A DNA stretch of 64,000 nucleotides. It comes from Antarcticibacterium sp. 1MA-6-2 (GTDB taxonomy: Bacteria > Bacteroidota > Bacteroidia > Flavobacteriales > Flavobacteriaceae). The stretch lies in contig NZ_CP091036.1 of assembly GCF_021535135.1 (NCBI RefSeq), positions 1,488,001 through 1,552,000 of the forward strand, in the 5' to 3' direction. Below the pieces are notes generated by a model. The model did not search any database. It was not told the DNA's origin and saw nothing but the letters and a program-made list of their open reading frames with translations. Positions 1-64,000 of the stretch are shown piece by piece (position 1 is the stretch's first letter; each line of letters starts with the position of its first letter). The translations under genes and the position numbers were made by a program.

Positions 1-308
1 GTTTTTTACGAACAGAACATTTTTTGATTTCTTCAAGAAAACAAAGAATTAGGAATGTACATCAGGGGAAAAAATAAAGGCTTACTAACAACAACCGACC
101 TTTTTTTTGGCTAATTCAAACACACGAAAATGAAAATGTTTATTTTATGGTTAAGTCATTTCGTATTATTTGAAGTATAAAATTAGTATAACTACTCCCC
201 TACGTACTGGAAAATGAAGTCAACACTCTTAAAAATGATTTTAAGAGCCAGTTTTTTGATGTTAGGTGACTTAAAAGAATATTAAAAAAGTTAATACAGG
301 AAAGTAAA
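1..308. other. intergenic stretch, no gene seen
   Basis: No convincing coding region was found in the first 308 bases. The only structure I see is an inverted repeat at about 229-250 (CTCTTAAAA / ATTTTAAGAG) followed five bases later by a run of six T. It could be a weak terminator for a + strand gene ending outside the window. The porin gene that follows ends at 309 on the minus strand. Confidence 0.4.
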
Positions 309-1511
309 TTAGAGGTGGATTTCAAACTGAAACCTATACATTAATCCGTCATTTTGATTCAAAGTGAGATCATTATAACTAATGTCTGTTTGTACTTTTA
401 GTTTATGGCCTACTATATACTTGGAAAGTCCCAGGGTATATTGGGTTTCTACTACCCGGGAAATAAAGTCATCAGGATTAATCTGGGTAAAGCGTCCTAC
501 TAGCTGGTAATTATTTTTAAAAAGATATCCTGCCTGCAGGTTGAGTCCGCTTCCCACTTCTACAAAATCCCCGGTTGGAGTTCCATCTGCATCTAAAGCA
601 ACAGGATTATCAGCATTTCGGTCAGCATATTCTCCCATAATAGAAATACCTTTATACTTAAACATAAAATCCAGGAACAAGGTGTTTATATCGGTTTTAT
701 AAAACCCATCTTCAGTTATCATATAAGCTCCGGAATTTGACCTGGTTCTTACGGCATTGTCATTATGGTCAAAAGTTACTCCTACCGCCAGCTTAGGTGT
801 TTGATGTCGTTTAAGATCAGCACCGGAATAAGCCGTAAAATCTCCTAAAGGAAAAATTTCCAGTCTCCCGGTGTATTGATAACCGCCCAGATTTCCTGAA
901 GTGACATTTCTTCCCTCTCCCTGGGCAATAGAAACAACCTCTCTTAAAATAATCTCATTTCCAAGGTCCATCTTATGATGCAGCTGTATACCCAGATCTC
1001 TGTCAATATTATACTCACTGTTGAGCAGGGAGCGATCCACCAATTCCAGGTTTGCTGAAGAAACCACCCGTTCCCTGTTCCCCGGAAGTTTGGTTTGCCC
1101 CGCCCATAATTCGAAATTTCCGTAGAAGTTCCATTTGGCCACTGCATCTAAAATTAGTCTGGGAGTATTATTGTTATAGACCGAAGGACCCGAAAGATCA
1201 CGATTAGATAAACCTAATTCGATCTTATATTTTAGCCTGGGAGTGTATACAAATCCATCAAACTTAAGCCTGGCTCTTCTTATTAAGAAGTTTGTCCCGG
1301 CACTTTCAATTCTTTCGTCCTCAGGATGGTTCCAGTTCGCGGCAAATAGAGTCTGAAATCTTACTCCAAATCTGGCGCTGTAGGAGCTGTCTCTGGCAAT
1401 TACATTTATTAAACCATTCCCAAAAGAATTGCTAGTAGTATCCTGCGCCTGGGCAGTAGGAAATAAAACTACCAAGAAAAAAGCCGCAAAAAATAATTTA
1501 TAAAAATCCAA
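309..1511 (-). CDS. OprP/OprO-type porin
   Basis: A 400-residue outer-membrane beta-barrel protein of the phosphate-selective porin O/P type, expected to form a diffusion channel. A signal peptide is visible at residues 1-22, ending in AQAQ. The rest alternates polar and aromatic residues with strand-like spacing (for example FGVRFQTLFAANW, LIRRARLKFDGFV), and the protein ends in an amphipathic strand with a terminal hydrophobic residue (FQFEIHL), as outer-membrane barrels do. The NFYGNFELWAGQTKLPGNRERV segment is typical of Bacteroidota members. The frame is intact. The substrate cannot be read from the sequence; phosphate or polyphosphate is only the family precedent. Confidence 0.8.
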   Translation of the reverse strand: MDFYKLFFAAFFLVVLFPTAQAQDTTSNSFGNGLINVIARDSSYSARFGVRFQTLFAANWNHPEDERIESAGTNFLIRRARLKFDGFVYTPRLKYKIELGLSNRDLSGPSVYNNNTPRLILDAVAKWNFYGNFELWAGQTKLPGNRERVVSSANLELVDRSLLNSEYNIDRDLGIQLHHKMDLGNEIILREVVSIAQGEGRNVTSGNLGGYQYTGRLEIFPLGDFTAYSGADLKRHQTPKLAVGVTFDHNDNAVRTRSNSGAYMITEDGFYKTDINTLFLDFMFKYKGISIMGEYADRNADNPVALDADGTPTGDFVEVGSGLNLQAGYLFKNNYQLVGRFTQINPDDFISRVVETQYTLGLSKYIVGHKLKVQTDISYNDLTLNQNDGLMYRFQFEIHL

Positions 1512-1630
1512 TTAAAAAATTTTTATTGTGCAAATATAACCAAGTGGATGAATAAATTAACGAAAACTTAAAGAAGAGGCCGAAAAATTATCTTACACGC
1601 AAAAATTCAGATTTCATAAAAGAGGAGATT

Positions 1631-3421
1631 TTATTCCTTTGGATTGTTGTTTTTATTCTCACTTGATCCCTCAGGAGGATATTTAATAGAATTTTTGATC
1701 TGCTGAATTTTATCGGGATCAAATTTAGGAATTTCCATTTCATTATTCTCCTTCCATTTCTTCACAACCTCCTCTATTTCCTTAGCTTTTTCTTCAGAAA
1801 GCCCTGTATCTTTTGCAAAGTAAAGAGTTTGAGAAGGAAAGGCAAACTCTGTCCCACTTCGCGCGATTACGTCCATTATCCGCAAGAGAAGATCTTCCCT
1901 TAGTTCCACATAATTTTCAAAATTTATAGCGTTGAAATAGGTGAAAATTTCAAGATTAAGAGAAGAAGCACCAAATCCCTGGAACCTTACCCGGGCAGGG
2001 TTTGGATCGATCATAGGATGAGAATATAGAATAGCTCTTATTTCCACCAGCAAATATCTCAACTGGTCAGGCGTGGTTTCATATCTCACCCCAATAACTG
2101 TATGGAGCAAAAATCTGTCCCGGTGTGCAAAATTTTCAATTCTGGTTGAGGAAAATTCTCCGTTTGGTATGGTCACAACAGTACGGTCATTGGTACGAAT
2201 TCTGGTTGACCTCATCCCAATTGATTCAACAGTGCCTATTGTTTCCCCAACTTTACAAAAATCTCCAACCCGTATAGGCTGATCTGCAATTAATGTGACA
2301 CTCCCTACAAAATTTTCTACTGTTTTTTGAGCTCCAAGTGCAAGTGCAATCCCTCCAATTCCCAAAGCAGCAAGCCCTGTTGTAACGTCTACACCTACTG
2401 CGCCCAAAATTGCTATAATACCAAATACTACTATCGCAATTTTAGCAAATCTCCTTAAGAAAAGTATGACCGATACCAAAGATGCTTTTCCCTGTAGACT
2501 CATTTTCCTTTGGCTGAAAACACTTATAAAATCGGCCAGTCTCCACAGCAAGATGAGCAGTGCAACAATTCCAAGGATAAGAGTGATCCAGCTAAATCTT
2601 TGGCGAAGAAGTATAGAAATTCCAACCTCCTGTGACAAAATTACGAACAACCAAACAGCGAGGTATATACGTATTGGTAAAGCAAATGCTTTTATTATAC
2701 CCTGTGTAGGTTCTGTACGTGCTTTTGGCCAAACGAGCCGAAGTAAAAACTGAAAAAGCCAAACTATCGCCCAGGAGATGAAATAGGCAGGGATAATAAG
2801 GAAAAACATAAAAAGCCACTGTCCCACCGCAATTCCTGCCCATTTTCGGTTTAAAAGAAATTCGGGCATAAATTTTTCAACAAGAAGTTCATCCTGTATA
2901 TCCAAAGCCTGAATTTTGTTTATAGTTTCCGAAGACAGTAGCCAGATTGGTGCATCTTCAGGACCTGTGGTTTTTTCAACAAAAAGATCAAAGGTTTCAG
3001 CTTCTGCAGTTACTGTACCTATTCTGTCAATTCCGGGAGGGAGATCATCATTGGTCTGGCCTTCAGGGTCATTGCTTATCCAGGAATAGGGCATAATTTG
3101 TCCGCCCCTGTCGAGTAATCTCTGGACAACCCTCACCAGCTCCTCCCCCTCTTCTACACCAGTAGAAGAAAGATTGAGATATCTGCTTGCCCTGTCATAA
3201 TTTTCATCGGCAATAGCTTTTATAAAACCATTTACAGTCCCGCGGGGAGTTCTCCTGCTAAGTGAATCTTCAGGAATTTCAGGAACATTATTTACCTGCT
3301 CCTTAGAAGTTGTATCGGGAAAAATTTGGGCGACTGCACTTACAGGAAATGTCAGTAACAGAGTGTATATAAAGAAGGAAAGTAAAAAAGTTAAGAGTTG
3401 GGATCTGTTCATTGAAATCAT
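1631..3421 (-). CDS. MscS-family mechanosensitive channel with large N-terminal periplasmic domain
   Basis: A 596-residue inner-membrane channel that should open under membrane tension to release osmolytes. A signal-like hydrophobic segment occupies residues 10-30, followed by a soluble region to about 195. Membrane segments follow near 199-224, 248-270, 278-300 and 325-345. The MscS pore helix is clear at about 345-374 (Gly/Ala-rich GLAALGIGGIALALGAQKTV), followed by the beta-domain segment IRVGDFCKVGETIGTVESIGMR and the TIPNGEF motif. The C-terminal tail is charged and disordered-looking. The length is about twice that of E. coli MscS, as for the larger multi-helix members. A start at 3412 (MNRSQ) is equally possible. 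The next gene is divergent. Confidence 0.88.
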   Translation of the reverse strand: MISMNRSQLLTFLLSFFIYTLLLTFPVSAVAQIFPDTTSKEQVNNVPEIPEDSLSRRTPRGTVNGFIKAIADENYDRASRYLNLSSTGVEEGEELVRVVQRLLDRGGQIMPYSWISNDPEGQTNDDLPPGIDRIGTVTAEAETFDLFVEKTTGPEDAPIWLLSSETINKIQALDIQDELLVEKFMPEFLLNRKWAGIAVGQWLFMFFLIIPAYFISWAIVWLFQFLLRLVWPKARTEPTQGIIKAFALPIRIYLAVWLFVILSQEVGISILLRQRFSWITLILGIVALLILLWRLADFISVFSQRKMSLQGKASLVSVILFLRRFAKIAIVVFGIIAILGAVGVDVTTGLAALGIGGIALALGAQKTVENFVGSVTLIADQPIRVGDFCKVGETIGTVESIGMRSTRIRTNDRTVVTIPNGEFSSTRIENFAHRDRFLLHTVIGVRYETTPDQLRYLLVEIRAILYSHPMIDPNPARVRFQGFGASSLNLEIFTYFNAINFENYVELREDLLLRIMDVIARSGTEFAFPSQTLYFAKDTGLSEEKAKEIEEVVKKWKENNEMEIPKFDPDKIQQIKNSIKYPPEGSSENKNNNPKE

Positions 3422-3483
3422 AACACTAAGATATAATTTTTGAGAATTTAAAACTCTAAGATTTCGTTAAACCAACCTCATAG

Positions 3484-3515
3484 TTTATCCTCACCTCTTG
3501 TTTGTACTACCTTTG
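3484..3515 (+). promoter_or_regulatory. Bacteroidota-type promoter for the old yellow enzyme gene
   Basis: TACCTTTG at 3508-3515 matches the Bacteroidota -7 element TAnnTTTG. A TTTA at 3484-3487 lies at about the right distance for the -33 TTTG element. It sits between the divergent mscS-like gene and the oxidoreductase gene starting at 3579. Confidence 0.5.
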
Positions 3516-3578
3516 CAAGCCGGGAAGAAAACTTGATCTACAGGGCAGATAAAAGAAAATTAAAAAAACAGCAAAATA

Positions 3579-4649
3579 ATGTCAAAGCTATTTAAACCAC
3601 TTCAAATAAAAGATATAGAATTTAATAATCGTATTACTGTCTCTCCTATGTGTATGTATAGTAGTGAGGATGGATTTTCCAATGATTGGCACCTTGTTCA
3701 CCTTGGTAGCAGGGCAATAGGAAGGCCTGGGCTCATTTTTACTGAAGCTGCAGCAGTTTCTCCTGAAGGAAGGATCACTCCTGACGATCTGGGAATTTGG
3801 AAAGATGAACATATTCCAGGACTAAGAAAGATTACAGATTTCTTAAAATCCCACGGAACAGTAGCAGGAATACAACTTGCTCATGCCGGAAGGAAAGCCA
3901 GTACCACCAGCCCGTGGAAAGGCGGAAAATTTCTTGACCCTCAAAATGGTGGCTGGCAAACGGTGGCGCCAGGTCCAAAACCTTTTGATGATAGTAATCC
4001 TGCACCACGGGAACTGGATAAAGCAGGTATAGAAAAAGTGATTGCAGATTTTAAAGCGGCAGCTAAAAGATCAAGGGAGGCAGGATTTCAGGTTGCAGAA
4101 ATTCACGCAGCACATGGTTATTTGCTGCATCAGTTCCTCTCCCCCCTTAGTAATTCACGAACCGATAAATTTGGAGGTTCTTTTGAAAACCGGATAAGAT
4201 TAGTACTTGAGGTCGTTGATGTCGTTAAAAAAGAATGGCCGCAAAATTTCCCTCTGTTTGTGAGAATTTCAGCAACCGATTGGGTGGATGGTGGATGGAA
4301 CATCGAAGAATCTGTAGCTCTTTCAAAGATACTTAAAACTAAAGGCGTAGATCTTATAGACTGCTCATCAGGCGGATTAGTCCCCGATGCTAAAATTCCT
4401 GTGGCTAAAGGATATCAAACTCAGTTTGCCCACAGAATAAAAACAGAGGCCGAAATTAAAACCGGAGCGGTAGGATTAATTACCACTGCTGAAGAGGCAG
4501 AAGAAATTATAGGATCGGGAAAGGCTGATCTTGTTTTTCTTGCACGGGAATTTTTAAGAAACCCGTACTTCCCACTAAATGCAGCCAAAAATCTGGGAGT
4601 CGAAATTGAATGGGTGCCTCAATACCAAAGAGCCAAACCACGGAATTAG
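3579..4649 (+). CDS. NADH:flavin oxidoreductase (YqjM-like old yellow enzyme)
   Basis: A 356-residue cytoplasmic FMN-dependent ene-reductase that would reduce activated C=C bonds using NAD(P)H. The N-terminal motif SPMCMYSS, with Cys25, is diagnostic of the YqjM/thermophilic-like class, where this cysteine tunes the flavin. The substrate-binding pair is visible in AEIHAAHGYLLHQFLSP, and the FMN-binding barrel strands are seen in LFVRISATDW and KADLVFLAREFLRNP. Length is normal for the class (about 340-360) and the frame is intact. It is a single gene between divergent mscS and the peptidase downstream. The physiological substrate is unknown. Confidence 0.92.
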   Translation: MSKLFKPLQIKDIEFNNRITVSPMCMYSSEDGFSNDWHLVHLGSRAIGRPGLIFTEAAAVSPEGRITPDDLGIWKDEHIPGLRKITDFLKSHGTVAGIQLAHAGRKASTTSPWKGGKFLDPQNGGWQTVAPGPKPFDDSNPAPRELDKAGIEKVIADFKAAAKRSREAGFQVAEIHAAHGYLLHQFLSPLSNSRTDKFGGSFENRIRLVLEVVDVVKKEWPQNFPLFVRISATDWVDGGWNIEESVALSKILKTKGVDLIDCSSGGLVPDAKIPVAKGYQTQFAHRIKTEAEIKTGAVGLITTAEEAEEIIGSGKADLVFLAREFLRNPYFPLNAAKNLGVEIEWVPQYQRAKPRN

Positions 4650-4759
4650 AAAAGTTTTCAATTCCTTGTACTAAGATCAGGGCTTATTTACAGTTACCTG
4701 GTTATAAATTTATCCAAAAGCTTTATCTTGCCCAACATATTTAATCCACTATTAATTTT

Positions 4760-5788
4760 ATGAAAAAAATACTTGTATGCGCCCTTAGCATTAGTTTATT
4801 TGGTTGTGGCGCTCATCAACAAAAGAAGGTTGAAAACGCAGATGTTATGGAATATGCAAAAACCATAACTCCCGGAGAACTTAGTGAACACTTATACACT
4901 TTTGCAAGTGATGAGTTTGAGGGAAGGGAAACCGGAGAACCTGGCCAGAAAAAAGCTGCAGAATATTTAAAGGCTGAATATAAAAAATTAGAAATTTCTT
5001 CTCCATTGGGTGGAGACGATTACTACCAGGAGGTACCAGGATCGGTGTTTAGAGGTAATGTGAAAGATACAGAAAACGTTCTGGCATTTATTGAAGGAAG
5101 TGAAAAACCGGAAGAGATCCTTGTTATTTCCTCACATTATGATCACGTGGGGATGGATGATGAAGGAAACGTGTTTAATGGAGCAGATGATGATGGGTCT
5201 GGTACAGTTGCCATATTGGAAATTGCTGAAGCTTTTATGCAGGCAAAAGCTGATGGTTACCATCCAAAAAGATCTATTCTTTTCCTTAATGTAACAGGAG
5301 AAGAAAAAGGACTTGTAGGTTCTAAATATTATACTGATAATCCTGTATTTCCACTAGCAAACACTGTAGCTAACCTGAACATAGACATGATTGGACGAGT
5401 TGGAAATGGTATGGAAAACGCAGGTGATTATGTTTACCTGATTGGAAGTGATAAATTAAGTACAGAGCTGCACGATTTAAGTGAAGAGGTGAACAAGAAA
5501 TATCTTAATCTTAATCTGGATTACACCTTCAACGACGAGAATGATCCAAACCGTTTCTACTACAGAAGCGACCATTATAATTTTGCGAAAAACGATATTC
5601 CGATTATTTTCTATTTCAACGGAGTACATCCTGATTACCACAAAATTTCAGATACACCAGATAAAATCCATTACGAGATGCTGGCCAAACGTGCGCAGCT
5701 TGTTTTCTTAACTGCCTGGGAAGTGGCTAACCGTGAAGCAAGACCCTTTGTTGACAAACCTACACAAGCTTCTGCTTCCGGAAAATAA
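4760..5788 (+). CDS. M28-family zinc aminopeptidase, lipoprotein
   Basis: A 342-residue metallopeptidase anchored by a lipobox (LFGC, Cys16). The M28 di-zinc site can be read directly: H126 and D128 in SHYDHVG, D143 in GADDDGSG, the general-base and ligand glutamates E181-E182 in GEEKG, an aspartate in NIDMIGR, and a late histidine in HPDYHKISDTPD. A cell-surface or periplasmic exopeptidase role in peptide scavenging follows from the family. It is followed by a hairpin terminator at 5811. Confidence 0.9.
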   Translation: MKKILVCALSISLFGCGAHQQKKVENADVMEYAKTITPGELSEHLYTFASDEFEGRETGEPGQKKAAEYLKAEYKKLEISSPLGGDDYYQEVPGSVFRGNVKDTENVLAFIEGSEKPEEILVISSHYDHVGMDDEGNVFNGADDDGSGTVAILEIAEAFMQAKADGYHPKRSILFLNVTGEEKGLVGSKYYTDNPVFPLANTVANLNIDMIGRVGNGMENAGDYVYLIGSDKLSTELHDLSEEVNKKYLNLNLDYTFNDENDPNRFYYRSDHYNFAKNDIPIIFYFNGVHPDYHKISDTPDKIHYEMLAKRAQLVFLTAWEVANREARPFVDKPTQASASGK

Positions 5789-5810
5789 TTAAAAGTTATT
5801 ATACAAGAGA

Positions 5811-5832
5811 AAGGCTGCCAATTGGCAGCCTT
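5811..5832 (+). terminator. hairpin terminator after M28 peptidase gene
   Basis: A perfect 9-10 bp stem (AAGGCTGCC / GGCAGCCTT) with an AATT loop lies 23 bases after the stop codon. The T-tract is weak, so it may act as a simple transcript-stabilising hairpin. Confidence 0.6.
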
Positions 5833-5879
5833 ATGCATTTAATGCGGAAATGTACCTGAATATATAATATTATCGAAGA

Positions 5880-5995
5880 GAATTCTATACAACTTCGGAG
5901 TGCCGTCCCTCCGGGACTCCTTGTGGAAATCGGTTTTCTTTCTATAAATATTTCGCCCCTTTGGGGCTTTAAAAATGGAGATACTCCGAATTACA
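5880..5995. repeat. short hairpin-rich repeat relic
   Basis: Contains CCCTCCGGGA, CGCCCCTTTGGGGC and the string TCTATAAATA. The last string and the GC-rich hairpins recur in the large repeat at 58.9-59.7 kb. This looks like a degenerate, dispersed copy of the same repeat family. No coding potential was seen. Confidence 0.4.
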
Positions 5996-6044
5996 TTATC
6001 ATTTTTAATTTTGATCCTCGATCCTTAAAATTTAAACTTTAACC

Positions 6045-7436
6045 CTATTTCATCGTATCCAAAATTAGATCAATATCTGCCTCGGTAGTGTCAGGATTAA
6101 TAAAACAGAAACGAGATATAGTTTCTGTGTCACCATTGGTTTTCCATCTCGTAGGTGTTACAAGGGCAATTCCCTCGCTGTGGTTTTTATAGGTCCAGTC
6201 CCTGTATTGTTCAGCAGTCCAGCCTTTTCGTTTAAAAAGGACAACAGATAAACTTGCAGGCCTTACCAATTCAAGATTTTCCCGCTGTTCAATTTTTTCC
6301 GCAGCAATTTTTGCCAGTTCAATTCCCCTCTCAATAGCGGTGCGGTATTTCTCGGTGCCGTGCATAGCGAGTGAGAACCATAAAGGCATACCTCTTAATC
6401 TACGGGTAAGTTGGATCTGGTAGTCAGAAGGATTAAAACCCTGGGCTCCTTCATCTTTAAAAATTTCGAGATAAGCTCCCTTTTGGGAATGAGCATTCTT
6501 TGCCTGCTCCATATTCTTATAAATGACAGCACCACAATCGTATGGAGAGAATAACCATTTATGAGGATCAATTGTAATACTGTCTGCCATTTCAATTCCG
6601 TTGAAGAGATGCCTTACCGACTTTGCAGCCAGAGCTCCCCCTCCATAAGCGCAATCAACGTGGAACCAGACATTTTCTGCTGTACAAACATTTCCTATTC
6701 CTTCCAGATCATCAATTATTCCGGCGTTTGTTGTTCCTCCTGTTCCCACTACTGCAAATAGTCGTGAGCGATCTTCCGGTTTAAGTTCATCAAAAGCTAA
6801 TTGTAGTTCTTCACCTGTAAGTAAATCACCTTCACAATCAATTAATAGGAGATCGGCATCCATTACTCTTGCCATTGCCTGGACAGAACTATGTGCACCA
6901 CTGGAAGTAAAAAGTAGTCCTTTTTTACCAATATTTTCCACGTCCCTACTGCGCCATTCATCTCTGGCTGCAACCATTGCTGAAAGATTTGCCGCTGTAC
7001 CACCACTTGTGAAAACCCCAAAGGCACCTTCAGGAAGACCTGTTAGAGAGACCAGCCACTTCATAGCCTGATTTTCACAGAAGATCCCACCAGCTCCTTC
7101 CATCCAGTAAGCACCATGGATACTGGAAGCTGATGTGACAAGGTCAAACATAATCGCAGCCCTTGTTGGTGCTGCGGGAACAAAAGCCAAATGCCTTGGG
7201 TGATCAATTGGCACTGTTGCTTTTACCAAAACGTCCCGAAAAAGCTTAAAAGCGTTTTCCCCACCTATTCCCGTAGGAGTAACTGTTTCACCTACTATGC
7301 GCAATAAGTCTTCTTCTTTTTTTGGGGAACCTAATTCAGGGGTTATATTAGAGATACGATCTATGGTGTATTTCATGACATCAAGTGTCATTTCCACCAG
7401 GTCCATATCTATGGAATGCATTTTATTTTTCTCCAA
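6045..7436 (-). CDS. group II PLP-dependent amino acid decarboxylase
   Basis: A 463-residue cytoplasmic enzyme of the aromatic-L-amino-acid/glutamate decarboxylase fold. The PLP lysine sits in DPHKWLF, the ring-stacking region in TSSGAHSSV, the phosphate-contact motif in TSGGTAANL, and the PLP-binding aspartate in HVDCAYGGG. The YDCGAV and RRLRGMPLW stretches are typical of this family. Substrate (aromatic amino acid, diaminobutyrate or other) cannot be assigned. Its start at 7436 overlaps the 3' end of bshC by 14 bases, so the two are co-transcribed and probably translationally coupled. Confidence 0.9.
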   Translation of the reverse strand: MEKNKMHSIDMDLVEMTLDVMKYTIDRISNITPELGSPKKEEDLLRIVGETVTPTGIGGENAFKLFRDVLVKATVPIDHPRHLAFVPAAPTRAAIMFDLVTSASSIHGAYWMEGAGGIFCENQAMKWLVSLTGLPEGAFGVFTSGGTAANLSAMVAARDEWRSRDVENIGKKGLLFTSSGAHSSVQAMARVMDADLLLIDCEGDLLTGEELQLAFDELKPEDRSRLFAVVGTGGTTNAGIIDDLEGIGNVCTAENVWFHVDCAYGGGALAAKSVRHLFNGIEMADSITIDPHKWLFSPYDCGAVIYKNMEQAKNAHSQKGAYLEIFKDEGAQGFNPSDYQIQLTRRLRGMPLWFSLAMHGTEKYRTAIERGIELAKIAAEKIEQRENLELVRPASLSVVLFKRKGWTAEQYRDWTYKNHSEGIALVTPTRWKTNGDTETISRFCFINPDTTEADIDLILDTMK

Positions 7437-9039
7437 AAGTGAGTATTTTAAATTTAAATTCTAGCGGATCGAGCGTTTCAATAAGCGTTGAGATAAGATC
7501 ACTACCGTACTCCAGGTACATTTCAGAAAAGTTAGTTTGCCGCTCCTGCAGCGCTTTATTCGGGAAAAGTTCATTTTGCAGATCTGCAATCCTCGAAACT
7601 TCATCGGTTAATTTTCGTTTCTGCGCCTTTAACAGCCGCTTTTCAAGATGGTCCAAACCTTTTAACTGTTTCACTTCCTGGGCTTTTACAGCGTTCAGAA
7701 AAGACTTATCAGTTTTTTCGGCCAGGTCATAGAGATCCTGGAACTGCTTTACCAGGTGCTCCTTTTGCGGACTAAAATCAATATCTATATTTGAGATTTT
7801 TCGAACCTTTCGGTTTATTAGTTCGTGTTGTTTCAGAAATAATTCAGCCTGGGAAATCTCCAGTTTTTTCCTCTTCTTATTCTGTTTTTCAGTTTCTATT
7901 AAAGCTGAATTCCGAAGTAAAAGAATGGGAAAAGGAACATTCACAGCCTCAAAAAATTCCTTCAGCTCAAACCAATAAGCCAGTTCTCCTCCCCCTCCTA
8001 TGTAACATAAATTTGGAAGGATCACCTCCTCGTACAATGGGCGGGTTATTACGTTCGGACTAAACCTTTCCGGATGCTCATTTACTTCCTTCTTCAGTTC
8101 TTCCTTATTCCAGGAGATTTCAGTTTCATTCACATAAAATCTACCCTCCTGCTCAATGATCCGTTCCCGAAGGCCATTATTCAGGTAAAATAAATTAATC
8201 TCCCGGGGGTTCACCTGAATGCCATAACCTAATTTATTCAGTTTTTCAGCAACAGAAACAGAATTTTTATGAGATACCTGTTCAAACAACTCCTGCTCAA
8301 TGTAAGGAACAAATTCTTTCTTTAAAGCTTTGCTGTCACCGTCCAGGATTACAAGCCCATATTCCTTAAATAGTTCATTTGCGAGGAACCTGGTGGCTTC
8401 GGTAAGATTAGAATGTTCCAAGTACGCTTTTCTGAAAAGTTCCTTCAGAAATTCGGCAGTTTTTCCTCCTCCAATTTCCGCAGAAAAAAGCTGAAAAACC
8501 TCCTCAAGGCCTTCAGTGTTTAGATTTCCAACCGCATCGCTGCCTGCACCCGCCTGAGTGCTATTCCATTTAAACTTCTTACCCTTGAGATTAAAAAAGT
8601 TAATTTCCTCAAAATCATGGTCTTCTGTGGCCATCCAGTAAATGGGTACAAATTGATTGTCGGGATATTCTTTATTTAATGCGGAAGCAAGGTTTATTGT
8701 AGAAACGATCTTGTATAAAAAATATAAGGGGCCAGTAAAGAGATTGAGTTGATGACCTGTCGTAACTGTAAAAGCTGAATCTTTTAAAAGAACCTCAATA
8801 TTTGTTGAAACAGCTTCAGGAATGTCTAATTTCGAATACTGCTGCTTAAGCTCCTGCACCAGTACTTTTCTTTTTTCGGCAGTAAAAAACTCCTTCTTTT
8901 CCCTGAATTGTTCCTCAAAATTTTCAAGAGTGGGAAACCTACTGTAAAATTCTTTTAATTCATCTTTCTGGTCCAGATAATCTAAAATTAAGCTGGTAAA
9001 ATAATTGGTTTCTTTATAGGAAAGACAGTCTGCAGGCAT
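7423..9039 (-). CDS. bshC: bacillithiol biosynthesis cysteine-adding enzyme BshC
   Basis: A 538-residue enzyme that adds cysteine to glucosaminyl-malate in the last step of bacillithiol synthesis. Family hallmarks are visible: TGHQLNLFTGPLYFLYK, PIYWMATEDHDFEEI, and GGGGELAYWFELK, then a long C-terminal coiled-coil region (about residues 390-480, Lys/Glu/Gln-rich). Its length matches Bacteroidota BshC. It starts divergently from the M14 peptidase and overlaps the PLP decarboxylase gene downstream. The frame is intact. Confidence 0.95.
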   Translation of the reverse strand: MPADCLSYKETNYFTSLILDYLDQKDELKEFYSRFPTLENFEEQFREKKEFFTAEKRKVLVQELKQQYSKLDIPEAVSTNIEVLLKDSAFTVTTGHQLNLFTGPLYFLYKIVSTINLASALNKEYPDNQFVPIYWMATEDHDFEEINFFNLKGKKFKWNSTQAGAGSDAVGNLNTEGLEEVFQLFSAEIGGGKTAEFLKELFRKAYLEHSNLTEATRFLANELFKEYGLVILDGDSKALKKEFVPYIEQELFEQVSHKNSVSVAEKLNKLGYGIQVNPREINLFYLNNGLRERIIEQEGRFYVNETEISWNKEELKKEVNEHPERFSPNVITRPLYEEVILPNLCYIGGGGELAYWFELKEFFEAVNVPFPILLLRNSALIETEKQNKKRKKLEISQAELFLKQHELINRKVRKISNIDIDFSPQKEHLVKQFQDLYDLAEKTDKSFLNAVKAQEVKQLKGLDHLEKRLLKAQKRKLTDEVSRIADLQNELFPNKALQERQTNFSEMYLEYGSDLISTLIETLDPLEFKFKILTFGEK

Positions 9040-9093
9040 AGATAAACTTTAAAGTGCAAAGATACCCAAGATAAACTTTTTATAAACCATATT

Positions 9094-9124
9094 TTAGTTA
9101 ATTCAGGCCCGTATGCTATCTTTA
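9094..9124 (+). promoter_or_regulatory. possible promoter upstream of M14 peptidase
   Basis: TATCTTTA at 9117-9124 resembles the Bacteroidota -7 TAnnTTTG element, with TTTA at about the -33 position. It lies 34 bases before the M14 gene start at 9158. Confidence 0.4.
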
Positions 9125-9157
9125 CTTTTTTCAAAATTTCAATTCTAAAATTTATAG

Positions 9158-11656
9158 ATGAAAAGTTACTCATTACTCATTGTTTTTTTATTTCTGAATT
9201 TCCACTCCCTTATAGGTCAAAACATACAATCTCCGGAAGAATTCCTGGGCTATAAAATCGGTACCAGGTTTACCCGCCATGTTGATGTTGTTCGTTATTT
9301 TGAACACGTTGCACAGAATTCTGATCTTGTACAGTATCACAATTATGGAAGAACCTATGAATTTCGCCCTCTTACATATGCGGTAATTTCTACTGAAGAA
9401 AACCTTAATAACCTTGAGGATATCAGGAAAAATCATTTAAGAAATACCGGGGTAGAAAGTGGATCTTATAACAAGTCTTCAGAAAAAGCCATTGTTTGGC
9501 TAAGTTATAATGTGCACGGAAATGAATCTTCGAGTACTGAGGCTTCTATGAAAACACTGTACGAGCTGGTGACCTCAAAAAAAGACTGGCTTGAAAACCT
9601 GGTTGTAATTATGGATCCCTGTGTAAATCCTGATGGGAGAGACCGCTATGCCAACTGGTATAACCAGGTAAAAGCAGAGCCCTATACCACCTCCCCAATG
9701 GCAATTGAACACAATGAACCCTGGCCGGGCGGAAGAGCAAATCACTACTTATTTGACCTTAATCGTGACTGGGCCTGGGCAACGCAAATAGAAACAAAAC
9801 AACGGCTTGAGATCTACAACCAGTGGTTACCACATATCCATGTAGATTTTCACGAACAGGGAATCAATGAGCCATATTATTTTGCTCCTGCAGCCGAACC
9901 TTTTCATGAAATAATTACTCCTTTCCAGAGAGATTTCCAGACAGAAATAGGAAAAAACCACGCAAGATATTTCGATGAAGAGGGCTGGTTATATTTTACA
10001 AAAGAACGATTTGACCTGCTTTACCCAAGCTATGGTGACACTTATCCTACTTATCTTGGAAGTATAGGAATGACCTATGAACAAGCCGGAGGCGGCAGTG
10101 CCTTTCTAGGAATAGATACCCGGGAAGGATATGAACTCAGCCTTGTTGACCGTGTTGAGCATCATCACACCACCGGACTTTCTACTGTAGAAATAGCAGC
10201 AAAAAATGTCGAAAAATTAAACACTGAGTTTCAGAAATTTTATAGTAATGAAAATCAGGAATATAAAAGTTTTGTGCTTAGCGGAAATGCTGACAAGTTA
10301 GCTGCCTTAAAGCAGTTACTGGATCTCCATGAAATTTCTTATAGTAACGCTCAACCGGGAAAAGTAAGAGGTTTTAACTATAGCAATAATGATAATTCAG
10401 GTTTTACCGCTACAGAAAAGTCTTTGGTCATTAATACAAATCAGCCTAAAGGCAAAATGGTAAGCGTATTATTTGAACCTTCAGCACAGCTAAGCGACTC
10501 TCTTACTTATGACATTACAGCCTGGAGCCTTCCTCACGCTTACGGTCTTGATGCTGTCGCCAGTACAAAAGAAGTTAGCGCAGGAATAGCTGCAGGTGCT
10601 CAGTCTATAAAGAACACTGCGACTCCTGCAGGACCGGGATATATTACCAAATGGAACAGTATGCAGGATGCAAAATTCCTGGCTGCTCTCTTAAAGGAAA
10701 ATATAAGAGTGAGGTTCAGTGAAGTTACTTTTGAAAATAATGGTAAGAAATTTGACCGCGGAAGCTTAATTATTACAAAAAGCGATAACCGCACTGTCGA
10801 AAATTTTGATTCCAAACTGGTAGAAATTGCAAATGAGCACCAACGCCAGCTGACTGCTGCAACAACAAGTTTTGCAACCAGCGGACCTGATTTTGGCTCT
10901 CCTGAAATTAAACCGATAAACAGTCCAAGAATAGGAGTTTTAAGAGGGGACGATATTTCCTCATTGAGTTATGGAGAGATCTGGCACTTCTTCGAACAAC
11001 AGCTGGAATATCCTGCTACTTCTATAGGTACTGACTATTTTGGCGATGTAGATCTTAGCAAATTAGATGTTTTAATTCTTCCTTCGGGTTACTACGGCCG
11101 AATTTTGAATGAGGACGGTCTTGAAAAAATTAAAACCTGGGTAAGAGCCGGAGGAAAGGTAATTGCCCTTGGAAGTTCTGTAGGGTATTTTGCCGGAAAG
11201 GATGGCATGGATCTGGAGGAGAAAAAAACTGAAGAAGAAAAAGACACAACAAGTTCAGGAAACCTGATCCCGTACAATCAACGGGAGAGGGAAAGCATTA
11301 AGGATCTTATCACAGGAAGTATTGTCCAAACCAGCATTGATCATACTCATCCTATGGCTTTTGGTTATGGAAAATCTTATTTCAGCTTAAAATTGAGCAA
11401 TGACAGTTTTGGCTTACTTGAAGATGGATACAATGTCGCCTATCTTCAGGAAAACCCTGAAATAGTTTCAGGATTTGCAGGTAGTGAAGCGAGGAAGAAC
11501 ATAATAAATTCCATGACTTATGGAGTTGAACCAATGGGAAGAGGAAGTTTAATTTACATGGTTGACAATCCTCTGTTCCGGGCGTTCTGGGAGAATGGAA
11601 AATTGTTCTTTGTCAATGCTATATTCTTTGTTGACAACGATGATCTCAACAGGTAA
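9158..11656 (+). CDS. M14-family metallocarboxypeptidase, secreted
   Basis: An 832-residue exported zinc carboxypeptidase. A signal peptide covers residues 1-20 (LIGQ). The zinc motif HxxE is at H120/E123 (NVHGNES). Substrate-binding residues follow in DPCVNPDGRDRY, and the third zinc histidine is in HVDFHEQG. The catalytic domain ends by about residue 350. The C-terminal half contains a glutamine-amidotransferase-like Rossmann region (PRIGVLRGDD, VLILPSGYYG), as in the large Bacteroidota M14 proteins. The frame is intact and several RCTGGY sites inside it (for example 9565, 9654) are undamaged. Confidence 0.9.
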   Translation: MKSYSLLIVFLFLNFHSLIGQNIQSPEEFLGYKIGTRFTRHVDVVRYFEHVAQNSDLVQYHNYGRTYEFRPLTYAVISTEENLNNLEDIRKNHLRNTGVESGSYNKSSEKAIVWLSYNVHGNESSSTEASMKTLYELVTSKKDWLENLVVIMDPCVNPDGRDRYANWYNQVKAEPYTTSPMAIEHNEPWPGGRANHYLFDLNRDWAWATQIETKQRLEIYNQWLPHIHVDFHEQGINEPYYFAPAAEPFHEIITPFQRDFQTEIGKNHARYFDEEGWLYFTKERFDLLYPSYGDTYPTYLGSIGMTYEQAGGGSAFLGIDTREGYELSLVDRVEHHHTTGLSTVEIAAKNVEKLNTEFQKFYSNENQEYKSFVLSGNADKLAALKQLLDLHEISYSNAQPGKVRGFNYSNNDNSGFTATEKSLVINTNQPKGKMVSVLFEPSAQLSDSLTYDITAWSLPHAYGLDAVASTKEVSAGIAAGAQSIKNTATPAGPGYITKWNSMQDAKFLAALLKENIRVRFSEVTFENNGKKFDRGSLIITKSDNRTVENFDSKLVEIANEHQRQLTAATTSFATSGPDFGSPEIKPINSPRIGVLRGDDISSLSYGEIWHFFEQQLEYPATSIGTDYFGDVDLSKLDVLILPSGYYGRILNEDGLEKIKTWVRAGGKVIALGSSVGYFAGKDGMDLEEKKTEEEKDTTSSGNLIPYNQRERESIKDLITGSIVQTSIDHTHPMAFGYGKSYFSLKLSNDSFGLLEDGYNVAYLQENPEIVSGFAGSEARKNIINSMTYGVEPMGRGSLIYMVDNPLFRAFWENGKLFFVNAIFFVDNDDLNR

Positions 11657-11971
11657 GGTTCTTGAGATGCGACAGTTGTTGAATATTGTCTGCATAATTA
11701 TTGTTTTTAGCTCCTGCGGAAATAAAAAGGCCGAGGAAAATCAAGATTCGACTAATAAGGCCGATTGGCTTACCTGCTTCTGGACCAGAACTAATGATGC
11801 AGAAGGAAGCCAGACGTATGAGGTTTGGAAGAGGGTTGCTGATGGTGTCTATGAAGGTAAAGGTTGGACAATGCAAAATTCAGATACTGTTTTTCAGGAA
11901 GATCTGAGGATTGCCAGAACCGATTCGATCTGGAATCTCGAGGTAACTGGAGTAAACGAACAGCCGACTTA

Positions 11972-13283
11972 GGTACGGTAAAGGGACATCCTTTACAGAG
12001 TTAAAGGGACATAGTTTACACTTTTAAGATTCATAAATTACTTGAAAAAGTGATTTATCATGGTCTGGAAAGCAAAAACTAAAATGGAACAAAAGGTAGA
12101 ATTCATTCACGAATGGTTAACTCAAAATTACACCATCACAGAACTTTGTAGGTCATTTAATATATCCCGGCCAACTGCTTACAAGTTGATTTCCCGCTAT
12201 GAAAAAATGGGATTATCAGGATTAATTGAACAAGAAAGAGCGCCAATTAATCATCCCAACAGGACCAATTCTAAAGTTGAAAGTTCGATACTGAAACTCA
12301 AGGACAAACATATGCTCTGGGGTGCTAAAAAGATCCGCATTTTGTTGTTTAAAGAGCATCCGGCAGAACTTATTCCAAGTGTGGTCACTGTCCATAACAT
12401 CCTCTTTAAAAATGGCCTGGTTAAATCTCAAAAGAGAAGCCGCAGAGTTAACGCAGTATTCCCCATTTTTGATCCCAAGAAGTGCAATGAAGTTTGGAGC
12501 GCAGACTATAAAGGAAAGTTTTTAATGGGCAACAAAATATACTGTCATCCACTTACCATTGCTGATTCTAAGAGCAGGTTTTTGTTTACAGCGAAAGGAC
12601 ATTATAAAGAGAACTTTCAGTCTGTCAAGCAAGAGTTTACAAAGGTTTTCAGAAAGTATGGCATCCCAAAACAAATACATACCGACAATGGAAGTCCCTT
12701 TGGATCTGTGTCTGCTATTCAAAGATATACCAGGCTGTCCTACTGGTTTATCGAGTTAGGAATTGACCCGGTTTATTCCGACCCGGCACGACCAGATCAA
12801 AATGGGCGTCACGAGCGTATGCACCGTGATTTAAAGGCAGCTTGCGCAAAACCTTCATCATTCGATCTGAAGGCTCAACAACGTAGTTTAAACCGCTTTG
12901 TAAAAGAATACAACCACGTTAGGCCTCATGAATCTTTAGGAATGAAAACACCTGCCGATTGCCATGATTTTTCTACCAGGCCGTACCCTGAAAAAGTCCG
13001 CAATTATGACTATCCTGCAACCATGAAAGTGATGAAAGTATGTCAAAACGGATCACTAAGGTGGAAGTCGGTGTACTGGGTATTTTTAACCTCAGGACTT
13101 AAGGGAAAATACATTGGAGTAGAAGACCAGGGAAACGGAATCTGGAGGGTATTTTACAGAGAAGTATTTTTAGGTTACTTTAACGAAAAGAAAATAAGAG
13201 ACAAACAAGTATCAATTAGGCTAAGTCAGAATCTAGTGTAAAGGATGTGCCTTTAACTTTGTAAACTATGTGCCTTAACGAAC
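11972..13283 (+). mobile_element. IS481-family insertion sequence, 1312 bp
   Basis: The boundaries are set by the direct repeat ACTTA at 11967-11971 and 13284-13288. The ends are imperfect inverted repeats: left GGTACGGTAAAGGGACAT, right (reverse complement) GTTCGTTAAGGCACAT. Each end also carries two internal copies of an AAAGG(G/C)ACAT...TTTACA motif, probably transposase-binding sites. It holds one transposase gene in the + orientation. All parts look intact, so it may be active. Confidence 0.88.
12060..13241 (+). CDS. IS481-family DDE transposase
   Basis: A 393-residue transposase. A winged/helix-turn-helix N-terminus (TITELCRSFNISRPTAYKLI, residues 25-45) is followed by an integrase-core domain. 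The catalytic triad is readable: D in EVWSADYKGKF, D in QIHTDNGSPFG and E in QNGRHERMHRDL. The C-terminal portion is a beta-rich domain typical of the longer members. ATG at 12060 follows the left end by 88 bases. It is the only gene in the element and is intact. Confidence 0.93.
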   Translation: MVWKAKTKMEQKVEFIHEWLTQNYTITELCRSFNISRPTAYKLISRYEKMGLSGLIEQERAPINHPNRTNSKVESSILKLKDKHMLWGAKKIRILLFKEHPAELIPSVVTVHNILFKNGLVKSQKRSRRVNAVFPIFDPKKCNEVWSADYKGKFLMGNKIYCHPLTIADSKSRFLFTAKGHYKENFQSVKQEFTKVFRKYGIPKQIHTDNGSPFGSVSAIQRYTRLSYWFIELGIDPVYSDPARPDQNGRHERMHRDLKAACAKPSSFDLKAQQRSLNRFVKEYNHVRPHESLGMKTPADCHDFSTRPYPEKVRNYDYPATMKVMKVCQNGSLRWKSVYWVFLTSGLKGKYIGVEDQGNGIWRVFYREVFLGYFNEKKIRDKQVSIRLSQNLV

Positions 13284-13469
13284 ACTTATTTCCAAATTAC
13301 AAAGTTTTCAGAAAAATCCTTCATAGCTGAAAATGAACAGAATGAATTTCCGAAGAAAATAATATATTCAAGAGAGGATAATAAGCTGAAAGCGATAATA
13401 TCTGATGAAGAAAATGAGGTAAAATTTATTTTTTTGAGAGATCAATAGAGAATAGGCTAAGCATTAAAC

Positions 13470-13998
13470 CGAATTGGCCGTCGGTTTAAACCGACGGAAA
13501 AAAGGGTAATAATGAGCTATGTAAGAGTTTGGGTGCATTTAGTTTTTGCAACAAAATATAGATATCCTTATTTTAATTCAGCTGAATTAAGAAAACAGAT
13601 TTTTGAGCACATAAAAGCCAATGGAAGAGAAAAGGAGATCTGGATCGATGCTGTAAATGGTTATGAGGATCATGTACATATCTTATTCTCCTTAGGTCGT
13701 GAGCAGACAATTAGCAAAGTCGCGCAGCTCTTAAAAGGAGAATCATCGTTCTGGATTAATAAAAATCAACTGACAAAAAAGAAATTCTTATGGCAGGATG
13801 ACTATTGGGCAGCAGGAGTTAGCGAAAGAAATCTTGAACAGTTAAGAAACTACATTAAAAATCAGGAAGAACATCATCAAAAGAAAAATCTTTCAGAAGA
13901 AGTAGAAAATTTGTTCAAAAATCAGGAACAATAACTGAAGTAGAGAAAATATTGAGCTTCAGCTCAAAAAATATTGCCATCGGCTTCAGCCGATGGAT
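13470..13998 (+). mobile_element. IS200/REP-associated (RAYT-like) element with hairpin ends
   Basis: A single HUH transposase gene is flanked by palindromes. The left one is a perfect 20-mer at 13478-13497 (CCGTCGG TTTAAA CCGACGG). The right side has TGAGCT-TC-AGCTCA at 13953-13966 and CCATCGGCT-TC-AGCCGATGG at 13977-13996. No target duplication is expected or seen. The right hairpin lies only 20 bases before the M16 peptidase start. This could be a mobile IS200-like unit or a domesticated REP-associated transposase with its hairpins. Confidence 0.7.
13512..13934 (+). CDS. IS200-like / REP-associated tyrosine transposase
   Basis: A 140-residue Y1 HUH single-strand transposase. The HUH metal motif is HVHILF at about residue 55. 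The probable catalytic tyrosine is in LRNYIKNQEEHH near residue 116. The N-terminal SYVRVWVHLVFATKYR and QDDYWAAGVSE strings are typical of the group. Length is normal for a full IS200-type TnpA. No accompanying TnpB was seen. The two flanking palindrome sets support recognition of hairpin ends. Confidence 0.85.
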   Translation: MSYVRVWVHLVFATKYRYPYFNSAELRKQIFEHIKANGREKEIWIDAVNGYEDHVHILFSLGREQTISKVAQLLKGESSFWINKNQLTKKKFLWQDDYWAAGVSERNLEQLRNYIKNQEEHHQKKNLSEEVENLFKNQEQ

Positions 13999-14016
13999 AA
14001 AAAAAGAAAAGAAAAT

Positions 14017-16821
14017 ATGAGAAATAAAATATCTGCAGTAATACTGCTCCTCCTTACATCCCTGCAAATATCAGCACAGGAAGCAGTAAAGGATGTAAAT
14101 ATAGATTTTGAAACCTTCACCCTTAAAAATGGCCTGAGGGTTATTTTTCACGTAGATAGATCTGATCCTGTGGTGGTGGTAGCTCTCACCAGCCACGTGG
14201 GATCTGCCAGGGAAATTGAAGGCCGTACAGGTTTTGCTCACTTATTTGAACACCTACTGTTCCTGGAATCTGAAAATTTAGGAAAAGGAGGTTTGGATAA
14301 GTTAAGTGCTCGGATTGGTGGGTCCGGAGCTAATGGTTCAACAAGCAGGGACAGAACAAATTATTTTCAGACTGTACCCAAAGATGCGCTTGAAAAAATG
14401 ATATGGGCAGAGGCAGATAAACTGGGATACTTTATAAACACAGTGACAGAGCCTGTTTTGGCAAAAGAAAAGCAGGTGGTAAAAAACGAAAAAAGACAGG
14501 GTGTAGATAACAGGCCCTACGGACATACCCAGTATGTTATTGATAAAAATCTTTATCCGGAAGGACATCCTTATAGCTGGCAGGTAATTGGTTCTTTGGA
14601 GGATCTTCAGAATGCGACTCTTCAGGATGTAAAAGAGTTCTTCAACAAATGGTATGTTCCTAATAATGTTGTGCTAACAATTGCGGGTGACTTTGATAAG
14701 CAACAGGCGAAAGACTGGGTACACAAATACTTTGATGAAATTCCTGCAGGTCCGGAAATTTCCAGGAGAGAAAAACAACCTGCAAACTTAAAGGAGACGA
14801 AAAAGCTTTATTACGAAGATAATTTTGCAAACTTGCCCGAACTTACAATGGCCTGGCCTTCGGTTTATTCTTACCACGAAGATTCTTATGCTTTAGAAGT
14901 GCTGGCAAAATACCTTTCTGATGGTAAAAATGCTCCTCTGTACAAAAATTTAGTTGAGAGTAAAAAGCTTACCGATAATGTACAAATGTACAACTACACC
15001 TCTGAACTTGCCGGACAATTGATGGTGGAAGTCCGGGCTTATGACCAGACAGATCTTGATGCTGTGCAGGCAGCAATAGAGGAAACTTTTAAGCAATTTG
15101 AAAAAATCGGAATTCCCGAAAAAGATCTAAAACGTATTAAAGCCGGACAGGAAACAGATTTCTATAACAGCATTTCCAGTGTGCTTGGCAAAGGATTTCA
15201 GCTGGCACAGTACCAGATATTTGCCGGAGATCCTAATGAGATCAACAGGAATGTCGAGAAGATCCTCAATGTCTCACAGGCAGATGTAAAGCGGGTTTAT
15301 GAAAAATATATCAAAGGAAAACCTTTTGTAGCCACAAGCTTTGTTCCTAAAGGACAGGTAGAACTTGCCCTCGAGAACTCAAAAGAAGCTGAAGTTGTAG
15401 AGGAACAGATTATAGAAGGAGCTGAGGACGAGATAAATCCCGACCAGGAAGTATCTTACGAAAAAACTCCTTCGAGTTTTGACCGTAGCACAGAGCCGCC
15501 CTACTGGGGAACTCCCGAAGTTCCAACTCCTGATGTTTGGGAGACAACTATGCCATCGGGTTTAAAGATTTATGGAATTACCACAAATGAAGTTCCGCTT
15601 GTACAATTCAGTCTTGAAATGGAAGGAGGATTATTGCTTGAGAATCCTGAAAAAGTGGGAGTTTCCAATCTGCTTGCAAACTTATTGACAAAAGGAACTA
15701 AAAACAAAACTCCGGAAGAACTTGAGGAAGCTATTGAGCTTTTAGGTTCCAGCATAAGAGTAATTGCAGGGGATGAAAAAATTGTTCTAAGCGGAAGCAG
15801 TCTCGCCAGGAACTTTGATAAAACAATGGATCTGGTAAGAGAAATTCTTCTGGAGCCACGTTGGGATGAGGAAGAATTTGAACTTGCGAAAAAGCAGGTA
15901 CTCAGCAGGATCCAACAACAACAGGCCAATCCCAATAGTATTGCCGATATCGAATTCAGAAAATTGATCTATGGAGATCACCACATCCTGTCGAACAACA
16001 ATCTCGGCACCCGGGAATCTGTAGAAAAAATAACTATTAAAGATCTTCAGAATTATTACAACAATAATTTGTCCCCTAGACGTGCTACCTTTCTTGCAGT
16101 GGGAGATATTGATCTGAAAAAAACGAGTAATGCTTTAAAACCAATATCGGCTGCGTGGCCCGGCAAAAATGTAAAGCTGCCCGACCTTCTAACCCCAAAG
16201 ACTCCGCAAACTGCACAAATTTATTTTTATAATGTTCCGGGGGCAAAGCAATCAATTATTCGAATAGGCGCTCCTGCCATTGCAGCAACAGATGAAAATT
16301 ATTATTCTGCTGAAGTAATGAATTATAGACTTGGCGGAGGAGGATTTGCCTCACAATTGACACAGGAACTTAGAGAAGGAAAAGGATACACCTACGGAAT
16401 CCGTTCCGGCTTTAATGGCGGTAAAGTTATTGGCCCTTTCGCCGTCACCAGTGGTGTAAGGACTAATATTACTTATGATGCAGTTAAGTTGATAAAAGAA
16501 ATCATGGAGCAATATCCGGAAAATTTTAATCCTGAAGATCTGGAAGTTACAAAGAGCTTTATGATTAAAAGTAATGCCCGCAAGTTTGAAACTCTCAACT
16601 CAAAACTGGACATGTTGAGTGACATTAGCAATTATGATCTCGACTACGATTTCATAAAGCAAAGGGAAGAAAAAGTGAAAGAATTAACGGTTGAAGATGT
16701 AAAACAGTTGGCGCAGGAATATATAAACCCGGATGAAATGTACTTCCTAATTGTTGGTGATGCCGCAACCCAGTTGGACAAATTAGAAGAATTAGGATTA
16801 GGCAAACCTAGGTTCTTTTAA
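14017..16821 (+). CDS. M16-family zinc peptidase, two-domain (pitrilysin-like)
   Basis: About 934 residues. An export signal ends near residue 20 (QISA). The inverted zinc motif HxxEH is at residues 75-79 (HLFEH), with the downstream glutamate likely in VVKNEKRQ. A second, inactive M16 half begins near residue 510 (WETTMPSGLKIYG) and contains the R/Y pair in LREGKGYTYGIRSGF. An in-frame ATG at 13993 lies inside the transposon hairpin, so 14017 is preferred, with MRNKIS giving a clean signal peptide. It is expected to degrade peptides in the periplasm. The 16822 gene follows directly. Confidence 0.9.
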   Translation: MRNKISAVILLLLTSLQISAQEAVKDVNIDFETFTLKNGLRVIFHVDRSDPVVVVALTSHVGSAREIEGRTGFAHLFEHLLFLESENLGKGGLDKLSARIGGSGANGSTSRDRTNYFQTVPKDALEKMIWAEADKLGYFINTVTEPVLAKEKQVVKNEKRQGVDNRPYGHTQYVIDKNLYPEGHPYSWQVIGSLEDLQNATLQDVKEFFNKWYVPNNVVLTIAGDFDKQQAKDWVHKYFDEIPAGPEISRREKQPANLKETKKLYYEDNFANLPELTMAWPSVYSYHEDSYALEVLAKYLSDGKNAPLYKNLVESKKLTDNVQMYNYTSELAGQLMVEVRAYDQTDLDAVQAAIEETFKQFEKIGIPEKDLKRIKAGQETDFYNSISSVLGKGFQLAQYQIFAGDPNEINRNVEKILNVSQADVKRVYEKYIKGKPFVATSFVPKGQVELALENSKEAEVVEEQIIEGAEDEINPDQEVSYEKTPSSFDRSTEPPYWGTPEVPTPDVWETTMPSGLKIYGITTNEVPLVQFSLEMEGGLLLENPEKVGVSNLLANLLTKGTKNKTPEELEEAIELLGSSIRVIAGDEKIVLSGSSLARNFDKTMDLVREILLEPRWDEEEFELAKKQVLSRIQQQQANPNSIADIEFRKLIYGDHHILSNNNLGTRESVEKITIKDLQNYYNNNLSPRRATFLAVGDIDLKKTSNALKPISAAWPGKNVKLPDLLTPKTPQTAQIYFYNVPGAKQSIIRIGAPAIAATDENYYSAEVMNYRLGGGGFASQLTQELREGKGYTYGIRSGFNGGKVIGPFAVTSGVRTNITYDAVKLIKEIMEQYPENFNPEDLEVTKSFMIKSNARKFETLNSKLDMLSDISNYDLDYDFIKQREEKVKELTVEDVKQLAQEYINPDEMYFLIVGDAATQLDKLEELGLGKPRFF

Positions 16822-17812
16822 ATGAATAGTAAAAGCGGGAGATATATAACAAATTTGTTATCCCTGCCTCCCGTTTATTTCTTTTTGTTTCAAAAGCTAC
16901 TAAAGCAAAAACGCTTTGTAAAAACTCACCTTGAAAAGGAGCTCTTGCCCTATAGAATAAATAGTGACGGGAGCTTGGAACAACTGGACATTAAAAAAGT
17001 TTTATCCTACTATTCCTTAGGCGTACCCGCTGTCCTCGGCGAATCCCTTTGTGTGCTCCGGGGAAAGAAAATGCTTCCTCAGGAACGTTTGTGTATGACT
17101 TTCCTGGGAGGAATCTCAGGACTTTTAGACGATCTTTTTGACGATCCTGAAAAAGAAGTGGAACATTTAGAAAATTTCATTCTGAAACCGGAAGCTTTAA
17201 TACCTGCTAACGATTACGAAAAATTACTTCAACACCTTTACGAATCAGGCCTTCACTACTCCTTTGTTCCTGAACAAATTAAACATCAGGCATTCAAAGT
17301 TTTCCAATCCCAAAAGCACAGTCTTAAACAACAGGAAATAAAACTAGAAGCAAAAAAAATCGAAGAAATCACTTATTTAAAAGGTGGAAATTCATTTCTG
17401 TATTACAGATTGTGTCTCAATCATCCGCTGGAAAAAAAGGAGCAAAAGTTTTCTCTACGAATTAGGAGGATTAATGCAGTTGGGCAACGATATATTTGAT
17501 GTATGGGAAGATCATCAAAGTGGAATAAATACTGCTGCAACTGGTTGTACAGATGTAAGGGAGCTGCGACAAACCTTCAGTGAGAGATTCCAAAGATGCT
17601 TTAGCCTTGCCTACGAAACAGATTATGCTGAAAAAAATGTTCAGAAGTTCCTAAAGATTTGTTCCCTGGCGCTCGCCCGGGTATATGTGTGCCTTGACCA
17701 ATTTATAGAACTACAAAAAACAACAGGAAGTCGTTTCAGCATAGATAGTTACACAAGGAAGCAATTAATTTGTGATATGCAGAAGCTTAGTCAACCAATT
17801 AAAGGCATTTAA
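16822..17812 (+). CDS. class I isoprenoid synthase-like protein, frameshifted
   Basis: About 329 residues once one base is removed. Two metal-binding signatures of class I terpenoid/prenyl synthases are seen: DDLFDD at residues 103-108 and NDIFDVWED near residue 225. Neither prenyltransferase nor squalene-synthase hallmarks are otherwise strong, so the product is unknown. The frame breaks near 17445-17460 in an A-rich/T-rich stretch (extra T in AAGTTTTCTC, or an A-run slip). This break is not at an RCCGGY site and looks like a homopolymer indel. The start abuts the stop codon of the M16 gene, so the two are probably co-transcribed. Confidence 0.7.
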
Positions 17813-17903
17813 AATCTATTTAAAAACAGGAACAAACAAGAATTCTTTGATAACTTAAAATTGCTATGTTTTTTAAATTAATTTCGCAATCAAAATTTAT
17901 ATA

Positions 17904-18872
17904 ATGCTATTACCTTCAGTATTACTTATCGCAGGCCTTGCTATTCTCATTTTAGGCGCAAATTTTATGGTAGAGGGAGCTTCTGCTCTCGCCAAGAAAT
18001 TCAATATTTCCAATCTTGCAATAGGTCTTACCGTTGTAGCTTTTGGAACCTCAGCTCCAGAACTGGTGGTAAATACTTTCGCTGCAGTACAGGGGCACGA
18101 GGATATTGTATTTGGGAATGTTCTGGGAAGCAATAATTTCAACCTTTTCATAATCCTGGGTATTACTGGTCTTATTACTCCGCTTGCCGTACAATCCAGC
18201 ACCGCGTGGAAAGAAATTCCTATCTCATTTCTGGCCATTATAGTTTTGTATGTTTTGGTAAATGACAGTTTGTTGTTTGGTAGGGATGGTTCCCGTCTAA
18301 ATATGATGGATGGTTTTATTCTGCTAATATTCTTCGCACTGTTCCTATTTTACGTTTACAAGCAGCTGAAGAGCGATCCTTCTGAAACAGAAGAACTCAT
18401 ACCACTTACTGCACTTACAAATACTAAAATGGCACTTTTCATAGTAGGAGGCCTGGCAGGTTTGGTTTTAGGAGGACACCTTGTGGTGAATAACGCCACT
18501 CAGATAGCAGAATCACTAGGGATAAGTCAAAAAATTATCGGACTTACTGTTGTGGCTGCCGGGACATCTCTTCCCGAGCTCGCAACTTCTGTAGTGGCGG
18601 CCCTGAAAAAGAATGCTGATATTGCAGTGGGAAATATAATCGGCTCGAACATTTTCAACATCTTTTTAATCCTGGGAGCCTCCTCAATTTTAGCTCCTAT
18701 AGGTTTTTCTGAAGGATTTAATACTGACATTTATATTTTGGCAGGAGGAACAATTTTTTTATTTCTGGCAATGTTCATGGGTGGCAGGAAAAAACTGGAT
18801 AGATGGGAAGCTGCTATTTTACTTGTATTTTATCTCGCCTACACCACCTATCTTGTGATGCAGGAATTATAA
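17904..18872 (+). CDS. calcium/sodium antiporter (YrbG-like CaCA family)
   Basis: A 322-residue inner-membrane exchanger with ten or eleven predicted helices in two inverted halves. The duplicated alpha repeats are visible as TVVAFGTSAPELVVN with GNVLGSNNFNLF in the first half, and TVVAAGTSLPELATSVVAA with GNIIGSNIFNIF in the second. The acidic and polar residues that bind Ca are present in both. It should exchange Ca for Na across the cytoplasmic membrane. The frame is intact. A TAATTTCG at 17879-17886 may be a weak promoter. Confidence 0.93.
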   Translation: MLLPSVLLIAGLAILILGANFMVEGASALAKKFNISNLAIGLTVVAFGTSAPELVVNTFAAVQGHEDIVFGNVLGSNNFNLFIILGITGLITPLAVQSSTAWKEIPISFLAIIVLYVLVNDSLLFGRDGSRLNMMDGFILLIFFALFLFYVYKQLKSDPSETEELIPLTALTNTKMALFIVGGLAGLVLGGHLVVNNATQIAESLGISQKIIGLTVVAAGTSLPELATSVVAALKKNADIAVGNIIGSNIFNIFLILGASSILAPIGFSEGFNTDIYILAGGTIFLFLAMFMGGRKKLDRWEAAILLVFYLAYTTYLVMQEL

Positions 18873-18881
18873 AATTTGAAT

Positions 18882-19310
18882 ATGAAACAAGTACTTTTCA
18901 TACTGGGATTAGTTTTCCTTTTTTCCTGCGGAAGATCTTCTGAAGAAACTGAAGCTGCACAAACTATTGATTCTCTAGAAAATGAAATTGAGGAACTGAA
19001 GCGGGCGAATGATACCCTTAGCGACCATGTAATGAAGCGGGCATACGTTACACGCAACTATCCACCTTACTTTGACAGTATTACCAATCCCGAAGAACAC
19101 ATTCTGGAGAACCTTCAGGGTAAACCTTCTTTAATTCCTAAAGATGCTGTTCTGGGTGGAACTATGAGATTTACTGCTGTAGATTTTATAAATGATGATC
19201 TTTTAATTGCGTCTTACGAAGACGGTCACGTAATGGGAAAAGCAATCTATACCTACAGGGTAAATAGAAATGGGGAACTTGAATTTGAACGTCTTACTAC
19301 AATTAAATAA
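18882..19310 (+). CDS. hypothetical lipoprotein with short coiled coil
   Basis: About 142 residues. A lipobox is visible (LFSC near residue 17). A heptad-like stretch (DSLENEIEELKRANDTLSDHV) follows and then a compact beta-rich domain (YVTRNYPPYFDSITNPEEHI...ELEFERLTTIK). I do not recognise the family. ATG at 18882 is preferred over 18876, because it gives the standard MKQVLF lipoprotein signal. It lies nine bases after the antiporter gene, so they may be co-transcribed. Confidence 0.7.
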   Translation: MKQVLFILGLVFLFSCGRSSEETEAAQTIDSLENEIEELKRANDTLSDHVMKRAYVTRNYPPYFDSITNPEEHILENLQGKPSLIPKDAVLGGTMRFTAVDFINDDLLIASYEDGHVMGKAIYTYRVNRNGELEFERLTTIK

Positions 19311-19436
19311 GTTTTCGGTTTAACTGCTTCAAAAATTTTCTTGCTCTTCCAGATTTTATGTGCTTTAGATTCGGCTATTGCTTTCACACCGACAGGAAAT
19401 CTTTCAAAATTCAGCTAAATAATCTATCTTCTTTTT

Positions 19437-20340
19437 GTGAAAGCAATACGGGTATTTCTGAAAATTCTTCTGGCACTTATATTTTTTCCGCCACTAATTT
19501 ACCTCGTATTCGTCTTAATTGGAGCCGCTATTCCAGTTAACTCAGCTCCTGACACTTCCGAACATTTTGCAACTATTTATCTCGTCTCCAATGGAATGCA
19601 CACAGACATCGTCCTGCTTAAAAAATGAGGTGAAAGATTGGACGAAAATTGTCAAACCCCACCATAGTCTATCTCCTCCTGAAGAAGTAAAATATGTGAG
19701 TTTTGGATGGGGAGATCTGGAGTTTTACCGCAATACACCGGAATGGAAGGATCTGAAATTAAAAACAGCATTTAAATCTCTATTTCTGAAAACACCTGCT
19801 GCTATACATGTGAGATTCCTTACTACTTACTCCTTTGGAGGGGATTCCAGAGCCATTGCCGTAACCCAATCGCAGTATGAAATGTTATCCTCTTACATCA
19901 AAAACAGTTTTAAGTTTGCTACCTCCGGAAATACGCAACCTGTGAAGGATCTTCACTATACCCGTGACGACGTATTTTACCATGCTCGTGGTTCACTCAA
20001 CCTCTTCAAAACCTGCAATACCTGGGTCAACAGCGGACTTAAAAATTCAGATCTTAAGGCCTCCCTTTGGACTCCATTTGTAGAAGGGATTTTTCTCAGA
20101 TATCCCAAAGATAGAAATGAAGAGCCTGCTGCAGCTGTGAACTTGAATTTAATTGGATTAAAAATGAAAAAAATACCAGGATCAGCTGTAGACCAGATCA
20201 TTCTTTCAATTTTAGGTTTATTTTATAATCCACTCCGGGACGACTCTGCGTTATTCTTTTTAACTTCAAGAGATAATAAAATCCAGTTGTTATGTTTTCT
20301 TCCGGAAAAAAGAACAAAGATATTTCTGAACATTACCTGA
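19437..20340 (+). CDS. TIGR02117/DUF2459-like protein, disrupted
   Basis: The N-terminus has a membrane segment (residues 8-30), then IYLVSNGMHTDIVL. After a frame change at 19616-19620 the protein continues NEVKDWTKI...VSFGWGDLEFYRNTPEW and LFKTCNTWVNSGL, with a histidine and a cysteine that the family shares. Family members read VLPVKNE at the break, which predicts CTGCCGGTAAAA. The sequence shows GCTTAAAA, a loss of two bases at a predicted GCCGGT. A one-base A-run slip is an alternative. The C-terminal 60 residues are longer than usual and overlap the next gene by 49 bases. Function is unknown. Confidence 0.65.
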
Positions 20341-21590
20341 AATTTGAAACAAATTCCGATTTAGATCCGCTGCTGGAAAGCATTGGAGGCTCAAGATATG
20401 TACTCTTAGGAGAAGCCAGCCATGGTACCCACGAATACTACACCTGGACGGCACAAATCTCAAAAAGGTTAATTCAGGAAAAAGGATTTTCATTTATTGC
20501 GGTTGAAGGAGACTGGCCCGATTGCTATAAGATCAATAAATGGATCAAAGAACCTGATGATCGGCGCGAGATCAAAGATGTATTGAGCGAATTTCGCCGC
20601 TGGCCTACCTGGATGTGGGCGAATTGGGAAATTGCTGCTTTTGCTACCTGGCTCAGAAATTATAATTCCCAAATAGCCGAGAAGGAAAAAATAGGCTTTT
20701 ATGGCCTCGACGTTTACAGCTTATGGGAATCAATAGATCTAATTGTAGATTATCTTGAAAAGGAAGATCCTGAAACAGCCAAACACGCTAGGGATGCTTA
20801 TATGTGTTTTGAACCATATAAAGAAGGAGATTCTTACTCCTCTGTTTTTTCTTCTTCTAAACCGGGATGTAAAGAGGAAGTCATTAAACTGTTAAAGGAA
20901 GTAAGGCAAAACGCTCACAAATATAACAGCGAAAAAGAAGCAGATCTTAATGCTGAAATTAACAGCCTTGTACTGGCAAATGCCGAAAAATATTATAAAG
21001 CAATGGCAGGCTTTGGAGAAGATTCCTGGAATGTTCGTGACAGGCACATGGTCGAAACCCTTAATACCCTCACTAAATATCACGGCCCACAATCTAAAGT
21101 AATTGTTTGGGAACACAATACTCACATAGGTGACGCCAGGGCAACTGATATGGCCGATGATGGATTGGTAAATGTGGGGCAATTGGTAAGAGAACAGCAC
21201 GGGAGCCAGGGAGTTTATTTAGCGGGATTTGGTTCCTATTCAGGATCTGTTATTGCGGGGACTCATTGGGGAGCGCCCATGAAAAATATGAGAGTACCTC
21301 AGGGAACAAGAGGCAGTATAGAGGAAAAATTACATAACGAGCAACAAGGCAATAAGCTATTAATTTTGAAAGATAACAAGGACCTGGGGGAGGCTTTTGA
21401 AAGGAGGATGGGTCATAGAGCTATTGGTGTTGTTTATCATCCTGAAAGAGAATGGGGAAATTATGTACCTACCAAACTTGCAGAAAGATATGATGCATTC
21501 CTATTCATTGATGAAACAAAGGCACTGCATCCTCTAAGAATAACACCTGATGGTAATCTTACACCGGAAACCTTTCCCTTTGGGATATAA
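20292..21590 (+). CDS. erythromycin esterase family protein
   Basis: A 432-residue protein of the EreA/succinoglycan-esterase-like family. The catalytic histidine-glutamate signatures are seen in LGEASHGTHEYY (about residue 40), FIAVEGDWPDCYKINKWI, and VWEHNTHIGDARA with its HxxH-like histidines. The family fold binds a hydrolytic water through these residues. In this genomic setting, among core genes, a role in macrolide resistance is not implied. The start overlaps the preceding gene; a later internal start is possible, but the SRYVLLGEASHG motif fixes the frame. Confidence 0.85.
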   Translation: MFSSGKKNKDISEHYLKFETNSDLDPLLESIGGSRYVLLGEASHGTHEYYTWTAQISKRLIQEKGFSFIAVEGDWPDCYKINKWIKEPDDRREIKDVLSEFRRWPTWMWANWEIAAFATWLRNYNSQIAEKEKIGFYGLDVYSLWESIDLIVDYLEKEDPETAKHARDAYMCFEPYKEGDSYSSVFSSSKPGCKEEVIKLLKEVRQNAHKYNSEKEADLNAEINSLVLANAEKYYKAMAGFGEDSWNVRDRHMVETLNTLTKYHGPQSKVIVWEHNTHIGDARATDMADDGLVNVGQLVREQHGSQGVYLAGFGSYSGSVIAGTHWGAPMKNMRVPQGTRGSIEEKLHNEQQGNKLLILKDNKDLGEAFERRMGHRAIGVVYHPEREWGNYVPTKLAERYDAFLFIDETKALHPLRITPDGNLTPETFPFGI

Positions 21591-21608
21591 AAACTAAAAA
21601 ATTTACCT

Positions 21609-22669
21609 ATGACAACTATAGATGAAATACACCAGGCACTGGGAGAAGACGCTTCATATTACCTTGAACACGAGAGCAGCAAAATTTCGAAAGAACGCTT
21701 AACTATTCCCGGCCCGCACACTATTGATAATTTTCTGGACAGCGACAGGAATCCGCAGGTGATAAAAAGTCTTGCTTCCCTATACAATCACGGCAATCTT
21801 GGTGGATCAGGATATCTGAATATTCTTCCCATAGATCAGGGAATAGAACATTCTGCAGCGTTTTCATTTTATAAGAATCAGGACTATTTTGATCCTGAAA
21901 ATATTATAAAGCTCGGCATAGAAGCAGGATGTAATGGAGTCGCTACTACTTTTGGAGCACTGGCACTACATGCAAGACGTTATGCTCATAAAATTCCTTT
22001 CGTAGTCAAGATAAATCATAACGAATTGCTCACATATCCAAACAAGTACGATCAAATCCCTTTTGGTAGTGTTAAGGAAGCCTGGGATATGGGAGCAACA
22101 GCAATAGGCGCAACAATATACTTTGGAAGTGAAGAAAGCACCCGGCAAATTCAGGAAGTAGCTGCGGCTTTTGAAGAAGCTCATCAATTGGGAATGGCTA
22201 CAATTCTCTGGTGTTACACGCGTAATAGCGGATTTAAAACTGAAGAAGGAGATTTTCACACTGCAGCCGATCTTACCGGGCAGGCAAATCATATAGGAGT
22301 AACTATTAAAGCCGATATCATTAAGCAAAAATTACCCGATACTAATTTCGGATTTAAGAAGATAGACTTTGCAAAATACGATGAGCAGATGTATGAAAAC
22401 CTCACTACAGATCATCCTATAGATTTGTGCCGTTACCAGGTAGCTAATTGCTATATGGGAAAAATAGGCCTCATCAATTCCGGTGGAGGTTCTAAAGGAG
22501 AATCTGATATTAAAGAAGCTGTTAGAACAGCAGTTATTAATAAACGTGCTTAAGTGGTAGCGGTCTCATAATGGGGCGAAAAGCATTCCAGCGACCACTA
22601 AAAGAAGGTATAGAGATCTTACAAAGGGTTCAGCAGGTGTACCTGGAACCGGAGATCACGATTGCTTAA
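21609..22669 (+). CDS. class I fructose-bisphosphate aldolase (DhnA type), disrupted near C-terminus
   Basis: 352 residues when repaired. This is the Schiff-base aldolase of glycolysis/gluconeogenesis. Motifs include [23 protein letters not shown] with the probable Schiff-base lysine region, and [14 protein letters not shown] as phosphate loop. The frame breaks at 22548-22555, where GCTTAAGT creates a TAA stop after NKRA. Replacing it by GCCGGT restores [21 protein letters not shown] and the normal terminus EITIA, with the stop at 22667-22669. This stop overlaps the convergent rimO stop codon by three bases. Confidence 0.9.
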
Positions 22670-24021
22670 ACGGTTCTAACCTGGATATGCTTTCGAGCTA
22701 GCTTTTCAACGTTGACATTTACTGGTGTTCCATAAAGATCAAAATCAGCAGCATCAGTAATTTTGACTTCGTAAAAATCTCCCGTTTTAAGATAAGTTGA
22801 AGTAGCGTCAATAAGTACTTCATTATCAACATCGGGTGAATCAAATTCTGTGCGCCCAATGTAGTAATTCCCTTCTTTTCGGTCAATTACAACCTTATAC
22901 GATTTCCCGATTTTTTGCTGATTCAACTCCCAGGAAATTTGAGACTGTATTTCCATGATCTCATTCGCACGAGCCTGTTTTACTTCCTGCGGAACGTTAT
23001 CCTCCAGGTTGTAAGCGTGTGTATTTTCTTCATGAGAATAGGTGAAACAGCCTAATCTTTCGAAACGCATCTCCTTCACCCACTCCTTCAGTTCCTGAAA
23101 ATGCTCTTCAGTCTCTCCGGGATATCCTACAATAAGGGTAGTTCTAATAGTCATTTCCGGAACAAACCTTCTGAAGTCTTTCAGCAGATTTGTTGTTTTA
23201 TTGTGAGTAGTCCCGCGGCGCATTGACTTCAAAAGATCATCAGAAATATGCTGCAGCGGAATATCTATATAGTTACAAACTTTTGGCTCCCGCTTCATTA
23301 CCTCCAGCACATCCATTGGAAAACCTGTAGGGAAAGCATAATGCAATCTTATCCACTCAATTCCTTCCACCTTCACCAGGTTTTCAAGTAATTCTGCCAG
23401 ATTCCTCTTTTTATAAAGATCAAGACCATAATAAGTAAGATCCTGGGCAATAAGAATTAGTTCCTTTACTCCGTTTGCTGCCAGTTTTTTTGCTTCTGTT
23501 ACAAGATCCTCAATAGGTGTAGACCTGTGTTTCCCGCGCATTAAAGGAATGGCACAAAATGAACAGGGTCTGTCACAACCTTCAGCAATTTTTAAATAAG
23601 CATAATTTTGAGGGGTAGTTGTAAGTCTCTCCCCTACCAGCTCATGCTTGTAATCGGCTTCAAGGGCCTTAAGCAATGCAGGTAGCTCTGTAGTTCCAAA
23701 ATATTGATCAACATCAGGAATTTCCTTCAGCAGGTCCGGTTTATATCTCTCACTCAGGCAACTCTAAGTGACAAAAACTTTATCGACCTCTCCCTCCTGT
23801 TTTTTCTGAACATATTCAAGAATAGTATTTACAGATTCCTCCTTTGCATTATCAATAAAGCCACAGGTGTTAATCACCACAACATTCCCCTCCTGCTCGT
23901 GTACCACATCCTTCTTGTTAGCGCGTAACTGCCCCATCAAAACTTCACTGTCATACACATTCTTGCTGCAACCAAGAGTGACTACGTTGATCCTGTTCTT
24001 CTTTATTGATTTTGTTCTCAT
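22666..24021 (-). CDS. rimO: ribosomal protein S12 methylthiotransferase RimO, disrupted
   Basis: 450 residues when repaired. This radical-SAM enzyme methylthiolates an aspartate of ribosomal protein S12. The N-terminal cluster-binding cysteines are in [13 protein letters not shown] and INTCGF, the radical-SAM CxxxCxxC is CDRPCSFC, and a C-terminal TRAM domain follows (about residues 375-440). At 23761-23769 (minus strand ACTTAGAGT) an in-frame TAG interrupts VFVT|CLSERY. Restoring ACCGGT gives the conserved VFVTGCLSERY. This is the only disruption here with a net gain of three bases, so the frame itself is kept. Confidence 0.92.
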
Positions 24022-24039
24022 ACTATTCTATTTCTTCTT

Positions 24040-24113
24040 TTCCAGACCTCACTCTAGTTTTCCAGACCTAACGGATTTTCCAGACCTCACAGGTTTTAAA
24101 AACCTGTGAGGTC
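24040..24113. repeat. direct repeats ending in a long perfect palindrome
   Basis: TTTTCCAGACCT occurs three times in tandem between about 24040 and 24088. The last copy runs into a perfect inverted repeat (AGACCTCACAGGTTTT at 24081-24096, and its complement ending at 24113). It lies between the divergent rimO and P1 peptidase genes and resembles dispersed REP-like palindromes of Bacteroidota. Confidence 0.6.
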
Positions 24114-24256
24114 TATTACCTTATGAGATCTATGTCAAAACGGGTGCAAAGATACAATGTAATATTTGAACATTGGGCATTCAACAACTTAAGTATCTTA
24201 TGGGTAGAATAGTCGTAATAAAATTTCTAAATTTCATTTTATTATCAAAACTTCCT

Positions 24257-25392
24257 ATGAAAATTAGTTACAGCCTTTGCTTTTTGCTCCTTCTCTTTTA
24301 TAGTTACAGCTTTTCTCAACAACGAGTGCGGGAATTAGGTATTGAAATAGGAGTTATTCCTACAGGGAAATTAAATGGCATTACCGATGTTTCCGGCGTT
24401 AAAGTTGGTCATGTTACTCTTTCTAAAGGGGACTCTGTAAGAACAGGCGTTACTGCTATTCTTCCTCACAGCGGAAAAATTTTTCAGCAGAAAGTGCCTG
24501 CCGCTGTTTATGTTGGAAATGGCTTCGGAAAATTAGCCGGAAGCACTCAGGTAGCTGAACTCGGAAACCTGGAAACGCTTAGTGATTCTCACAAACACGC
24601 TGAATGTTCCTACTGCAATGGATGCGGTGATTCAGTATACCTTGAATCAGGAAGGAAATGAAGAGATTCGTTCTGTCAATGCTGTGGTAGGAGAAACCAA
24701 CGACGGATATTTAAATGACATTCGCAGTCAGCTAAGTACAGATTTCAGATGTTATTTCTGCAATAGAAAATGCAACGGAAAGTAACACTAATGAAGGCAA
24801 TGTAGGTGCGGGCACTGGTACTATTGTCTTTGGATATAAAGGCGGAATTGGCACTTCTTCACGTGTGCTTCCACCCGGCCTGGGCGGATATACTGTTGGG
24901 GTGCTGGTACAAACAAATTTTGGCGGAGTATTACAAGTTGCCGGAGTACTAGTTGGAAAGGAACTGGGAAATTTCAGTTTTAGTGATAAACTTCTGAATA
25001 ATGTAGACGGTTCCTGTATGATCGTTGTTGCTACTGATGCTCCATTGGACAGCCGAAACCTCGAACGCCTGGCAAAGAGAGCTTTTTTAGGAGTAGCAAA
25101 AACGGGAGGAATTGTTTCAAACGGTAGCGGAGATTACGTAATAGCTTTTTCTACTGCGGAAGGGGTAAGAATTCCTTATCAAACTGAAAATAACCTGCTT
25201 TCACAGGAGATTGTTCCCAATGATCTCATGTCCCCCGTATTTATGGCTGCTATTGAAGCCACTGAAGAAGCAATCCTCAACTCCTTATTTATGGCAGAAA
25301 CAATGACAGGATATAAAAACAGAACTATTGAAGCTCTTCCAAAAAAAGAGGTGATGGAAATTCTGAAAAAATATAATGCGATTCCGGATTAA
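24257..25392 (+). CDS. P1-family (DmpA-like) peptidase, twice disrupted
   Basis: 377 residues when repaired. This is an N-terminal-nucleophile aminopeptidase with signal peptide (residues 1-21). Conserved segments: GKLNGITDVSGVKVGHVTL, VGNGFGKLAGSTQV, NVGAGTGT and the self-cleavage region GGIGTSSRVLP. Two frame breaks occur: at 24577-24583 GCTTAGT stands where family sequence ETPxVLTNT requires ACG CCG GT, and at 24731-24737 GCTAAGT where Q-P-V is predicted. Both repair to GCCGGT. The start at 24257 (MKISYS) is chosen over 24173 because it gives the signal peptide. Confidence 0.88.
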
Positions 25393-25456
25393 GTAAAAAC
25401 ATAAAGAGGAAGTGTAAAGTGTAAAATGTTTTCGTTAAATCCATATTATATGGGTT

Positions 25457-26327
25457 TCAGCTAAGCACATCCCGCGTTAATCTTATAAATTCCTGCTGAA
25501 GCCTATAGGTCACCTTATTTTCCCCCGTTTTAAAAATCTCTTTCTCCCTGTTGCTTACAGTTGCTACAGAAGCAATTTGAGTTGTTGTACCCGTAAGAAA
25601 AATTTCATCCACTTCTACCAGCTCATCCAAATGAACAGCTTCCAAGTTTAAATTTTATCCTTAATTGGGTGCAGAGATCTATAACTACCTGCCTGGTGAT
25701 TCCGGAGAGGATGTGCGGACCTTCAGGATGGGTATAAACCGTGGCATTTTTTACGAAGAAGATATTGGTATGGGAGCCTTCGGAAAAATAGCCATTACGC
25801 ACCATGATGTTTTCATCAAAATTATTAGCAATGGCTTCTTCATTGGCAAGGATATTACCCATTAAGGCAGTGGCTTTTATATCACAACGGTGCCAACGTT
25901 TATCTTCAGAAGCAAGAACATTTAAGGGATTGGTTTCAAAACCTCTCAAGTTTATTTTATATGCGTAAAGCAGAACTGTTGGTTCAATATTCTCCGGAAA
26001 AAAATGGCTCCTGGGGGCAACTCCGCGTGTAACTTGGATGTAAACAGCTGCATCAGCCTCAGCCAAACCCGCACGGGAAACAGCTTCAGCCATAAGTGCT
26101 TCAAGTGAAAAAGCTTCAAACTTTATTTGCACCTGGTCAAGGCAGTATTGAAGTCGTTTAAGATGTTCCTTCAGCTTAAATGGTTTACCGCCATAAAAAG
26201 GGGTAACTTCATAAATGCCATCACCAAACATAAAACCTCTGTCGAACACGGAAATATAAGCCTCACCAGGCTTCATCCATTTTCCGTTGAAATAAACTTC
26301 TTGCGGATAACTTTTTGCTTCCCTCAT
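25457..26327 (-). CDS. class IV aminotransferase (D-amino-acid transaminase-like), frameshifted
   Basis: About 289 residues when one base is removed. A PLP fold-type IV enzyme. The PLP lysine is in CDIKATALMGNILANEEA, which resembles D-alanine aminotransferases (IKAxxLxxNxLA). FGDGIYEV and the C-terminal FLTGTTTQIASV phosphate-binding loop are also typical. The frame changes around 25643-25656 (minus strand AAATTTAAACTTGG): removing one base gives RIKFxLEAVHLDEL. This is not an RCCGGY site, so I treat it as a separate small indel. The exact substrate, D-amino acid or branched-chain, cannot be decided. Confidence 0.83.
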
Positions 26328-26350
26328 CTCGTGTAGGATTTAAGATCCTG

Positions 26351-26632
26351 TTAATTAAAATATTGATGAAGTTGCACCTGCCACTGCATTTCGTAATATC
26401 TCACAACACTAATCACAATTATTCCTGCGATAACGTAGACCCACGAATATTGACTGGTTTTAAGCATTCTCCAACCAATTGCTGCGAAAATAATATATGG
26501 GATCGCAAGAATTAAATTAGGAATTGGCCACGCACCCTGAAACAGGATTGCTATTAACTTCATAACTACGTAAAAGAAGCTGTAAAATAAAATTATCTTA
26601 CTTATGAGTGCTTTAAAGTTCCGGTCCTGCAT
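26351..26632 (-). CDS. small three-helix membrane protein
   Basis: 93 residues with three hydrophobic segments (about residues 12-30, 36-55, 61-80) and a C-terminal amphipathic tail RYYEMQWQVQLHQYFN. I do not recognise a family. ATG at 26632 lies three bases after the repaired stop codon of the amidase gene upstream, so it is very likely co-transcribed with the amidase. Confidence 0.65.
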   Translation of the reverse strand: MQDRNFKALISKIILFYSFFYVVMKLIAILFQGAWPIPNLILAIPYIIFAAIGWRMLKTSQYSWVYVIAGIIVISVVRYYEMQWQVQLHQYFN

Positions 26633-26635
26633 CTA

Positions 26636-28274
26636 CTATTCGTTGTAATCTTCGGGTGAAATTCTCCTGTTGCTGACTTTCTCGTAATTAAAGGCCCAGG
26701 AGTAAAGGTCTTCTTCACTAAAAGGCTTCCCAATAATGGTAAGACCTTTAGGAGCATTATTTTCACCATAACCCATTGGCACTGTAATAGCGGGATATTG
26801 CGCTACAGCGGCAAAACCTAAGCATGGTAATTATTGATTGATAAAATACCTTTAAGATTGTGCTTTTTCATAGGCACATCAAAAAAACGTCTTCCGTTTC
26901 GTTTCAAGGTATCTTTAATAGCAGCAAACTCCTTATCAGTTGATGAGTCTTTTACTATACCTTCAAATAAGGCCTGTCCGTAAGGGGAACGATTTAAAGA
27001 GTCGGTAGAATTATATGCTATTACATCCTCTACACCTCGAAATTCACCGCTGCCGCCATATTTTTCAAAATATTCAGGTAAATCCTTCTTCATATCAAGA
27101 TTGAGAAGCCTAAGAAAATTTGGAAGCTCCACCTTTTCAGGTTCGAATTCAATTACTTCTGCACCTGCCTCCCTAAGATCATTAACAGCAGCTATATATA
27201 AGGAATCTTCCATCAGTGGCTTTAAAGCGCCAAATCTAACTCCCTCAAGATTCTTTTTCGATATGGAGGAATAATAATCCTCGTTGACTCTTCCACTTTT
27301 TGCTGAAGCAGGATCCTGCGGATCCTTTCCTGTCATTGCAGAAAAAAGAATTGCATTATCTATGACGTTTTTGGTAATAGGCCCCGGCGTATCCAGCGTA
27401 CTCGAAATTGGTACTATTCCTCCCCGGCTTAAAACTCCAATTGTAGGCTTTAATCCAACAAGAGAATTTTGACTCGCAGGTGATAAAATAGACCCTGAAG
27501 TTTCTGATCCTACCGCAACCGGAGCAAAATTAGCTGCAATAGCCACAGCACTCCCACTACTGGAGCCCCCGGTATCGAGAATTTTTCTTCCGTAAGGGTT
27601 AAGAGTTTGTCCCCCAACTGCCGAGTAACCACTTGGACATTCTCCACAAAAGAAATATGCCCATTCACTCAAATTTGCCTTACCAAGAATTATAGCTCCG
27701 TTTTCCTTCAGACGCTCTACGATGTATGCATCGTCCGTATTATTTTTCTGCAAAGCTACCGCACCTGCAGTAGTAGGCATATTTTCAGTATTTATATTAT
27801 CCTTCAGAAGAACCGGAATACCAAAAATAGGATGGTTCCTTTGTCCTGCCTGAAAAGCAGAATCTTTCTCCTTTGCTTCTTTAATAACATCGGGATTAAG
27901 TGCAATAACTGAATTTAGACTACGAGCGTTATTTCTGTCGAATTTCTTTATCCTATGCAAATAAAAAAGCACCAGTTCCTCATAAGTGAAGTCACCTAGG
28001 TTTTAATCGAAGTTTGCAATTCGGGAATGGTTTTGTCTAATATTAAAGGACGAAGCATATCATATTTACTGTTAGACAAACTTGCCATTTCCTCCTCAAG
28101 TGGAGCCCATAGAGAATCTTTGACAATATATTTTGAGTCAAGAACCTTATAGTCTCTTTCCCCGGTAGCTGCAATAGTATCATTAGCAGCAGTTTCAACT
28201 TTGTTCTCTTCCGAATCCTTTTTACAGCCAGTAAAAAAGAATACTAATATTAATAGAAAATAAAATCTTTTCAT
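26636..28274 (-). CDS. amidase-signature hydrolase, lipoprotein, twice disrupted
   Basis: 544 residues when repaired. A lipobox (FTGC) at the N-terminus suggests surface or periplasmic location. The Ser-cisSer-Lys triad can be read: Lys in VLLKDNINT, Ser in GGSSSGSAVA and the nucleophile Ser in GSETSGSI. The gene is broken at 27994-28001 (ACCTAGGT, giving a TAG after SIKT) and at 26817-26824 (minus strand GCTTAGGT, giving a TAG after NNYHA). Restoring ACCGGT and GCCGGT gives SIKTGDFTYEEL and NNYHAGFAAVAQYPAITVPMG, both normal for the family. Start at 28274 (MKRFYF) is preferred. Confidence 0.9.
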
Positions 28275-28322
28275 AAAACTTAAATTCATATAAAACCCCT
28301 GGAAATAGAACGGAAGAATATT

Positions 28323-29280
28323 TTACTTTTTGAAGAATGAATCTACAAATTCAAATTTATTGAATACCTGCAGATCTTCAACCCCTTCTCCCACGCCAAT
28401 ATACTTTACGGGAATCTTAAATTGATCACTAATACCTATTACCACTCCTCCTTTTGCAGTACCATCAAGCTTTGTTACAGCCAAAGAAGTAACCTCAGTC
28501 GCAGCTGTAAATTGCTTGGCCTGTTCAAAAGCATTTTGGCTAGTAGAACCGTCCAGAACAAGAAGAACTTCGTGAGGAGCACCTGGAATTACTTTTTGCA
28601 TTACACGCTTCACCTTTGTTAACTCGTTCATTAGGTTAACTTTATTGTGAAGCCTTCCTGCCGTATCTATAATAACCACATCTGAATTTTGTTTAACTGC
28701 GCTTTGTACGGCATCAAAAGCAACAGAAGCCGGATCGCTTCCCATTTGCTGTTTCACGATTGGCACCTGCGTCCTGTCTGCCCAAATTTGTAGCTGATCA
28801 ATGGCCGCAGCTCTAAACGTGTCCGCTGCACCCAATAATACCTTTCGGCCGTCTTGTTTGAACTGATGTGCAAGTTTACCAATGGTGGTAGTTTTGCCCA
28901 CTCCATTTACTCCCACTACCATGATCACATATGGTTTCATGTCTTCAGGAAAGTCAAATCCATCTCCGTTCCCTGTATCAGTTTCAGATAGTAAACCTAA
29001 GAATTTCCTCCCGCAGGATTCCATTAAGCTCATCTGTTCCAAAATACTTATCCCTTGCTACTCTCTCCTCGATTCGGTTAATAATCTTAATAGTAGTAGC
29101 CACACCCACGTCACTGCTTATTAAAACTCCCTCCAGATCATCCAGGACTTCATCATCTACCCGGGTTTTACCTGCAACGGCTTTACTCATCTTGGATAAG
29201 AACGATGATTTGGATTTCTCTAAACCTTTGTCCAGGGTCTCCTTTTTCTCCCTGGTAAACATCTTCTTAAATAAACTCAT
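28323..29280 (-). CDS. ftsY: signal recognition particle receptor FtsY, disrupted
   Basis: 318 residues when repaired. This is the SRP receptor GTPase, which targets membrane proteins at the inner membrane. The N domain (ERVARDKYFGTDELNGILREEI) is followed by the G domain: P-loop VGVNGVGKTTTIGKL, DTAGR, TKLDGTAKGG and the C-terminal IGVGEGVEDLQVF. The frame breaks at 28995-29001 (minus strand CTTAGGT) between EEI and GLLSETD. Restoring GCCGGT gives EEIAGLLSETD. FtsY is essential in characterised bacteria, so a true break here is very unlikely. Confidence 0.92.
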
Positions 29281-29360
29281 TTCTTTGGGTGGTTTTAACC
29301 TACGAACTTCTTAAAAACAGAACCCTTAGGCAGTCTTTTTAAAGCGTAAATATACGCAAA

Positions 29361-29398
29361 AAGGAAAAGCCGTCCAGATGACTCTGAACGGCTTTTCC
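29361..29398 (-). terminator. terminator of the rpmB-rpmG-DUF4295 operon
   Basis: An 11-bp stem (GGAAAAGCCGT / ACGGCTTTTCC) lies downstream of the DUF4295 gene on the minus strand and is followed by a T-run. It separates this operon from ftsY. Confidence 0.75.
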
Positions 29399-29414
29399 AA
29401 TATTTTGAAATAAT

Positions 29415-29567
29415 TTATTTTTTGCTCAAAAAGTCATTTACCTGCTCAGGCATCATGATTGCTTCAACAAATGTATACGCACCTGTTTTAGGTGACTTTA
29501 CCATTTTAATGGCTTTGGTCAATCTCTTGGAACCCGTTTGTAATGTTGCTACTGATTTCTTTGCCAT
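29415..29567 (-). CDS. DUF4295 family protein
   Basis: A 50-residue basic protein (MAKKSVATLQTGSKRLTKAI at the start, ending NDFLSKK). It is a Bacteroidota-restricted small protein that consistently follows the L33 gene and is thought to be ribosome-associated. Here it begins seven bases after rpmG. The gene is too short for many callers. It is complete and has no disruption. Confidence 0.88.
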   Translation of the reverse strand: MAKKSVATLQTGSKRLTKAIKMVKSPKTGAYTFVEAIMMPEQVNDFLSKK

Positions 29568-29573
29568 GACTTA

Positions 29574-29756
29574 TTATTTTATTTCTTTATGAACCGTCAT
29601 TTTCTTTAGGATCGGGTTGAATTTCTTCAACTCAATTCTATCTGGCGTGTTCTTTTTATTTTTAGTTGTTATATATCTTGAAGTACCCGGTTTTCCGGAC
29701 TGCTTATGCTCTGTGCACTCTAAGATTACCTGTATTCTGTTACCTTTCTTTGCCAT
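29574..29756 (-). CDS. rpmG: 50S ribosomal protein L33
   Basis: 60 residues, complete. The L33 signature [11 protein letters not shown] and [21 protein letters not shown] is clear. Only one cysteine is left of the four that bind zinc in zinc-type L33, so this is the zinc-free form. It sits between rpmB and the DUF4295 gene in one operon on the minus strand. Confidence 0.96.
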
Positions 29757-29779
29757 ATCACTGTGTCTTATTAGGGGGA

Positions 29780-30019
29780 TTATTTATTCAAAAATCCTTT
29801 TTCTCTTGCTTCTTTAATTACAGCAGAAATACCTTTCTTGTTGATGTTTTTTAATGCAGATGTAGAAACTTTCAAAGTCACCCATCGGTCCTCTTCAGGA
29901 ATGTAAAAGCGCTTCTTTAACAGGTTGATATTAAATTTCCGCTTGGTTTTATTCATTGCGTGAGAAACATTGTTTCCTACCATTGCTCTTTTACCCGTAA
30001 GCTCACAAACTCTTGACAT
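29780..30019 (-). CDS. rpmB: 50S ribosomal protein L28
   Basis: 79 residues, complete. Recognised by [20 protein letters not shown], the [17 protein letters not shown] stretch and [18 protein letters not shown]. It is the first gene of the three-gene ribosomal operon and begins 150 bases after the stop of cinA. Confidence 0.97.
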
Positions 30020-30171
30020 TGTTATATACTTTATTCGTTATTTCAAAACAGGCTGCAAATTAACGATTTTTTTTAGTAACAGCCAACACAATATTAAAAA
30101 TTTTCTTGGATTTTTACAGAAGATATTTTTCCTGTTTCCTTAAGTACAAAATGTTCCAACCTAGCTGCAAA

Positions 30172-31431
30172 CTATGATTTTTTCTTTATAAGTTCCTGGA
30201 AAATTAATTGAAAGGCTTTATCCACTGCCTTTTTTACTACCTGCTCCCGGGTATTACCAAACACAAATTTTTTAGAAAAGACAGCATTTGGAGTGGCGAT
30301 ACCAATAAAAACTGTTCCAACTTCGGCATCACTTTCTCCTTTTTTAGGACTTGGCATTTCCTGTGGTAGACAGGGCGTAATCACTCTTAAAAAGTTTTTT
30401 AGCGTTTTTAGCCATACTCTCAGCAACCTCTGCACTCACAACGCTGTGTTTCTCTATAAGCTCTGTGGGAACTCCAAGGATTTCTTCTTTTGTATGGGTG
30501 GCATACGTTACAATACCTCCCTTAAAACAGGTAGAAGCACCGGGATTTGTGGTGAATTGTGCAGCAAGATGGCCTCCCGTGCAACTTTCAGCTGAAGAAA
30601 GGAACTTTTTCTTTGACATCAGGAGCTTACTTATTGTCACTGTAATGTCATCGTCTTCCTGAACATTGTCTGACATTATATCCTCAATTAATGGATATAA
30701 TTTCGTCATTTGCTCCTCTATGGAGGTTTTTAGCCTGTCTTCATCTTCCCCTTTTCCCGAGAGTCTGAGGCGGACGCTTCCCAAATCTGGCAGGTAGGCA
30801 AGCTTAATACCAGCGGGAAGATTGTTTTCCCACTCCTCTATTCTCTGCGCCACTGCACTTTCCCCCAATCCAAAAGTTCTTATGGTTTTATGGTATATGA
30901 ATGGGCGGTTAAATTCCTTTTTAAGCTTTGGGATCACTTCCCGCTCCATGAGCATTTTCATCTCAAACGGAACACCGGGAAGAGCAATAAAGACATTCTC
31001 GTCCTTTTGCATCCAAAGGCCGGGTGCCGTACCATATTTGTTTGGCAAAACAGTAGCTTTTGAAGGCACCATCGCCTGCTCCCGGTTAAGATCGGAAATG
31101 GAGGTGTTTTTAATCTTTTTAAAAAGCTCCTCCACATTTTTGAGCACCTCTTCATTCTTTACAAGGGTATCATCAAAAAATTCGGAAAGGGTGTACTTGG
31201 TTACGTCGTCTTTAGTAGGGCCAAGTCCACCTAGGTTATAATTACAATTTTGGCCCTGGAAGCTGCTTCTTTTAACGCCTTTTTAATATGATCTTTATCG
31301 TCAGAAATTGAGACAATTTGATTTACCGAGATGCCAATTTTATCCAGTTCCCGGGCAATATCTGTAGAGTTAGTATCTGCTATTTGCCCTATGAGAATCT
31401 CGTCCCCAATTGTGATTACTTCTGCAATCAT
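30172..31431 (-). CDS. cinA: CinA-family protein (competence/damage-inducible), twice disrupted
   Basis: 418 residues when repaired. An N-terminal molybdopterin-binding-like (COG1058) domain ([24 protein letters not shown]) and a C-terminal nicotinamide-nucleotide amidase (PncC) domain ([38 protein letters not shown]) are both present. The gene breaks at 31229-31236 (ACCTAGGT) within the invariant [14 protein letters not shown], and at 30349-30355 (minus strand GCCAAGT) within STTGNAGPKKGESD. Restoring ACCGGT and GCCGGT recovers both motifs exactly. The start overlaps the Hpt stop codon by one base (TAATG). Confidence 0.92.
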
Positions 31432-31772
31432 TATAATCCAAAATCGTTTCGCAATTGATGTTGAGCCAGATTTACTTTAGCATCAATTTTCTCTCCTGCA
31501 CTCTTTGCGCTCTTCTCTGTCTCTGTACCCTTAGACCACGCCTCTATCGTTAGTATGGGTTCCATTAAGTCTAAACCAAAAAGCTGAAGGTTTGGTTTCA
31601 TTTTATGTGCATATTGATAAGCCAAGGACGGATTGCTGTTATCTATTGCCTGCAACATAGATTGCACGTCTGGCGGTATTTCTTCCAGGAAGGTCTGCAC
31701 TATCACCTTTATAAAATCCTCATCACCACCTGCCATTTCATTGACGTCTTTTAAATCGTAATACTTGCTCAT
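31431..31772 (-). CDS. histidine phosphotransfer (Hpt) domain protein
   Basis: A 113-residue free-standing Hpt protein. The phosphorylatable histidine is in [16 protein letters not shown], within a predicted four-helix bundle. It would shuttle phosphate between a hybrid kinase and a response regulator. No partner is adjacent; a hybrid kinase with a receiver domain is encoded at 47.5-49.7 kb in this window and is a possible partner only by inference. It lies between the FAH hydrolase gene and cinA with 0-1 base spacing. Confidence 0.85.
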
Positions 31773-32388
31773 CTATTTTACATTTATTGAAAAAATCTGT
31801 TCATTTTCTATGAAGCTAGGTTAACCTGTCATTTATTTCCACCTTACCAACTCCTTTTGGAGTCCCTGTAAAAATTATATCTCCAATTTTTAGGGTGAAA
31901 AATTGAGAAACATAAGAAATTATTTCATCTATATTATACAGCATTTCTGCAGTATTCCCCTGCTGCACCCGCTCCTCATTCTTGCGCAAGCTAAAGTTAA
32001 TATTATTTAAATTGCTTAAGGAATTTTTGTCTATCCATTTTTCACCAACAACGGCAGAGCCGTCAAAACCTTTTGCTTTTTCCCAGGGCAAACCTTTTTC
32101 TTTTAATTTTTGCTGAAGGTCCCTTGCCGTAAAATCTATTCCCAGTCCTATTTCATTGTAATACTTATGTGCAAATTTTTCCTGAATATACTTACCCACT
32201 TTATTTATTCGCACAAGTACTTCAACTTCATAATGAACATCCTTAGAAAAATCGGGAATAAAGAAAGGCTGCTTTTTTAGTAAAATAGCTGTGTCGGGCT
32301 TTAGAAAAATTACCGGGTCTGTTGGCTTTTCATTATTTAATTCTGAAATATGCTCAGAATAATTTCTTCCTATACAAATTATTTTCAT
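31773..32388 (-). CDS. FAH-family hydrolase, disrupted near C-terminus
   Basis: 204 residues when repaired, of the fumarylacetoacetate hydrolase superfamily (acylpyruvase-like). Conserved parts include IICIGRNYSEHISEL, the metal-binding HYEVEVLVRI, GLGIDFTARDLQ and IIFTGTPKGVGKV. The frame breaks at 31815-31821 (minus strand ACCTAGC, stop after NDRLT). Restoring ACCGGC gives NDRLTGFIENEQIFSINVK, typical of the family end. The repaired stop at 31773-31775 directly abuts the Hpt start codon. Confidence 0.88.
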
Positions 32389-32413
32389 GTCTCCGGGAGG
32401 ATTAGAAGTAGGT

Positions 32414-33187
32414 CTACTTGAATTTGGTGTTCAACTTTCGAAGTTTAATTGCCGTCAAAACCTTTTTTGTATACAACGGAAAATCGGCATTTTGAATCCA
32501 ACCAAAATATCCCGGTTCTTCATCAAATACTTTTTCAACATTTTTTCCTTTATACTTTCCGAAAGCAAAAATTTCGGCACCACTTTTATCGTAGCTAATA
32601 AATCCGGCGAAATCGGCACACTTTTTCCTCGCACTAAACGAGGCCAGGGAAGCAATGTCATTGTCAAGTTCCTGATACCTTTCAAGTTGGGATTTAAGGA
32701 TCTCGTAGGTTGCCATGGTATCAGCTTCAGCAGTATGTGCATTTTCGAGGTCTTTTCCGCAGTAAAATTTATAAGCAGCAGAAAGGGTGCGCTGTTCCAT
32801 TTTGTGAAATATTGACTGCACATCTACAGAGTGAGTTTTCATTTCAAAATCTATTCCTGCCCTAAGTAACTCCTCCACTAACATGGGAATGTCAAACCTG
32901 TTAGAATTATACCCTCCCAGATCACTGCCTTTGATCATCTCGTGGATCTGCGGCGCAAGTTCTTTAAAAGTAGGTTCATTTTGGATCTTCTCATTTGTGA
33001 TCCCATGAATTGCGATGACCTCAGCCGGAATTTTCATTTCAGGATTTACCAGCCAGGACTTACTTTCTTTATTTCCGTTTGGAAAAATCTTGAGAATAGC
33101 AATTTCTACGATCCTGTCCTTAGCCAGATTGGTTCCTGTAGCTTCTATATCGAAGAAGCAAATTGGCCTTGTAAGTTTCAACTCCAT
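32414..33187 (-). CDS. DnaQ-like 3'-5' exonuclease
   Basis: 257 residues, intact. DEDDh exonuclease motifs: Exo I FFDIEATGTN, Exo II in LGGYNSNRFDIPML, Exo III HTAEADTMATYEIL. The C-terminal 75 residues contain the DUF3820-like quorum-of-growth segment FAFGKYKGKNVEKVFDEEPGYFGWI often fused to such exonucleases. It may act in proofreading or nucleic acid turnover. It lies 25 bases upstream of the FAH gene and is likely in the same operon. Confidence 0.88.
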   Translation of the reverse strand: MELKLTRPICFFDIEATGTNLAKDRIVEIAILKIFPNGNKESKSWLVNPEMKIPAEVIAIHGITNEKIQNEPTFKELAPQIHEMIKGSDLGGYNSNRFDIPMLVEELLRAGIDFEMKTHSVDVQSIFHKMEQRTLSAAYKFYCGKDLENAHTAEADTMATYEILKSQLERYQELDNDIASLASFSARKKCADFAGFISYDKSGAEIFAFGKYKGKNVEKVFDEEPGYFGWIQNADFPLYTKKVLTAIKLRKLNTKFK

Positions 33188-33291
33188 ATCCGGTTTTTAA
33201 ATTTTTGTAAAGATAGAATAAAATAGCAGGAAGGCCGAAAATGAAACTCCTTCAGCTTTAGTGTTTTTAATGTTTTTTTGGATAAGGGAAC

Positions 33292-33327
33292 AAAAAAACC
33301 GAACCAATAAAATTGATCCGGCTTTTG
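33292..33327 (-). terminator. terminator after the lipoyl E2 gene
   Basis: On the minus strand a wobble-rich stem (GCCGGATCAAT / ATTGGTTCGGT) is followed by seven T. It lies 20 bases after the E2 stop codon and separates it from the exonuclease gene. Confidence 0.65.
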
Positions 33328-33346
33328 AAAATTACATTATTGTTGC

Positions 33347-34672
33347 TTAAACTGTTCGATCCACATCAAACTGTTCAAGGTATTGTGCGACCCTTTGTAC
33401 AAATTGCCCTCCAAGAGCTCCATTTACTACCCGGTGATCATAACTATGAGATAAAAACATCTTGTGGCGAATCCCAATAAAATCCCCTTCCGGGGTTTCT
33501 ATCACGGCAGGCACTTTTCGTATCGCCCCCAGAGCAAGGATAGCTACCTGTGGCTGATTTATAATAGGTGTGCCCATTACGCTTCCAAAAGTACCAACAT
33601 TAGTGACGGTATAAGTTCCTCCCTGTATATCATCTGGTTTTAGTTTATTCATTCTTGCGCGATTTGCGAGGTCATTGACTTCTTTTGCCAATCCTACAAG
33701 ATTTAATCTGTCAGCATTTTTTATAACAGGAACAATGAGATTGCCATCCGGCAAAGCTGCAGCCATTCCCAGGTTAATATTTTTTCTTTTTATAATCTTA
33801 TCTCCATTAACAGAAATATTAATAAGGGGAAAATCTTTGATTGCTTTTGCAACGGCCTCCATAAAAATGGGAGTAAAGGTCAATTTCTCACCTTCTCTTT
33901 TCTCAAAGACAGTTTTGTTCTTTTGTCTCCAGTTCCAAATATTGGTAACGTCTACCTCAATAAAAGATTGAACGTGTGCAGAAGTTTGTACACTGTCAAC
34001 CATGTGATGGGCAATCATTTTACCCATACGACTCATTTCAATGATCTCGTCTTCGCCGTTGACACTTACCGGAGCAGGTTGATTTTTAACTGCGGGCTCT
34101 AATCTTGCTGTATCTATGCTTTGCCCTTGAGATTGAGATTTTGCAGAGCCCTCTCCCCGATTTTCAATATATCCAAGAATATCATTTTTGGTCACCCTGC
34201 CATCTTTGCCCGATCCCTCAATTTGCTCAAGTTCTTCTAAGGAAATTCCTTCCTGTTTCGCAATATTTTTAACCAGGGGTGAATAAAATCTATCCGATTC
34301 TGAAAAATCCTGAGTTGAAGAAGCCGCTGGTGCTTCAACACCTTTTTGTGCCGCACTTACAGTTTCCTCCACTTCTTTTACCATAGCTTCCTGAGGTTCA
34401 TCCTCTTGCCTATCATCTCCCCCGCCATCACTTTCAATCTCTATAATAGCAATGGTTTGTCCTACCTGTACCACATCATCGGCTTCAAAAAGTTTTTCAA
34501 TTAACTTTCCATCTACTTCACTTGGAACATCACTGTCAACTTTATCGGTAGCGATTTCCAGTACAGCTTCGTCAGCTTCAATGGTATCGCCCACTTCTTT
34601 TAACCAATTTGTAATGGTTGCTTCTGCAACACTTTCACCCATTTTGGGCAATTTTAGTTCAAACTTTGCCAT
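33347..34672 (-). CDS. dihydrolipoamide acyltransferase (E2) of a 2-oxo acid dehydrogenase
   Basis: 441 residues, intact. A lipoyl domain occupies residues 1-78, with the lipoylated lysine in EIATDKVDSD. An E3/E1-binding domain is at about 130-168 (SPLVKNIAKQEGISLEELEQIEGSGKDGRVTKNDI, quoted here as key ends SPLVKNIA and GRVTKNDI). The catalytic domain spans 210-441, with active-site histidine in SHSYDHRVVNGA. It resembles branched-chain E2 (BkdB) of Bacteroidota. No E1 or E3 gene is adjacent. Confidence 0.9.
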   Translation of the reverse strand: MAKFELKLPKMGESVAEATITNWLKEVGDTIEADEAVLEIATDKVDSDVPSEVDGKLIEKLFEADDVVQVGQTIAIIEIESDGGGDDRQEDEPQEAMVKEVEETVSAAQKGVEAPAASSTQDFSESDRFYSPLVKNIAKQEGISLEELEQIEGSGKDGRVTKNDILGYIENRGEGSAKSQSQGQSIDTARLEPAVKNQPAPVSVNGEDEIIEMSRMGKMIAHHMVDSVQTSAHVQSFIEVDVTNIWNWRQKNKTVFEKREGEKLTFTPIFMEAVAKAIKDFPLINISVNGDKIIKRKNINLGMAAALPDGNLIVPVIKNADRLNLVGLAKEVNDLANRARMNKLKPDDIQGGTYTVTNVGTFGSVMGTPIINQPQVAILALGAIRKVPAVIETPEGDFIGIRHKMFLSHSYDHRVVNGALGGQFVQRVAQYLEQFDVDRTV

Positions 34673-34903
34673 ATTGTTATTTCAAAGATGTTTTCAATCG
34701 TTATAATTGCGAAATTACTTAATTTCCAGCTGTAGAAATATTAAATATTCAATAAAAAATATTTAGATGACTTACTACAGGCTCTAAAAGTGAAGCTCTC
34801 CCGGTAAATTTACGACTTCAAACTCTCAAAACGAAAAGTCAAAAGCGGTTTCAGAAAAGTCCGGGAATAATTGCGCTTAAATCTACCATTTAAGAAATAG
34901 GTT

Positions 34904-35521
34904 TTAATTCTTCAGAGAATTTTCAAATGGAACTCTATTGGTAATACTCCTGCCCAACGTCACTTCATCTGCATACTCCAGCTCATCGCCTACAGAGATT
35001 CCACGTGCTATTGTTGATGTTTTTACCTTCACCCCTTCCAGTTGTTTAAATATATAAAAGTTAGTTGTGTCACCTTCCAGGGTACTACTAAGGGCAAAAA
35101 TAATTTCTTCGATCTCGCCCTGTTTCACCTTCTCTACAAGAGATCTTATGTTGAGTTGCGACGGTCCAATCCCATCCATGGGACTAATTTTTCCTCCCAG
35201 GACGTGGTACAAACCCCTGTACTGAGATGTGTTCTCTATAGCCATGACGTCTCTTATATCTTCAACCACACAAACTATTTCTCTTATTCTGTTAGGATTA
35301 GCACAAATATCACAAACCTCTGTATCACTGATGTTGTGGCAGTTCTTACATAGCTTAATATCCTTCCTCAATCGGGAAAGGGCTTCTGTAAGCTGTTGGG
35401 TCTGCGCCTCCGGTTGTCTCAACAGGTGTAATACCAGCCTTAGAGCCGTGCGTTTTCCAACTCCCGGTAACTGAGACATTTCTGCGACCGCCTGCTCCAG
35501 TAATTTTGAAGAAAAATCCAT
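34904..35521 (-). CDS. recR: recombination protein RecR
   Basis: 205 residues, full length and intact. A helix-hairpin-helix ([17 protein letters not shown]), a C4 zinc finger ([16 protein letters not shown]), the Toprim motif region ([30 protein letters not shown]) and the Walker-like C-terminus ([20 protein letters not shown]) are present in order. It acts with RecF/RecO in gap repair and loading of RecA. It is divergent from the symporter gene. Confidence 0.97.
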
Positions 35522-35616
35522 ACTGCGAATTTAAGGATTTTGAGAAAGGATTTTAGTAAGAAAAGAATGAAGTTTACAGGTTATTTGTAATTTCGCTACA
35601 TATCAACAATTCCTAT

Positions 35617-37053
35617 ATGCAGCCTTATCAGATACTTCTTCTTATCGCCGGATATTTCGGTGTTCTAATTTTAATTTCAGTTTTAACTAATAAAGGTGGA
35701 TCAAATGAGGAATTCTTTAAGGCAAACAGGCAGTCTCCATGGTACCTGGTAGCTTTTGGAATGATTGGGGCTTCTCTTAGTGGAGTTACCTTTATTTCCA
35801 TACCCGGTACGGTTGCCGAACAGGGTTTTAGTTATTTCCAGGTGGTTTTAGGATATACTGTGGGTTATGCAGTTATCGGGCTGGTACTGCTGCCGCTCTA
35901 TTACAGGCTTAACCTTACCTCCATATACACCTACTTAGACACACGATTTGGTAATTATTCCTATAAAACAGGAGCTTCCTTTTTTATTCTGTCGAGGATT
36001 GTGGGTTCGGCATTCCGGCTTTTTTTGGTTGCTAATGTCCTGCAACTCATCATTTTTGATGCTATGGGCGTTCCGTTCTATCTTACGGTGACCATCACGA
36101 TCTTACTCATCTGGTTATACACATTTAAAAGCGGGATTCATACAATAGTATGGACCGACACTCTGCAAACGCTGTTTATGCTTATCGCACTAGGAGCCAC
36201 AATGGTCATTATTTCTGAAGACCTTGGCATCTCCTTTTCCAACTTCTTTGGTTACTTAGGTGAAAGTGAAATGTCCAAAATGTTCTTCTTTGACGACTGG
36301 AAGAGCAGGGATTTCTTTTTTAAGCAATTCATTTCAGGAGCATTTATAGCTATTGTAATGACAGGATTGGACCAGGATATGATGCAGAAAAACCTCACCT
36401 GCAGAAATCTAAAAGATGCTCAAAAGAATATGTTCTGGTTTACCATAATTCTTACTATAGCAAATTTCCTATTTCTTGCCCTGGGAGTATTACTTACAGA
36501 TTATGCTGAAGTTATTGGGATCACTGAAAGAAAGGATGATCTCTTCCCTGCAATTGCGACCAGTGGAGAGCTGGGGGTGGGAGTAGCAATTTTATTTGTC
36601 CTTGGGTTAATAGCCGCGGCTTATTCCAGTGCAGATAGTGCTTTGACTGCTTTGACGACTTCTTTTAGTATTGATATCCTGGATATTGAAAAGAGATATG
36701 ATGAGAAAAAGCAGGTGAGAATAAGAAAACAAATTCACATTGGTGTTTCTCTCGTACTCATTATCGTGATGCTAATCTTCAAATATGCAATTGCTGATAA
36801 AAGCGTGATCAACAAGTTATTTGAATTTGCAGGCTATACGTACGGGCCTCTCCTGGCTCTTTATGCATTCGGCCTCTTTACCAAATGGCAGGTAAAGGAC
36901 AAATTAGTACCCTGGATAGCTGTTGCTTCTCCTGTCTTAACCTACCTTATAAGCATAAACAGCCTGCAGTGGTTTGGGTTTGAATTTGGATTTTTTGTAT
37001 TGATCCTTAACGGATTCCTTACTTTCCTTGGATTAATATTGATTCGTCGATAG
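35617..37053 (+). CDS. sodium:solute symporter family transporter
   Basis: 478 residues with about 13 transmembrane helices of the SSS (SLC5) family. Recognisable parts are GGSNEEFFKANRQSPWYLVAFGMIGASLSG near the start, GLDQDMMQKNLTCRNLKDA and ADSALTALTTSFSIDI, a sodium-site region. The substrate (sugar, proline or sialic acid-like) cannot be determined. The C-terminus overlaps the convergent CoA-binding protein gene by 21 bases. A TAATTTCG at 35588 may serve as the promoter. Confidence 0.92.
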   Translation: MQPYQILLLIAGYFGVLILISVLTNKGGSNEEFFKANRQSPWYLVAFGMIGASLSGVTFISIPGTVAEQGFSYFQVVLGYTVGYAVIGLVLLPLYYRLNLTSIYTYLDTRFGNYSYKTGASFFILSRIVGSAFRLFLVANVLQLIIFDAMGVPFYLTVTITILLIWLYTFKSGIHTIVWTDTLQTLFMLIALGATMVIISEDLGISFSNFFGYLGESEMSKMFFFDDWKSRDFFFKQFISGAFIAIVMTGLDQDMMQKNLTCRNLKDAQKNMFWFTIILTIANFLFLALGVLLTDYAEVIGITERKDDLFPAIATSGELGVGVAILFVLGLIAAAYSSADSALTALTTSFSIDILDIEKRYDEKKQVRIRKQIHIGVSLVLIIVMLIFKYAIADKSVINKLFEFAGYTYGPLLALYAFGLFTKWQVKDKLVPWIAVASPVLTYLISINSLQWFGFEFGFFVLILNGFLTFLGLILIRR

Positions 37054-37395
37054 CATTACCAGCGTACAGGCAACTTCTATTTCAATATTGTTTTTCCTGA
37101 GAAGATCGTAAAGTTCCGGATTTTCTGTACCCGGATTAAAGATCACCCGTTCCGGCTGAAGAGAAAGAATGTAATCGTAGTACTCTTTTTGTCTTTGTGG
37201 ATTCAGGTACAATGTGACAGTATGCACATCATCAAAATCTTGCTGCTCATTTGTTATTGCCACGCCGGACACTTCGCCTTTTTTTAGTCCAACTGCCACT
37301 GTGGGTTGTTTGTAGGAAGACAATCTTTTAATAGCAATATTTGAATATCTAGAGGGATTTAAGGAGGCTCCCAATACCAGTGTTTTCTTTTCCAT
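37033..37395 (-). CDS. CoA-binding domain protein
   Basis: A 120-residue Rossmann-type protein of the CoA-binding (YccU-like) family. It has a nucleotide-binding loop LGASLNPSRYSN, SSYKQPTVAVGLKKGEV, and a late motif ERVIFNPGTENPEL. It is related to the N-terminal domain of succinyl-CoA synthetase alpha. Function is unknown. It converges on, and overlaps, the symporter gene. The frame is intact. Confidence 0.85.
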   Translation of the reverse strand: MEKKTLVLGASLNPSRYSNIAIKRLSSYKQPTVAVGLKKGEVSGVAITNEQQDFDDVHTVTLYLNPQRQKEYYDYILSLQPERVIFNPGTENPELYDLLRKNNIEIEVACTLVMLSTNQY

Positions 37396-37479
37396 ACTTC
37401 ATTTTTTCCTTTCAGGCCAGGTTCATTAATATTAATGGCTAACCCGATGCAAAGTTAATATTTACATCCAAGTGTAACA

Positions 37480-37617
37480 AGTTTTACTTTTTTCGGTCTA
37501 TAGGGTAAAGGCAGCCTTTTAAAAGGATCATTGGGGAAGTGTTATTGATGGTGAACATTCGCTCCGGTGATTTTTTGGAAGTCCACGCTGTTTTTAGGCG
37601 TGGACTTTATTTTTTTT
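37480..37617 (+). ncRNA. candidate small RNA ending in a strong terminator
   Basis: Within a 410-base gap (37396-37805) a strong rho-independent terminator occurs on the + strand with no + strand gene close upstream, because the neighbouring gene is on the minus strand. About 100 bases before it, TTTTACTTTTTTCGG could be a -7-like element. The segment between has no ORF with a ribosome-binding site and includes a GC-rich patch (CATTCGCTCCGGTGA). I infer a short transcript. No known RNA family was recognised. Confidence 0.4.
37579..37617 (+). terminator. rho-independent terminator
   Basis: A ten-base perfect stem (AAGTCCACGC / GCGTGGACTT) with a TGTTTTTAG loop is followed by TATTTTTTTT. The T-run is only on the + strand side, giving the direction. 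Confidence 0.85.
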
Positions 37618-37805
37618 GAAAAATCTGTAACAAATAAAAATTCCAATCGTCTTATTTATAAAGGGACCTAATTTTTTGGAGAAGTTTGTTTTTCTATTAT
37701 GTATAACAAAGTATCATTTATAACCTCATCAGTATAAACGTGTAGTATGAAAAATTAAAAATCCTCAAGACCATCATTATTTAACATCATCAAATCAATC
37801 AAAAA

Positions 37806-40162
37806 ATGAAACAGTTTTTATTTATCATCACCATTTTAACTACTGCGATAAACTTTGCAGCAAACGAACCCATTGGAAAAATTTCAGGCCAGGTAATAGA
37901 CAGTGAATTAAAAGAGCCCATTCCATATGCCACTATTATTGTTAATGATAAGGAAGGAAATTTTATATCAGGAAATACCACCAGTGAAGACGGCACCTTT
38001 ACTATAGATAAGCTTGAAGCAGGGGATTATCTCTTCAAGGTTCAATTTATAGGTTACAAATCTTATGATCGGGAAATAAGCATTTCCAGCGATCGAAGTA
38101 CAGTAGATATAGGAGTAATTTCTCTGGAACCGGATATTGCTATGCTTGATGATGTTACTGTTGTCGCTGAACGATCTACTATTGAGCAGCGTATTGACAG
38201 GAAAGTGATCAATGTGGGAAAAGATCTAACTACTACAAGTGCTACAGCATCAGACATTATGAATAATGTACCTTCTGTAAGTGTAGATCAGGATGGTAAT
38301 ATTGCTATGAGAGGAAATTCCAACGTTCGTATTCTCGTTGACGGGAAACCTACAAATATGGATCCTGCACAATTATTAAAGCAAATCCCTTCTACTTCTA
38401 TAAAAAGCATTGAACTCATCACAAATCCTTCAGCAAAATACAATCCTGAAGGTATGAGTGGGATCATTAATATAGTTCTTCACAAGAATGCCAACGATGG
38501 CTTCAACGGTAATGTAAACCTTGGAGTTACTCAAGGCGAAAATACCCGTTACAATGGCTCGCTTGATATGAACTACAGGAAAGGAAAAGTAAATTTCTTC
38601 GGAAGTTTTGGAGCAAACGGTGGAGAAAATTTTAATGAAGGAAGAATTTATAATCCTGAAGAAGATTTTTTGCAGGCCTTTAATCTACTTCAATCCCGAC
38701 AATCTTACCTTGGAAAAGTAGGCATGGACCTATATCTTAATGACAGGAACACCATCTCCTTCTATACCAATCAGAATTTTTTTGAAGGTGGTCCGGAAGG
38801 TATCTTTCGACTTATATACAATGACACTCCTGAACAAAACCTCAGCCAGGTCCTTGATTTTTATGTTGAAAATTTGAACTCTGCATACAATTTCGTGTAT
38901 GACCATAAATTTGACGATAAAGATCACAAGATCCAGTTAGAAGTCAATTATAACGATTTTGATGAAGAGGAAAATTCCAGGTTTAGCTTTACCGGAAACA
39001 CAGGAGGACTAGCTCCCTATACCGACTTTGTAAAGGAAAAAAGGGAAGATCTTACTACCAACCTTGATTATACCAATCCAATTGGAGAAAAGGGAAAACT
39101 TGAAATAGGGGCTGAAGCACGACTTTTGGATACTGATAATTCTTATATCACTAACAGTGAATTTTTAAATGATGCAGAATACCAGTACACCCGGGACATC
39201 TACTCTTTCTATACCACTTTTGGTCAAAATTTTGAAAAATGGTCTTATCAACTGGGTGCAAGGCTGGAAAATTTTACTGTAGATGCTGTATATAACAACG
39301 AGAAAATATTTGAAGATGAGTATTTTAATATCTACCCTTCAGGATTTCTGAATTTTACTCCAAACCAAAAAAATACGTACCAGTTAAGCTATAGCCGAAG
39401 AGTAGACCGTCCCGGATTTCAGCAGGTGAGTCCAATAAGAGAAGTTAGTACTCCAAGATTGACCATTTTAGGAAATCCTTCTCTGGAACCTCAATTTACA
39501 AATTCAGTTGAATTCAATTACACGCGAAATCTTACAGAGAAAGGAAGTATTACAGCGGGTGTTTTTTTTAGAAATATAAGTGATGAGATTAACCAGGTTA
39601 TTATTGAAAACCCGGAGGAAGAGGGATCGCTTATTCTTATGTTTGACAATTTTGAGGACAATAATTCTTATGGCCTTGAAGTATCGGCAAATTATAAATT
39701 TACAAAATGGTGGAGCACCAATTCCACTTTTGAAGTCTACAGCCAGCAATTAAAAGGAGTAGTTGGAACAGAATTTTTAGAAATGGATAATACTGCATTT
39801 ACTTTCCGTTCCAATCACAGTTTTAAAGCAACAGATAAGTTGACATTTCAGCTTTTCGGTTTATACCGCGGAGAAAACCAAACCCTTCAAATGGATATGC
39901 TTCCTTTTTACTTTGTGAACGCAGGAGCCAGGTATTCAATATTAGACAATAAAGGTACTCTAAGTCTAAATTTCAATGATGTTTTAAATAGCCAAAGGTT
40001 CAGGTTTATAAACGGCAGGCTGTACCTCAGGAAGGAAGGTTCCAGGGAGAATCCAGAACAGTATTCTTAGGTTTCGCCTATAGATTCGGCGGTGGTAAAA
40101 ATAGCGCGCTTAGACGTAAAAACCGCGACAGTAATGAGGCCCAGGGTGGCGGATTATTTTAA
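37806..40162 (+). CDS. TonB-dependent receptor-like outer-membrane protein, disrupted near C-terminus
   Basis: 785 residues when repaired. A signal peptide (residues 1-19) is followed by a carboxypeptidase-regulatory-like domain (GKISGQVIDSELKEPIPYAT..., about 24-105), a plug (DIMNNVPSVSVDQDGNIAMRG, about 155-230) and a beta-barrel of the 'outer membrane beta-barrel family' type. The frame breaks at 40019-40023 (GCTGT), after FINGR. Restoring GCCGGT gives INGRPVPQEGRFQGESRTVFLGFAYRF (key ends only) and the GGGL-F terminus, with stop at 40160-40162. Here one base is lost rather than gained. The ligand is unknown; no SusD-like partner follows. Confidence 0.88.
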
Positions 40163-40199
40163 GATTTTTAATTAGTTTTTGTTAATGTGGTTAGCTGAA

Positions 40200-40232
40200 A
40201 AACCCGCTACTTCAATTGAAGAGCGGGTTTTT
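40200..40232 (+). terminator. bidirectional terminator between TonB receptor and fabH
   Basis: An AAACCCGCT / AGCGGGTTT stem with a 13-base loop that itself can pair (CTTCAATTGAAG), followed by seven T on the + strand and preceded by A-rich sequence for the convergent fabH. Confidence 0.8.
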
Positions 40233-40277
40233 TTAATTTATTTACTCCTAAATATTTTTTGTTATCAATTATCTGCT

Positions 40278-41288
40278 TTACCACTTCATAATGGCACTAG
40301 CCCAGGTAAATCCACTACCGAAGGCGGCAAGTACGATAGTATCTCCTTCTTTAATTTTCCCATCTTCCCAGGCTTCTGTCAAAGCAATAGGAATAGACGC
40401 AGCTGTAGTATTTCCGTATTTCTGAATGTTATTGTAAACTTTATCATCACTTAGCTTCATCTTTTGTTGAATGAACTGAGAGATCCTTAAGTTTGCCTGG
40501 TGCGGAATCAACATATCAATATCCCCCACCTCGAGTCCATTGGCTTCAAGCCCTTCATTAATAACCTCTGAAAATCTTTGAATGGCATTTTTAAAAACAA
40601 ACTGGCCATTCATATAGGGGTAGTATGGAATATCATCTCCCTGGGGATTTTCCGCAATGATTTCCGGAATCCAATGCATTGTACTTGGCCCTTTAAGTGA
40701 TAATTCCAGAGCATGTTTTCCTTCTGAATGTAAGTGTGTAGAAAGGATTCCCTGCCCGTTATGATCGCTACGGGTAACCACAGCAGCCCCTGCACCGTCT
40801 CCAAATATTACCGAAACTGACCTTCCCCGGGTAGTAAAATCTAAGCCACCACTGTGATTCTCACTTCCAATTACCAGAATATTCCTGTACATCCCGGTTT
40901 TAATAAATTGATCTGCAACAGAAAGGGCGTATATAAATCCACTGCACTGGTTGCGCACATCCAGGGCGGGACAGGTGTGAATATCCAGCATTTCCTGAAC
41001 CTGAACTCCACAGCCCGGGAAATAATAATCGGGGCTCAGAGTAGCAAATACGATAAAATCAATATCATCCTTGGAAATTTTAGCTCTTTCCAAAGCAATT
41101 TTGGCAGCCTTTACTCCCATTGTTGCCGTGGAATTTCCATCTCCTTTTTTAATATGCCTTCTCTCCTTAATACCTGTTCTTTCCTGAATCCAGGCGTCAT
41201 TGGTATCCATAATTTGGGAAAGGTCCTCATTAGTTACCACATTCTCGGGAACATAACTTCCTAATCCGGCAATTTTTGACTGATACAT
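40278..41288 (-). CDS. fabH: 3-oxoacyl-ACP synthase III (FabH)
   Basis: 336 residues, intact. This ketosynthase starts fatty acid synthesis by condensing an acyl-CoA with malonyl-ACP. The catalytic Cys is in VRNQCSGFIYAL, His in IPHQANLRI and Asn in YGNTTAASIP. The N-terminus GLGSYVPENVVTNEDL is standard. It may instead be an accessory FabH copy, since it is not in an acpP/plsX cluster. An intergenic gap of 200 bases follows toward the EF-hand gene. Confidence 0.94.
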   Translation of the reverse strand: MYQSKIAGLGSYVPENVVTNEDLSQIMDTNDAWIQERTGIKERRHIKKGDGNSTATMGVKAAKIALERAKISKDDIDFIVFATLSPDYYFPGCGVQVQEMLDIHTCPALDVRNQCSGFIYALSVADQFIKTGMYRNILVIGSENHSGGLDFTTRGRSVSVIFGDGAGAAVVTRSDHNGQGILSTHLHSEGKHALELSLKGPSTMHWIPEIIAENPQGDDIPYYPYMNGQFVFKNAIQRFSEVINEGLEANGLEVGDIDMLIPHQANLRISQFIQQKMKLSDDKVYNNIQKYGNTTAASIPIALTEAWEDGKIKEGDTIVLAAFGSGFTWASAIMKW

Positions 41289-41441
41289 TTGTTATTAATT
41301 AGGTAATTAAAATTTATTTCTCTTAAATTTAAACAATTAAATATTTTTTTGCCCCGCAATATAATAAACATTAACATCCTGTTACTTGTTAATCATTAAG
41401 CACAGATCAGGAGTCTAAAAATAATTTTAAAACCGAACATA

Positions 41442-41465
41442 GAAAAACCCCGCTTTACGGGGTTT
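41442..41465 (-). terminator. terminator after the EF-hand protein gene
   Basis: A stem ACCCCG / CGGGGT with a CTTTA loop, flanked by A-run and T-run, about 24 bases after the EF-hand stop codon. On the minus strand the stem is followed by GTTTTTCT. Confidence 0.8.
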
Positions 41466-41488
41466 CGCCTTTTCGTAAGGAAATTTTA

Positions 41489-42034
41489 CTACTGTCTCCC
41501 TTCGTCATCTATATTATAAGAAGAATTGAATCCATTATACTCATTTTCATCAAGAATACCATCCTGGTTTTGGTCTGCCTCGTTAAAGACACCCTCACCT
41601 AATTCAGTCCTGTCAACTTTGTTATCACGGTTGGCATCGAAGTTAGAATAGTAATCTGTCGATCTCATAGTATTATAAAATTCATCATTAGAGATGTTTT
41701 TATCTCTATCTGCATCATAAGTATCATAGTCATTAGTACTCAAGTATGCACTGTAGATACTATTATAACCTTCATTCCATTCATCCTGGGTTAAATTGTT
41801 ATCTCTGTCTCTGTCAAACCGATTAAAGTTTGCATCATAAAATTCACGATCAGAAATATAGTCATCACCGTCTGCATCCCAGTCAGACATACCGTTTTGA
41901 TATCCTTCATTAAATTCAGTTTGATCAATTCCTCCATCTCTGTTGGCGTCGTAATCATTGTAATCTACCTGGGCGTATGTCACAGAAGACACAAACAAAA
42001 AGAGTACTAATAGTTTAGCATTAATAGTTTTCAT
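41489..42034 (-). CDS. exported protein with six EF-hand-like calcium loops
   Basis: 181 residues with a signal peptide (residues 1-21, ending TYA). Six DxDxDG-type loops are seen in sequence: DANRDGGIDQTEF, DADGDDYISDREF, DRDRDNNLTQDEW, DADRDKNISNDEF, DANRDNKVDRTEL and DQNQDGILDENEY. They are spaced by about 25-30 residues and cover the whole mature protein. This predicts a periplasmic or secreted calcium-binding protein. Function beyond calcium binding is unknown. The gene is monocistronic, with a 304-base gap before it. Confidence 0.85.
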   Translation of the reverse strand: MKTINAKLLVLFLFVSSVTYAQVDYNDYDANRDGGIDQTEFNEGYQNGMSDWDADGDDYISDREFYDANFNRFDRDRDNNLTQDEWNEGYNSIYSAYLSTNDYDTYDADRDKNISNDEFYNTMRSTDYYSNFDANRDNKVDRTELGEGVFNEADQNQDGILDENEYNGFNSSYNIDDEGRQ

Positions 42035-42338
42035 AATATTCAGTTTTAGTTAAACATTCCTTTCGGCCAGTAAATTCTCCCTTTCATCTATTCCTTCGGA
42101 ATCTTTTATCTAACCTTTTATCTTACTCAAAACTACAGCATTAACTTACTGATATAAAGCACTTTAATATTATTAACATTGAAGAGAGTTTTTTAGTTTA
42201 ATACTAACAGATAACAGCAGTTTTGGGGCTAAATCCTGAAAAAGTGTTAGGAGAGAATTAATAAAAAGCAAAAAATTAAAAAGGAAAAGCGCCGCTTAAT
42301 AAGCCACGATTTTCCCAACAACCTAACCAATAAAAAAC
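42035..42338. other. intergenic gap, nothing clear
   Basis: About 300 AT-rich bases between the EF-hand gene (divergent side) and the end of the ABC1 kinase gene. I see a short inverted pair at 42290-42306 (AGCGCCGCTTAATAAGC) but no ORF or convincing promoter in it. Confidence 0.4.
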
Positions 42339-43647
42339 CTAATTATGAATCTTATAATTATCTATTGTCACTTTGGCTCCTAAATCGTGCATAAGATTAT
42401 AAAGGCCAAAGAACGTCCTGTTTATATATAAGAAGTGTTTACTTCCCCTGTTCCCATTCAGCTTTCGAAGTTCCTGATCTTTGCTGTACTTTTCACCTAA
42501 AGCTGTAATCCCGTTCCAAAAAGAAGCATCAGCAAAATCAAATTTTTCTGAGTGAAAAGGTTTGGTAAACAGACTGAGCATTTCGTGAAACATTGTGGTG
42601 AAAAACTCTATCTCTTCTTCGCTGTCATCTTTCCTAAGAATCTCAAGCTCAAATAACTTTTGTCTGAAAAATTCAGGATCGTCTATGCTTTTCTGGCTGG
42701 CCAATTCAAAATAAGGAACATAAAAATCTTCCGGAACCTCTTTAATACAACCAAAATCAATAACTATGAGGTTATCATCCTCATCTATAAGAAAATTTCC
42801 GGGATGAGGATCTGCATGCACAGTTTTTAGCCGATGGATTTGATACATATAAAAATCCCAAAGCGCCTGACCAATTTTATTGGCTTTTAACTGGTCCTGA
42901 TTAATTTTTGCAAATTCACTTATGTGCTTAGCCTTCCATCCAGTCCATAGTTATAATGCGTTCACTGGACAACTCTTCATAATAGCGGGGAAACTTAAGA
43001 TTTGGCAAATGTGCACAGGCTTTAGAAATATACTGACTCTGCTTTACCTCTAAAATATAATTTGTCTCCTCCAGTAGCTTCCCTTCTACTTCTTTAAAAT
43101 ATTTTTCTGAATCTTTTCCCTGTAAATTGAACATTCTGATGGCGATGGGTTTAACCATCGCCAGATCAGAACTAATACTATCTGCAACACCTGGATATTG
43201 GATTTTCACAGCAAGTTTCTTCCCATCTTTAGTAGCACGATGAACCTGACCTATACTGGCCGCATTCACCGATTCGGTTGCAAACGTATCAAACAATTCA
43301 TCGGGGTATTTACCATTATATTTCCTGAACGTTTTTCTAACAAGTGGCGCAGACAAGGGGAGTACACTAAACTGCGCAAGTGAGAATTTCTTTACATAAG
43401 CAGTTGGTAAAATGCTCTTTTCCATGGAAAGCATTTGTGCCACTTTTAAAGCACTTCCTTTCAGGCTTTTTAAGCCATCATATATATCTGTCGCGTTACT
43501 CTCATCGAGTTCCTCCCTTGAAAGGTTCTTGTCAAAAGCTTTTTTACTATAATACTTTATATAATTTCCTCCTACTTTCACCCCCGTTTGAACCATTTTA
43601 CTGGTTCTTCCAAGCTTTCCTGTAGGTATTTTATCTATTGTTTTCAT
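42339..43647 (-). CDS. ABC1/AarF (UbiB-like) atypical kinase, disrupted
   Basis: 435 residues when repaired. Kinase-like features are readable: GLKSLKGSALKVAQMLSMEKS (the KxGQ-like motif), AASIGQVHRA, the lysine in LAVKIQYPGV, the catalytic DPHPGNFLID and DFG in VIDFGCIKE. At 42926-42932 (minus strand GCTAAGC) the frame breaks between DWMEG and HISEF. Restoring GCCGGC gives DWMEGRHISEF, matching the conserved MEG(K/R)H motif. UbiB relatives act in quinone or membrane lipid homeostasis. The TetR-like gene upstream is in the same direction, 72 bases away. Confidence 0.87.
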
Positions 43648-43719
43648 CTCTATTTTAATAAAGCCTCACTATTTAGCGTGTAGGGCCAACTAAGGTCGTG
43701 AGGCCTAAGTCAGGGGGAT

Positions 43720-44397
43720 CTAGCTCATCCTTTCCTTCCAAAGGAATTTTCCAAAATCTATAACCCTATCAAGAGGGGTAGTATCAAAAATATCAAATAC
43801 TGTATTTACCGATTTTTCTATGGCAACATCTGTACTTTCAAACCGTGCTGAATCATCTTTAAGCCAAAATCGGATCAGGAACATAAGCTGAAGCCAGGTA
43901 GCTTCTGAAAAAACTGTTTCAGATTTTCGCGTAAATTTTGCTGATCTCTCATTGTCTTCCCGCACTAATTCTGAAGCATAATCTTTAACCCTTACTCTCA
44001 ATCCTTTCAACTGCTCCAGGTTTTTAAGAGGCGCAGTTCCTTGTGAAAGATTAATAAGTACATAGCTCCTGTTGGCCGTTAGTATTTCAAAAAAAGTGTA
44101 ATAGAATGTCAACAACTTTTCCCTGGTATTAAAGCTCTCGTATTCGGGTGTCCTGTTAATTACTTCAAAAGCATTATCATAGAACCTTTTCCATATAGTT
44201 TTTTGAACCCCTTCAAAACTTCCGAAAAACTGATAAAATCGTTCTTCTGTAATTCCGTTGTCTTTACAGAACTTGTAAACGCTTTGAGGATGTGGGCCAT
44301 TTTCCAGAACATAATCCATATATAGAGAAATAATATTATCCTCTGTTATTTGTTCTGTTGCACCAACTTTTGCTGTAGTTAAATTTTCCGTCTTCAT
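43720..44397 (-). CDS. TetR-like transcriptional regulator
   Basis: 225 residues. The N-terminal helix-turn-helix (ITEDNIISLYMDYVLENG, ENGPHPQSVYKFCKDNGITEERFYQFF, key motif SVYKFCKDNGITEERFYQ) resembles the TetR DNA-binding domain with the GVQKTIWKRF helix following. The C-terminal ligand domain is helical. The family is usually found next to the ABC1-kinase gene in Flavobacteria (my recollection), so it may regulate it. Frame intact. Confidence 0.75.
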   Translation of the reverse strand: MKTENLTTAKVGATEQITEDNIISLYMDYVLENGPHPQSVYKFCKDNGITEERFYQFFGSFEGVQKTIWKRFYDNAFEVINRTPEYESFNTREKLLTFYYTFFEILTANRSYVLINLSQGTAPLKNLEQLKGLRVRVKDYASELVREDNERSAKFTRKSETVFSEATWLQLMFLIRFWLKDDSARFESTDVAIEKSVNTVFDIFDTTPLDRVIDFGKFLWKERMS

Positions 44398-44530
44398 ATT
44401 TTTCTATCTTTTTCAAAGATACATATTTGTTTAATTATTATTGTAAATCGTTAAACAAAATATTTGTTAATTTTTACTGAGTTGCAGTGAAGAGTTTACA
44501 ATTTGACGGCATAGTCCATTAAACCTTACA

Positions 44531-44580
44531 CGTGTCAGTTTGTCAGCGGTTGTTGCTTGGTATTTTTTTTGACTATAGTA
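44531..44580 (+). promoter_or_regulatory. possible heat-shock-type promoter region of htpG
   Basis: Upstream of htpG are GTGTCAGTTTGTCAG (two GTCAG copies) and TTGGTATTTTTTTTGA, which has a GG-N10-GA spacing reminiscent of a sigma-54 -24/-12 promoter. The GCTTGGT within it could also be a damaged RCCGGY site, so the exact bases are uncertain. Confidence 0.3.
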
Positions 44581-44617
44581 ATGGACAAACTATACATTAA
44601 TTAAACAGAAGTAATAT

Positions 44618-46504
44618 ATGGCAACTAGTAACATCAACGTATCTGTAGAGAACATCTTTCCATTAATCAAGAAATTCCTCTACAGCGATCACGAAATCTT
44701 TTTACGGGAATTAATATCTAATGCGACAGATGCAACCCTCAAAATGAAACATCTCACCTCTATTGGAGAGACAGATGTGGAATATGGCAATCCTAAAATT
44801 GAAGTGAAGATTGACAAAGAGAAAAAGACGCTTCACGTGATTGACCAGGGAATTGGAATGACAAAGGAGGAAGTAGAGAAATACATTAATGAGGTAGCTT
44901 TTTCCGGCGCTGAAGAATTTTTAGAAAAGTATAAAGATTCTGCCAAAGACAGTGGTATCATTGGCCATTTTGGTCTGGGATTCTATTCGGCATTTATGGT
45001 AGCCAATAAAGTTGAGATCATTACAAAATCATACAAAGATGAACCTAGCGGCTCATTGGATTTGCGAGGGAACCACCCAGTTTACTCTTGAAGAAGCCGA
45101 TAAGAAAGAGCGTGGTACAGAAGTTATTCTTCACATTAACGAGGAGGACAAAGAGTTCTTGAAAGAAAGCAGGATAAGAGAACTGTTGGTGAAGTATAAC
45201 AAATTTATGCCAATCCCAATTAAGTTTGGAACTAAAGAGGAAACTTTACCTCTTCCTGAGGACGCTCCTGAAGATGCAAAGCCCGAAAAGAAAACTGTTG
45301 ATAACATTATAAATAATCCTAACCCTGCGTGGACTAAACAACCTACAGATCTTGAGGATAAAGATTATAAAGAGTTTTACCGTGAACTGTATCCTATGCA
45401 GTTCGAGGAACCGCTTTTCCATATCCATTTAAATGTTGACTATCCATTTAACCTTACAGGGATATTATATTTCCCAAAGATGGGACAGGATATGAATATC
45501 CAAAAAGATAAAATTCAACTTTATCAAAATCAGGTTTTCGTAACAGACAATGTTGAAGGGATCGTACCGGAATTCCTGACAATGTTACGTGGGGTAATCG
45601 ATTCCCCGGACATTCCTCTTAACGTTTCCCGTTCATACTTACAGGCAGATGGTGCAGTTAAAAAGATTTCCAGCTATATCACCAGAAAAGTAGCTGATAA
45701 ACTGAAATCTTTGTTCAACAACAACCGTGAAGACTTTGAGAAGAAGTGGAACGACATTAAAATTGTCATTGAATATGGAATGTTAAGTGAGGATAAGTTT
45801 TTTGAAAAAGCTGATAAATTTGCCTTATACCCTACTGTTGATAATAAATACTACACTTTTGAAGAATTAGAAGAAAAGATCAAAGAAAACCAGACAGACA
45901 AAGATGGAAATATGGTGGTCCTTTATGCTTCAAACAAAGATCAACAGCACAGTTATATTGAAGCAGCAAAGGACAAAGGTTATGAAGTTCTTTTAATGGA
46001 TTCTCCAATTGTGTCACATCTGCTTCAAAAGCTGGAAGGTTCTAAAGAAAAACTTTCGTTCGTACGTGTAGACAGTGATCACGTAAATAATCTTATTAAG
46101 AAAGATGATCAGGAGATCTCTAAACTTTCCGACGAAGAAAAGGAAAAACTAAAAGCAGATTTTGAAAAAGTTGTTCCGAAGGAAAACTACAGTATTCAGC
46201 TTGAGGCTATGGACAGCAATGCGGCTCCATTAATTATCACCCAACCGGAGTTCATGAGAAGAATGAAAGAAATGCAGCAAACCTAGGTGGAGGTATGTTT
46301 GGAATGGGTAATATGCCAGAGATGTACAACCTGGTAGTAAATACAAACCATCCTTTAGTTTCAGAAATATTAAACATCAAGACTGAAAAAAAACAGGAAA
46401 GGTTGATTAAACAATCTTTAGATCTTGCTCGTTTATCTCAAAACCTGCTGAAAGGAGAAGAATTGACAGCCTTTATTAAGAGAAGTTTTGAAATGGTAAA
46501 ATAA
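44618..46504 (+). CDS. htpG: molecular chaperone HtpG (Hsp90), twice disrupted
   Basis: 627 residues when repaired, normal for Bacteroidota. The ATPase domain contains RELISNATDA, VIDQGIGMTKEE and GHFGLGFYSAFMVA. The middle domain has PLNVSRSYLQ. The first break is at 45043-45049 (ACCTAGC), inside KDEP|AAHW. The second is at 46281-46288 (ACCTAGGT), inside MQQT|GGMFGMG. Restoring ACCGGC and ACCGGT recovers EPAAHWICEG and QQTGGGMFGMGNMPEMY. A strong terminator follows. The disruption would truncate the chaperone within its N-terminal domain if real. Confidence 0.95.
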
Positions 46505-46541
46505 CTTCCTGCAAAATCATCCGATAGGAACCTAATAGTTG

Positions 46542-46576
46542 ACCGCTTCCAGTTAAATAACAGGAAGCGGTTTTTT
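46542..46576 (+). terminator. terminator of htpG
   Basis: A nine-base stem ACCGCTTCC / GGAAGCGGT with a 12-base loop, followed by six T, 38 bases after the htpG stop codon. Confidence 0.85.
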
Positions 46577-46701
46577 ATATTTAATACCTGCCCTGAGCCT
46601 TTTTCGCATTAACCTAATCTAACAAATCCTTGTTAAAACTTTTATGGGATCGCCTGAAAGTTCTTAGCTTTTGATCAAAATTAATCTTTGATCAGGTTTA
46701 C

Positions 46702-47481
46702 ATGAAGAGAATTGTACTTATTATCCTTATTTGCTTTACAGGCTGCAAAAAGAACAATCAGGACGAAGAAGCTATTGCAGGGGACGCAGCAGCATCCTTT
46801 AAAAAAAGTATACAGGCGATGCATAATAAATCTTCCTGGGAAAATAAAGACGCTGTAGCATTTGATATTGAGCTTATTTTTAATGGGCAACAAAGACTTA
46901 AAGCGAGAGTAACCAGCCTCACCAATTCTTCAAAAATTAGATTGGATAAAAGTGATGGGACAATACTTGTATTTAATGGGGAGCAGGTGTTTTTAAGCCC
47001 GGCAGATGTTGAAGTAGAAGATGCAGGATTTGATCTTTTTGCCTGGCAATATTTTTTTGCTCTTCCTTTCAAATTAAATGATCGAGGGGCAGAAATGGAA
47101 CTACTTGGTCAAAAGAGTATGATGGGAAATATTCTTTATAGAGCCCGTTTGACAGTTGATCAAAACATTGAAGATTCTCCTAATGATTGGTACATACTTT
47201 ACCAGGAGGCAGACACTGGATTATTGTTTGCTGCTGCCTATACTGTTACCCTCAATAAGGAAAAACTACAGGCTCAAAATGATCCTCAGGCAATTATTTA
47301 CAGAAATTATGAAGTAAAAGAAGGAATTCCTGTTTCCACGAGATGGACATTCCATAACTGGAGTGAAGAAGATGGATTTGGAGAAGAAATAGGCGAAGCC
47401 CTTATTACAAACATAAGTTTCTTAGATGCTGAAGATCAAATTTTTGAAAGGCCTCAAAATTCTAAAGTACTCAACAATTAA
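46702..47481 (+). CDS. hypothetical lipoprotein (DUF6503-like)
   Basis: 259 residues. A lipobox is present (FTGC, about residue 15). The mature part is beta-rich, with WENKDAVAFDIELIFNGQQRLKARV, ILVFNGEQVFLSPADV, FAWQYFFALPFKL and a terminal strand, resembling lipoproteins with LolA/DUF6503-type folds. The assignment is weak. It converges on the hybrid kinase gene with a gap of only three bases. Confidence 0.65.
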   Translation: MKRIVLIILICFTGCKKNNQDEEAIAGDAAASFKKSIQAMHNKSSWENKDAVAFDIELIFNGQQRLKARVTSLTNSSKIRLDKSDGTILVFNGEQVFLSPADVEVEDAGFDLFAWQYFFALPFKLNDRGAEMELLGQKSMMGNILYRARLTVDQNIEDSPNDWYILYQEADTGLLFAAAYTVTLNKEKLQAQNDPQAIIYRNYEVKEGIPVSTRWTFHNWSEEDGFGEEIGEALITNISFLDAEDQIFERPQNSKVLNN

Positions 47482-47484
47482 AGT

Positions 47485-49687
47485 TTATACAGAAAGTACT
47501 TGTGAAAAGATGTTCTTATAAATCACCTGGTAGAAGACAGAAGTATCATACGGCTTAACAATAATATCGTTCATTCCTGCCTCCAGAATTTCTTCTCTAA
47601 TTTCCTCAATTTCTACTGCAGTTAGAGCGACTACTGGTACGCGGGTATTAAAGTCCCAAATTTGCCTTGTTGCTTCCAGTCCCGATATTTCCGGCATATT
47701 CACATCCATAAGAATAAGGTCGTAGAAATTAGTTTTTACTTTTGTAATAGCGTCATATCCATTATCACTAATGTCACACTGGAAACCTTTTTGTTCCAAA
47801 ATACGCCTTGTTACTACCTGGTTGATCCTGTTATCATCTACTATTAAAATTGTCTTTCCCTCGGCAGAATCGGTATAGTTTGAAGAATTTTTAAGAGCAA
47901 AGCCGCCTTCTACTGGTAGAGCCGCTTTACGGTCTTTTTCAAATTCTATTTCAAAACTAAAAACCGAGCCTTCATCCTCTGCACTTTCGAGTTTAATTTC
48001 CGAATTAAATAATACGAGAAGTTTTTTAACAATAGGTAGGCCCAAGCCCGTCCCCTGGTAATTATAATTTGCTGATTTCAACTGGGAAAACTCTTCAAAA
48101 ATTATCTGCTGTTTACTCTCAGGAATTCCTAAACCATCATCTTTTACTTCAAAATTGATCCTGCAGGTGGTGGAAGTTTTTTCCAAGAGAGATGAAGAAA
48201 TCCATATATTTCCCCTTTATGTGAATTTCATAGCATTTCCTACGAGGTTCATCAAAATTTGTGATAATCTTACAGGATCTCCTATGAGGTAAGGGTTTAT
48301 TGCAGGATCTATTTGTAGATGTATTTCATTTTTATTCTGAAGTCGTGTAAATTCAAAAGACTTCACAATGCTTCTCATTAAATCTCCCAGGTGGAACGGC
48401 AAATTTTCTAATTTTACCAGATTGGATTCCATCTTATTCATCTGCAAAACATCATTTATGAGAGCAAGTAAATAATCTGCTGAAAATTTTAAAGATTTTA
48501 GATCGTTTTCATGTTTTACGAGGCTTTTATCTTCAAGCAAAATAGAAGTAAGACCTATAACGCCATATAAAGGAGTACGTAATTCGTGGCTTACAGTAGA
48601 AAAAAACTTTGTTTTTAGGACTGAAAGTCTTTCTGCCTCTTCCTTTGCTGCCAGTAATTCTTTATTCTTTTCGCTAAGTTCATAAATTAGTTTTCTGCGG
48701 GAAAGACTTATTTTAACCAGCGCAAGGAGAATAATTAGCAGCACAATTGAGGAAAGTACCATAATGAACATTTTTTCACTGGAACGTTCAATTATTTCAT
48801 CCTTTAGCAACTGCTCATTCTTTGCTATTGCCAGATTCTTTTGATATTCGCTTACATCAAATTTAACATTTGCAGCTTCAATTTGCCGCATTCTTTCCTG
48901 CTCAAAGATCTGGTCTTTAAAGTCATTAAACTTTTGGAGAGCGAGAAAAGCATTTTCAAAATTTCCTTCAGAATATAATAGTTTTGCATATTCCTCATAA
49001 ACATGAGAGGCCTGTAAAATAAGGGAATCCTCTTCCACCATTCTTACAGCATTTTCAAAATAAGGTCTTGCTTTATCTGGTTTATTAATTCCAAGATAAT
49101 ATCTGCTTAGTTAAATTGTTGAGTTGAGATTCGATGTAAAAATCATTTCTGCCTTCATACATTTCCCAGGAGCGCTTTAAATAAGGCCAGGCTTTTGCAT
49201 ATTGTTTATTATCAATATAAGTCCAGGCGATATTTACAGTTGGAGTAAAAATATTCTCTTTGTTATCCATCCTGGTGGCAAGATTAATTACCAGGTTGTA
49301 ATAATCTATACCTTTTTGAGTAGTCTTTTTATCTTCTGAATAAATATTCCCAAGGTTATTGTAAGCTCCCAGAATAAGAGTATCATTCCCTGATTTTTGA
49401 GCATATTCAAGAGCCTGCTCATAGTGCCTTTTCGCTCTTAAAGTATCATTGAGATCATTGTAACTTGAGCCAAGAACTTTGTGAGCGTGATAATGGAAGT
49501 AATTATCATCAAATTTTTTTGCTTCATCCAGCAGCTGCATTGCAGCTTCTATAGCATCTTTATACTCGTAATTAATTAAACTTTCTTCAGAAGTTTTTTG
49601 AAGAGATATCAGGGCAGATCTGTCCTGCGCAAAATGTAGCGTAGGAAAAAGCAATAAACAAAATAAGAAATAGTAGTTTTGTTTCAA
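47485..49687 (-). CDS. hybrid sensor histidine kinase with TPR repeats, disrupted
   Basis: About 733 residues when repaired. A signal peptide (residues 1-20) precedes TPR-like repeats (about 30-300). One membrane helix (MVLSSIVLLIILLALVKI) follows, then HisKA with H-box SHELRTPLYGVIG, a catalytic ATPase domain (NLVGNAMKFT, DDGLGIP, GTGLGLPIVKKL) and a receiver (LIVDDNRINQVV, phospho-Asp in LILMDVNMPE, KPYD). Break 1 at 49105-49111 (minus strand ACTAAGC) is repaired by ACCGGC. Break 2 is a plain in-frame TAA at 48217-48219, after NAMKFT, and is not at an RCCGGY site. It is possibly a nonsense substitution of a Glu or Lys codon. Confidence 0.87.
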
Positions 49688-49848
49688 GCAGGGGGACTTA
49701 TTATGTTACATAAATAGGGATGGCAATTTACTCTATTTTAGTCAATTACCAAATAAATTTTGAATTCCCACCTTGTAAAGGAATCCATTTGCTGGCGGAG
49801 TAGTAATTTTAAATATATAAAGCAGCTCTTTAAAAACTGAATTAACCA

Positions 49849-50202
49849 ATGAACTACTCCTGGCATTTATACCTGTTGTCTCTCATTTTTATACTTGCAG
49901 GGATCATGCATTTCATAAAACCAAAGATTTACCTGCGCATTATGCCGCGCTACCTTCCAAATCACAAATTCCTGGTTTATTTAAGTGGGGCAGCTGAAAT
50001 AGCATTAGGTGCAGGCCTGCTATATCCTCCAACAAAGAACCTTGCAATCTATGGCATTATATTAATGCTCCTAATCTTCCTCCTGGTCCACTTTTATATG
50101 CTTTCTTCAAAAAAAGCAGGTGCCGGATTTCCTTTGTGGGCATTAATTTTACGCATTCCATTACAATTTCTCCTAATTTGGTGGGTTTATTCTTATTTAT
50201 AA
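49849..50202 (+). CDS. DoxX/MauE-like small membrane protein
   Basis: 117 residues with four hydrophobic helices (about 6-22, 44-60, 67-85, 95-115). The opening HLYLLSLIFILAGIMHFIKPKIYLRIMP and YLSGAAEIALGAGLL match the DoxX/MauE-like family. Function is unknown and may concern redox or quinone metabolism. It ends three bases before alkB and is likely co-transcribed. Frame intact. Confidence 0.8.
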   Translation: MNYSWHLYLLSLIFILAGIMHFIKPKIYLRIMPRYLPNHKFLVYLSGAAEIALGAGLLYPPTKNLAIYGIILMLLIFLLVHFYMLSSKKAGAGFPLWALILRIPLQFLLIWWVYSYL

Positions 50203-50205
50203 AGG

Positions 50206-50811
50206 ATGGCAAATTTCAAAAATTTACGTAAGGTTAAAACCCTTCCACTAGTAGATGCGGAAATATTTTACTATGAAAACTTCATTCCACAAGAGGAAGC
50301 CCAAGTCATTTATTCTCATTTACTCAAAACCCTGGACTGGGAGCAGCACCAGATAAAGATCTTTGGAAGAATTTTGCCGCAACCCCGTCTTACTGCTCTT
50401 TATGCAGAGACTGAAAAACCATATACCTACTCAGGTCTCACCTTAAACCCTCTAAAATTTCCTGCGGAATTAAAGGATCTCCAACAAAAACTTGAAAGAT
50501 TAACAGGGGAACACTTCTCCCATTGCCTTGCAAATCTGTACAGAACCGGAAGTGACAGTATGGGATTACATTCTGATGATGAAAAAGAACTGGGAGAAAA
50601 CCCAATAATTGCCTCGATTAGCCTTGGAAGCCTGAGGAAATTTAGACTCAAGCACAAAACAGATAAAAATCAAAAATATGAACTGGAATTGAGCAGCGGT
50701 AGTTTATTACTAATGCAGGGCAGCACCCAACATTTTTGGAAACATGAAATTCCGAAGACGAAAAAGGAGGTCAGCCCCAGGATCAACCTTACCTTCAGAA
50801 GAATCCTCTGA
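50206..50811 (+). CDS. alkB: AlkB-family alpha-ketoglutarate-dependent dioxygenase
   Basis: 201 residues, intact. The Fe(II)/2-oxoglutarate residues are visible: HxD in LHSDDEKEL, the distal histidine in FWKHEIPK, and the 2-oxoglutarate arginine in PRINLTFRR. The nucleotide-flipping region precedes it (QPRLTALYAETEKPYTYSG). It repairs alkylated bases by oxidative demethylation, or could have an RNA substrate. It follows the DoxX-like gene and ends before a hairpin terminator. Confidence 0.93.
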   Translation: MANFKNLRKVKTLPLVDAEIFYYENFIPQEEAQVIYSHLLKTLDWEQHQIKIFGRILPQPRLTALYAETEKPYTYSGLTLNPLKFPAELKDLQQKLERLTGEHFSHCLANLYRTGSDSMGLHSDDEKELGENPIIASISLGSLRKFRLKHKTDKNQKYELELSSGSLLLMQGSTQHFWKHEIPKTKKEVSPRINLTFRRIL

Positions 50812-50822
50812 TTAAGTGATAT

Positions 50823-50851
50823 AAAAAAGCCGCTCAAAGAGCAGCTTTTTT
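50823..50851 (+). terminator. terminator between alkB and the S1/P1 nuclease gene
   Basis: Imperfect stem AAAAAAGCCGCTC / GAGCAGCTTTTTT with an AAA loop, usable from both strands. The two flanking genes converge here. Confidence 0.75.
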
Positions 50852-50871
50852 ATATGGAATAGTTCTTTTGA

Positions 50872-51654
50872 TTATCCGTATATCTCGTTTAAAACCTTTG
50901 CTAACCTAATTCCCCCTTTTTGAAGTTGCTCTCTCACAACCGGAAACCAGTCATACATATACCTGTAGCTAAGCTTCTCTCCTATTTCGGCAGATTCGTA
51001 CACTTTTTTGCTTAATTCCTTTGATTCATACATCCAGTCATCAAAAGATCCGGCGGCAATTTCTTTCTTCTTTGAAGGGGTAAGATCTTCCCTGTTTTGA
51101 GCTAATTCAGAATAACTCATGTCGTAAGACTCTATCATTTTACTGTCCCATACGCTGTGAAGATTGGTACCGTCATTAAACCATCTTACCTGTATATCAT
51201 TTCCACCTTTATCCTCACCTCTACCTGTATGAAGTGGCTGGTGAAGATCCCCTATAAAGTGAACCAGCATTTTTAGATAGAATTCCTCATCTTCCCTGGA
51301 AGTAGATTTATCTTTAAGTATTTCAACACATTTTTTAATCGCAAGTAAAAGATCACCTTCGGGAGCAGCAGTCTCTTCTGAATATTTTGTTTCACCTGCC
51401 GGAAGATTAACGTAGTGCCAGGGGCCGAATTCCTTAAAGCGGGAGTCACTTTTAATCTCATCGCCAAAAGTTGAAACAATTGCCAGGCTCTTTCCCTGCA
51501 GTATTTTCTGAATCGCCTGTTTAGCCTTTTTTGTTAAGTTTTCTTCAGCTATTTGCCCCGTAGCCCTGTGACCGTTTTGTCCCCAGTCTTCATCAGCAGA
51601 AAAGGCGGGAAGTACAGTAATGAGGACCAGGACAACTGTAAGTAGTTTTTTCAT
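50872..51654 (-). CDS. S1/P1-type secreted nuclease
   Basis: 260 residues. A signal peptide (residues 1-20, FSADE) precedes a tri-zinc nuclease. Metal ligands: N-terminal W in DWGQNGHRATGQIA with its histidine, WHYVNLP, and the motif VHFIGDLHQPLHTG, plus the later DNGTNLHSVWDSKM. These are the classical S1/P1 residues. It degrades single-stranded DNA or RNA outside the cytoplasm. It converges on alkB. Frame intact. Confidence 0.93.
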   Translation of the reverse strand: MKKLLTVVLVLITVLPAFSADEDWGQNGHRATGQIAEENLTKKAKQAIQKILQGKSLAIVSTFGDEIKSDSRFKEFGPWHYVNLPAGETKYSEETAAPEGDLLLAIKKCVEILKDKSTSREDEEFYLKMLVHFIGDLHQPLHTGRGEDKGGNDIQVRWFNDGTNLHSVWDSKMIESYDMSYSELAQNREDLTPSKKKEIAAGSFDDWMYESKELSKKVYESAEIGEKLSYRYMYDWFPVVREQLQKGGIRLAKVLNEIYG

Positions 51655-51775
51655 GTTTTATTTTTTGGCAAATATAGATAACGAAATGAAAACGATTTGT
51701 AAAATTTTTGTTGTGGAGTTATATTTAAAACCATATATTCGTAATATCATTTTAATATCAACTTAAATTTTTATT

Positions 51776-52640
51776 ATGGCCTCACCAGAAAAAACAATCA
51801 CTCCATCCAATGGCTATTTTATGCTTTTCGTAATATTTCTTCTGTTCGTAGGAGGTGTTGCTTAGTTTTATTATGTTTAAGAATGCCTGGTTTTTCCTGC
51901 TTATTGTTCTCTCCCTCTTTTTGAGTATTGGTTTAATCCTTGTAAACCCAAATGAGTCCAGGGTTCTACTCCTGTTTGGAGAGTACAAAGGGACAGTGAA
52001 AAACAACGGGTTGTTTTGGGTAAATCCATTATACACCAAAAATAAAATTTCTCTAAGGGCGAGGAATTTTGATAGTGAAAGATTAAAAGTAAATGACAAA
52101 TTGGGAAATCCTATTATGATAAGCACTATTCTGGTGTGGCGGGTGCTTGATACTTTTAAAGCTTCTTTTGATGTAGATAATTTTGAAAATTTTGTGGTAG
52201 TACAAACTGATGCTGCTGTAAGAAAACTTGCCAGTTTATATCCTTACGATAACTTTGCAGACGAAGGCCTGGATGAAGATATTACCCTGCGATCGAGCGT
52301 GAACGAAGTGAGTTTTGCTTTGGAAAAAGAAATTACAGAAAGACTCGATATTGCGGGAATTGAAGTGCTGGAGGCACGAATAGGATATTTGGCTTATGCA
52401 AATGAAATTGCAAGTGCAATGCTTAAGAGGCAACAAGCTACTGCCATTGTTGCTGCCCGGCATAAGATAGTTGAGGGCGCAGTGAGTATGGTTGAAATGG
52501 CTCTGGAAGAATTGAGCAGGAAGGAAATTGTTTCCCTGGACGAGGAGCGGCGTGCCGCTATGGTAAGTAACCTAATGGTGGTGTTGTGCAGTGATAAAGA
52601 TGCTTCTCCAATTGTAAATGCAGGAACTTTACACCACTAA
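51776..52640 (+). CDS. SPFH-domain membrane protein, disrupted
   Basis: 287 residues when repaired. Two N-terminal membrane helices precede a long SPFH/PHB domain (VNPNESRVLLLFGEYKGTVKNNG, NKISLRARNFDSERLKVNDKLG, QTDAAVRKLASLYPYDNF, LDIAGIEVLEARIGYLAYA). It is a stomatin/flotillin-like protein of the cell membrane. The break is at 51860-51866 (GCTTAGT), giving a TAG directly after FVGGVA; restoring GCCGGT continues with GFIMF. It is the first of a compact + strand cluster (SPFH, membrane protein, hydrolase, Arc-like, HAD). Confidence 0.85.
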
Positions 52641-52641
52641 T

Positions 52642-53140
52642 ATGAGAGTATTTAAAGAGAAGCAACGATTTAACCAGTGGTGGCTTTATGCAATTTTTGC
52701 ATTGACTTTTGCTTAGTTGGCTTCTTTTACTCTTTAATAAATTACAAAGGGATAGAAACGACGAACCTTTACTCATACACTTAATCTCTGGTTTTGTTTT
52801 AATTTTTGCCACTTTTTTCATCTTTTCCCTCAGGCTGGAAACGAGAATAGATTCCAGGGGTGTTACTGCAAGATTCAATCCTTTTAAATTTTTTACAAAA
52901 CATTATTACTGGAAAGACATCGATAACATTTTTGTTAGGAAATATTCTCCCATAGCTGAATATGGTGGATGGGGAGTGAGAGGCCTGGGAAAAGCAAAGG
53001 CTTACAATATCAAAGGGAACAATGGCATCCAAATTGTTACCAAAAACAAAAAAAGTTTCCTTATAGGTACTCAACAACCGGAAGTAGCAAGAAGAATAAT
53101 AAACTACTACCGGGATAGACAATTGGATCAAAATTCTTGA
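52642..53140 (+). CDS. small membrane protein of the SPFH cluster, disrupted
   Basis: 165 residues when repaired. It opens with MRVFKEKQRFNQWWLYAI, followed by two membrane helices and a beta-rich cytoplasmic tail (RLETRIDSRGVTARFNPFKF...KKSFLIGTQQPEVARRIINYY). The break at 52711-52717 (GCTTAGT) produces a TAG after ALTFA. Restoring GCCGGT gives LTFAGWLLLLFNKL. I do not recognise a named family. It starts one base after the SPFH stop codon and so is surely co-transcribed. Confidence 0.8.
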
Positions 53141-53143
53141 AGT

Positions 53144-54077
53144 ATGAAAAAAATTATTTTTTTATTCGTTTTATTATTCAGTATTAGCAGCCTTAGAGCA
53201 CAGGAAGAATTTACAGAACGGGAGCTAAATGTAGATAAATATACTGATGGTACTCTCACTCTTCCTTCAGATTCATCCGATATTCCCCTGGTAATCTTCA
53301 TCCAGGGTTCAGGTCCTACAAATAGGGATGGGAATCAACCAATGATGAAGAATAACGGGATGAAAAAGCTGGCTGAGGAACTGGCTAAAAACGGAATTGC
53401 TTCCTATAGGTTTGATAAGCGAATTTTTAAAATGAACAAATTCGGAATAAAGGAAGAAGATCTAAGATTCGAGGACTTTGTAAACGATGTTCAATCTGTT
53501 GTGAAGCATTTTGCTTCCGAAGAAAAATTCAGCAAAATAATACTTGCTTAGTCATAGTGAAGGAGCTTTAATAGGTACTCTCGCCGCAGGTGAAAATGTA
53601 GATGCACTTATTTCTCTAGCCGGAGCAGGAAGAAGCATTGATAAGATAATTGTAGAACAAATTGCCAAACAATCTCAAGAACTTTCTGAAAATGCCAGAA
53701 CAGCCTTTGATGAAATTAAAGAAAATGGGCAAACCACAAATTACAGTCAATATCTGGAATCTATTTTTCGCCCTTCGGTTCAACCTTATATCGCATCCTG
53801 GATGAAGTACGATCCGGCGGAGGAAATAGCCAAAATAGAAATTCCTGTTCTAATTATAAATGGAACTTTTGACCTGCAGGTAGATGTTACAGATGCTGAA
53901 ATTTTAAAAGAGGCCAAACCAGAAGCAGAACTCTTAATCCTTGAAAATATGAACCATATCTTCAGAAATATTGAAGGTGAAAACCTTGAAAACACAAAAG
54001 CTTATAATGAGCCACAAAGGCCATTGCATCCCGAACTGGTACCTGAATTGGTAGAATTTATAAGATCAATAGAATAG
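53144..54077 (+). CDS. alpha/beta hydrolase, exported, disrupted at the nucleophile elbow
   Basis: 310 residues when repaired. A signal peptide (residues 1-18, SLRA) precedes an alpha/beta hydrolase core. The oxyanion region is GSGPTNRDGNQPMM. The nucleophile elbow GHSEG should follow FSKIILA, but at 53546-53552 GCTTAGT gives a TAG. Restoring GCCGGT gives IILAGHSEGALIGTL with the catalytic serine. The acid is likely in VLIINGTFDLQVD and the histidine in MNHIFRN. It sits between the membrane protein and the Arc-like gene. Confidence 0.88.
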
Positions 54078-54078
54078 A

Positions 54079-54249
54079 ATGAGTAAAAAGAAAGCTTTTG
54101 CCCTAAGACTTAATGAAGATATGCTAAAAGCTATTGAAAAATGGGCTTCTGATGAATTCAGGAGTACTAATGGGCAAATTGAATATATGCTTTCGAACGC
54201 CTTAAAAGAAGCAAAACGATACCCAAAAAAAACTGACAACCAAGATTGA
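54079..54249 (+). CDS. Arc/MetJ-type ribbon-helix-helix protein
   Basis: 56 residues, too short for many callers. The N-terminal strand KKAFALRLNEDMLKAIEKWA and the following helix EFRSTNGQIEYMLSNALKEA match Arc-family ribbon-helix-helix DNA-binding proteins. It lies one base after the hydrolase stop codon and its TGA overlaps the HAD start (TGATG). Such small proteins are found with SPFH genes in Bacteroidota (recollection). It may regulate the operon. Confidence 0.82.
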   Translation: MSKKKAFALRLNEDMLKAIEKWASDEFRSTNGQIEYMLSNALKEAKRYPKKTDNQD

Positions 54250-55055
54250 TGAACTATAAAATTGTATTTTCAGACATAGACGGAACTTTACTTAACAACA
54301 AACGCGAGCTTTCTCCAGCCACTATTGAAGCTGTAAAGAAGCTTGAAAATAAAGTGCCATTCGTGTTGATTTCTGCCAGAATGCCTGCTGCCATGCGCCA
54401 TCTGCAGGAAGAACTAAATATATCCTCATTACCAATAATCTGTTACAATGGAGGATTAATTCTCGCAGATAATGAAGTAATGAGTACAACGGAAATTCCG
54501 CTGGAAATAGTTGAAAAACTTAGCAATTGGAACCCTTTTAACTGTCATCTCAGTCTCTACCATAAAGATGAATGGTACGTTCCTCAAGTGGACCAATGGA
54601 CCGACCGGGAAGTAAACAACACCAAAGTCGAACCGCAGGTAAAAAAGAATTATGAGGTTATAAAAAAGTGGAAAAAAGAAAACAAGGGGGCTCATAAAAT
54701 TATGGCAATGGGTGAAGTCTCTCATATTGATGAAATAAGAGATTATCTTGAAGAGCAATTTCCCGGACAGTTACACCTATACAGATCTAAAGATACTTAT
54801 CTTGAGATTGCACCTAAATCTATTTCCAAATTCACTGCTATAGAGCTGCTGTTAAAGGAATTTTATAAACTCACGCCCCAGGACGCAGTTGCTATTGGTG
54901 ATAATTACAATGACGTAGAAATGCTGAAAAATGTAGGATATGGAGTAGCGGTAGGTAATGCACGAGAAGAATGTAAAGAAGTGGCTCAAACCGTATGCGA
55001 AAAAAGTATTGAAGACGGTGTAGCAAAGGTTCTGGCAAAAATATTTCAGCATTAA
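54249..55055 (+). CDS. Cof-type HAD-IIB hydrolase
   Basis: 268 residues, intact. The HAD motifs are in order: DIDGTLLN (motif I), the PFVLISARM region (motif II) and IGDNYNDVEMLKNVG (motif IV) with the motif III lysine in SISKFTAIELL. The IIB cap lies at about residues 85-185. Acts on a phosphorylated sugar or nucleotide; the substrate cannot be predicted. ATG at 54249 overlaps the Arc-like stop; TTG at 54246 is less likely. Confidence 0.9.
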   Translation: MNYKIVFSDIDGTLLNNKRELSPATIEAVKKLENKVPFVLISARMPAAMRHLQEELNISSLPIICYNGGLILADNEVMSTTEIPLEIVEKLSNWNPFNCHLSLYHKDEWYVPQVDQWTDREVNNTKVEPQVKKNYEVIKKWKKENKGAHKIMAMGEVSHIDEIRDYLEEQFPGQLHLYRSKDTYLEIAPKSISKFTAIELLLKEFYKLTPQDAVAIGDNYNDVEMLKNVGYGVAVGNAREECKEVAQTVCEKSIEDGVAKVLAKIFQH

Positions 55056-55131
55056 ATCACTTTTCAACACCACCTAAACTTAACTATAGTTTAAGAAAAA
55101 TTGTAATTTGGCGGCCAAACTTAATTGAGTT

Positions 55132-56401
55132 ATGGAAAACGGCCCTTTGTTCACCAATGATGCCATTGTTTTAGGAATTTTAATGATAGCCCTGGGCTTC
55201 GTTTTTTATACTTCCTCTAAGGAGGAAGGTTTCTGGAAAAAGTTTTATTCGGTAGTACCTGCACTTCTCATGTGCTATCTCATCCCTGCAATTTTCAACT
55301 CCCTGGGGATAATTTCCGATTCTGTTTCTCAGTTGTACTATATTGCCAGTAGATTTTTACTTCCTGCTTCATTGGTGCTCATGACTTTAAGCATTGACTT
55401 AAAGGCCATATTCAATTTGGGACCAAAAGCTCTTATTATGTTCTTTACAGGTACTTTGGGTATTATAATAGGTGGACCTTTGGCTATCCTCATTATTTCT
55501 GTGTTTTCTCCTGAAACTGTGGGTGGTGTAGGTCCTGATGCCGTTTGGAGAGGCCTTTCCACACTTGCTTAAGCAGCTGGATTGGTGGCGGTGCTAACCA
55601 GGCAGCTATGCTTGAAATCTACGAGTACAATCCTAATCTTTATGGAGGAATGGTTCTGGTAGATATAGTCGTTGCCAATTTGTGGATGGCGATAATTCTA
55701 TTCGGAATTGGAAGAAATGAAAAAATAGATAAATGGTTAAAAGCTGACGACTCAGCAATAACAACACTTAAAAATAAAGTAGCCTCCTATGCTGAAAGTG
55801 TTACCCGAAATCCCTCTCTGGCAGATCTTATGATCATGTTGGCAATAGCATTTGGAGCTGTAGGAATAGCCCATTGGGGAGCAGATTGGATTTCGGCTAT
55901 ACTTGTAGAGAATTTTCCTGTTTTTAGTGATAATAAAAGTGCACTTGCTTCTTTCGCCTCCTCTTTTTTCTGGATGATCTCAATTGCCACAGCCATTGGA
56001 ATAATTTTATCCTTCACAAGGTTTAAAACTTACGAAGGTGCTTAGGTGCCAGTAAATTAGGAAGTGTGTTCATTTATATTCTAGTTGCCACAATAGGAAT
56101 GAAGATGGATCTTACTATGGTATTCGACAATCCCGGACTCATTGGCATAGGTCTGGTGTGGATGGCAATTCACGCGGGGCTTTTAATTTTAGTGGCCAAA
56201 TTAATTAAAGCGCCCTACTTTTTTCTTGCCGTTGGAAGCCAGGCAAATGTTGGTGGAGCAGCCAGTGCTCCGGTAGTCGCTGCAGCTTTTCACCCATCTC
56301 TTGCTACAGTAGGAGTGCTGCTTGCAGTGTTTGGATATGTAGTTGGAACATACGGCGCAATTTTGTGCACAATTTTAATGCAATTAGCCGCTGCGGGTTA
56401 G
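55132..56401 (+). CDS. DUF819-family membrane protein, twice disrupted
   Basis: 421 residues when repaired, with about ten transmembrane helices (YjcL-like putative transporter). The breaks are at 55567-55574 (GCTTAAGC, a TAA after LSTLA) and at 56040-56047 (GCTTAGGT, a TAG after YEGA). Restoring GCCGGC and GCCGGT gives LSTLAGSWIGGGANQAAM and YEGAGASKLGSVFIY, which match the family motif GSWIGGxANQ. The late segment GSQANVGGAASAPVVAAAF is also typical. The substrate is unknown. It follows the HAD gene and ends before the DUF4369 lipoprotein. Confidence 0.88.
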
Positions 56402-56453
56402 CAATAAATCAAAAATTATCCCATATTTGTGACCCAAAATTCATTGCTGTTTC

Positions 56454-57185
56454 ATGAAAAAATTAGGTTTTTTTACTCTTGTGTTTTTCACCCTAATCGC
56501 CTGTTCTACAAAGGAGAACAATTTTAAAGTATCCGGAAGTGTGAAAGGATTGAAGAAGGGTACTCTATATCTTCAAAAGATTGAAGATACTATGCTTGTT
56601 AATGTAGATTCTGTGGTCATTAAAGGAGACGCAAATTTTGTACTGGAAGACTACCTGGAAAGCCCGCAGATCATGTATTTGTACCTGGATAAAGTTGATA
56701 ATGTACAGTACGACGACAGGATCGAATTTTTTGCTGAAGAAGGAGAAGTAACCATAAATACCACGCTTAAAAATTTTGAAATAGATGCCAAAGTAAACGG
56801 ATCTGCAAATCAGGAAAAGCTTGCAGAATACCGTCAAATGATGAGGAGGTTCAATGACAAAAATTTGGAATTGATCCAGCAAAATTTTGAAGCTCAAAGA
56901 GATGAAAATGATTCACTTTTACTAAAGACGAATGAGGCGTACGATCAATTACTTAAAAGGAAGTATTTATATACCGTGAACTTCGCCATTAATAACAAAA
57001 ATTTGGAGTTAGCTCCTTATCTTGCTCTTTCTGAAGTTTTTGATGCAAACATAAAATATCTGGATACTATATATATTTCCATGACTCCACAAGTTCAAAA
57101 ATCTATGTATGGAAAGGAACTTAAAGACTTTCTACAGGAAAGAAGAAGGCTGGAAAAACTGGAAGCGAAGGTTACAGAAGAATAA
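56454..57185 (+). CDS. DUF4369-domain lipoprotein
   Basis: 243 residues with a lipobox (LIAC). The N-terminal domain FKVSGSVKGLKKGTLYLQKIED...VDSVVIKGDANFVLEDYLES is a DUF4369 fold, normally found before a thioredoxin domain in Bacteroidota. The thioredoxin part is absent here and is replaced by a helical tail rich in Lys, Glu and Gln, so the protein is a short form. Envelope location, function unknown. A terminator follows. Confidence 0.8.
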   Translation: MKKLGFFTLVFFTLIACSTKENNFKVSGSVKGLKKGTLYLQKIEDTMLVNVDSVVIKGDANFVLEDYLESPQIMYLYLDKVDNVQYDDRIEFFAEEGEVTINTTLKNFEIDAKVNGSANQEKLAEYRQMMRRFNDKNLELIQQNFEAQRDENDSLLLKTNEAYDQLLKRKYLYTVNFAINNKNLELAPYLALSEVFDANIKYLDTIYISMTPQVQKSMYGKELKDFLQERRRLEKLEAKVTEE

Positions 57186-57203
57186 TTTCTGTCAAAGGAA
57201 TCT

Positions 57204-57233
57204 AAAACCGGAAAGTATTTTTCCGGTTTTTTT
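57204..57233 (+). terminator. terminator after the DUF4369 gene
   Basis: A perfect stem AAAACCGGAAA / TTTCCGGTTTT around GTATT, ending in a run of T at 57227-57233. CCGG here has A on its left and A on its right, not RCCGGY. Confidence 0.85.
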
Positions 57234-57345
57234 ATTTCAGGTTTAATAAAGCTTTAATACAATATACACTTTACCTCCAAAGGTTTATTATTTCCTTAGC
57301 GAGACTTCCCTCTCTGTTTCATTATATTTATTGAAAACCACTGGA

Positions 57346-58851
57346 ATGGCGAGGAAAATAATAGTAGATAAGCAGTACGATGTAATATGTGTAGGAGGAG
57401 GAATAATGAGCGCGACCCTGGCGCTAATTTTAAAACTACTTGACCCCGAACTCAAAATTGTAATTTTTGAACGCTTAGATGAAGTAGGCCTGGAAAGTTC
57501 CGCAGCCAGAAATAATGCAGGAACCTACCACTCTGCCCTCTGCGAACTTAACTATACTCCGGAAAAAGAAGATGGTTCAATTGATGTCACCAAGGCACTA
57601 AAAATATTTTCCCAGTTTGAACAATCCAAACACTTTTGGTCTTTTCTTATGAAAGAAGGACTTATTAAAGATCCTGCACAGTTTATACACTCTATCCCCC
57701 ACCATAGCTGGGTAAGAGGTGAAAAGAATGTACGATTTCTTAAGAAGCGATATGAGGCATTACAGTTCTATTTCATGTTTGAAAATATGAAATATTCAGA
57801 AGATGATGCTATTCTTAAAGACTGGTTTCCTCTAATAATGGAGAATCGTGACAGTGAAAATCCTACAAGTGCCACGAGAATGGAGACAGGAACCGGAGTA
57901 AACTTTGGAACACTTACCAAAGATCTAATACATATTTTAAGAACCCAATTTGATGTACCAGTTTTAAATAATCACGAGGTCCTGGATGTAGATCCCGAGA
58001 GGAAGTCGGGATGGCTGGCAGAAGTTGAAAACCGTGATACTAAGGAAAAATTATACTTAGATTCCAAGAAAATATTTATTGGTGCAGGCGGAGCAGCGAT
58101 ACCTCTGTTGCAAAAAGTGGAGATAAAAGAAAAAGAGGGCTATGGAGGATTTCCCATTAGTGGTCAATGGCTTATGTGTAAAAATCCGGAAATTATTAAA
58201 CAGCACAATGCCAAGGTGTACAGCAAGGCAGATATTGGATCACCTCCAATGTCTGTTCCACACCTTGATACCAGGTATATCAATGGTAAGAAAGAGTTAT
58301 TATTTGGTCCTTTCGCTTACTTTAGCACCAAATTTTTAAAAGAAGGCTCTTATGCCGATCTTCCAAAAAGTATAAATTTTAGCAATCTCCCAGCAATGTG
58401 GGGAGTATTCTGGCATAATCTTCCTTTAACAAAATATCTGTTAGATCAGGTAAAAATGACCCACAAAGACAGAATTGAAGAATTGAGGGTGTTTATTAAA
58501 GATGCTAAACCAGAAGACTGGGAGCTTGAAGTCGCAGGACAACGGGTACAAATAATTAAAAGAGATGCAGAAGAAGGAGGAGTTTTAGAATTTGGGACAG
58601 ATGTTGTTCATAACAACGACGGTTCTATAACCGCATTATTGGGAGCCTCTCCGGGAGCTTCGGTTTCGGTACATGTAATGCTGGATGTAATAAAAATTGG
58701 ATTCCCGGCGAAGATCGAGAGCAAAGCCTGGAGACGAAAACTGTCTGAAATGATTCCTTTTTATGACAGGAGTATTTTGGATCATAAGACAGAATTCAGG
58801 AAAAAGCAGGAGGAAAATGCGGAACTGCTAAAGTTGAATGCCGCTTATTAA
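57346..58851 (+). CDS. mqo: malate:quinone oxidoreductase
   Basis: About 501 residues, intact. A membrane-associated FAD enzyme that oxidises malate to oxaloacetate and passes electrons to menaquinone in the TCA cycle. It has the FAD dinucleotide motif CVGGGIMSATLALILK, then LESSAARNNAGTYHSALCELNYT, a family signature, and the late segment GASPGASVSVHVMLDV. ATG at 57346 (MARKIIV) is chosen over an upstream TTG. It is followed by 950 bases of repeats. Confidence 0.95.
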   Translation: MARKIIVDKQYDVICVGGGIMSATLALILKLLDPELKIVIFERLDEVGLESSAARNNAGTYHSALCELNYTPEKEDGSIDVTKALKIFSQFEQSKHFWSFLMKEGLIKDPAQFIHSIPHHSWVRGEKNVRFLKKRYEALQFYFMFENMKYSEDDAILKDWFPLIMENRDSENPTSATRMETGTGVNFGTLTKDLIHILRTQFDVPVLNNHEVLDVDPERKSGWLAEVENRDTKEKLYLDSKKIFIGAGGAAIPLLQKVEIKEKEGYGGFPISGQWLMCKNPEIIKQHNAKVYSKADIGSPPMSVPHLDTRYINGKKELLFGPFAYFSTKFLKEGSYADLPKSINFSNLPAMWGVFWHNLPLTKYLLDQVKMTHKDRIEELRVFIKDAKPEDWELEVAGQRVQIIKRDAEEGGVLEFGTDVVHNNDGSITALLGASPGASVSVHVMLDVIKIGFPAKIESKAWRRKLSEMIPFYDRSILDHKTEFRKKQEENAELLKLNAAY

Positions 58852-58879
58852 AAACAGAATGTTTCGTACTTAAAACGAT

Positions 58880-59727
58880 ATGCCGCTCCTAAGGAGCTGA
58901 TTACCATTAAGACATCACTTCTGTATAGGTCCTCTCTGAGGTTGAACCACTTCCCTACTTTTTACTTGGAATTACCAATTATAAAGCTCCGGAGGAGCGG
59001 ACTTTCTCTATAAATACACCCCCCATTAAATTGAGTTCCGGAGGAGGGTTATATCTATAGAAATACAATTCCCCTAAAATAATGAGCTCCGGCGGAGCGA
59101 AATGGTTTAAATATGAATTTTGACACAAAGGAAATTGATCTTAAATATGCCACGAGTCTGAAACATTTTGAGATATAGGTAATGAATAATATACCGCTCC
59201 TACCGAGCTGATTAACTAAAAATACGCTTCTATACAGGTCCTCTCTGAGGTTGAACCACTTTCCTTCTTTTTACCTGGAATTACAAATTATAAAGCTCCG
59301 GAGGAGCGGAATGTCTCTAGAAGTACACCCCCAATGAGTTGAGCTCCGAAGGAGCGTTATGTTTATAGAAATACAATTCTCCTGAGATAAGGAGCTCCGA
59401 AGGAGCGAAATGATTTAACCTAAGTTTTGACACCGAAGAAATTGATCTTAAAATATGCCACAGGTCTGAACCATTTTGAGACTTGAGTCTTGAAAAATAT
59501 GTCGCTCCTACGGAGCTATTTATCATTTAGACATACCCTTCTATATATATGTCGCCTCTCTGAGGCTGAATTATCCTCCCGGGAATTAAGACTTGAATCA
59601 AGAAGCTATAAAACCTCCGGAGAAGCGGACTGTCTCTATAAATACACCCCCTAATAAAATGAGCTCCGGAGGAGCGTTATGTTTTAAAAATAACATTTCT
59701 CCTGAGAAAAGAGCTACGGAGGAGCGC
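58880..59727. repeat. three tandem hairpin-rich repeat units of about 310 bp
   Basis: Units start at about 58880, 59191 and 59499, each with (A)TxCCGCTCCTAxxGAGCTgATT, then GGTCCTCTCTGAGGTTGAA, AAGCTCCGGAGGAGCGGA, TCTATAAATACACCCCC, GAGCTCCGGAGGAGCGTTATG, and GAGCTCCGxxGGAGCGAAATG; the first two end with GACAC...GAAATTGATCTTAAA. Unit 3 is more diverged and lacks the last part. Nearly every sub-block is a palindrome around GCTCC..GGAGC. No ORF of note is in it. It lies between mqo and the tRNA-Thr gene. Confidence 0.85.
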
Positions 59728-59767
59728 AATACGCGTTATTGGAAGTATAAATGCAGTTATGTTAAAT

Positions 59768-59792
59768 AAAAAAGCTCCTAAAAAGGAGCTTT
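59768..59792 (-). terminator. terminator of the tRNA-Thr transcript
   Basis: Stem AAAGCTCCT / AGGAGCTTT with an A/T loop and a following run of six T on the minus strand, starting seven bases after the tRNA 3' end. Confidence 0.8.
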
Positions 59793-59798
59793 AAAAAG

Positions 59799-59872
59799 AG
59801 CCGATGGAGGGACTCGAACCCACGACCTGCTGATTACAAATCAGCTGCTCTAGCCAGCTGAGCTACATCGGC
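59799..59872 (-). tRNA. tRNA-Thr (TGT anticodon)
   Basis: A 74-nt cloverleaf on the minus strand. The acceptor stem is GCCGATG/CATCGGC, the D-arm contains AGCTCAGCTGGCTAGAGC, the anticodon stem-loop is GCTGA-TTTGTAA-TCAGC with TGT at positions 34-36, and the T-arm is GGGTTCGAGTCCC. CCA is not encoded. TGT reads ACA, giving Thr. Confidence 0.95.
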
Positions 59873-59883
59873 AATAAAATTTA

Positions 59884-60150
59884 TTATAGCTGGTTAATTT
59901 TACCGACTAAAATTTGTGCTTTATTTTCAAGCTCTTTTTCTATAGCTTTAAAATGTTGCTTCTTATTTTCTACGTTTCTCTGGTTAATTTTTGACATTAA
60001 CTCATCAAAACCTTGTATTGCTTCGTCAACGATCTCTTCAGTTTTCTTAGGATCCTGCTCAGGGTTTGCTAATTGATGAACGTATGCTGCTTCAATGATA
60101 TCTCCCATCACATAATTCACGTCCCTCTTTAACAATCTTTTACTTGCCAT
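59884..60150 (-). CDS. hypothetical Lys/Glu-rich helical protein
   Basis: 88 residues, highly charged and almost all helical. It begins MASKRLLKRDVNYVMGDIIEAAYVHQLANPEQDPKKTEE (start MASKRLLKRDVNYVMGDIIE) and ends with an alternating Lys/Gln/Glu run suited to a coiled coil. I recognise it as a type of protein conserved in Flavobacteriaceae without known function. It starts 12 bases upstream of the tRNA-Thr 5' end on the same strand, so both may share a transcript. Confidence 0.7.
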   Translation of the reverse strand: MASKRLLKRDVNYVMGDIIEAAYVHQLANPEQDPKKTEEIVDEAIQGFDELMSKINQRNVENKKQHFKAIEKELENKAQILVGKINQL

Positions 60151-60289
60151 TCCATTTTAATTTAGGCTGCGAATTTAAATCTAAAATTTGATTCTGCAAG
60201 CAACTTTGAAAAAATAATTATTAAGGCCAAAAGGCGCAACCAGTATTATTAATTCCACATCCGCCTGGTGCCAATCTATAATCTTCTCG

Positions 60290-60380
60290 TTCTGCTGGCA
60301 CGGATCTATGATCCGTGCCCAACCTATCTTTCCCTCTTTCTGCTGGCGCGGATCTGTGATCCGTGCCCAACCTATCTTTA
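60290..60380. repeat. two tandem 49-bp repeats with REP-like hairpin
   Basis: Two copies of TTCTGCTGGC(A/G)CGGATCT and a GATCCGTGCCCAACCTATCTT tail, offset by 49 bases. Each has a palindrome GGCACGGATC-TAT-GATCCGTGCC. The following bases (60381-60421) are CTTTTTACCTCTTT-like degenerate repeats. They sit between the 60150 gene and queD. Confidence 0.7.
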
Positions 60381-60422
60381 ACCTTTTACCTCTTTGACTC
60401 TTTACCTCTTTATCTCTTTATC

Positions 60423-60833
60423 TCAACTACCCGTGTAAGTCACAAAATTCCTGGGAGTTTCATATAAAGTAACAGCCAGTTCAAGATCAGGATTTAAATT
60501 TGGCTTCAGTTTATTCCATATTACCACGGCAATATTTTCTGCTGTAGGATTAAGATTTTTAAACTCCTCCACTTCAATATTTAGATTCTTATGATCGAGA
60601 GCCGTTTCGACTTCAGAATAGATTAGATCCTTAAGCACTTTCATATCTACTACAAAACCTGTCTCAGGATCCACCTCCCCGGTTACTGAAACAACTAATT
60701 CATAATTATGCCCGTGAAAGTTCGGATTGCTGCACTTCCCAAAATTTCGCTTGTTTCTATCATCATCCCAATCCCTTTTATACAGCCTGTGCGCAGCATT
60801 AAAGTGCGCCTTCCTGTTCACGGTTACTCTCAT
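60423..60833 (-). CDS. queD: 6-carboxytetrahydropterin synthase (QueD)
   Basis: 136 residues, intact. It converts dihydroneopterin triphosphate to 6-carboxytetrahydropterin in synthesis of 7-deazaguanines such as queuosine. The zinc histidines are in KAHFNAAHRL and NFHGHNYEL, the cysteine in GKCSNPNF, and the ETPRNFVTY terminus is standard. It overlaps the idi stop by four bases. No other queuosine gene is nearby. Confidence 0.94.
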   Translation of the reverse strand: MRVTVNRKAHFNAAHRLYKRDWDDDRNKRNFGKCSNPNFHGHNYELVVSVTGEVDPETGFVVDMKVLKDLIYSEVETALDHKNLNIEVEEFKNLNPTAENIAVVIWNKLKPNLNPDLELAVTLYETPRNFVTYTGS

Positions 60834-61348
60834 TGCTCTATTGTTTGATAGTATTTGTCAAAGATGATCTTAAACCATTCAGTATATATCTGCGGATTTT
60901 CCTTCATATCCTTTTTCACTTCTTCCAGGCTTAGCCACTTATAATCGGCAGCCTCTTCCGGATTTAGTTTTGGCTCCTCATTAAATTTTCCTACCAGAAT
61001 ATGATCAAATTCGTGTTCCGTTAGACCGTTGTCAAAAGGCGCTTTATATATGAAAGATGTTGTGTCCTGTAGATCTGTACTAAATCCCATTTCTTCCTCA
61101 AGGCGTCGCTTTCCTGCTTCTATATTACTTTCCCCCTCCCGTTGATGGCTGCAACAGGTGTTGGTCCACAATCCGGGAGAATGGTATTTGGAATAGGCCC
61201 GCTGCTGTAACATTAATTCATTGCGATTATTGAAAATAAAAACAGAAAATGCCCTGTGCAAAAGTCCTTTCTCATGAGCTTCCATCTTAGGCATTAAACC
61301 TACCTGCTCATCCTTTTCATTAACCAATATTACTTTTTCTTCTGTCAT
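60830..61348 (-). CDS. idi: isopentenyl-diphosphate Delta-isomerase (type 1)
   Basis: 172 residues, intact. A Nudix-fold enzyme that interconverts IPP and DMAPP for isoprenoid synthesis. The Cys is in WTNTCCSHQ, the metal histidine and glutamates in the Nudix-like stretch GESNIEAGKRRLEEEMGF, and a C-terminal WLSLEEV helix. It has the same operon as queD (overlap of four bases). Confidence 0.95.
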   Translation of the reverse strand: MTEEKVILVNEKDEQVGLMPKMEAHEKGLLHRAFSVFIFNNRNELMLQQRAYSKYHSPGLWTNTCCSHQREGESNIEAGKRRLEEEMGFSTDLQDTTSFIYKAPFDNGLTEHEFDHILVGKFNEEPKLNPEEAADYKWLSLEEVKKDMKENPQIYTEWFKIIFDKYYQTIEQ

Positions 61349-61540
61349 AGCTACAAATGAGTTTCAAAAATACGAAAATGGGTTCTGGATAAAAAAGAAA
61401 TTGTCTGCCAGAAAATTATACAAGGGTTTGTCCCTTCTGTATTCTGGTTTAAAATCTTTCTGCGGAATATTATTGAATTTCTAATCACAATATCCAATTC
61501 AAAAGGAGGATTTCATCCTTATATTATAAGCCCTGCAAGT

Positions 61541-61571
61541 CCTATTTTCTGATACAAAAATTTTATCTTTG
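61541..61571 (+). promoter_or_regulatory. Bacteroidota-type promoter of prfC
   Basis: TATCTTTG at 61564-61571 matches TAnnTTTG exactly, with TATTTTCT at about -33. The prfC start is 18 bases further on at 61589. Confidence 0.6.
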
Positions 61572-61588
61572 CAGCCTTATTTTAGCAC

Positions 61589-63179
61589 ATGAAGTTTACC
61601 GACGAAATTAAACGCAGAAGAACATTTGGTATCATCTCTCACCCTGATGCCGGGAAAACCACTTTAACCGAAAAGCTGTTGCTTTTTGGAGGGGCTATAC
61701 AGGAAGCAGGGGCTGTTAAATCCAACAAGATCAAAAAGGGAGCTACCAGTGACTTTATGGAAATTGAGAGGCAGAGGGGAATTTCTGTAGCGACGTCTGT
61801 TCTTGCATTTGAATACGATGGAACAAAAATTAATATCCTCGACACGCCCGGACACAAGGATTTTGCTGAAGATACTTTTCGCACGCTAACTGCAGTAGAT
61901 AGTGTTATTGTAGTTATTGATGTTGCAAAGGGGGTCGAGGAGCAAACTGAAAAGCTTGTTGAAGTTTGCCGGATGCGAAATATCCCGATGATCGTCTTTA
62001 TAAATAAACTGGACAGGGAAGGAAAGGACGCTTTTGAACTTCTTGATGAAATCGAGCAAAAATTAAACCTAACCGTTACCCCCTTAAGTTTTCCAATTGG
62101 GATGGGATACGACTTCAAGGGAATTTACAATATTTGGGAAAAGAATGTGAATTTGTTCACTAAGTGATCCTAAGAGAGATATTGAAGACACTGTAGAAAT
62201 TTCTGATCTTACTTCGAAAGAATTAGATCAATTAATCGGTGAAAAAGCAGCAAATAATTTACGGGAAGAACTGGATCTTGCACAGGGAGTCTATCCGGAA
62301 TTTGACAAGGAAGCATACCTGGCTGGAAATCTGCAGCCTGTATTTTTCGGTTCTGCATTAAACAATTTTGGAGTTAGAGAATTGTTAGATTGTTTTGTTG
62401 CTATTGCCCCTACCCCTCGTGCAAAAGACAGCGACTCCAGAACTGTAAAACCGGATGAAAATGAATTCACTTGCTTTGTGTTCAAGATCCATGCGAATAT
62501 GGATCCCAAGCACCGTGACCGACTTGCATTTGTGAAAATCGTTTCCGGGAAATTTGAAAGGAACAAGCCATATCTTCATGTACGCCACGGAAAAAATCTG
62601 AAGTTTTCAAGTCCCAATGCTTTTTTTGCTGAAAAGAAAGAAGTTGTGGATACATCTTATCCGGGAGACATTGTGGGCCTTCACGATACCGGAAATTTTA
62701 AAATTGGAGATACTTTGACCGAAGGAGAAGAACTCAACTACAGAGGAATTCCAAGTTTCTCTCCGGAACATTTCCGTTATGTAAATAATGCAGATCCTAT
62801 GAAAGCAAAGCAGCTGGAAAAAGGATTGGACCAGTTAATGGATGAAGGTGTAGCGCAGTTATTTACTCTCGAGTTAAACGGAAGAAAAGTTATTGGTACG
62901 GTAGGAGCTTTACAGTTTGAAGTCATACAGTACAGGCTTGAACACGAATATAGTGCAAAGTGTAGCTATGAAAACTTAAACGTTTATAAAGCAACCTGGG
63001 TAGAACCTGAAAATCCCAAAAGTGAAGAATTTAAAGACTTTAAACGGGTGAAGGCAAAATTTCTGGCAAAAGACAAAAGAGGACAATTAGTATTCCTGGC
63101 AGACTCTCAATTTTCTCTGCAAATGACACAGCAGAAATATCCTTCAATTAAATTTCATTTCGTCTCGGAGTTCAAATAG
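61589..63179 (+). CDS. prfC: peptide chain release factor 3, disrupted
   Basis: 529 residues when repaired, the same length as E. coli RF3. A translational GTPase that recycles RF1/RF2 from the ribosome. G1 [14 protein letters not shown]2/G3 RGISVATSV and DTPGHKDF, G4 NKLDREG and the later EF-Tu-like domain 2 region are present. The frame breaks at 62159-62165 (ACTAAGT), giving a stop a few codons after NLFT. Restoring ACCGGT gives [14 protein letters not shown]. Frame is otherwise open to the normal end HFVSEFK. Confidence 0.94.
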
Positions 63180-63371
63180 TTGCTAAAGAGAATTACTGTC
63201 AGGCACTGAAATGACTTTTGATGGCTTTCCTTCCTAATGCAGCGGGTACCTCTTATTAATCTATACAAACTGTCGCAGGAAATTTGCTTCAGGCACTATA
63301 ATTTTTTTTGAGAAACGCCCTACTCAAAATTTGAAGTTGCACATCTTTTATATTCATAAATGTCATATGAC

Positions 63372-63692
63372 TTAATCCCTTTTGGAATTAAAACTTCTTT
63401 TTCCCAATAAAATCTCGAAGAACAACTTAAAATCTGATATCAGGCTCCAGAAAGGATATTTAAAAGTTGCAGGTTTATTCCTCTCAAAAAAGGCGTGTCC
63501 TATCCAGGCAAAAGCATATCCCACAACGGGCACAAATATCCACTCCCATCCCCAATCCCAGATGATTGCCAGGAAAAGCAAAACAAAAACTAAGAATGTT
63601 CCTATAAAATGCAGAATCCTGCTGGTCTTATTCCTGTGCTCACTTAAATAGAAGCGATAGAACTCCTTGTAAGTCTTAATCCGTTCTGCCAT
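63372..63692 (-). CDS. DUF962/Mpo1-like membrane protein
   Basis: 106 residues. It has the signature FYRFYLSEHRNKTSRILHFIGTFL with the conserved histidines, two or three membrane helices, and HAFFERNKPATFKYPFWSL. The family includes yeast Mpo1, a dioxygenase of 2-hydroxy fatty acids, but bacterial function is unproven. It follows the GNAT gene by 21 bases in the same direction. Frame intact. Confidence 0.87.
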   Translation of the reverse strand: MAERIKTYKEFYRFYLSEHRNKTSRILHFIGTFLVFVLLFLAIIWDWGWEWIFVPVVGYAFAWIGHAFFERNKPATFKYPFWSLISDFKLFFEILLGKRSFNSKRD

Positions 63693-63712
63693 AGATATTA
63701 GGTAAAGCTTAT

Positions 63713-64000
63713 TTATTCAGAAAGTACCTTCATAAAACAAACGCTGTTCTCCACTCCTGCATACTGCCCGTAATTAGGAATTATGCTGTACCCATTCTTT
63801 TTGTAAAGCTGAATAGCATCCGGCTGCCGTATTCCTGTTTCTAAGATACATTTCCTAAAAGAAAGTTCTGCAGCCCATTTTTCCAATTCTTTGAGTACTA
63901 CTGAAGCTAAACCTTTGCCCCTGCTTTCAGGCTTAACAAACATCCGCTTCACTTCTGCAACTCCGGGTTCAAATTCTTTAAGTGCTCCACATCCCACCGG
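63713..64000 (-). CDS. GNAT-family N-acetyltransferase, partial at window edge
   Basis: At least 95 residues; the N-terminus is outside the window. The acetyl-CoA-binding motif A is seen as VKRMFVKPESRGKGLASVVL (R/QxxGxG/A-type), followed by LYKKNGYSIIPNYG. Substrate unknown. The stop codon is at 63713, and it is transcribed toward the DUF962 gene. Confidence 0.85.
   Translation of the reverse strand, partial: PVGCGALKEFEPGVAEVKRMFVKPESRGKGLASVVLKELEKWAAELSFRKCILETGIRQPDAIQLYKKNGYSIIPNYGQYAGVENSVCFMKVLSE

Follow-up and report, generated by a model that had tools for sequence, protein, structure and literature searches.

Loss of RCCGGY and its replacement by frameshifting words in the genome of Antarcticibacterium sp. 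1MA-6-2: a probable consensus error at a modified motif

The assembled genome of Antarcticibacterium sp. 1MA-6-2 has lost nearly all copies of the palindrome RCCGGY. This very probably reflects a systematic consensus error at modified RCCGGY sites, the modification being made by a C5 methyltransferase encoded at 3,944,957-3,946,141, minus strand, and methylation of the motif is the most likely cause of the misreading. Briefly, RCCGGY sites would be present in the DNA of the cell and would have 5-methylcytosine, or a different modification of cytosine, on both strands, deposited by this enzyme. Native long reads, most likely nanopore reads, would have been base-called with a model untrained on the mark, and about 98% of the sites would have been lost from the consensus, many of them rewritten 1-2 bases longer as RC[C/T]TA[A/G]GY or a 7-base version. 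Each longer word within a gene would then shift the frame, so that healthy genes look broken. We infer which base is modified, that the sequencing platform was probably nanopore, and that DNA lacking the modification would be read correctly. The original prediction, made from a window of 64,000 nucleotides (contig NZ_CP091036.1, positions 1,488,001 to 1,552,000), had held that an RCCGGY modification distorts long-read base calling, a reading that is supported as far as sequence goes.

Loss of RCCGGY from the window and the genome

The absence of intact RCCGGY from the window and the presence of about fifty YCCGGY and about fifty RCCGGR had been noted by hand. The recount gave 0 RCCGGY, 52 YCCGGY, 56 RCCGGR and 71 YCCGGR, while about 17 RCCGGY were expected (shuffled sequence, mean 17.0, sd 4.7; Markov expectation 16.5, Poisson P(0) = 7e-8). 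A whole-genome count had also been proposed, with many intact sites elsewhere as evidence against the idea; in the 4.38-Mb contig only 62 are left (1 GCCGGC, 42 ACCGGT and 19 GCCGGT/ACCGGC), compared with about 3,340-3,650 predicted from the ratios in three same-genus genomes.

The same-genus genome G003 has 401 RCCGGY in 400 kb versus 6 in 450 kb of 1MA-6-2, and the sister-class counts of these two stretches are alike. None of 246 aligned RCCGGY sites of G003 is kept in 1MA-6-2, compared with 121 of 784 sister-class sites (P 6e-16). The GCCGGC:control ratio of 1MA-6-2 (1:199) is, by reading of the table, the lowest among 397 genomes of the family.

Scar words and frameshifts

Lost sites are replaced by stereotyped words 1-2 nt longer, such as RCTAAGY, RCTTAGY, RCCTAGGY and RCTTAGGY, and the same words were recovered by an unsupervised 6-mer count. 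Frameshifts were called over 450 kb by protein-to-DNA alignment against three same-genus genomes, and a scar word was counted at a frameshift if it lay within 12 nt. The words with the greatest k-mer excess over a Markov model are in excess in the relative as well, so aligned relatives were used instead.

A scar word was present at 84 of 151 frameshifts, compared with 299 of 20,000 random coding positions (1.5%). By type, it accompanied 83 of 119 shifts of +1/+2 and 1 of 32 shifts of -1/-2. In coding DNA, RCCTAGGY sits at a shift in 10 of its 11 occurrences; scar words are natural too, and 85 of the 178 in aligned coding DNA (RCTAGY not counted) sit at a shift. For the 83 insertions with a scar, RCCGGY occurs close by in a relative in 36 cases and YCCGGY/RCCGGR in 22, the relatives being diverged.

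Scar words exceed a Markov model by about 110-125 per 450 kb, compared with about 340-375 lost sites, and so other kinds of miscall must exist. Furthermore, 67 of the 151 frameshifts lack a scar word, including 36 of insertion type, only 7 of which have RCCGGY nearby in a relative; these 67 form a second, unrelated error class. An even spread of frameshifts over non-RCCGGY sequence, which had been named as evidence against the prediction, was therefore found in part: it holds for these 67 unscarred shifts and not for the 84 scarred ones.

A masking, trimming or polishing fault that removed or rewrote RCCGGY independently of any DNA modification would suit the near-complete loss and the stereotyped words. 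However, the approximately 2% of sites that survive do so in a context-dependent manner (mostly ACCGGT directly flanked by A/T, judged from 55 of the 62 contexts), several alternative words are used, which fits a misread signal better than it fits a fixed rule, and a matching methyltransferase is present in the genome. Such a computational accident is thus given hardly any credence.

Breaks in the window

Breaks had been placed at 22 coordinates of the window, each with an RCCGGY scar. Alignment against the three same-genus genomes independently recovered a frameshift within 30 nt of 20 of them, with no event at 23761 and 52711. Scar words fit 19 of the 22, 17 in strict form and 2 in a looser form (23761 and 28995), and are missing at 19616, 30349 and 40019, so the claim of a scar at all 22 goes too far. 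In total, 24 frameshifts were found in the window, 4 of which had not been listed before (15503, 17447, 17790 and 25649); only 17790 among these is scarred. The scars and the predicted breaks are as follows (window coordinates, unstranded).

17785..17791, scar RCTTAGY; frameshift at 17790 (+1) versus 3 of 3 relatives; newly listed
19616..19618, frameshift without scar word, TIGR02117-family gene; deletion type, homopolymer near
22548..22555, scar RCTTAAGY and frameshift, class I fructose-bisphosphate aldolase gene; alignment and family match
23764..23768, looser scar CTAAG, rimO region; no event by alignment
24577..24583, scar RCTTAGY and frameshift, peptidase S58 gene; alignment and family match
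24731..24737, scar RCTAAGY and frameshift, same peptidase S58 gene as 24577; alignment and family match
26816..26823, scar RCCTAAGY and frameshift, amidase gene; alignment and family match
27994..28001, scar RCCTAGGY and frameshift, amidase gene; alignment
28997..29001, looser scar CTAAG and frameshift, ftsY; alignment and family match
30349..30350, frameshift without scar word, cinA; alignment and family match
31229..31236, scar RCCTAGGY and frameshift, cinA; alignment
31815..31821, scar RCTAGGY and frameshift, fumarylacetoacetate hydrolase family gene; alignment and family match
40019..40022, frameshift without scar word, end of outer-membrane receptor gene; alignment and family match
42926..42932, scar RCTTAGY and frameshift, ABC1 kinase-like gene; alignment and family match
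45043..45049, scar RCCTAGY and frameshift, htpG; alignment and family match
46281..46288, scar RCCTAGGY and frameshift, htpG; alignment and family match
49105..49111, scar RCTTAGY and frameshift, TPR/HisKA kinase gene; seen versus 1 of 3 relatives
51860..51866, scar RCTTAGY and frameshift, SPFH/Band 7 gene; alignment and family match
52711..52717, scar RCTTAGY; no event by alignment
53546..53552, scar RCTTAGY and frameshift; alignment
55567..55574, scar RCTTAAGY and frameshift, DUF819 gene; alignment and family match
56040..56047, scar RCTTAGGY and frameshift, DUF819 gene; alignment and family match
62159..62165, scar RCTAAGY and frameshift, prfC; alignment and family match

With regard to the gene names given earlier, matches agree for aldolase, rimO, amidase, ftsY, cinA, FAH, htpG, prfC, TIGR02117, ABC1, SPFH, DUF819, peptidase S58, the outer-membrane receptor and the HisKA kinase; they come from the pieces tested, several of which, as fragments, score under the curated cut-off. 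No Pfam family was matched by the three pieces tested around 52711 and 53546 (52709-53140, 53144-53551 and 53544-54077).

Candidate restriction-modification locus

A profile search of the genome with PF00145 gave a single match, the C5 methyltransferase named above. Its best profile is MTase_II (6.9e-161), followed by the Druantia-type DruM (7.2e-142). The gene is overlapped by a Type II restriction-enzyme gene (PADLOC REase_II PDLC03534, E 6.9e-132), and a Vsr gene lies near the pair. The methyltransferase shares 39-55% identity with enzymes whose genes neighbour those of Cfr10I/Bse634I nucleases; of its four best plasmid relatives three are annotated, all beside such nucleases. Relatives at this level of identity suggest that it targets RCCGGY, and the anticipated methyltransferase encoded elsewhere in the genome, together with its possible restriction partner, would thus correspond to this locus.

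It is very unlikely, though somewhat less so than a computational fault, that the artefact is bound to the motif while the modification comes from another enzyme or is not a methyl group. Of the methyltransferase and modification families, PF00145 and PF01555 were those covered by the genome-wide searches, and the match to DruM also leaves room for this reading. On the other hand, the sole PF00145 match is of the lineage that accompanies Cfr10I/Bse634I nucleases, and an N4/N6 enzyme of PF01555 is ruled out as the source, as no match to this family occurs in the genome.

The putative nuclease has 359 aa and is assigned to PF27126 by a precomputed Pfam label. As to kinship with Cfr10I, no PDB sequence match was obtained up to E 10, a Foldseek structure search found nothing at an E of 0.001 or below, and the second-look matches were weak. 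Among plasmid records, 155 have a partial match and none covers 80% of the nuclease. A speculative extension, to which only a small chance is given, is that RCCGGY carries a bulkier or denser mark than m5C (further modified, or with both cytosines methylated) and that the PF27126 nuclease cuts RCCGGY as an enzyme of a new kind, without kinship to Cfr10I; such a mark would account for the insertion-type misreading and the near-complete loss.

Are the scars real DNA?

The sites might instead have been truly lost by mutation, either to avoid restriction or by hypermutation of methylated cytosines, with the genes really broken. The genome does have a restriction-modification locus with Vsr, and restriction avoidance is a known force. 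However, deamination at m5C is ruled out because the scarred breaks are 1-2 nt insertions rather than C-to-T changes. Restriction avoidance is rejected since three other genomes, all with the same methyltransferase-nuclease pair at their loci (3 of 3), keep their sites, with 616, 1,600 and 636 GCCGGT/ACCGGC as read from the assembled sequence alone; no scar-word excess was found in these three.

The T-stem of the sole full-length tRNA-His match in the genome is disrupted by a scar on one strand of the stem only, no second full-length tRNA-His match being found in the genome, which makes it very unlikely that the scars are real DNA. A tRNA-Gly copy is likewise scarred in one strand of its T-stem, and both tRNAs are still called by ARAGORN. 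In addition, 91 of 250 orthologues are frameshifted in 1MA-6-2, compared with 11 of 222 and 6 of 198 in relatives, and ftsY, prfC and htpG are among the frameshifted window genes. Taken with the two tRNAs, this burden leaves true mutation as a most improbable explanation. As a same-species check, htpG gave no same-species copy among the 120 proteins listed (the best was 94% identical); the five best matches among those listed are full-length, at 628 aa.

Comparison with known systems

Consensus error at modified RCCGGY would have a precedent in Listeria. According to the available excerpts of that report, modification-mediated nanopore consensus errors occur at the motifs GCAGC and GCTGG and are removed by whole-genome amplification, and M.BatI, of matching target, is discussed (PMC10687267). 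As in those excerpts, errors are concentrated on one lineage-specific motif; unlike the mismatches described there, the words in 1MA-6-2 are of insertion type and about 98% of sites are lost, hence the mass frameshifts (PMC10687267). A further difference is the candidate methyltransferase-nuclease-Vsr locus in 1MA-6-2, which matches the motif by homology. In the partial texts retrieved on RCCGGY, nanopore methylation errors, and nanopore with Cfr10I, no RCCGGY insertion signature was found. The kind of artefact is known; new are the insertion signature and its near-complete extent, together with the nuclease partner.

The 1MA-6-2 methyltransferase is 39% identical to the C5 methyltransferase of Geobacillus CPW16 (plasmid pBsrF30), 55% to that of Moraxella osloensis and 54% to that of Nostoc sp. 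HK-01. The pBsrF30 system is presumably BsrFI, going by the plasmid name, and in excerpts of PMC8112702 m5C is reported at 3,050 of 8,133 RCCGGY sites of a strain CPW16, taken as the same strain from its designation. The nucleases of these three systems are annotated as Cfr10I/Bse634I family, in contrast to the PF27126-labelled nuclease of 1MA-6-2, for which the PDB gave no sequence match. C5 methylation at RCCGGY is also described, in the portions available, for VchM of Vibrio cholerae and M.AvaIX of Anabaena variabilis (PMC4654547, PMC8112702). VchM is described there as an orphan that lacks a nuclease, unlike the pair in 1MA-6-2.

Implications

Methylation may be readable from a finished assembly alone, since the methylated motif disappears and stereotyped words stand in its place. 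Here such a signature indicates the motif and the enzyme and shows how far the damage extends, many of the tested genes that look broken in 1MA-6-2 being broken only in the file. Analyses of pseudogenes, completeness, tRNA content and selection in this genome are affected. Counting missing palindromes together with their replacement words could find other such public genomes and, with no further sequencing, match methyltransferases to the motifs they modify.

Loss of RCCGGY

As originally predicted, RCCGGY is missing from the whole window (0 counted against ~17 expected). Its sister CCGG contexts are frequent there (YCCGGY 52, RCCGGR 56, YCCGGR 71). Among the palindromic six-base classes scanned in the window, RCCGGY is the strongest outlier. 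CTAG (33 vs 102 expected) and CATG (73 vs 152) are likewise scarce in the window.

The genome of strain 1MA-6-2, assembled as a single contig of 4,383,004 bases, retains 62 RCCGGY (one GCCGGC, 42 ACCGGT and 19 GCCGGT/ACCGGC), which is about 2% of the ~3,340-3,650 predicted from the ratio of RCCGGY to the sister classes in three relatives. When the genome-wide count is set against a Markov expectation from the same genome, as had been proposed, ~3% remain. Protein searches with FtsY and HtpG assign the strain to Flavobacteriaceae, Gillisia limnaea being the best named FtsY match (89%). GCCGGC occurs 81-739 times per genome in fifteen genomes of the genus, and its ratio to the reversed control in 1MA-6-2, 1:199, reads as the lowest in a table of 397 family genomes inspected by eye, the next-lowest noticed being 1:6. 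Most survivors are ACCGGT flanked directly by A or T (98 of 110 oriented flanks, 55 sites), a bias that would fit a signal effect varying with context and incomplete methylation alike. A local cluster of survivors was observed at genome positions 2,401,079-2,403,505, where intact RCCGGY stands at four places sharing one identical flanking sequence.

Replacement words

A 450-kb stretch of the genome (1,300,001-1,750,000, window included) was compared with the syntenic 400 kb of a same-genus relative, G003. RCCGGY is found 401 times in G003 vs 6 times in 1MA-6-2, whereas the three sister classes number 485, 458 and 490 vs 386, 385 and 456. None of the 246 aligned G003 RCCGGY sites is still RCCGGY in 1MA-6-2, against 42/280, 47/244 and 32/260 sister-class sites kept (P 6e-16 vs RCCGGY), and net indels inside the motif are more frequent at RCCGGY (40/246) than at the sister classes (52/784). 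Many of the 42 frame-shifting pairs inspected carry in 1MA-6-2 a stereotyped longer word, here called a scar word, which retains the outer R-C and G-Y and has TA in its centre.

Scar words standing where RCCGGY is expected
7 bases: RCTAAGY, RCTTAGY, RCCTAGY, RCTAGGY
8 bases: RCCTAGGY, RCTTAGGY, RCCTAAGY, RCTTAAGY

Genome-wide, RCYTARGY occurs 749 times against a control of 660, while in eight other genomes it occurs 222-444 times, every one below its own control. The scar-word surplus over the Markov model is ~110-125 per 450 kb, less than the 340-375 sites missing, so that part of the loss takes other forms. Shortly beyond the end of the window, 13.4 kb of sequence (genome ~1,552,858-1,566,207) match G003 at 86% identity, against ~66-80% for most aligned neighbours.

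Frameshifts

Frameshift-aware alignment of G003 proteins to the DNA shows 91 of 250 orthologues to be shifted, with 131 well-supported events in all; by the same test, two further relatives have 14 shifts in 11/222 (G011) and 8 in 6/198 (G005). Pooling three relatives gives 151 distinct shift sites in the 450 kb, and for 118 of these two or more relatives agree. Of the 151, 84 have a scar word no more than 12 nt away, against 299 of 20,000 random coding positions, and the presence of the word depends on the type of shift (+1, 57/83; +2, 26/36; -1, 1/25; -2, 0/7). The same words emerge when 6-mers near the shifts are counted without supervision (CTAAGC 40 vs 1.08 expected; ACCTAG 20 vs 0.41). 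A relative has RCCGGY within 10 nt at 36/83 scarred insertions, 7/36 unscarred insertions and 2/31 unscarred deletions (background 1.5% per relative residue), and YCCGGY/RCCGGR lies near 22/83 scarred insertion sites (background 3.2%). In aligned coding DNA, 85 of 178 scar words are at a shift and the remaining ones away from shifts.

An even spread of frameshifts over other sequence is seen in part only: 67 of the 151 lack a scar word and are not explained by RCCGGY. These unscarred shifts, partly beside homopolymers, seem to form a second error class in the assembly: 11 of the 25 -1 shifts are beside a homopolymer and without scar word, whereas 20.6% of random positions are beside a homopolymer. 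This pattern and the assembly of the genome as one contig suggest that long reads were used.

The original prediction placed 22 gene breaks in the window, every one at RCCGGY. The independent frameshift test recovers 20 of them, and 19 of the 22 have a scar word (17 strict, two looser); those at 19616, 30349 and 40019 do not. The pattern is therefore real, although it covers 19 breaks and not all 22. Most of the gene names proposed agree with family searches.

Restriction-modification locus

A genome-wide search with two families, PF00145 and PF01555, gave a single PF00145 match, a methyltransferase, and no PF01555 match. The methyltransferase belongs to locus L001.

Genes of the restriction-modification locus L001
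minus strand: integrase-like gene (PF00589)
minus strand: Vsr endonuclease (TIGR00632)
minus strand: 76-aa frame
minus strand: methyltransferase, 394 aa (MTase_II PDLC03355, 6.9e-161; next a DruM profile, 7.2e-142)
minus strand: nuclease candidate, 359 aa, gene overlapping that of the methyltransferase (PADLOC REase_II PDLC03534, 6.9e-132)

The region around the locus (genome 3,930,001-3,962,000, locus included) also has frames that look by eye like a transposase and a recombinase split in two; with the integrase-like gene, they indicate that the locus may lie on a mobile island.

RCCGGY is the cutting site of the Cfr10I/Bse634I enzymes. In plasmid records, the four best relatives of the methyltransferase cover 73-90% of it at 40-53% identity, and the next 21 of the best 25 of 518 relatives reach at most 32%. 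One of the four records is unannotated; in the other three, among them plasmid pBsrF30 of Geobacillus CPW16, the relative adjoins a Cfr10I/Bse634I nuclease. Full alignment to these three gives 55, 54 and 39% identity. The proposed search for a methyltransferase of RCCGGY lineage thus yielded one candidate. For a strain CPW16, m5C is tabulated at 3,050 of 8,133 RCCGGY sites (PMC8112702), and VchM and M.AvaIX are further C5 enzymes for RCCGGY (PMC4654547, PMC8112702).

The L001 nuclease appears to differ from Cfr10I/Bse634I: a PDB sequence search with it gave no match, and its C-terminal part has weak nuclease-fold matches only. It matches 2,132 proteins of the protein collection, and three distant genomes encode it at 76-80% identity (loci L183, L184 and L185).

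Scars in the sequence file or in the cell

The scars extend to RNA genes. The tRNA-His gene has 76 nt vs 75 nt in three relatives, and its scar word occupies one T-stem strand, the opposite strand being unchanged; as drawn by ARAGORN, the five-position T-stem has two G-U pairs and two positions without pairing. The tRNA-Gly gene bears the same kind of scar and is otherwise identical to the G003 and G011 copies. ARAGORN still predicts both genes. A genome search with a relative's tRNA-His found one full-length match, the scarred gene, and twelve partial ones. A cell would hardly survive such a tRNA-His, or so many housekeeping genes disrupted together, and real scars are therefore very unlikely.

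The nuclease is present in four of 395 genomes of the order, 1MA-6-2 included, and the same methyltransferase adjoins it in all three other owners. Judged from genome sequence, these retain 616, 1,600 and 636 GCCGGT/ACCGGC, so owning the modification system would not by itself remove RCCGGY. The loss and the scars are real in the sequence file and very probably absent from the cell.

Explanation and significance

The missing motif, the stereotyped words at gene and tRNA breaks and the one methyltransferase of the right lineage support the original explanation by modification. The enzyme would methylate both strands of RCCGGY in 1MA-6-2, native reads would have been base-called by a model untrained on that mark, and, with both strands misread, the consensus would take one or another wrong word. 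Nanopore errors bound to modification are documented as mismatches or ambiguous bases (PMC10687267, PMC11610573); the insertion type and near-complete loss seen here go beyond those accounts, as excerpted. What remains novel is a probable RCCGGY system, as read from its genes, whose nuclease has no established Cfr10I relationship, and the signature itself.
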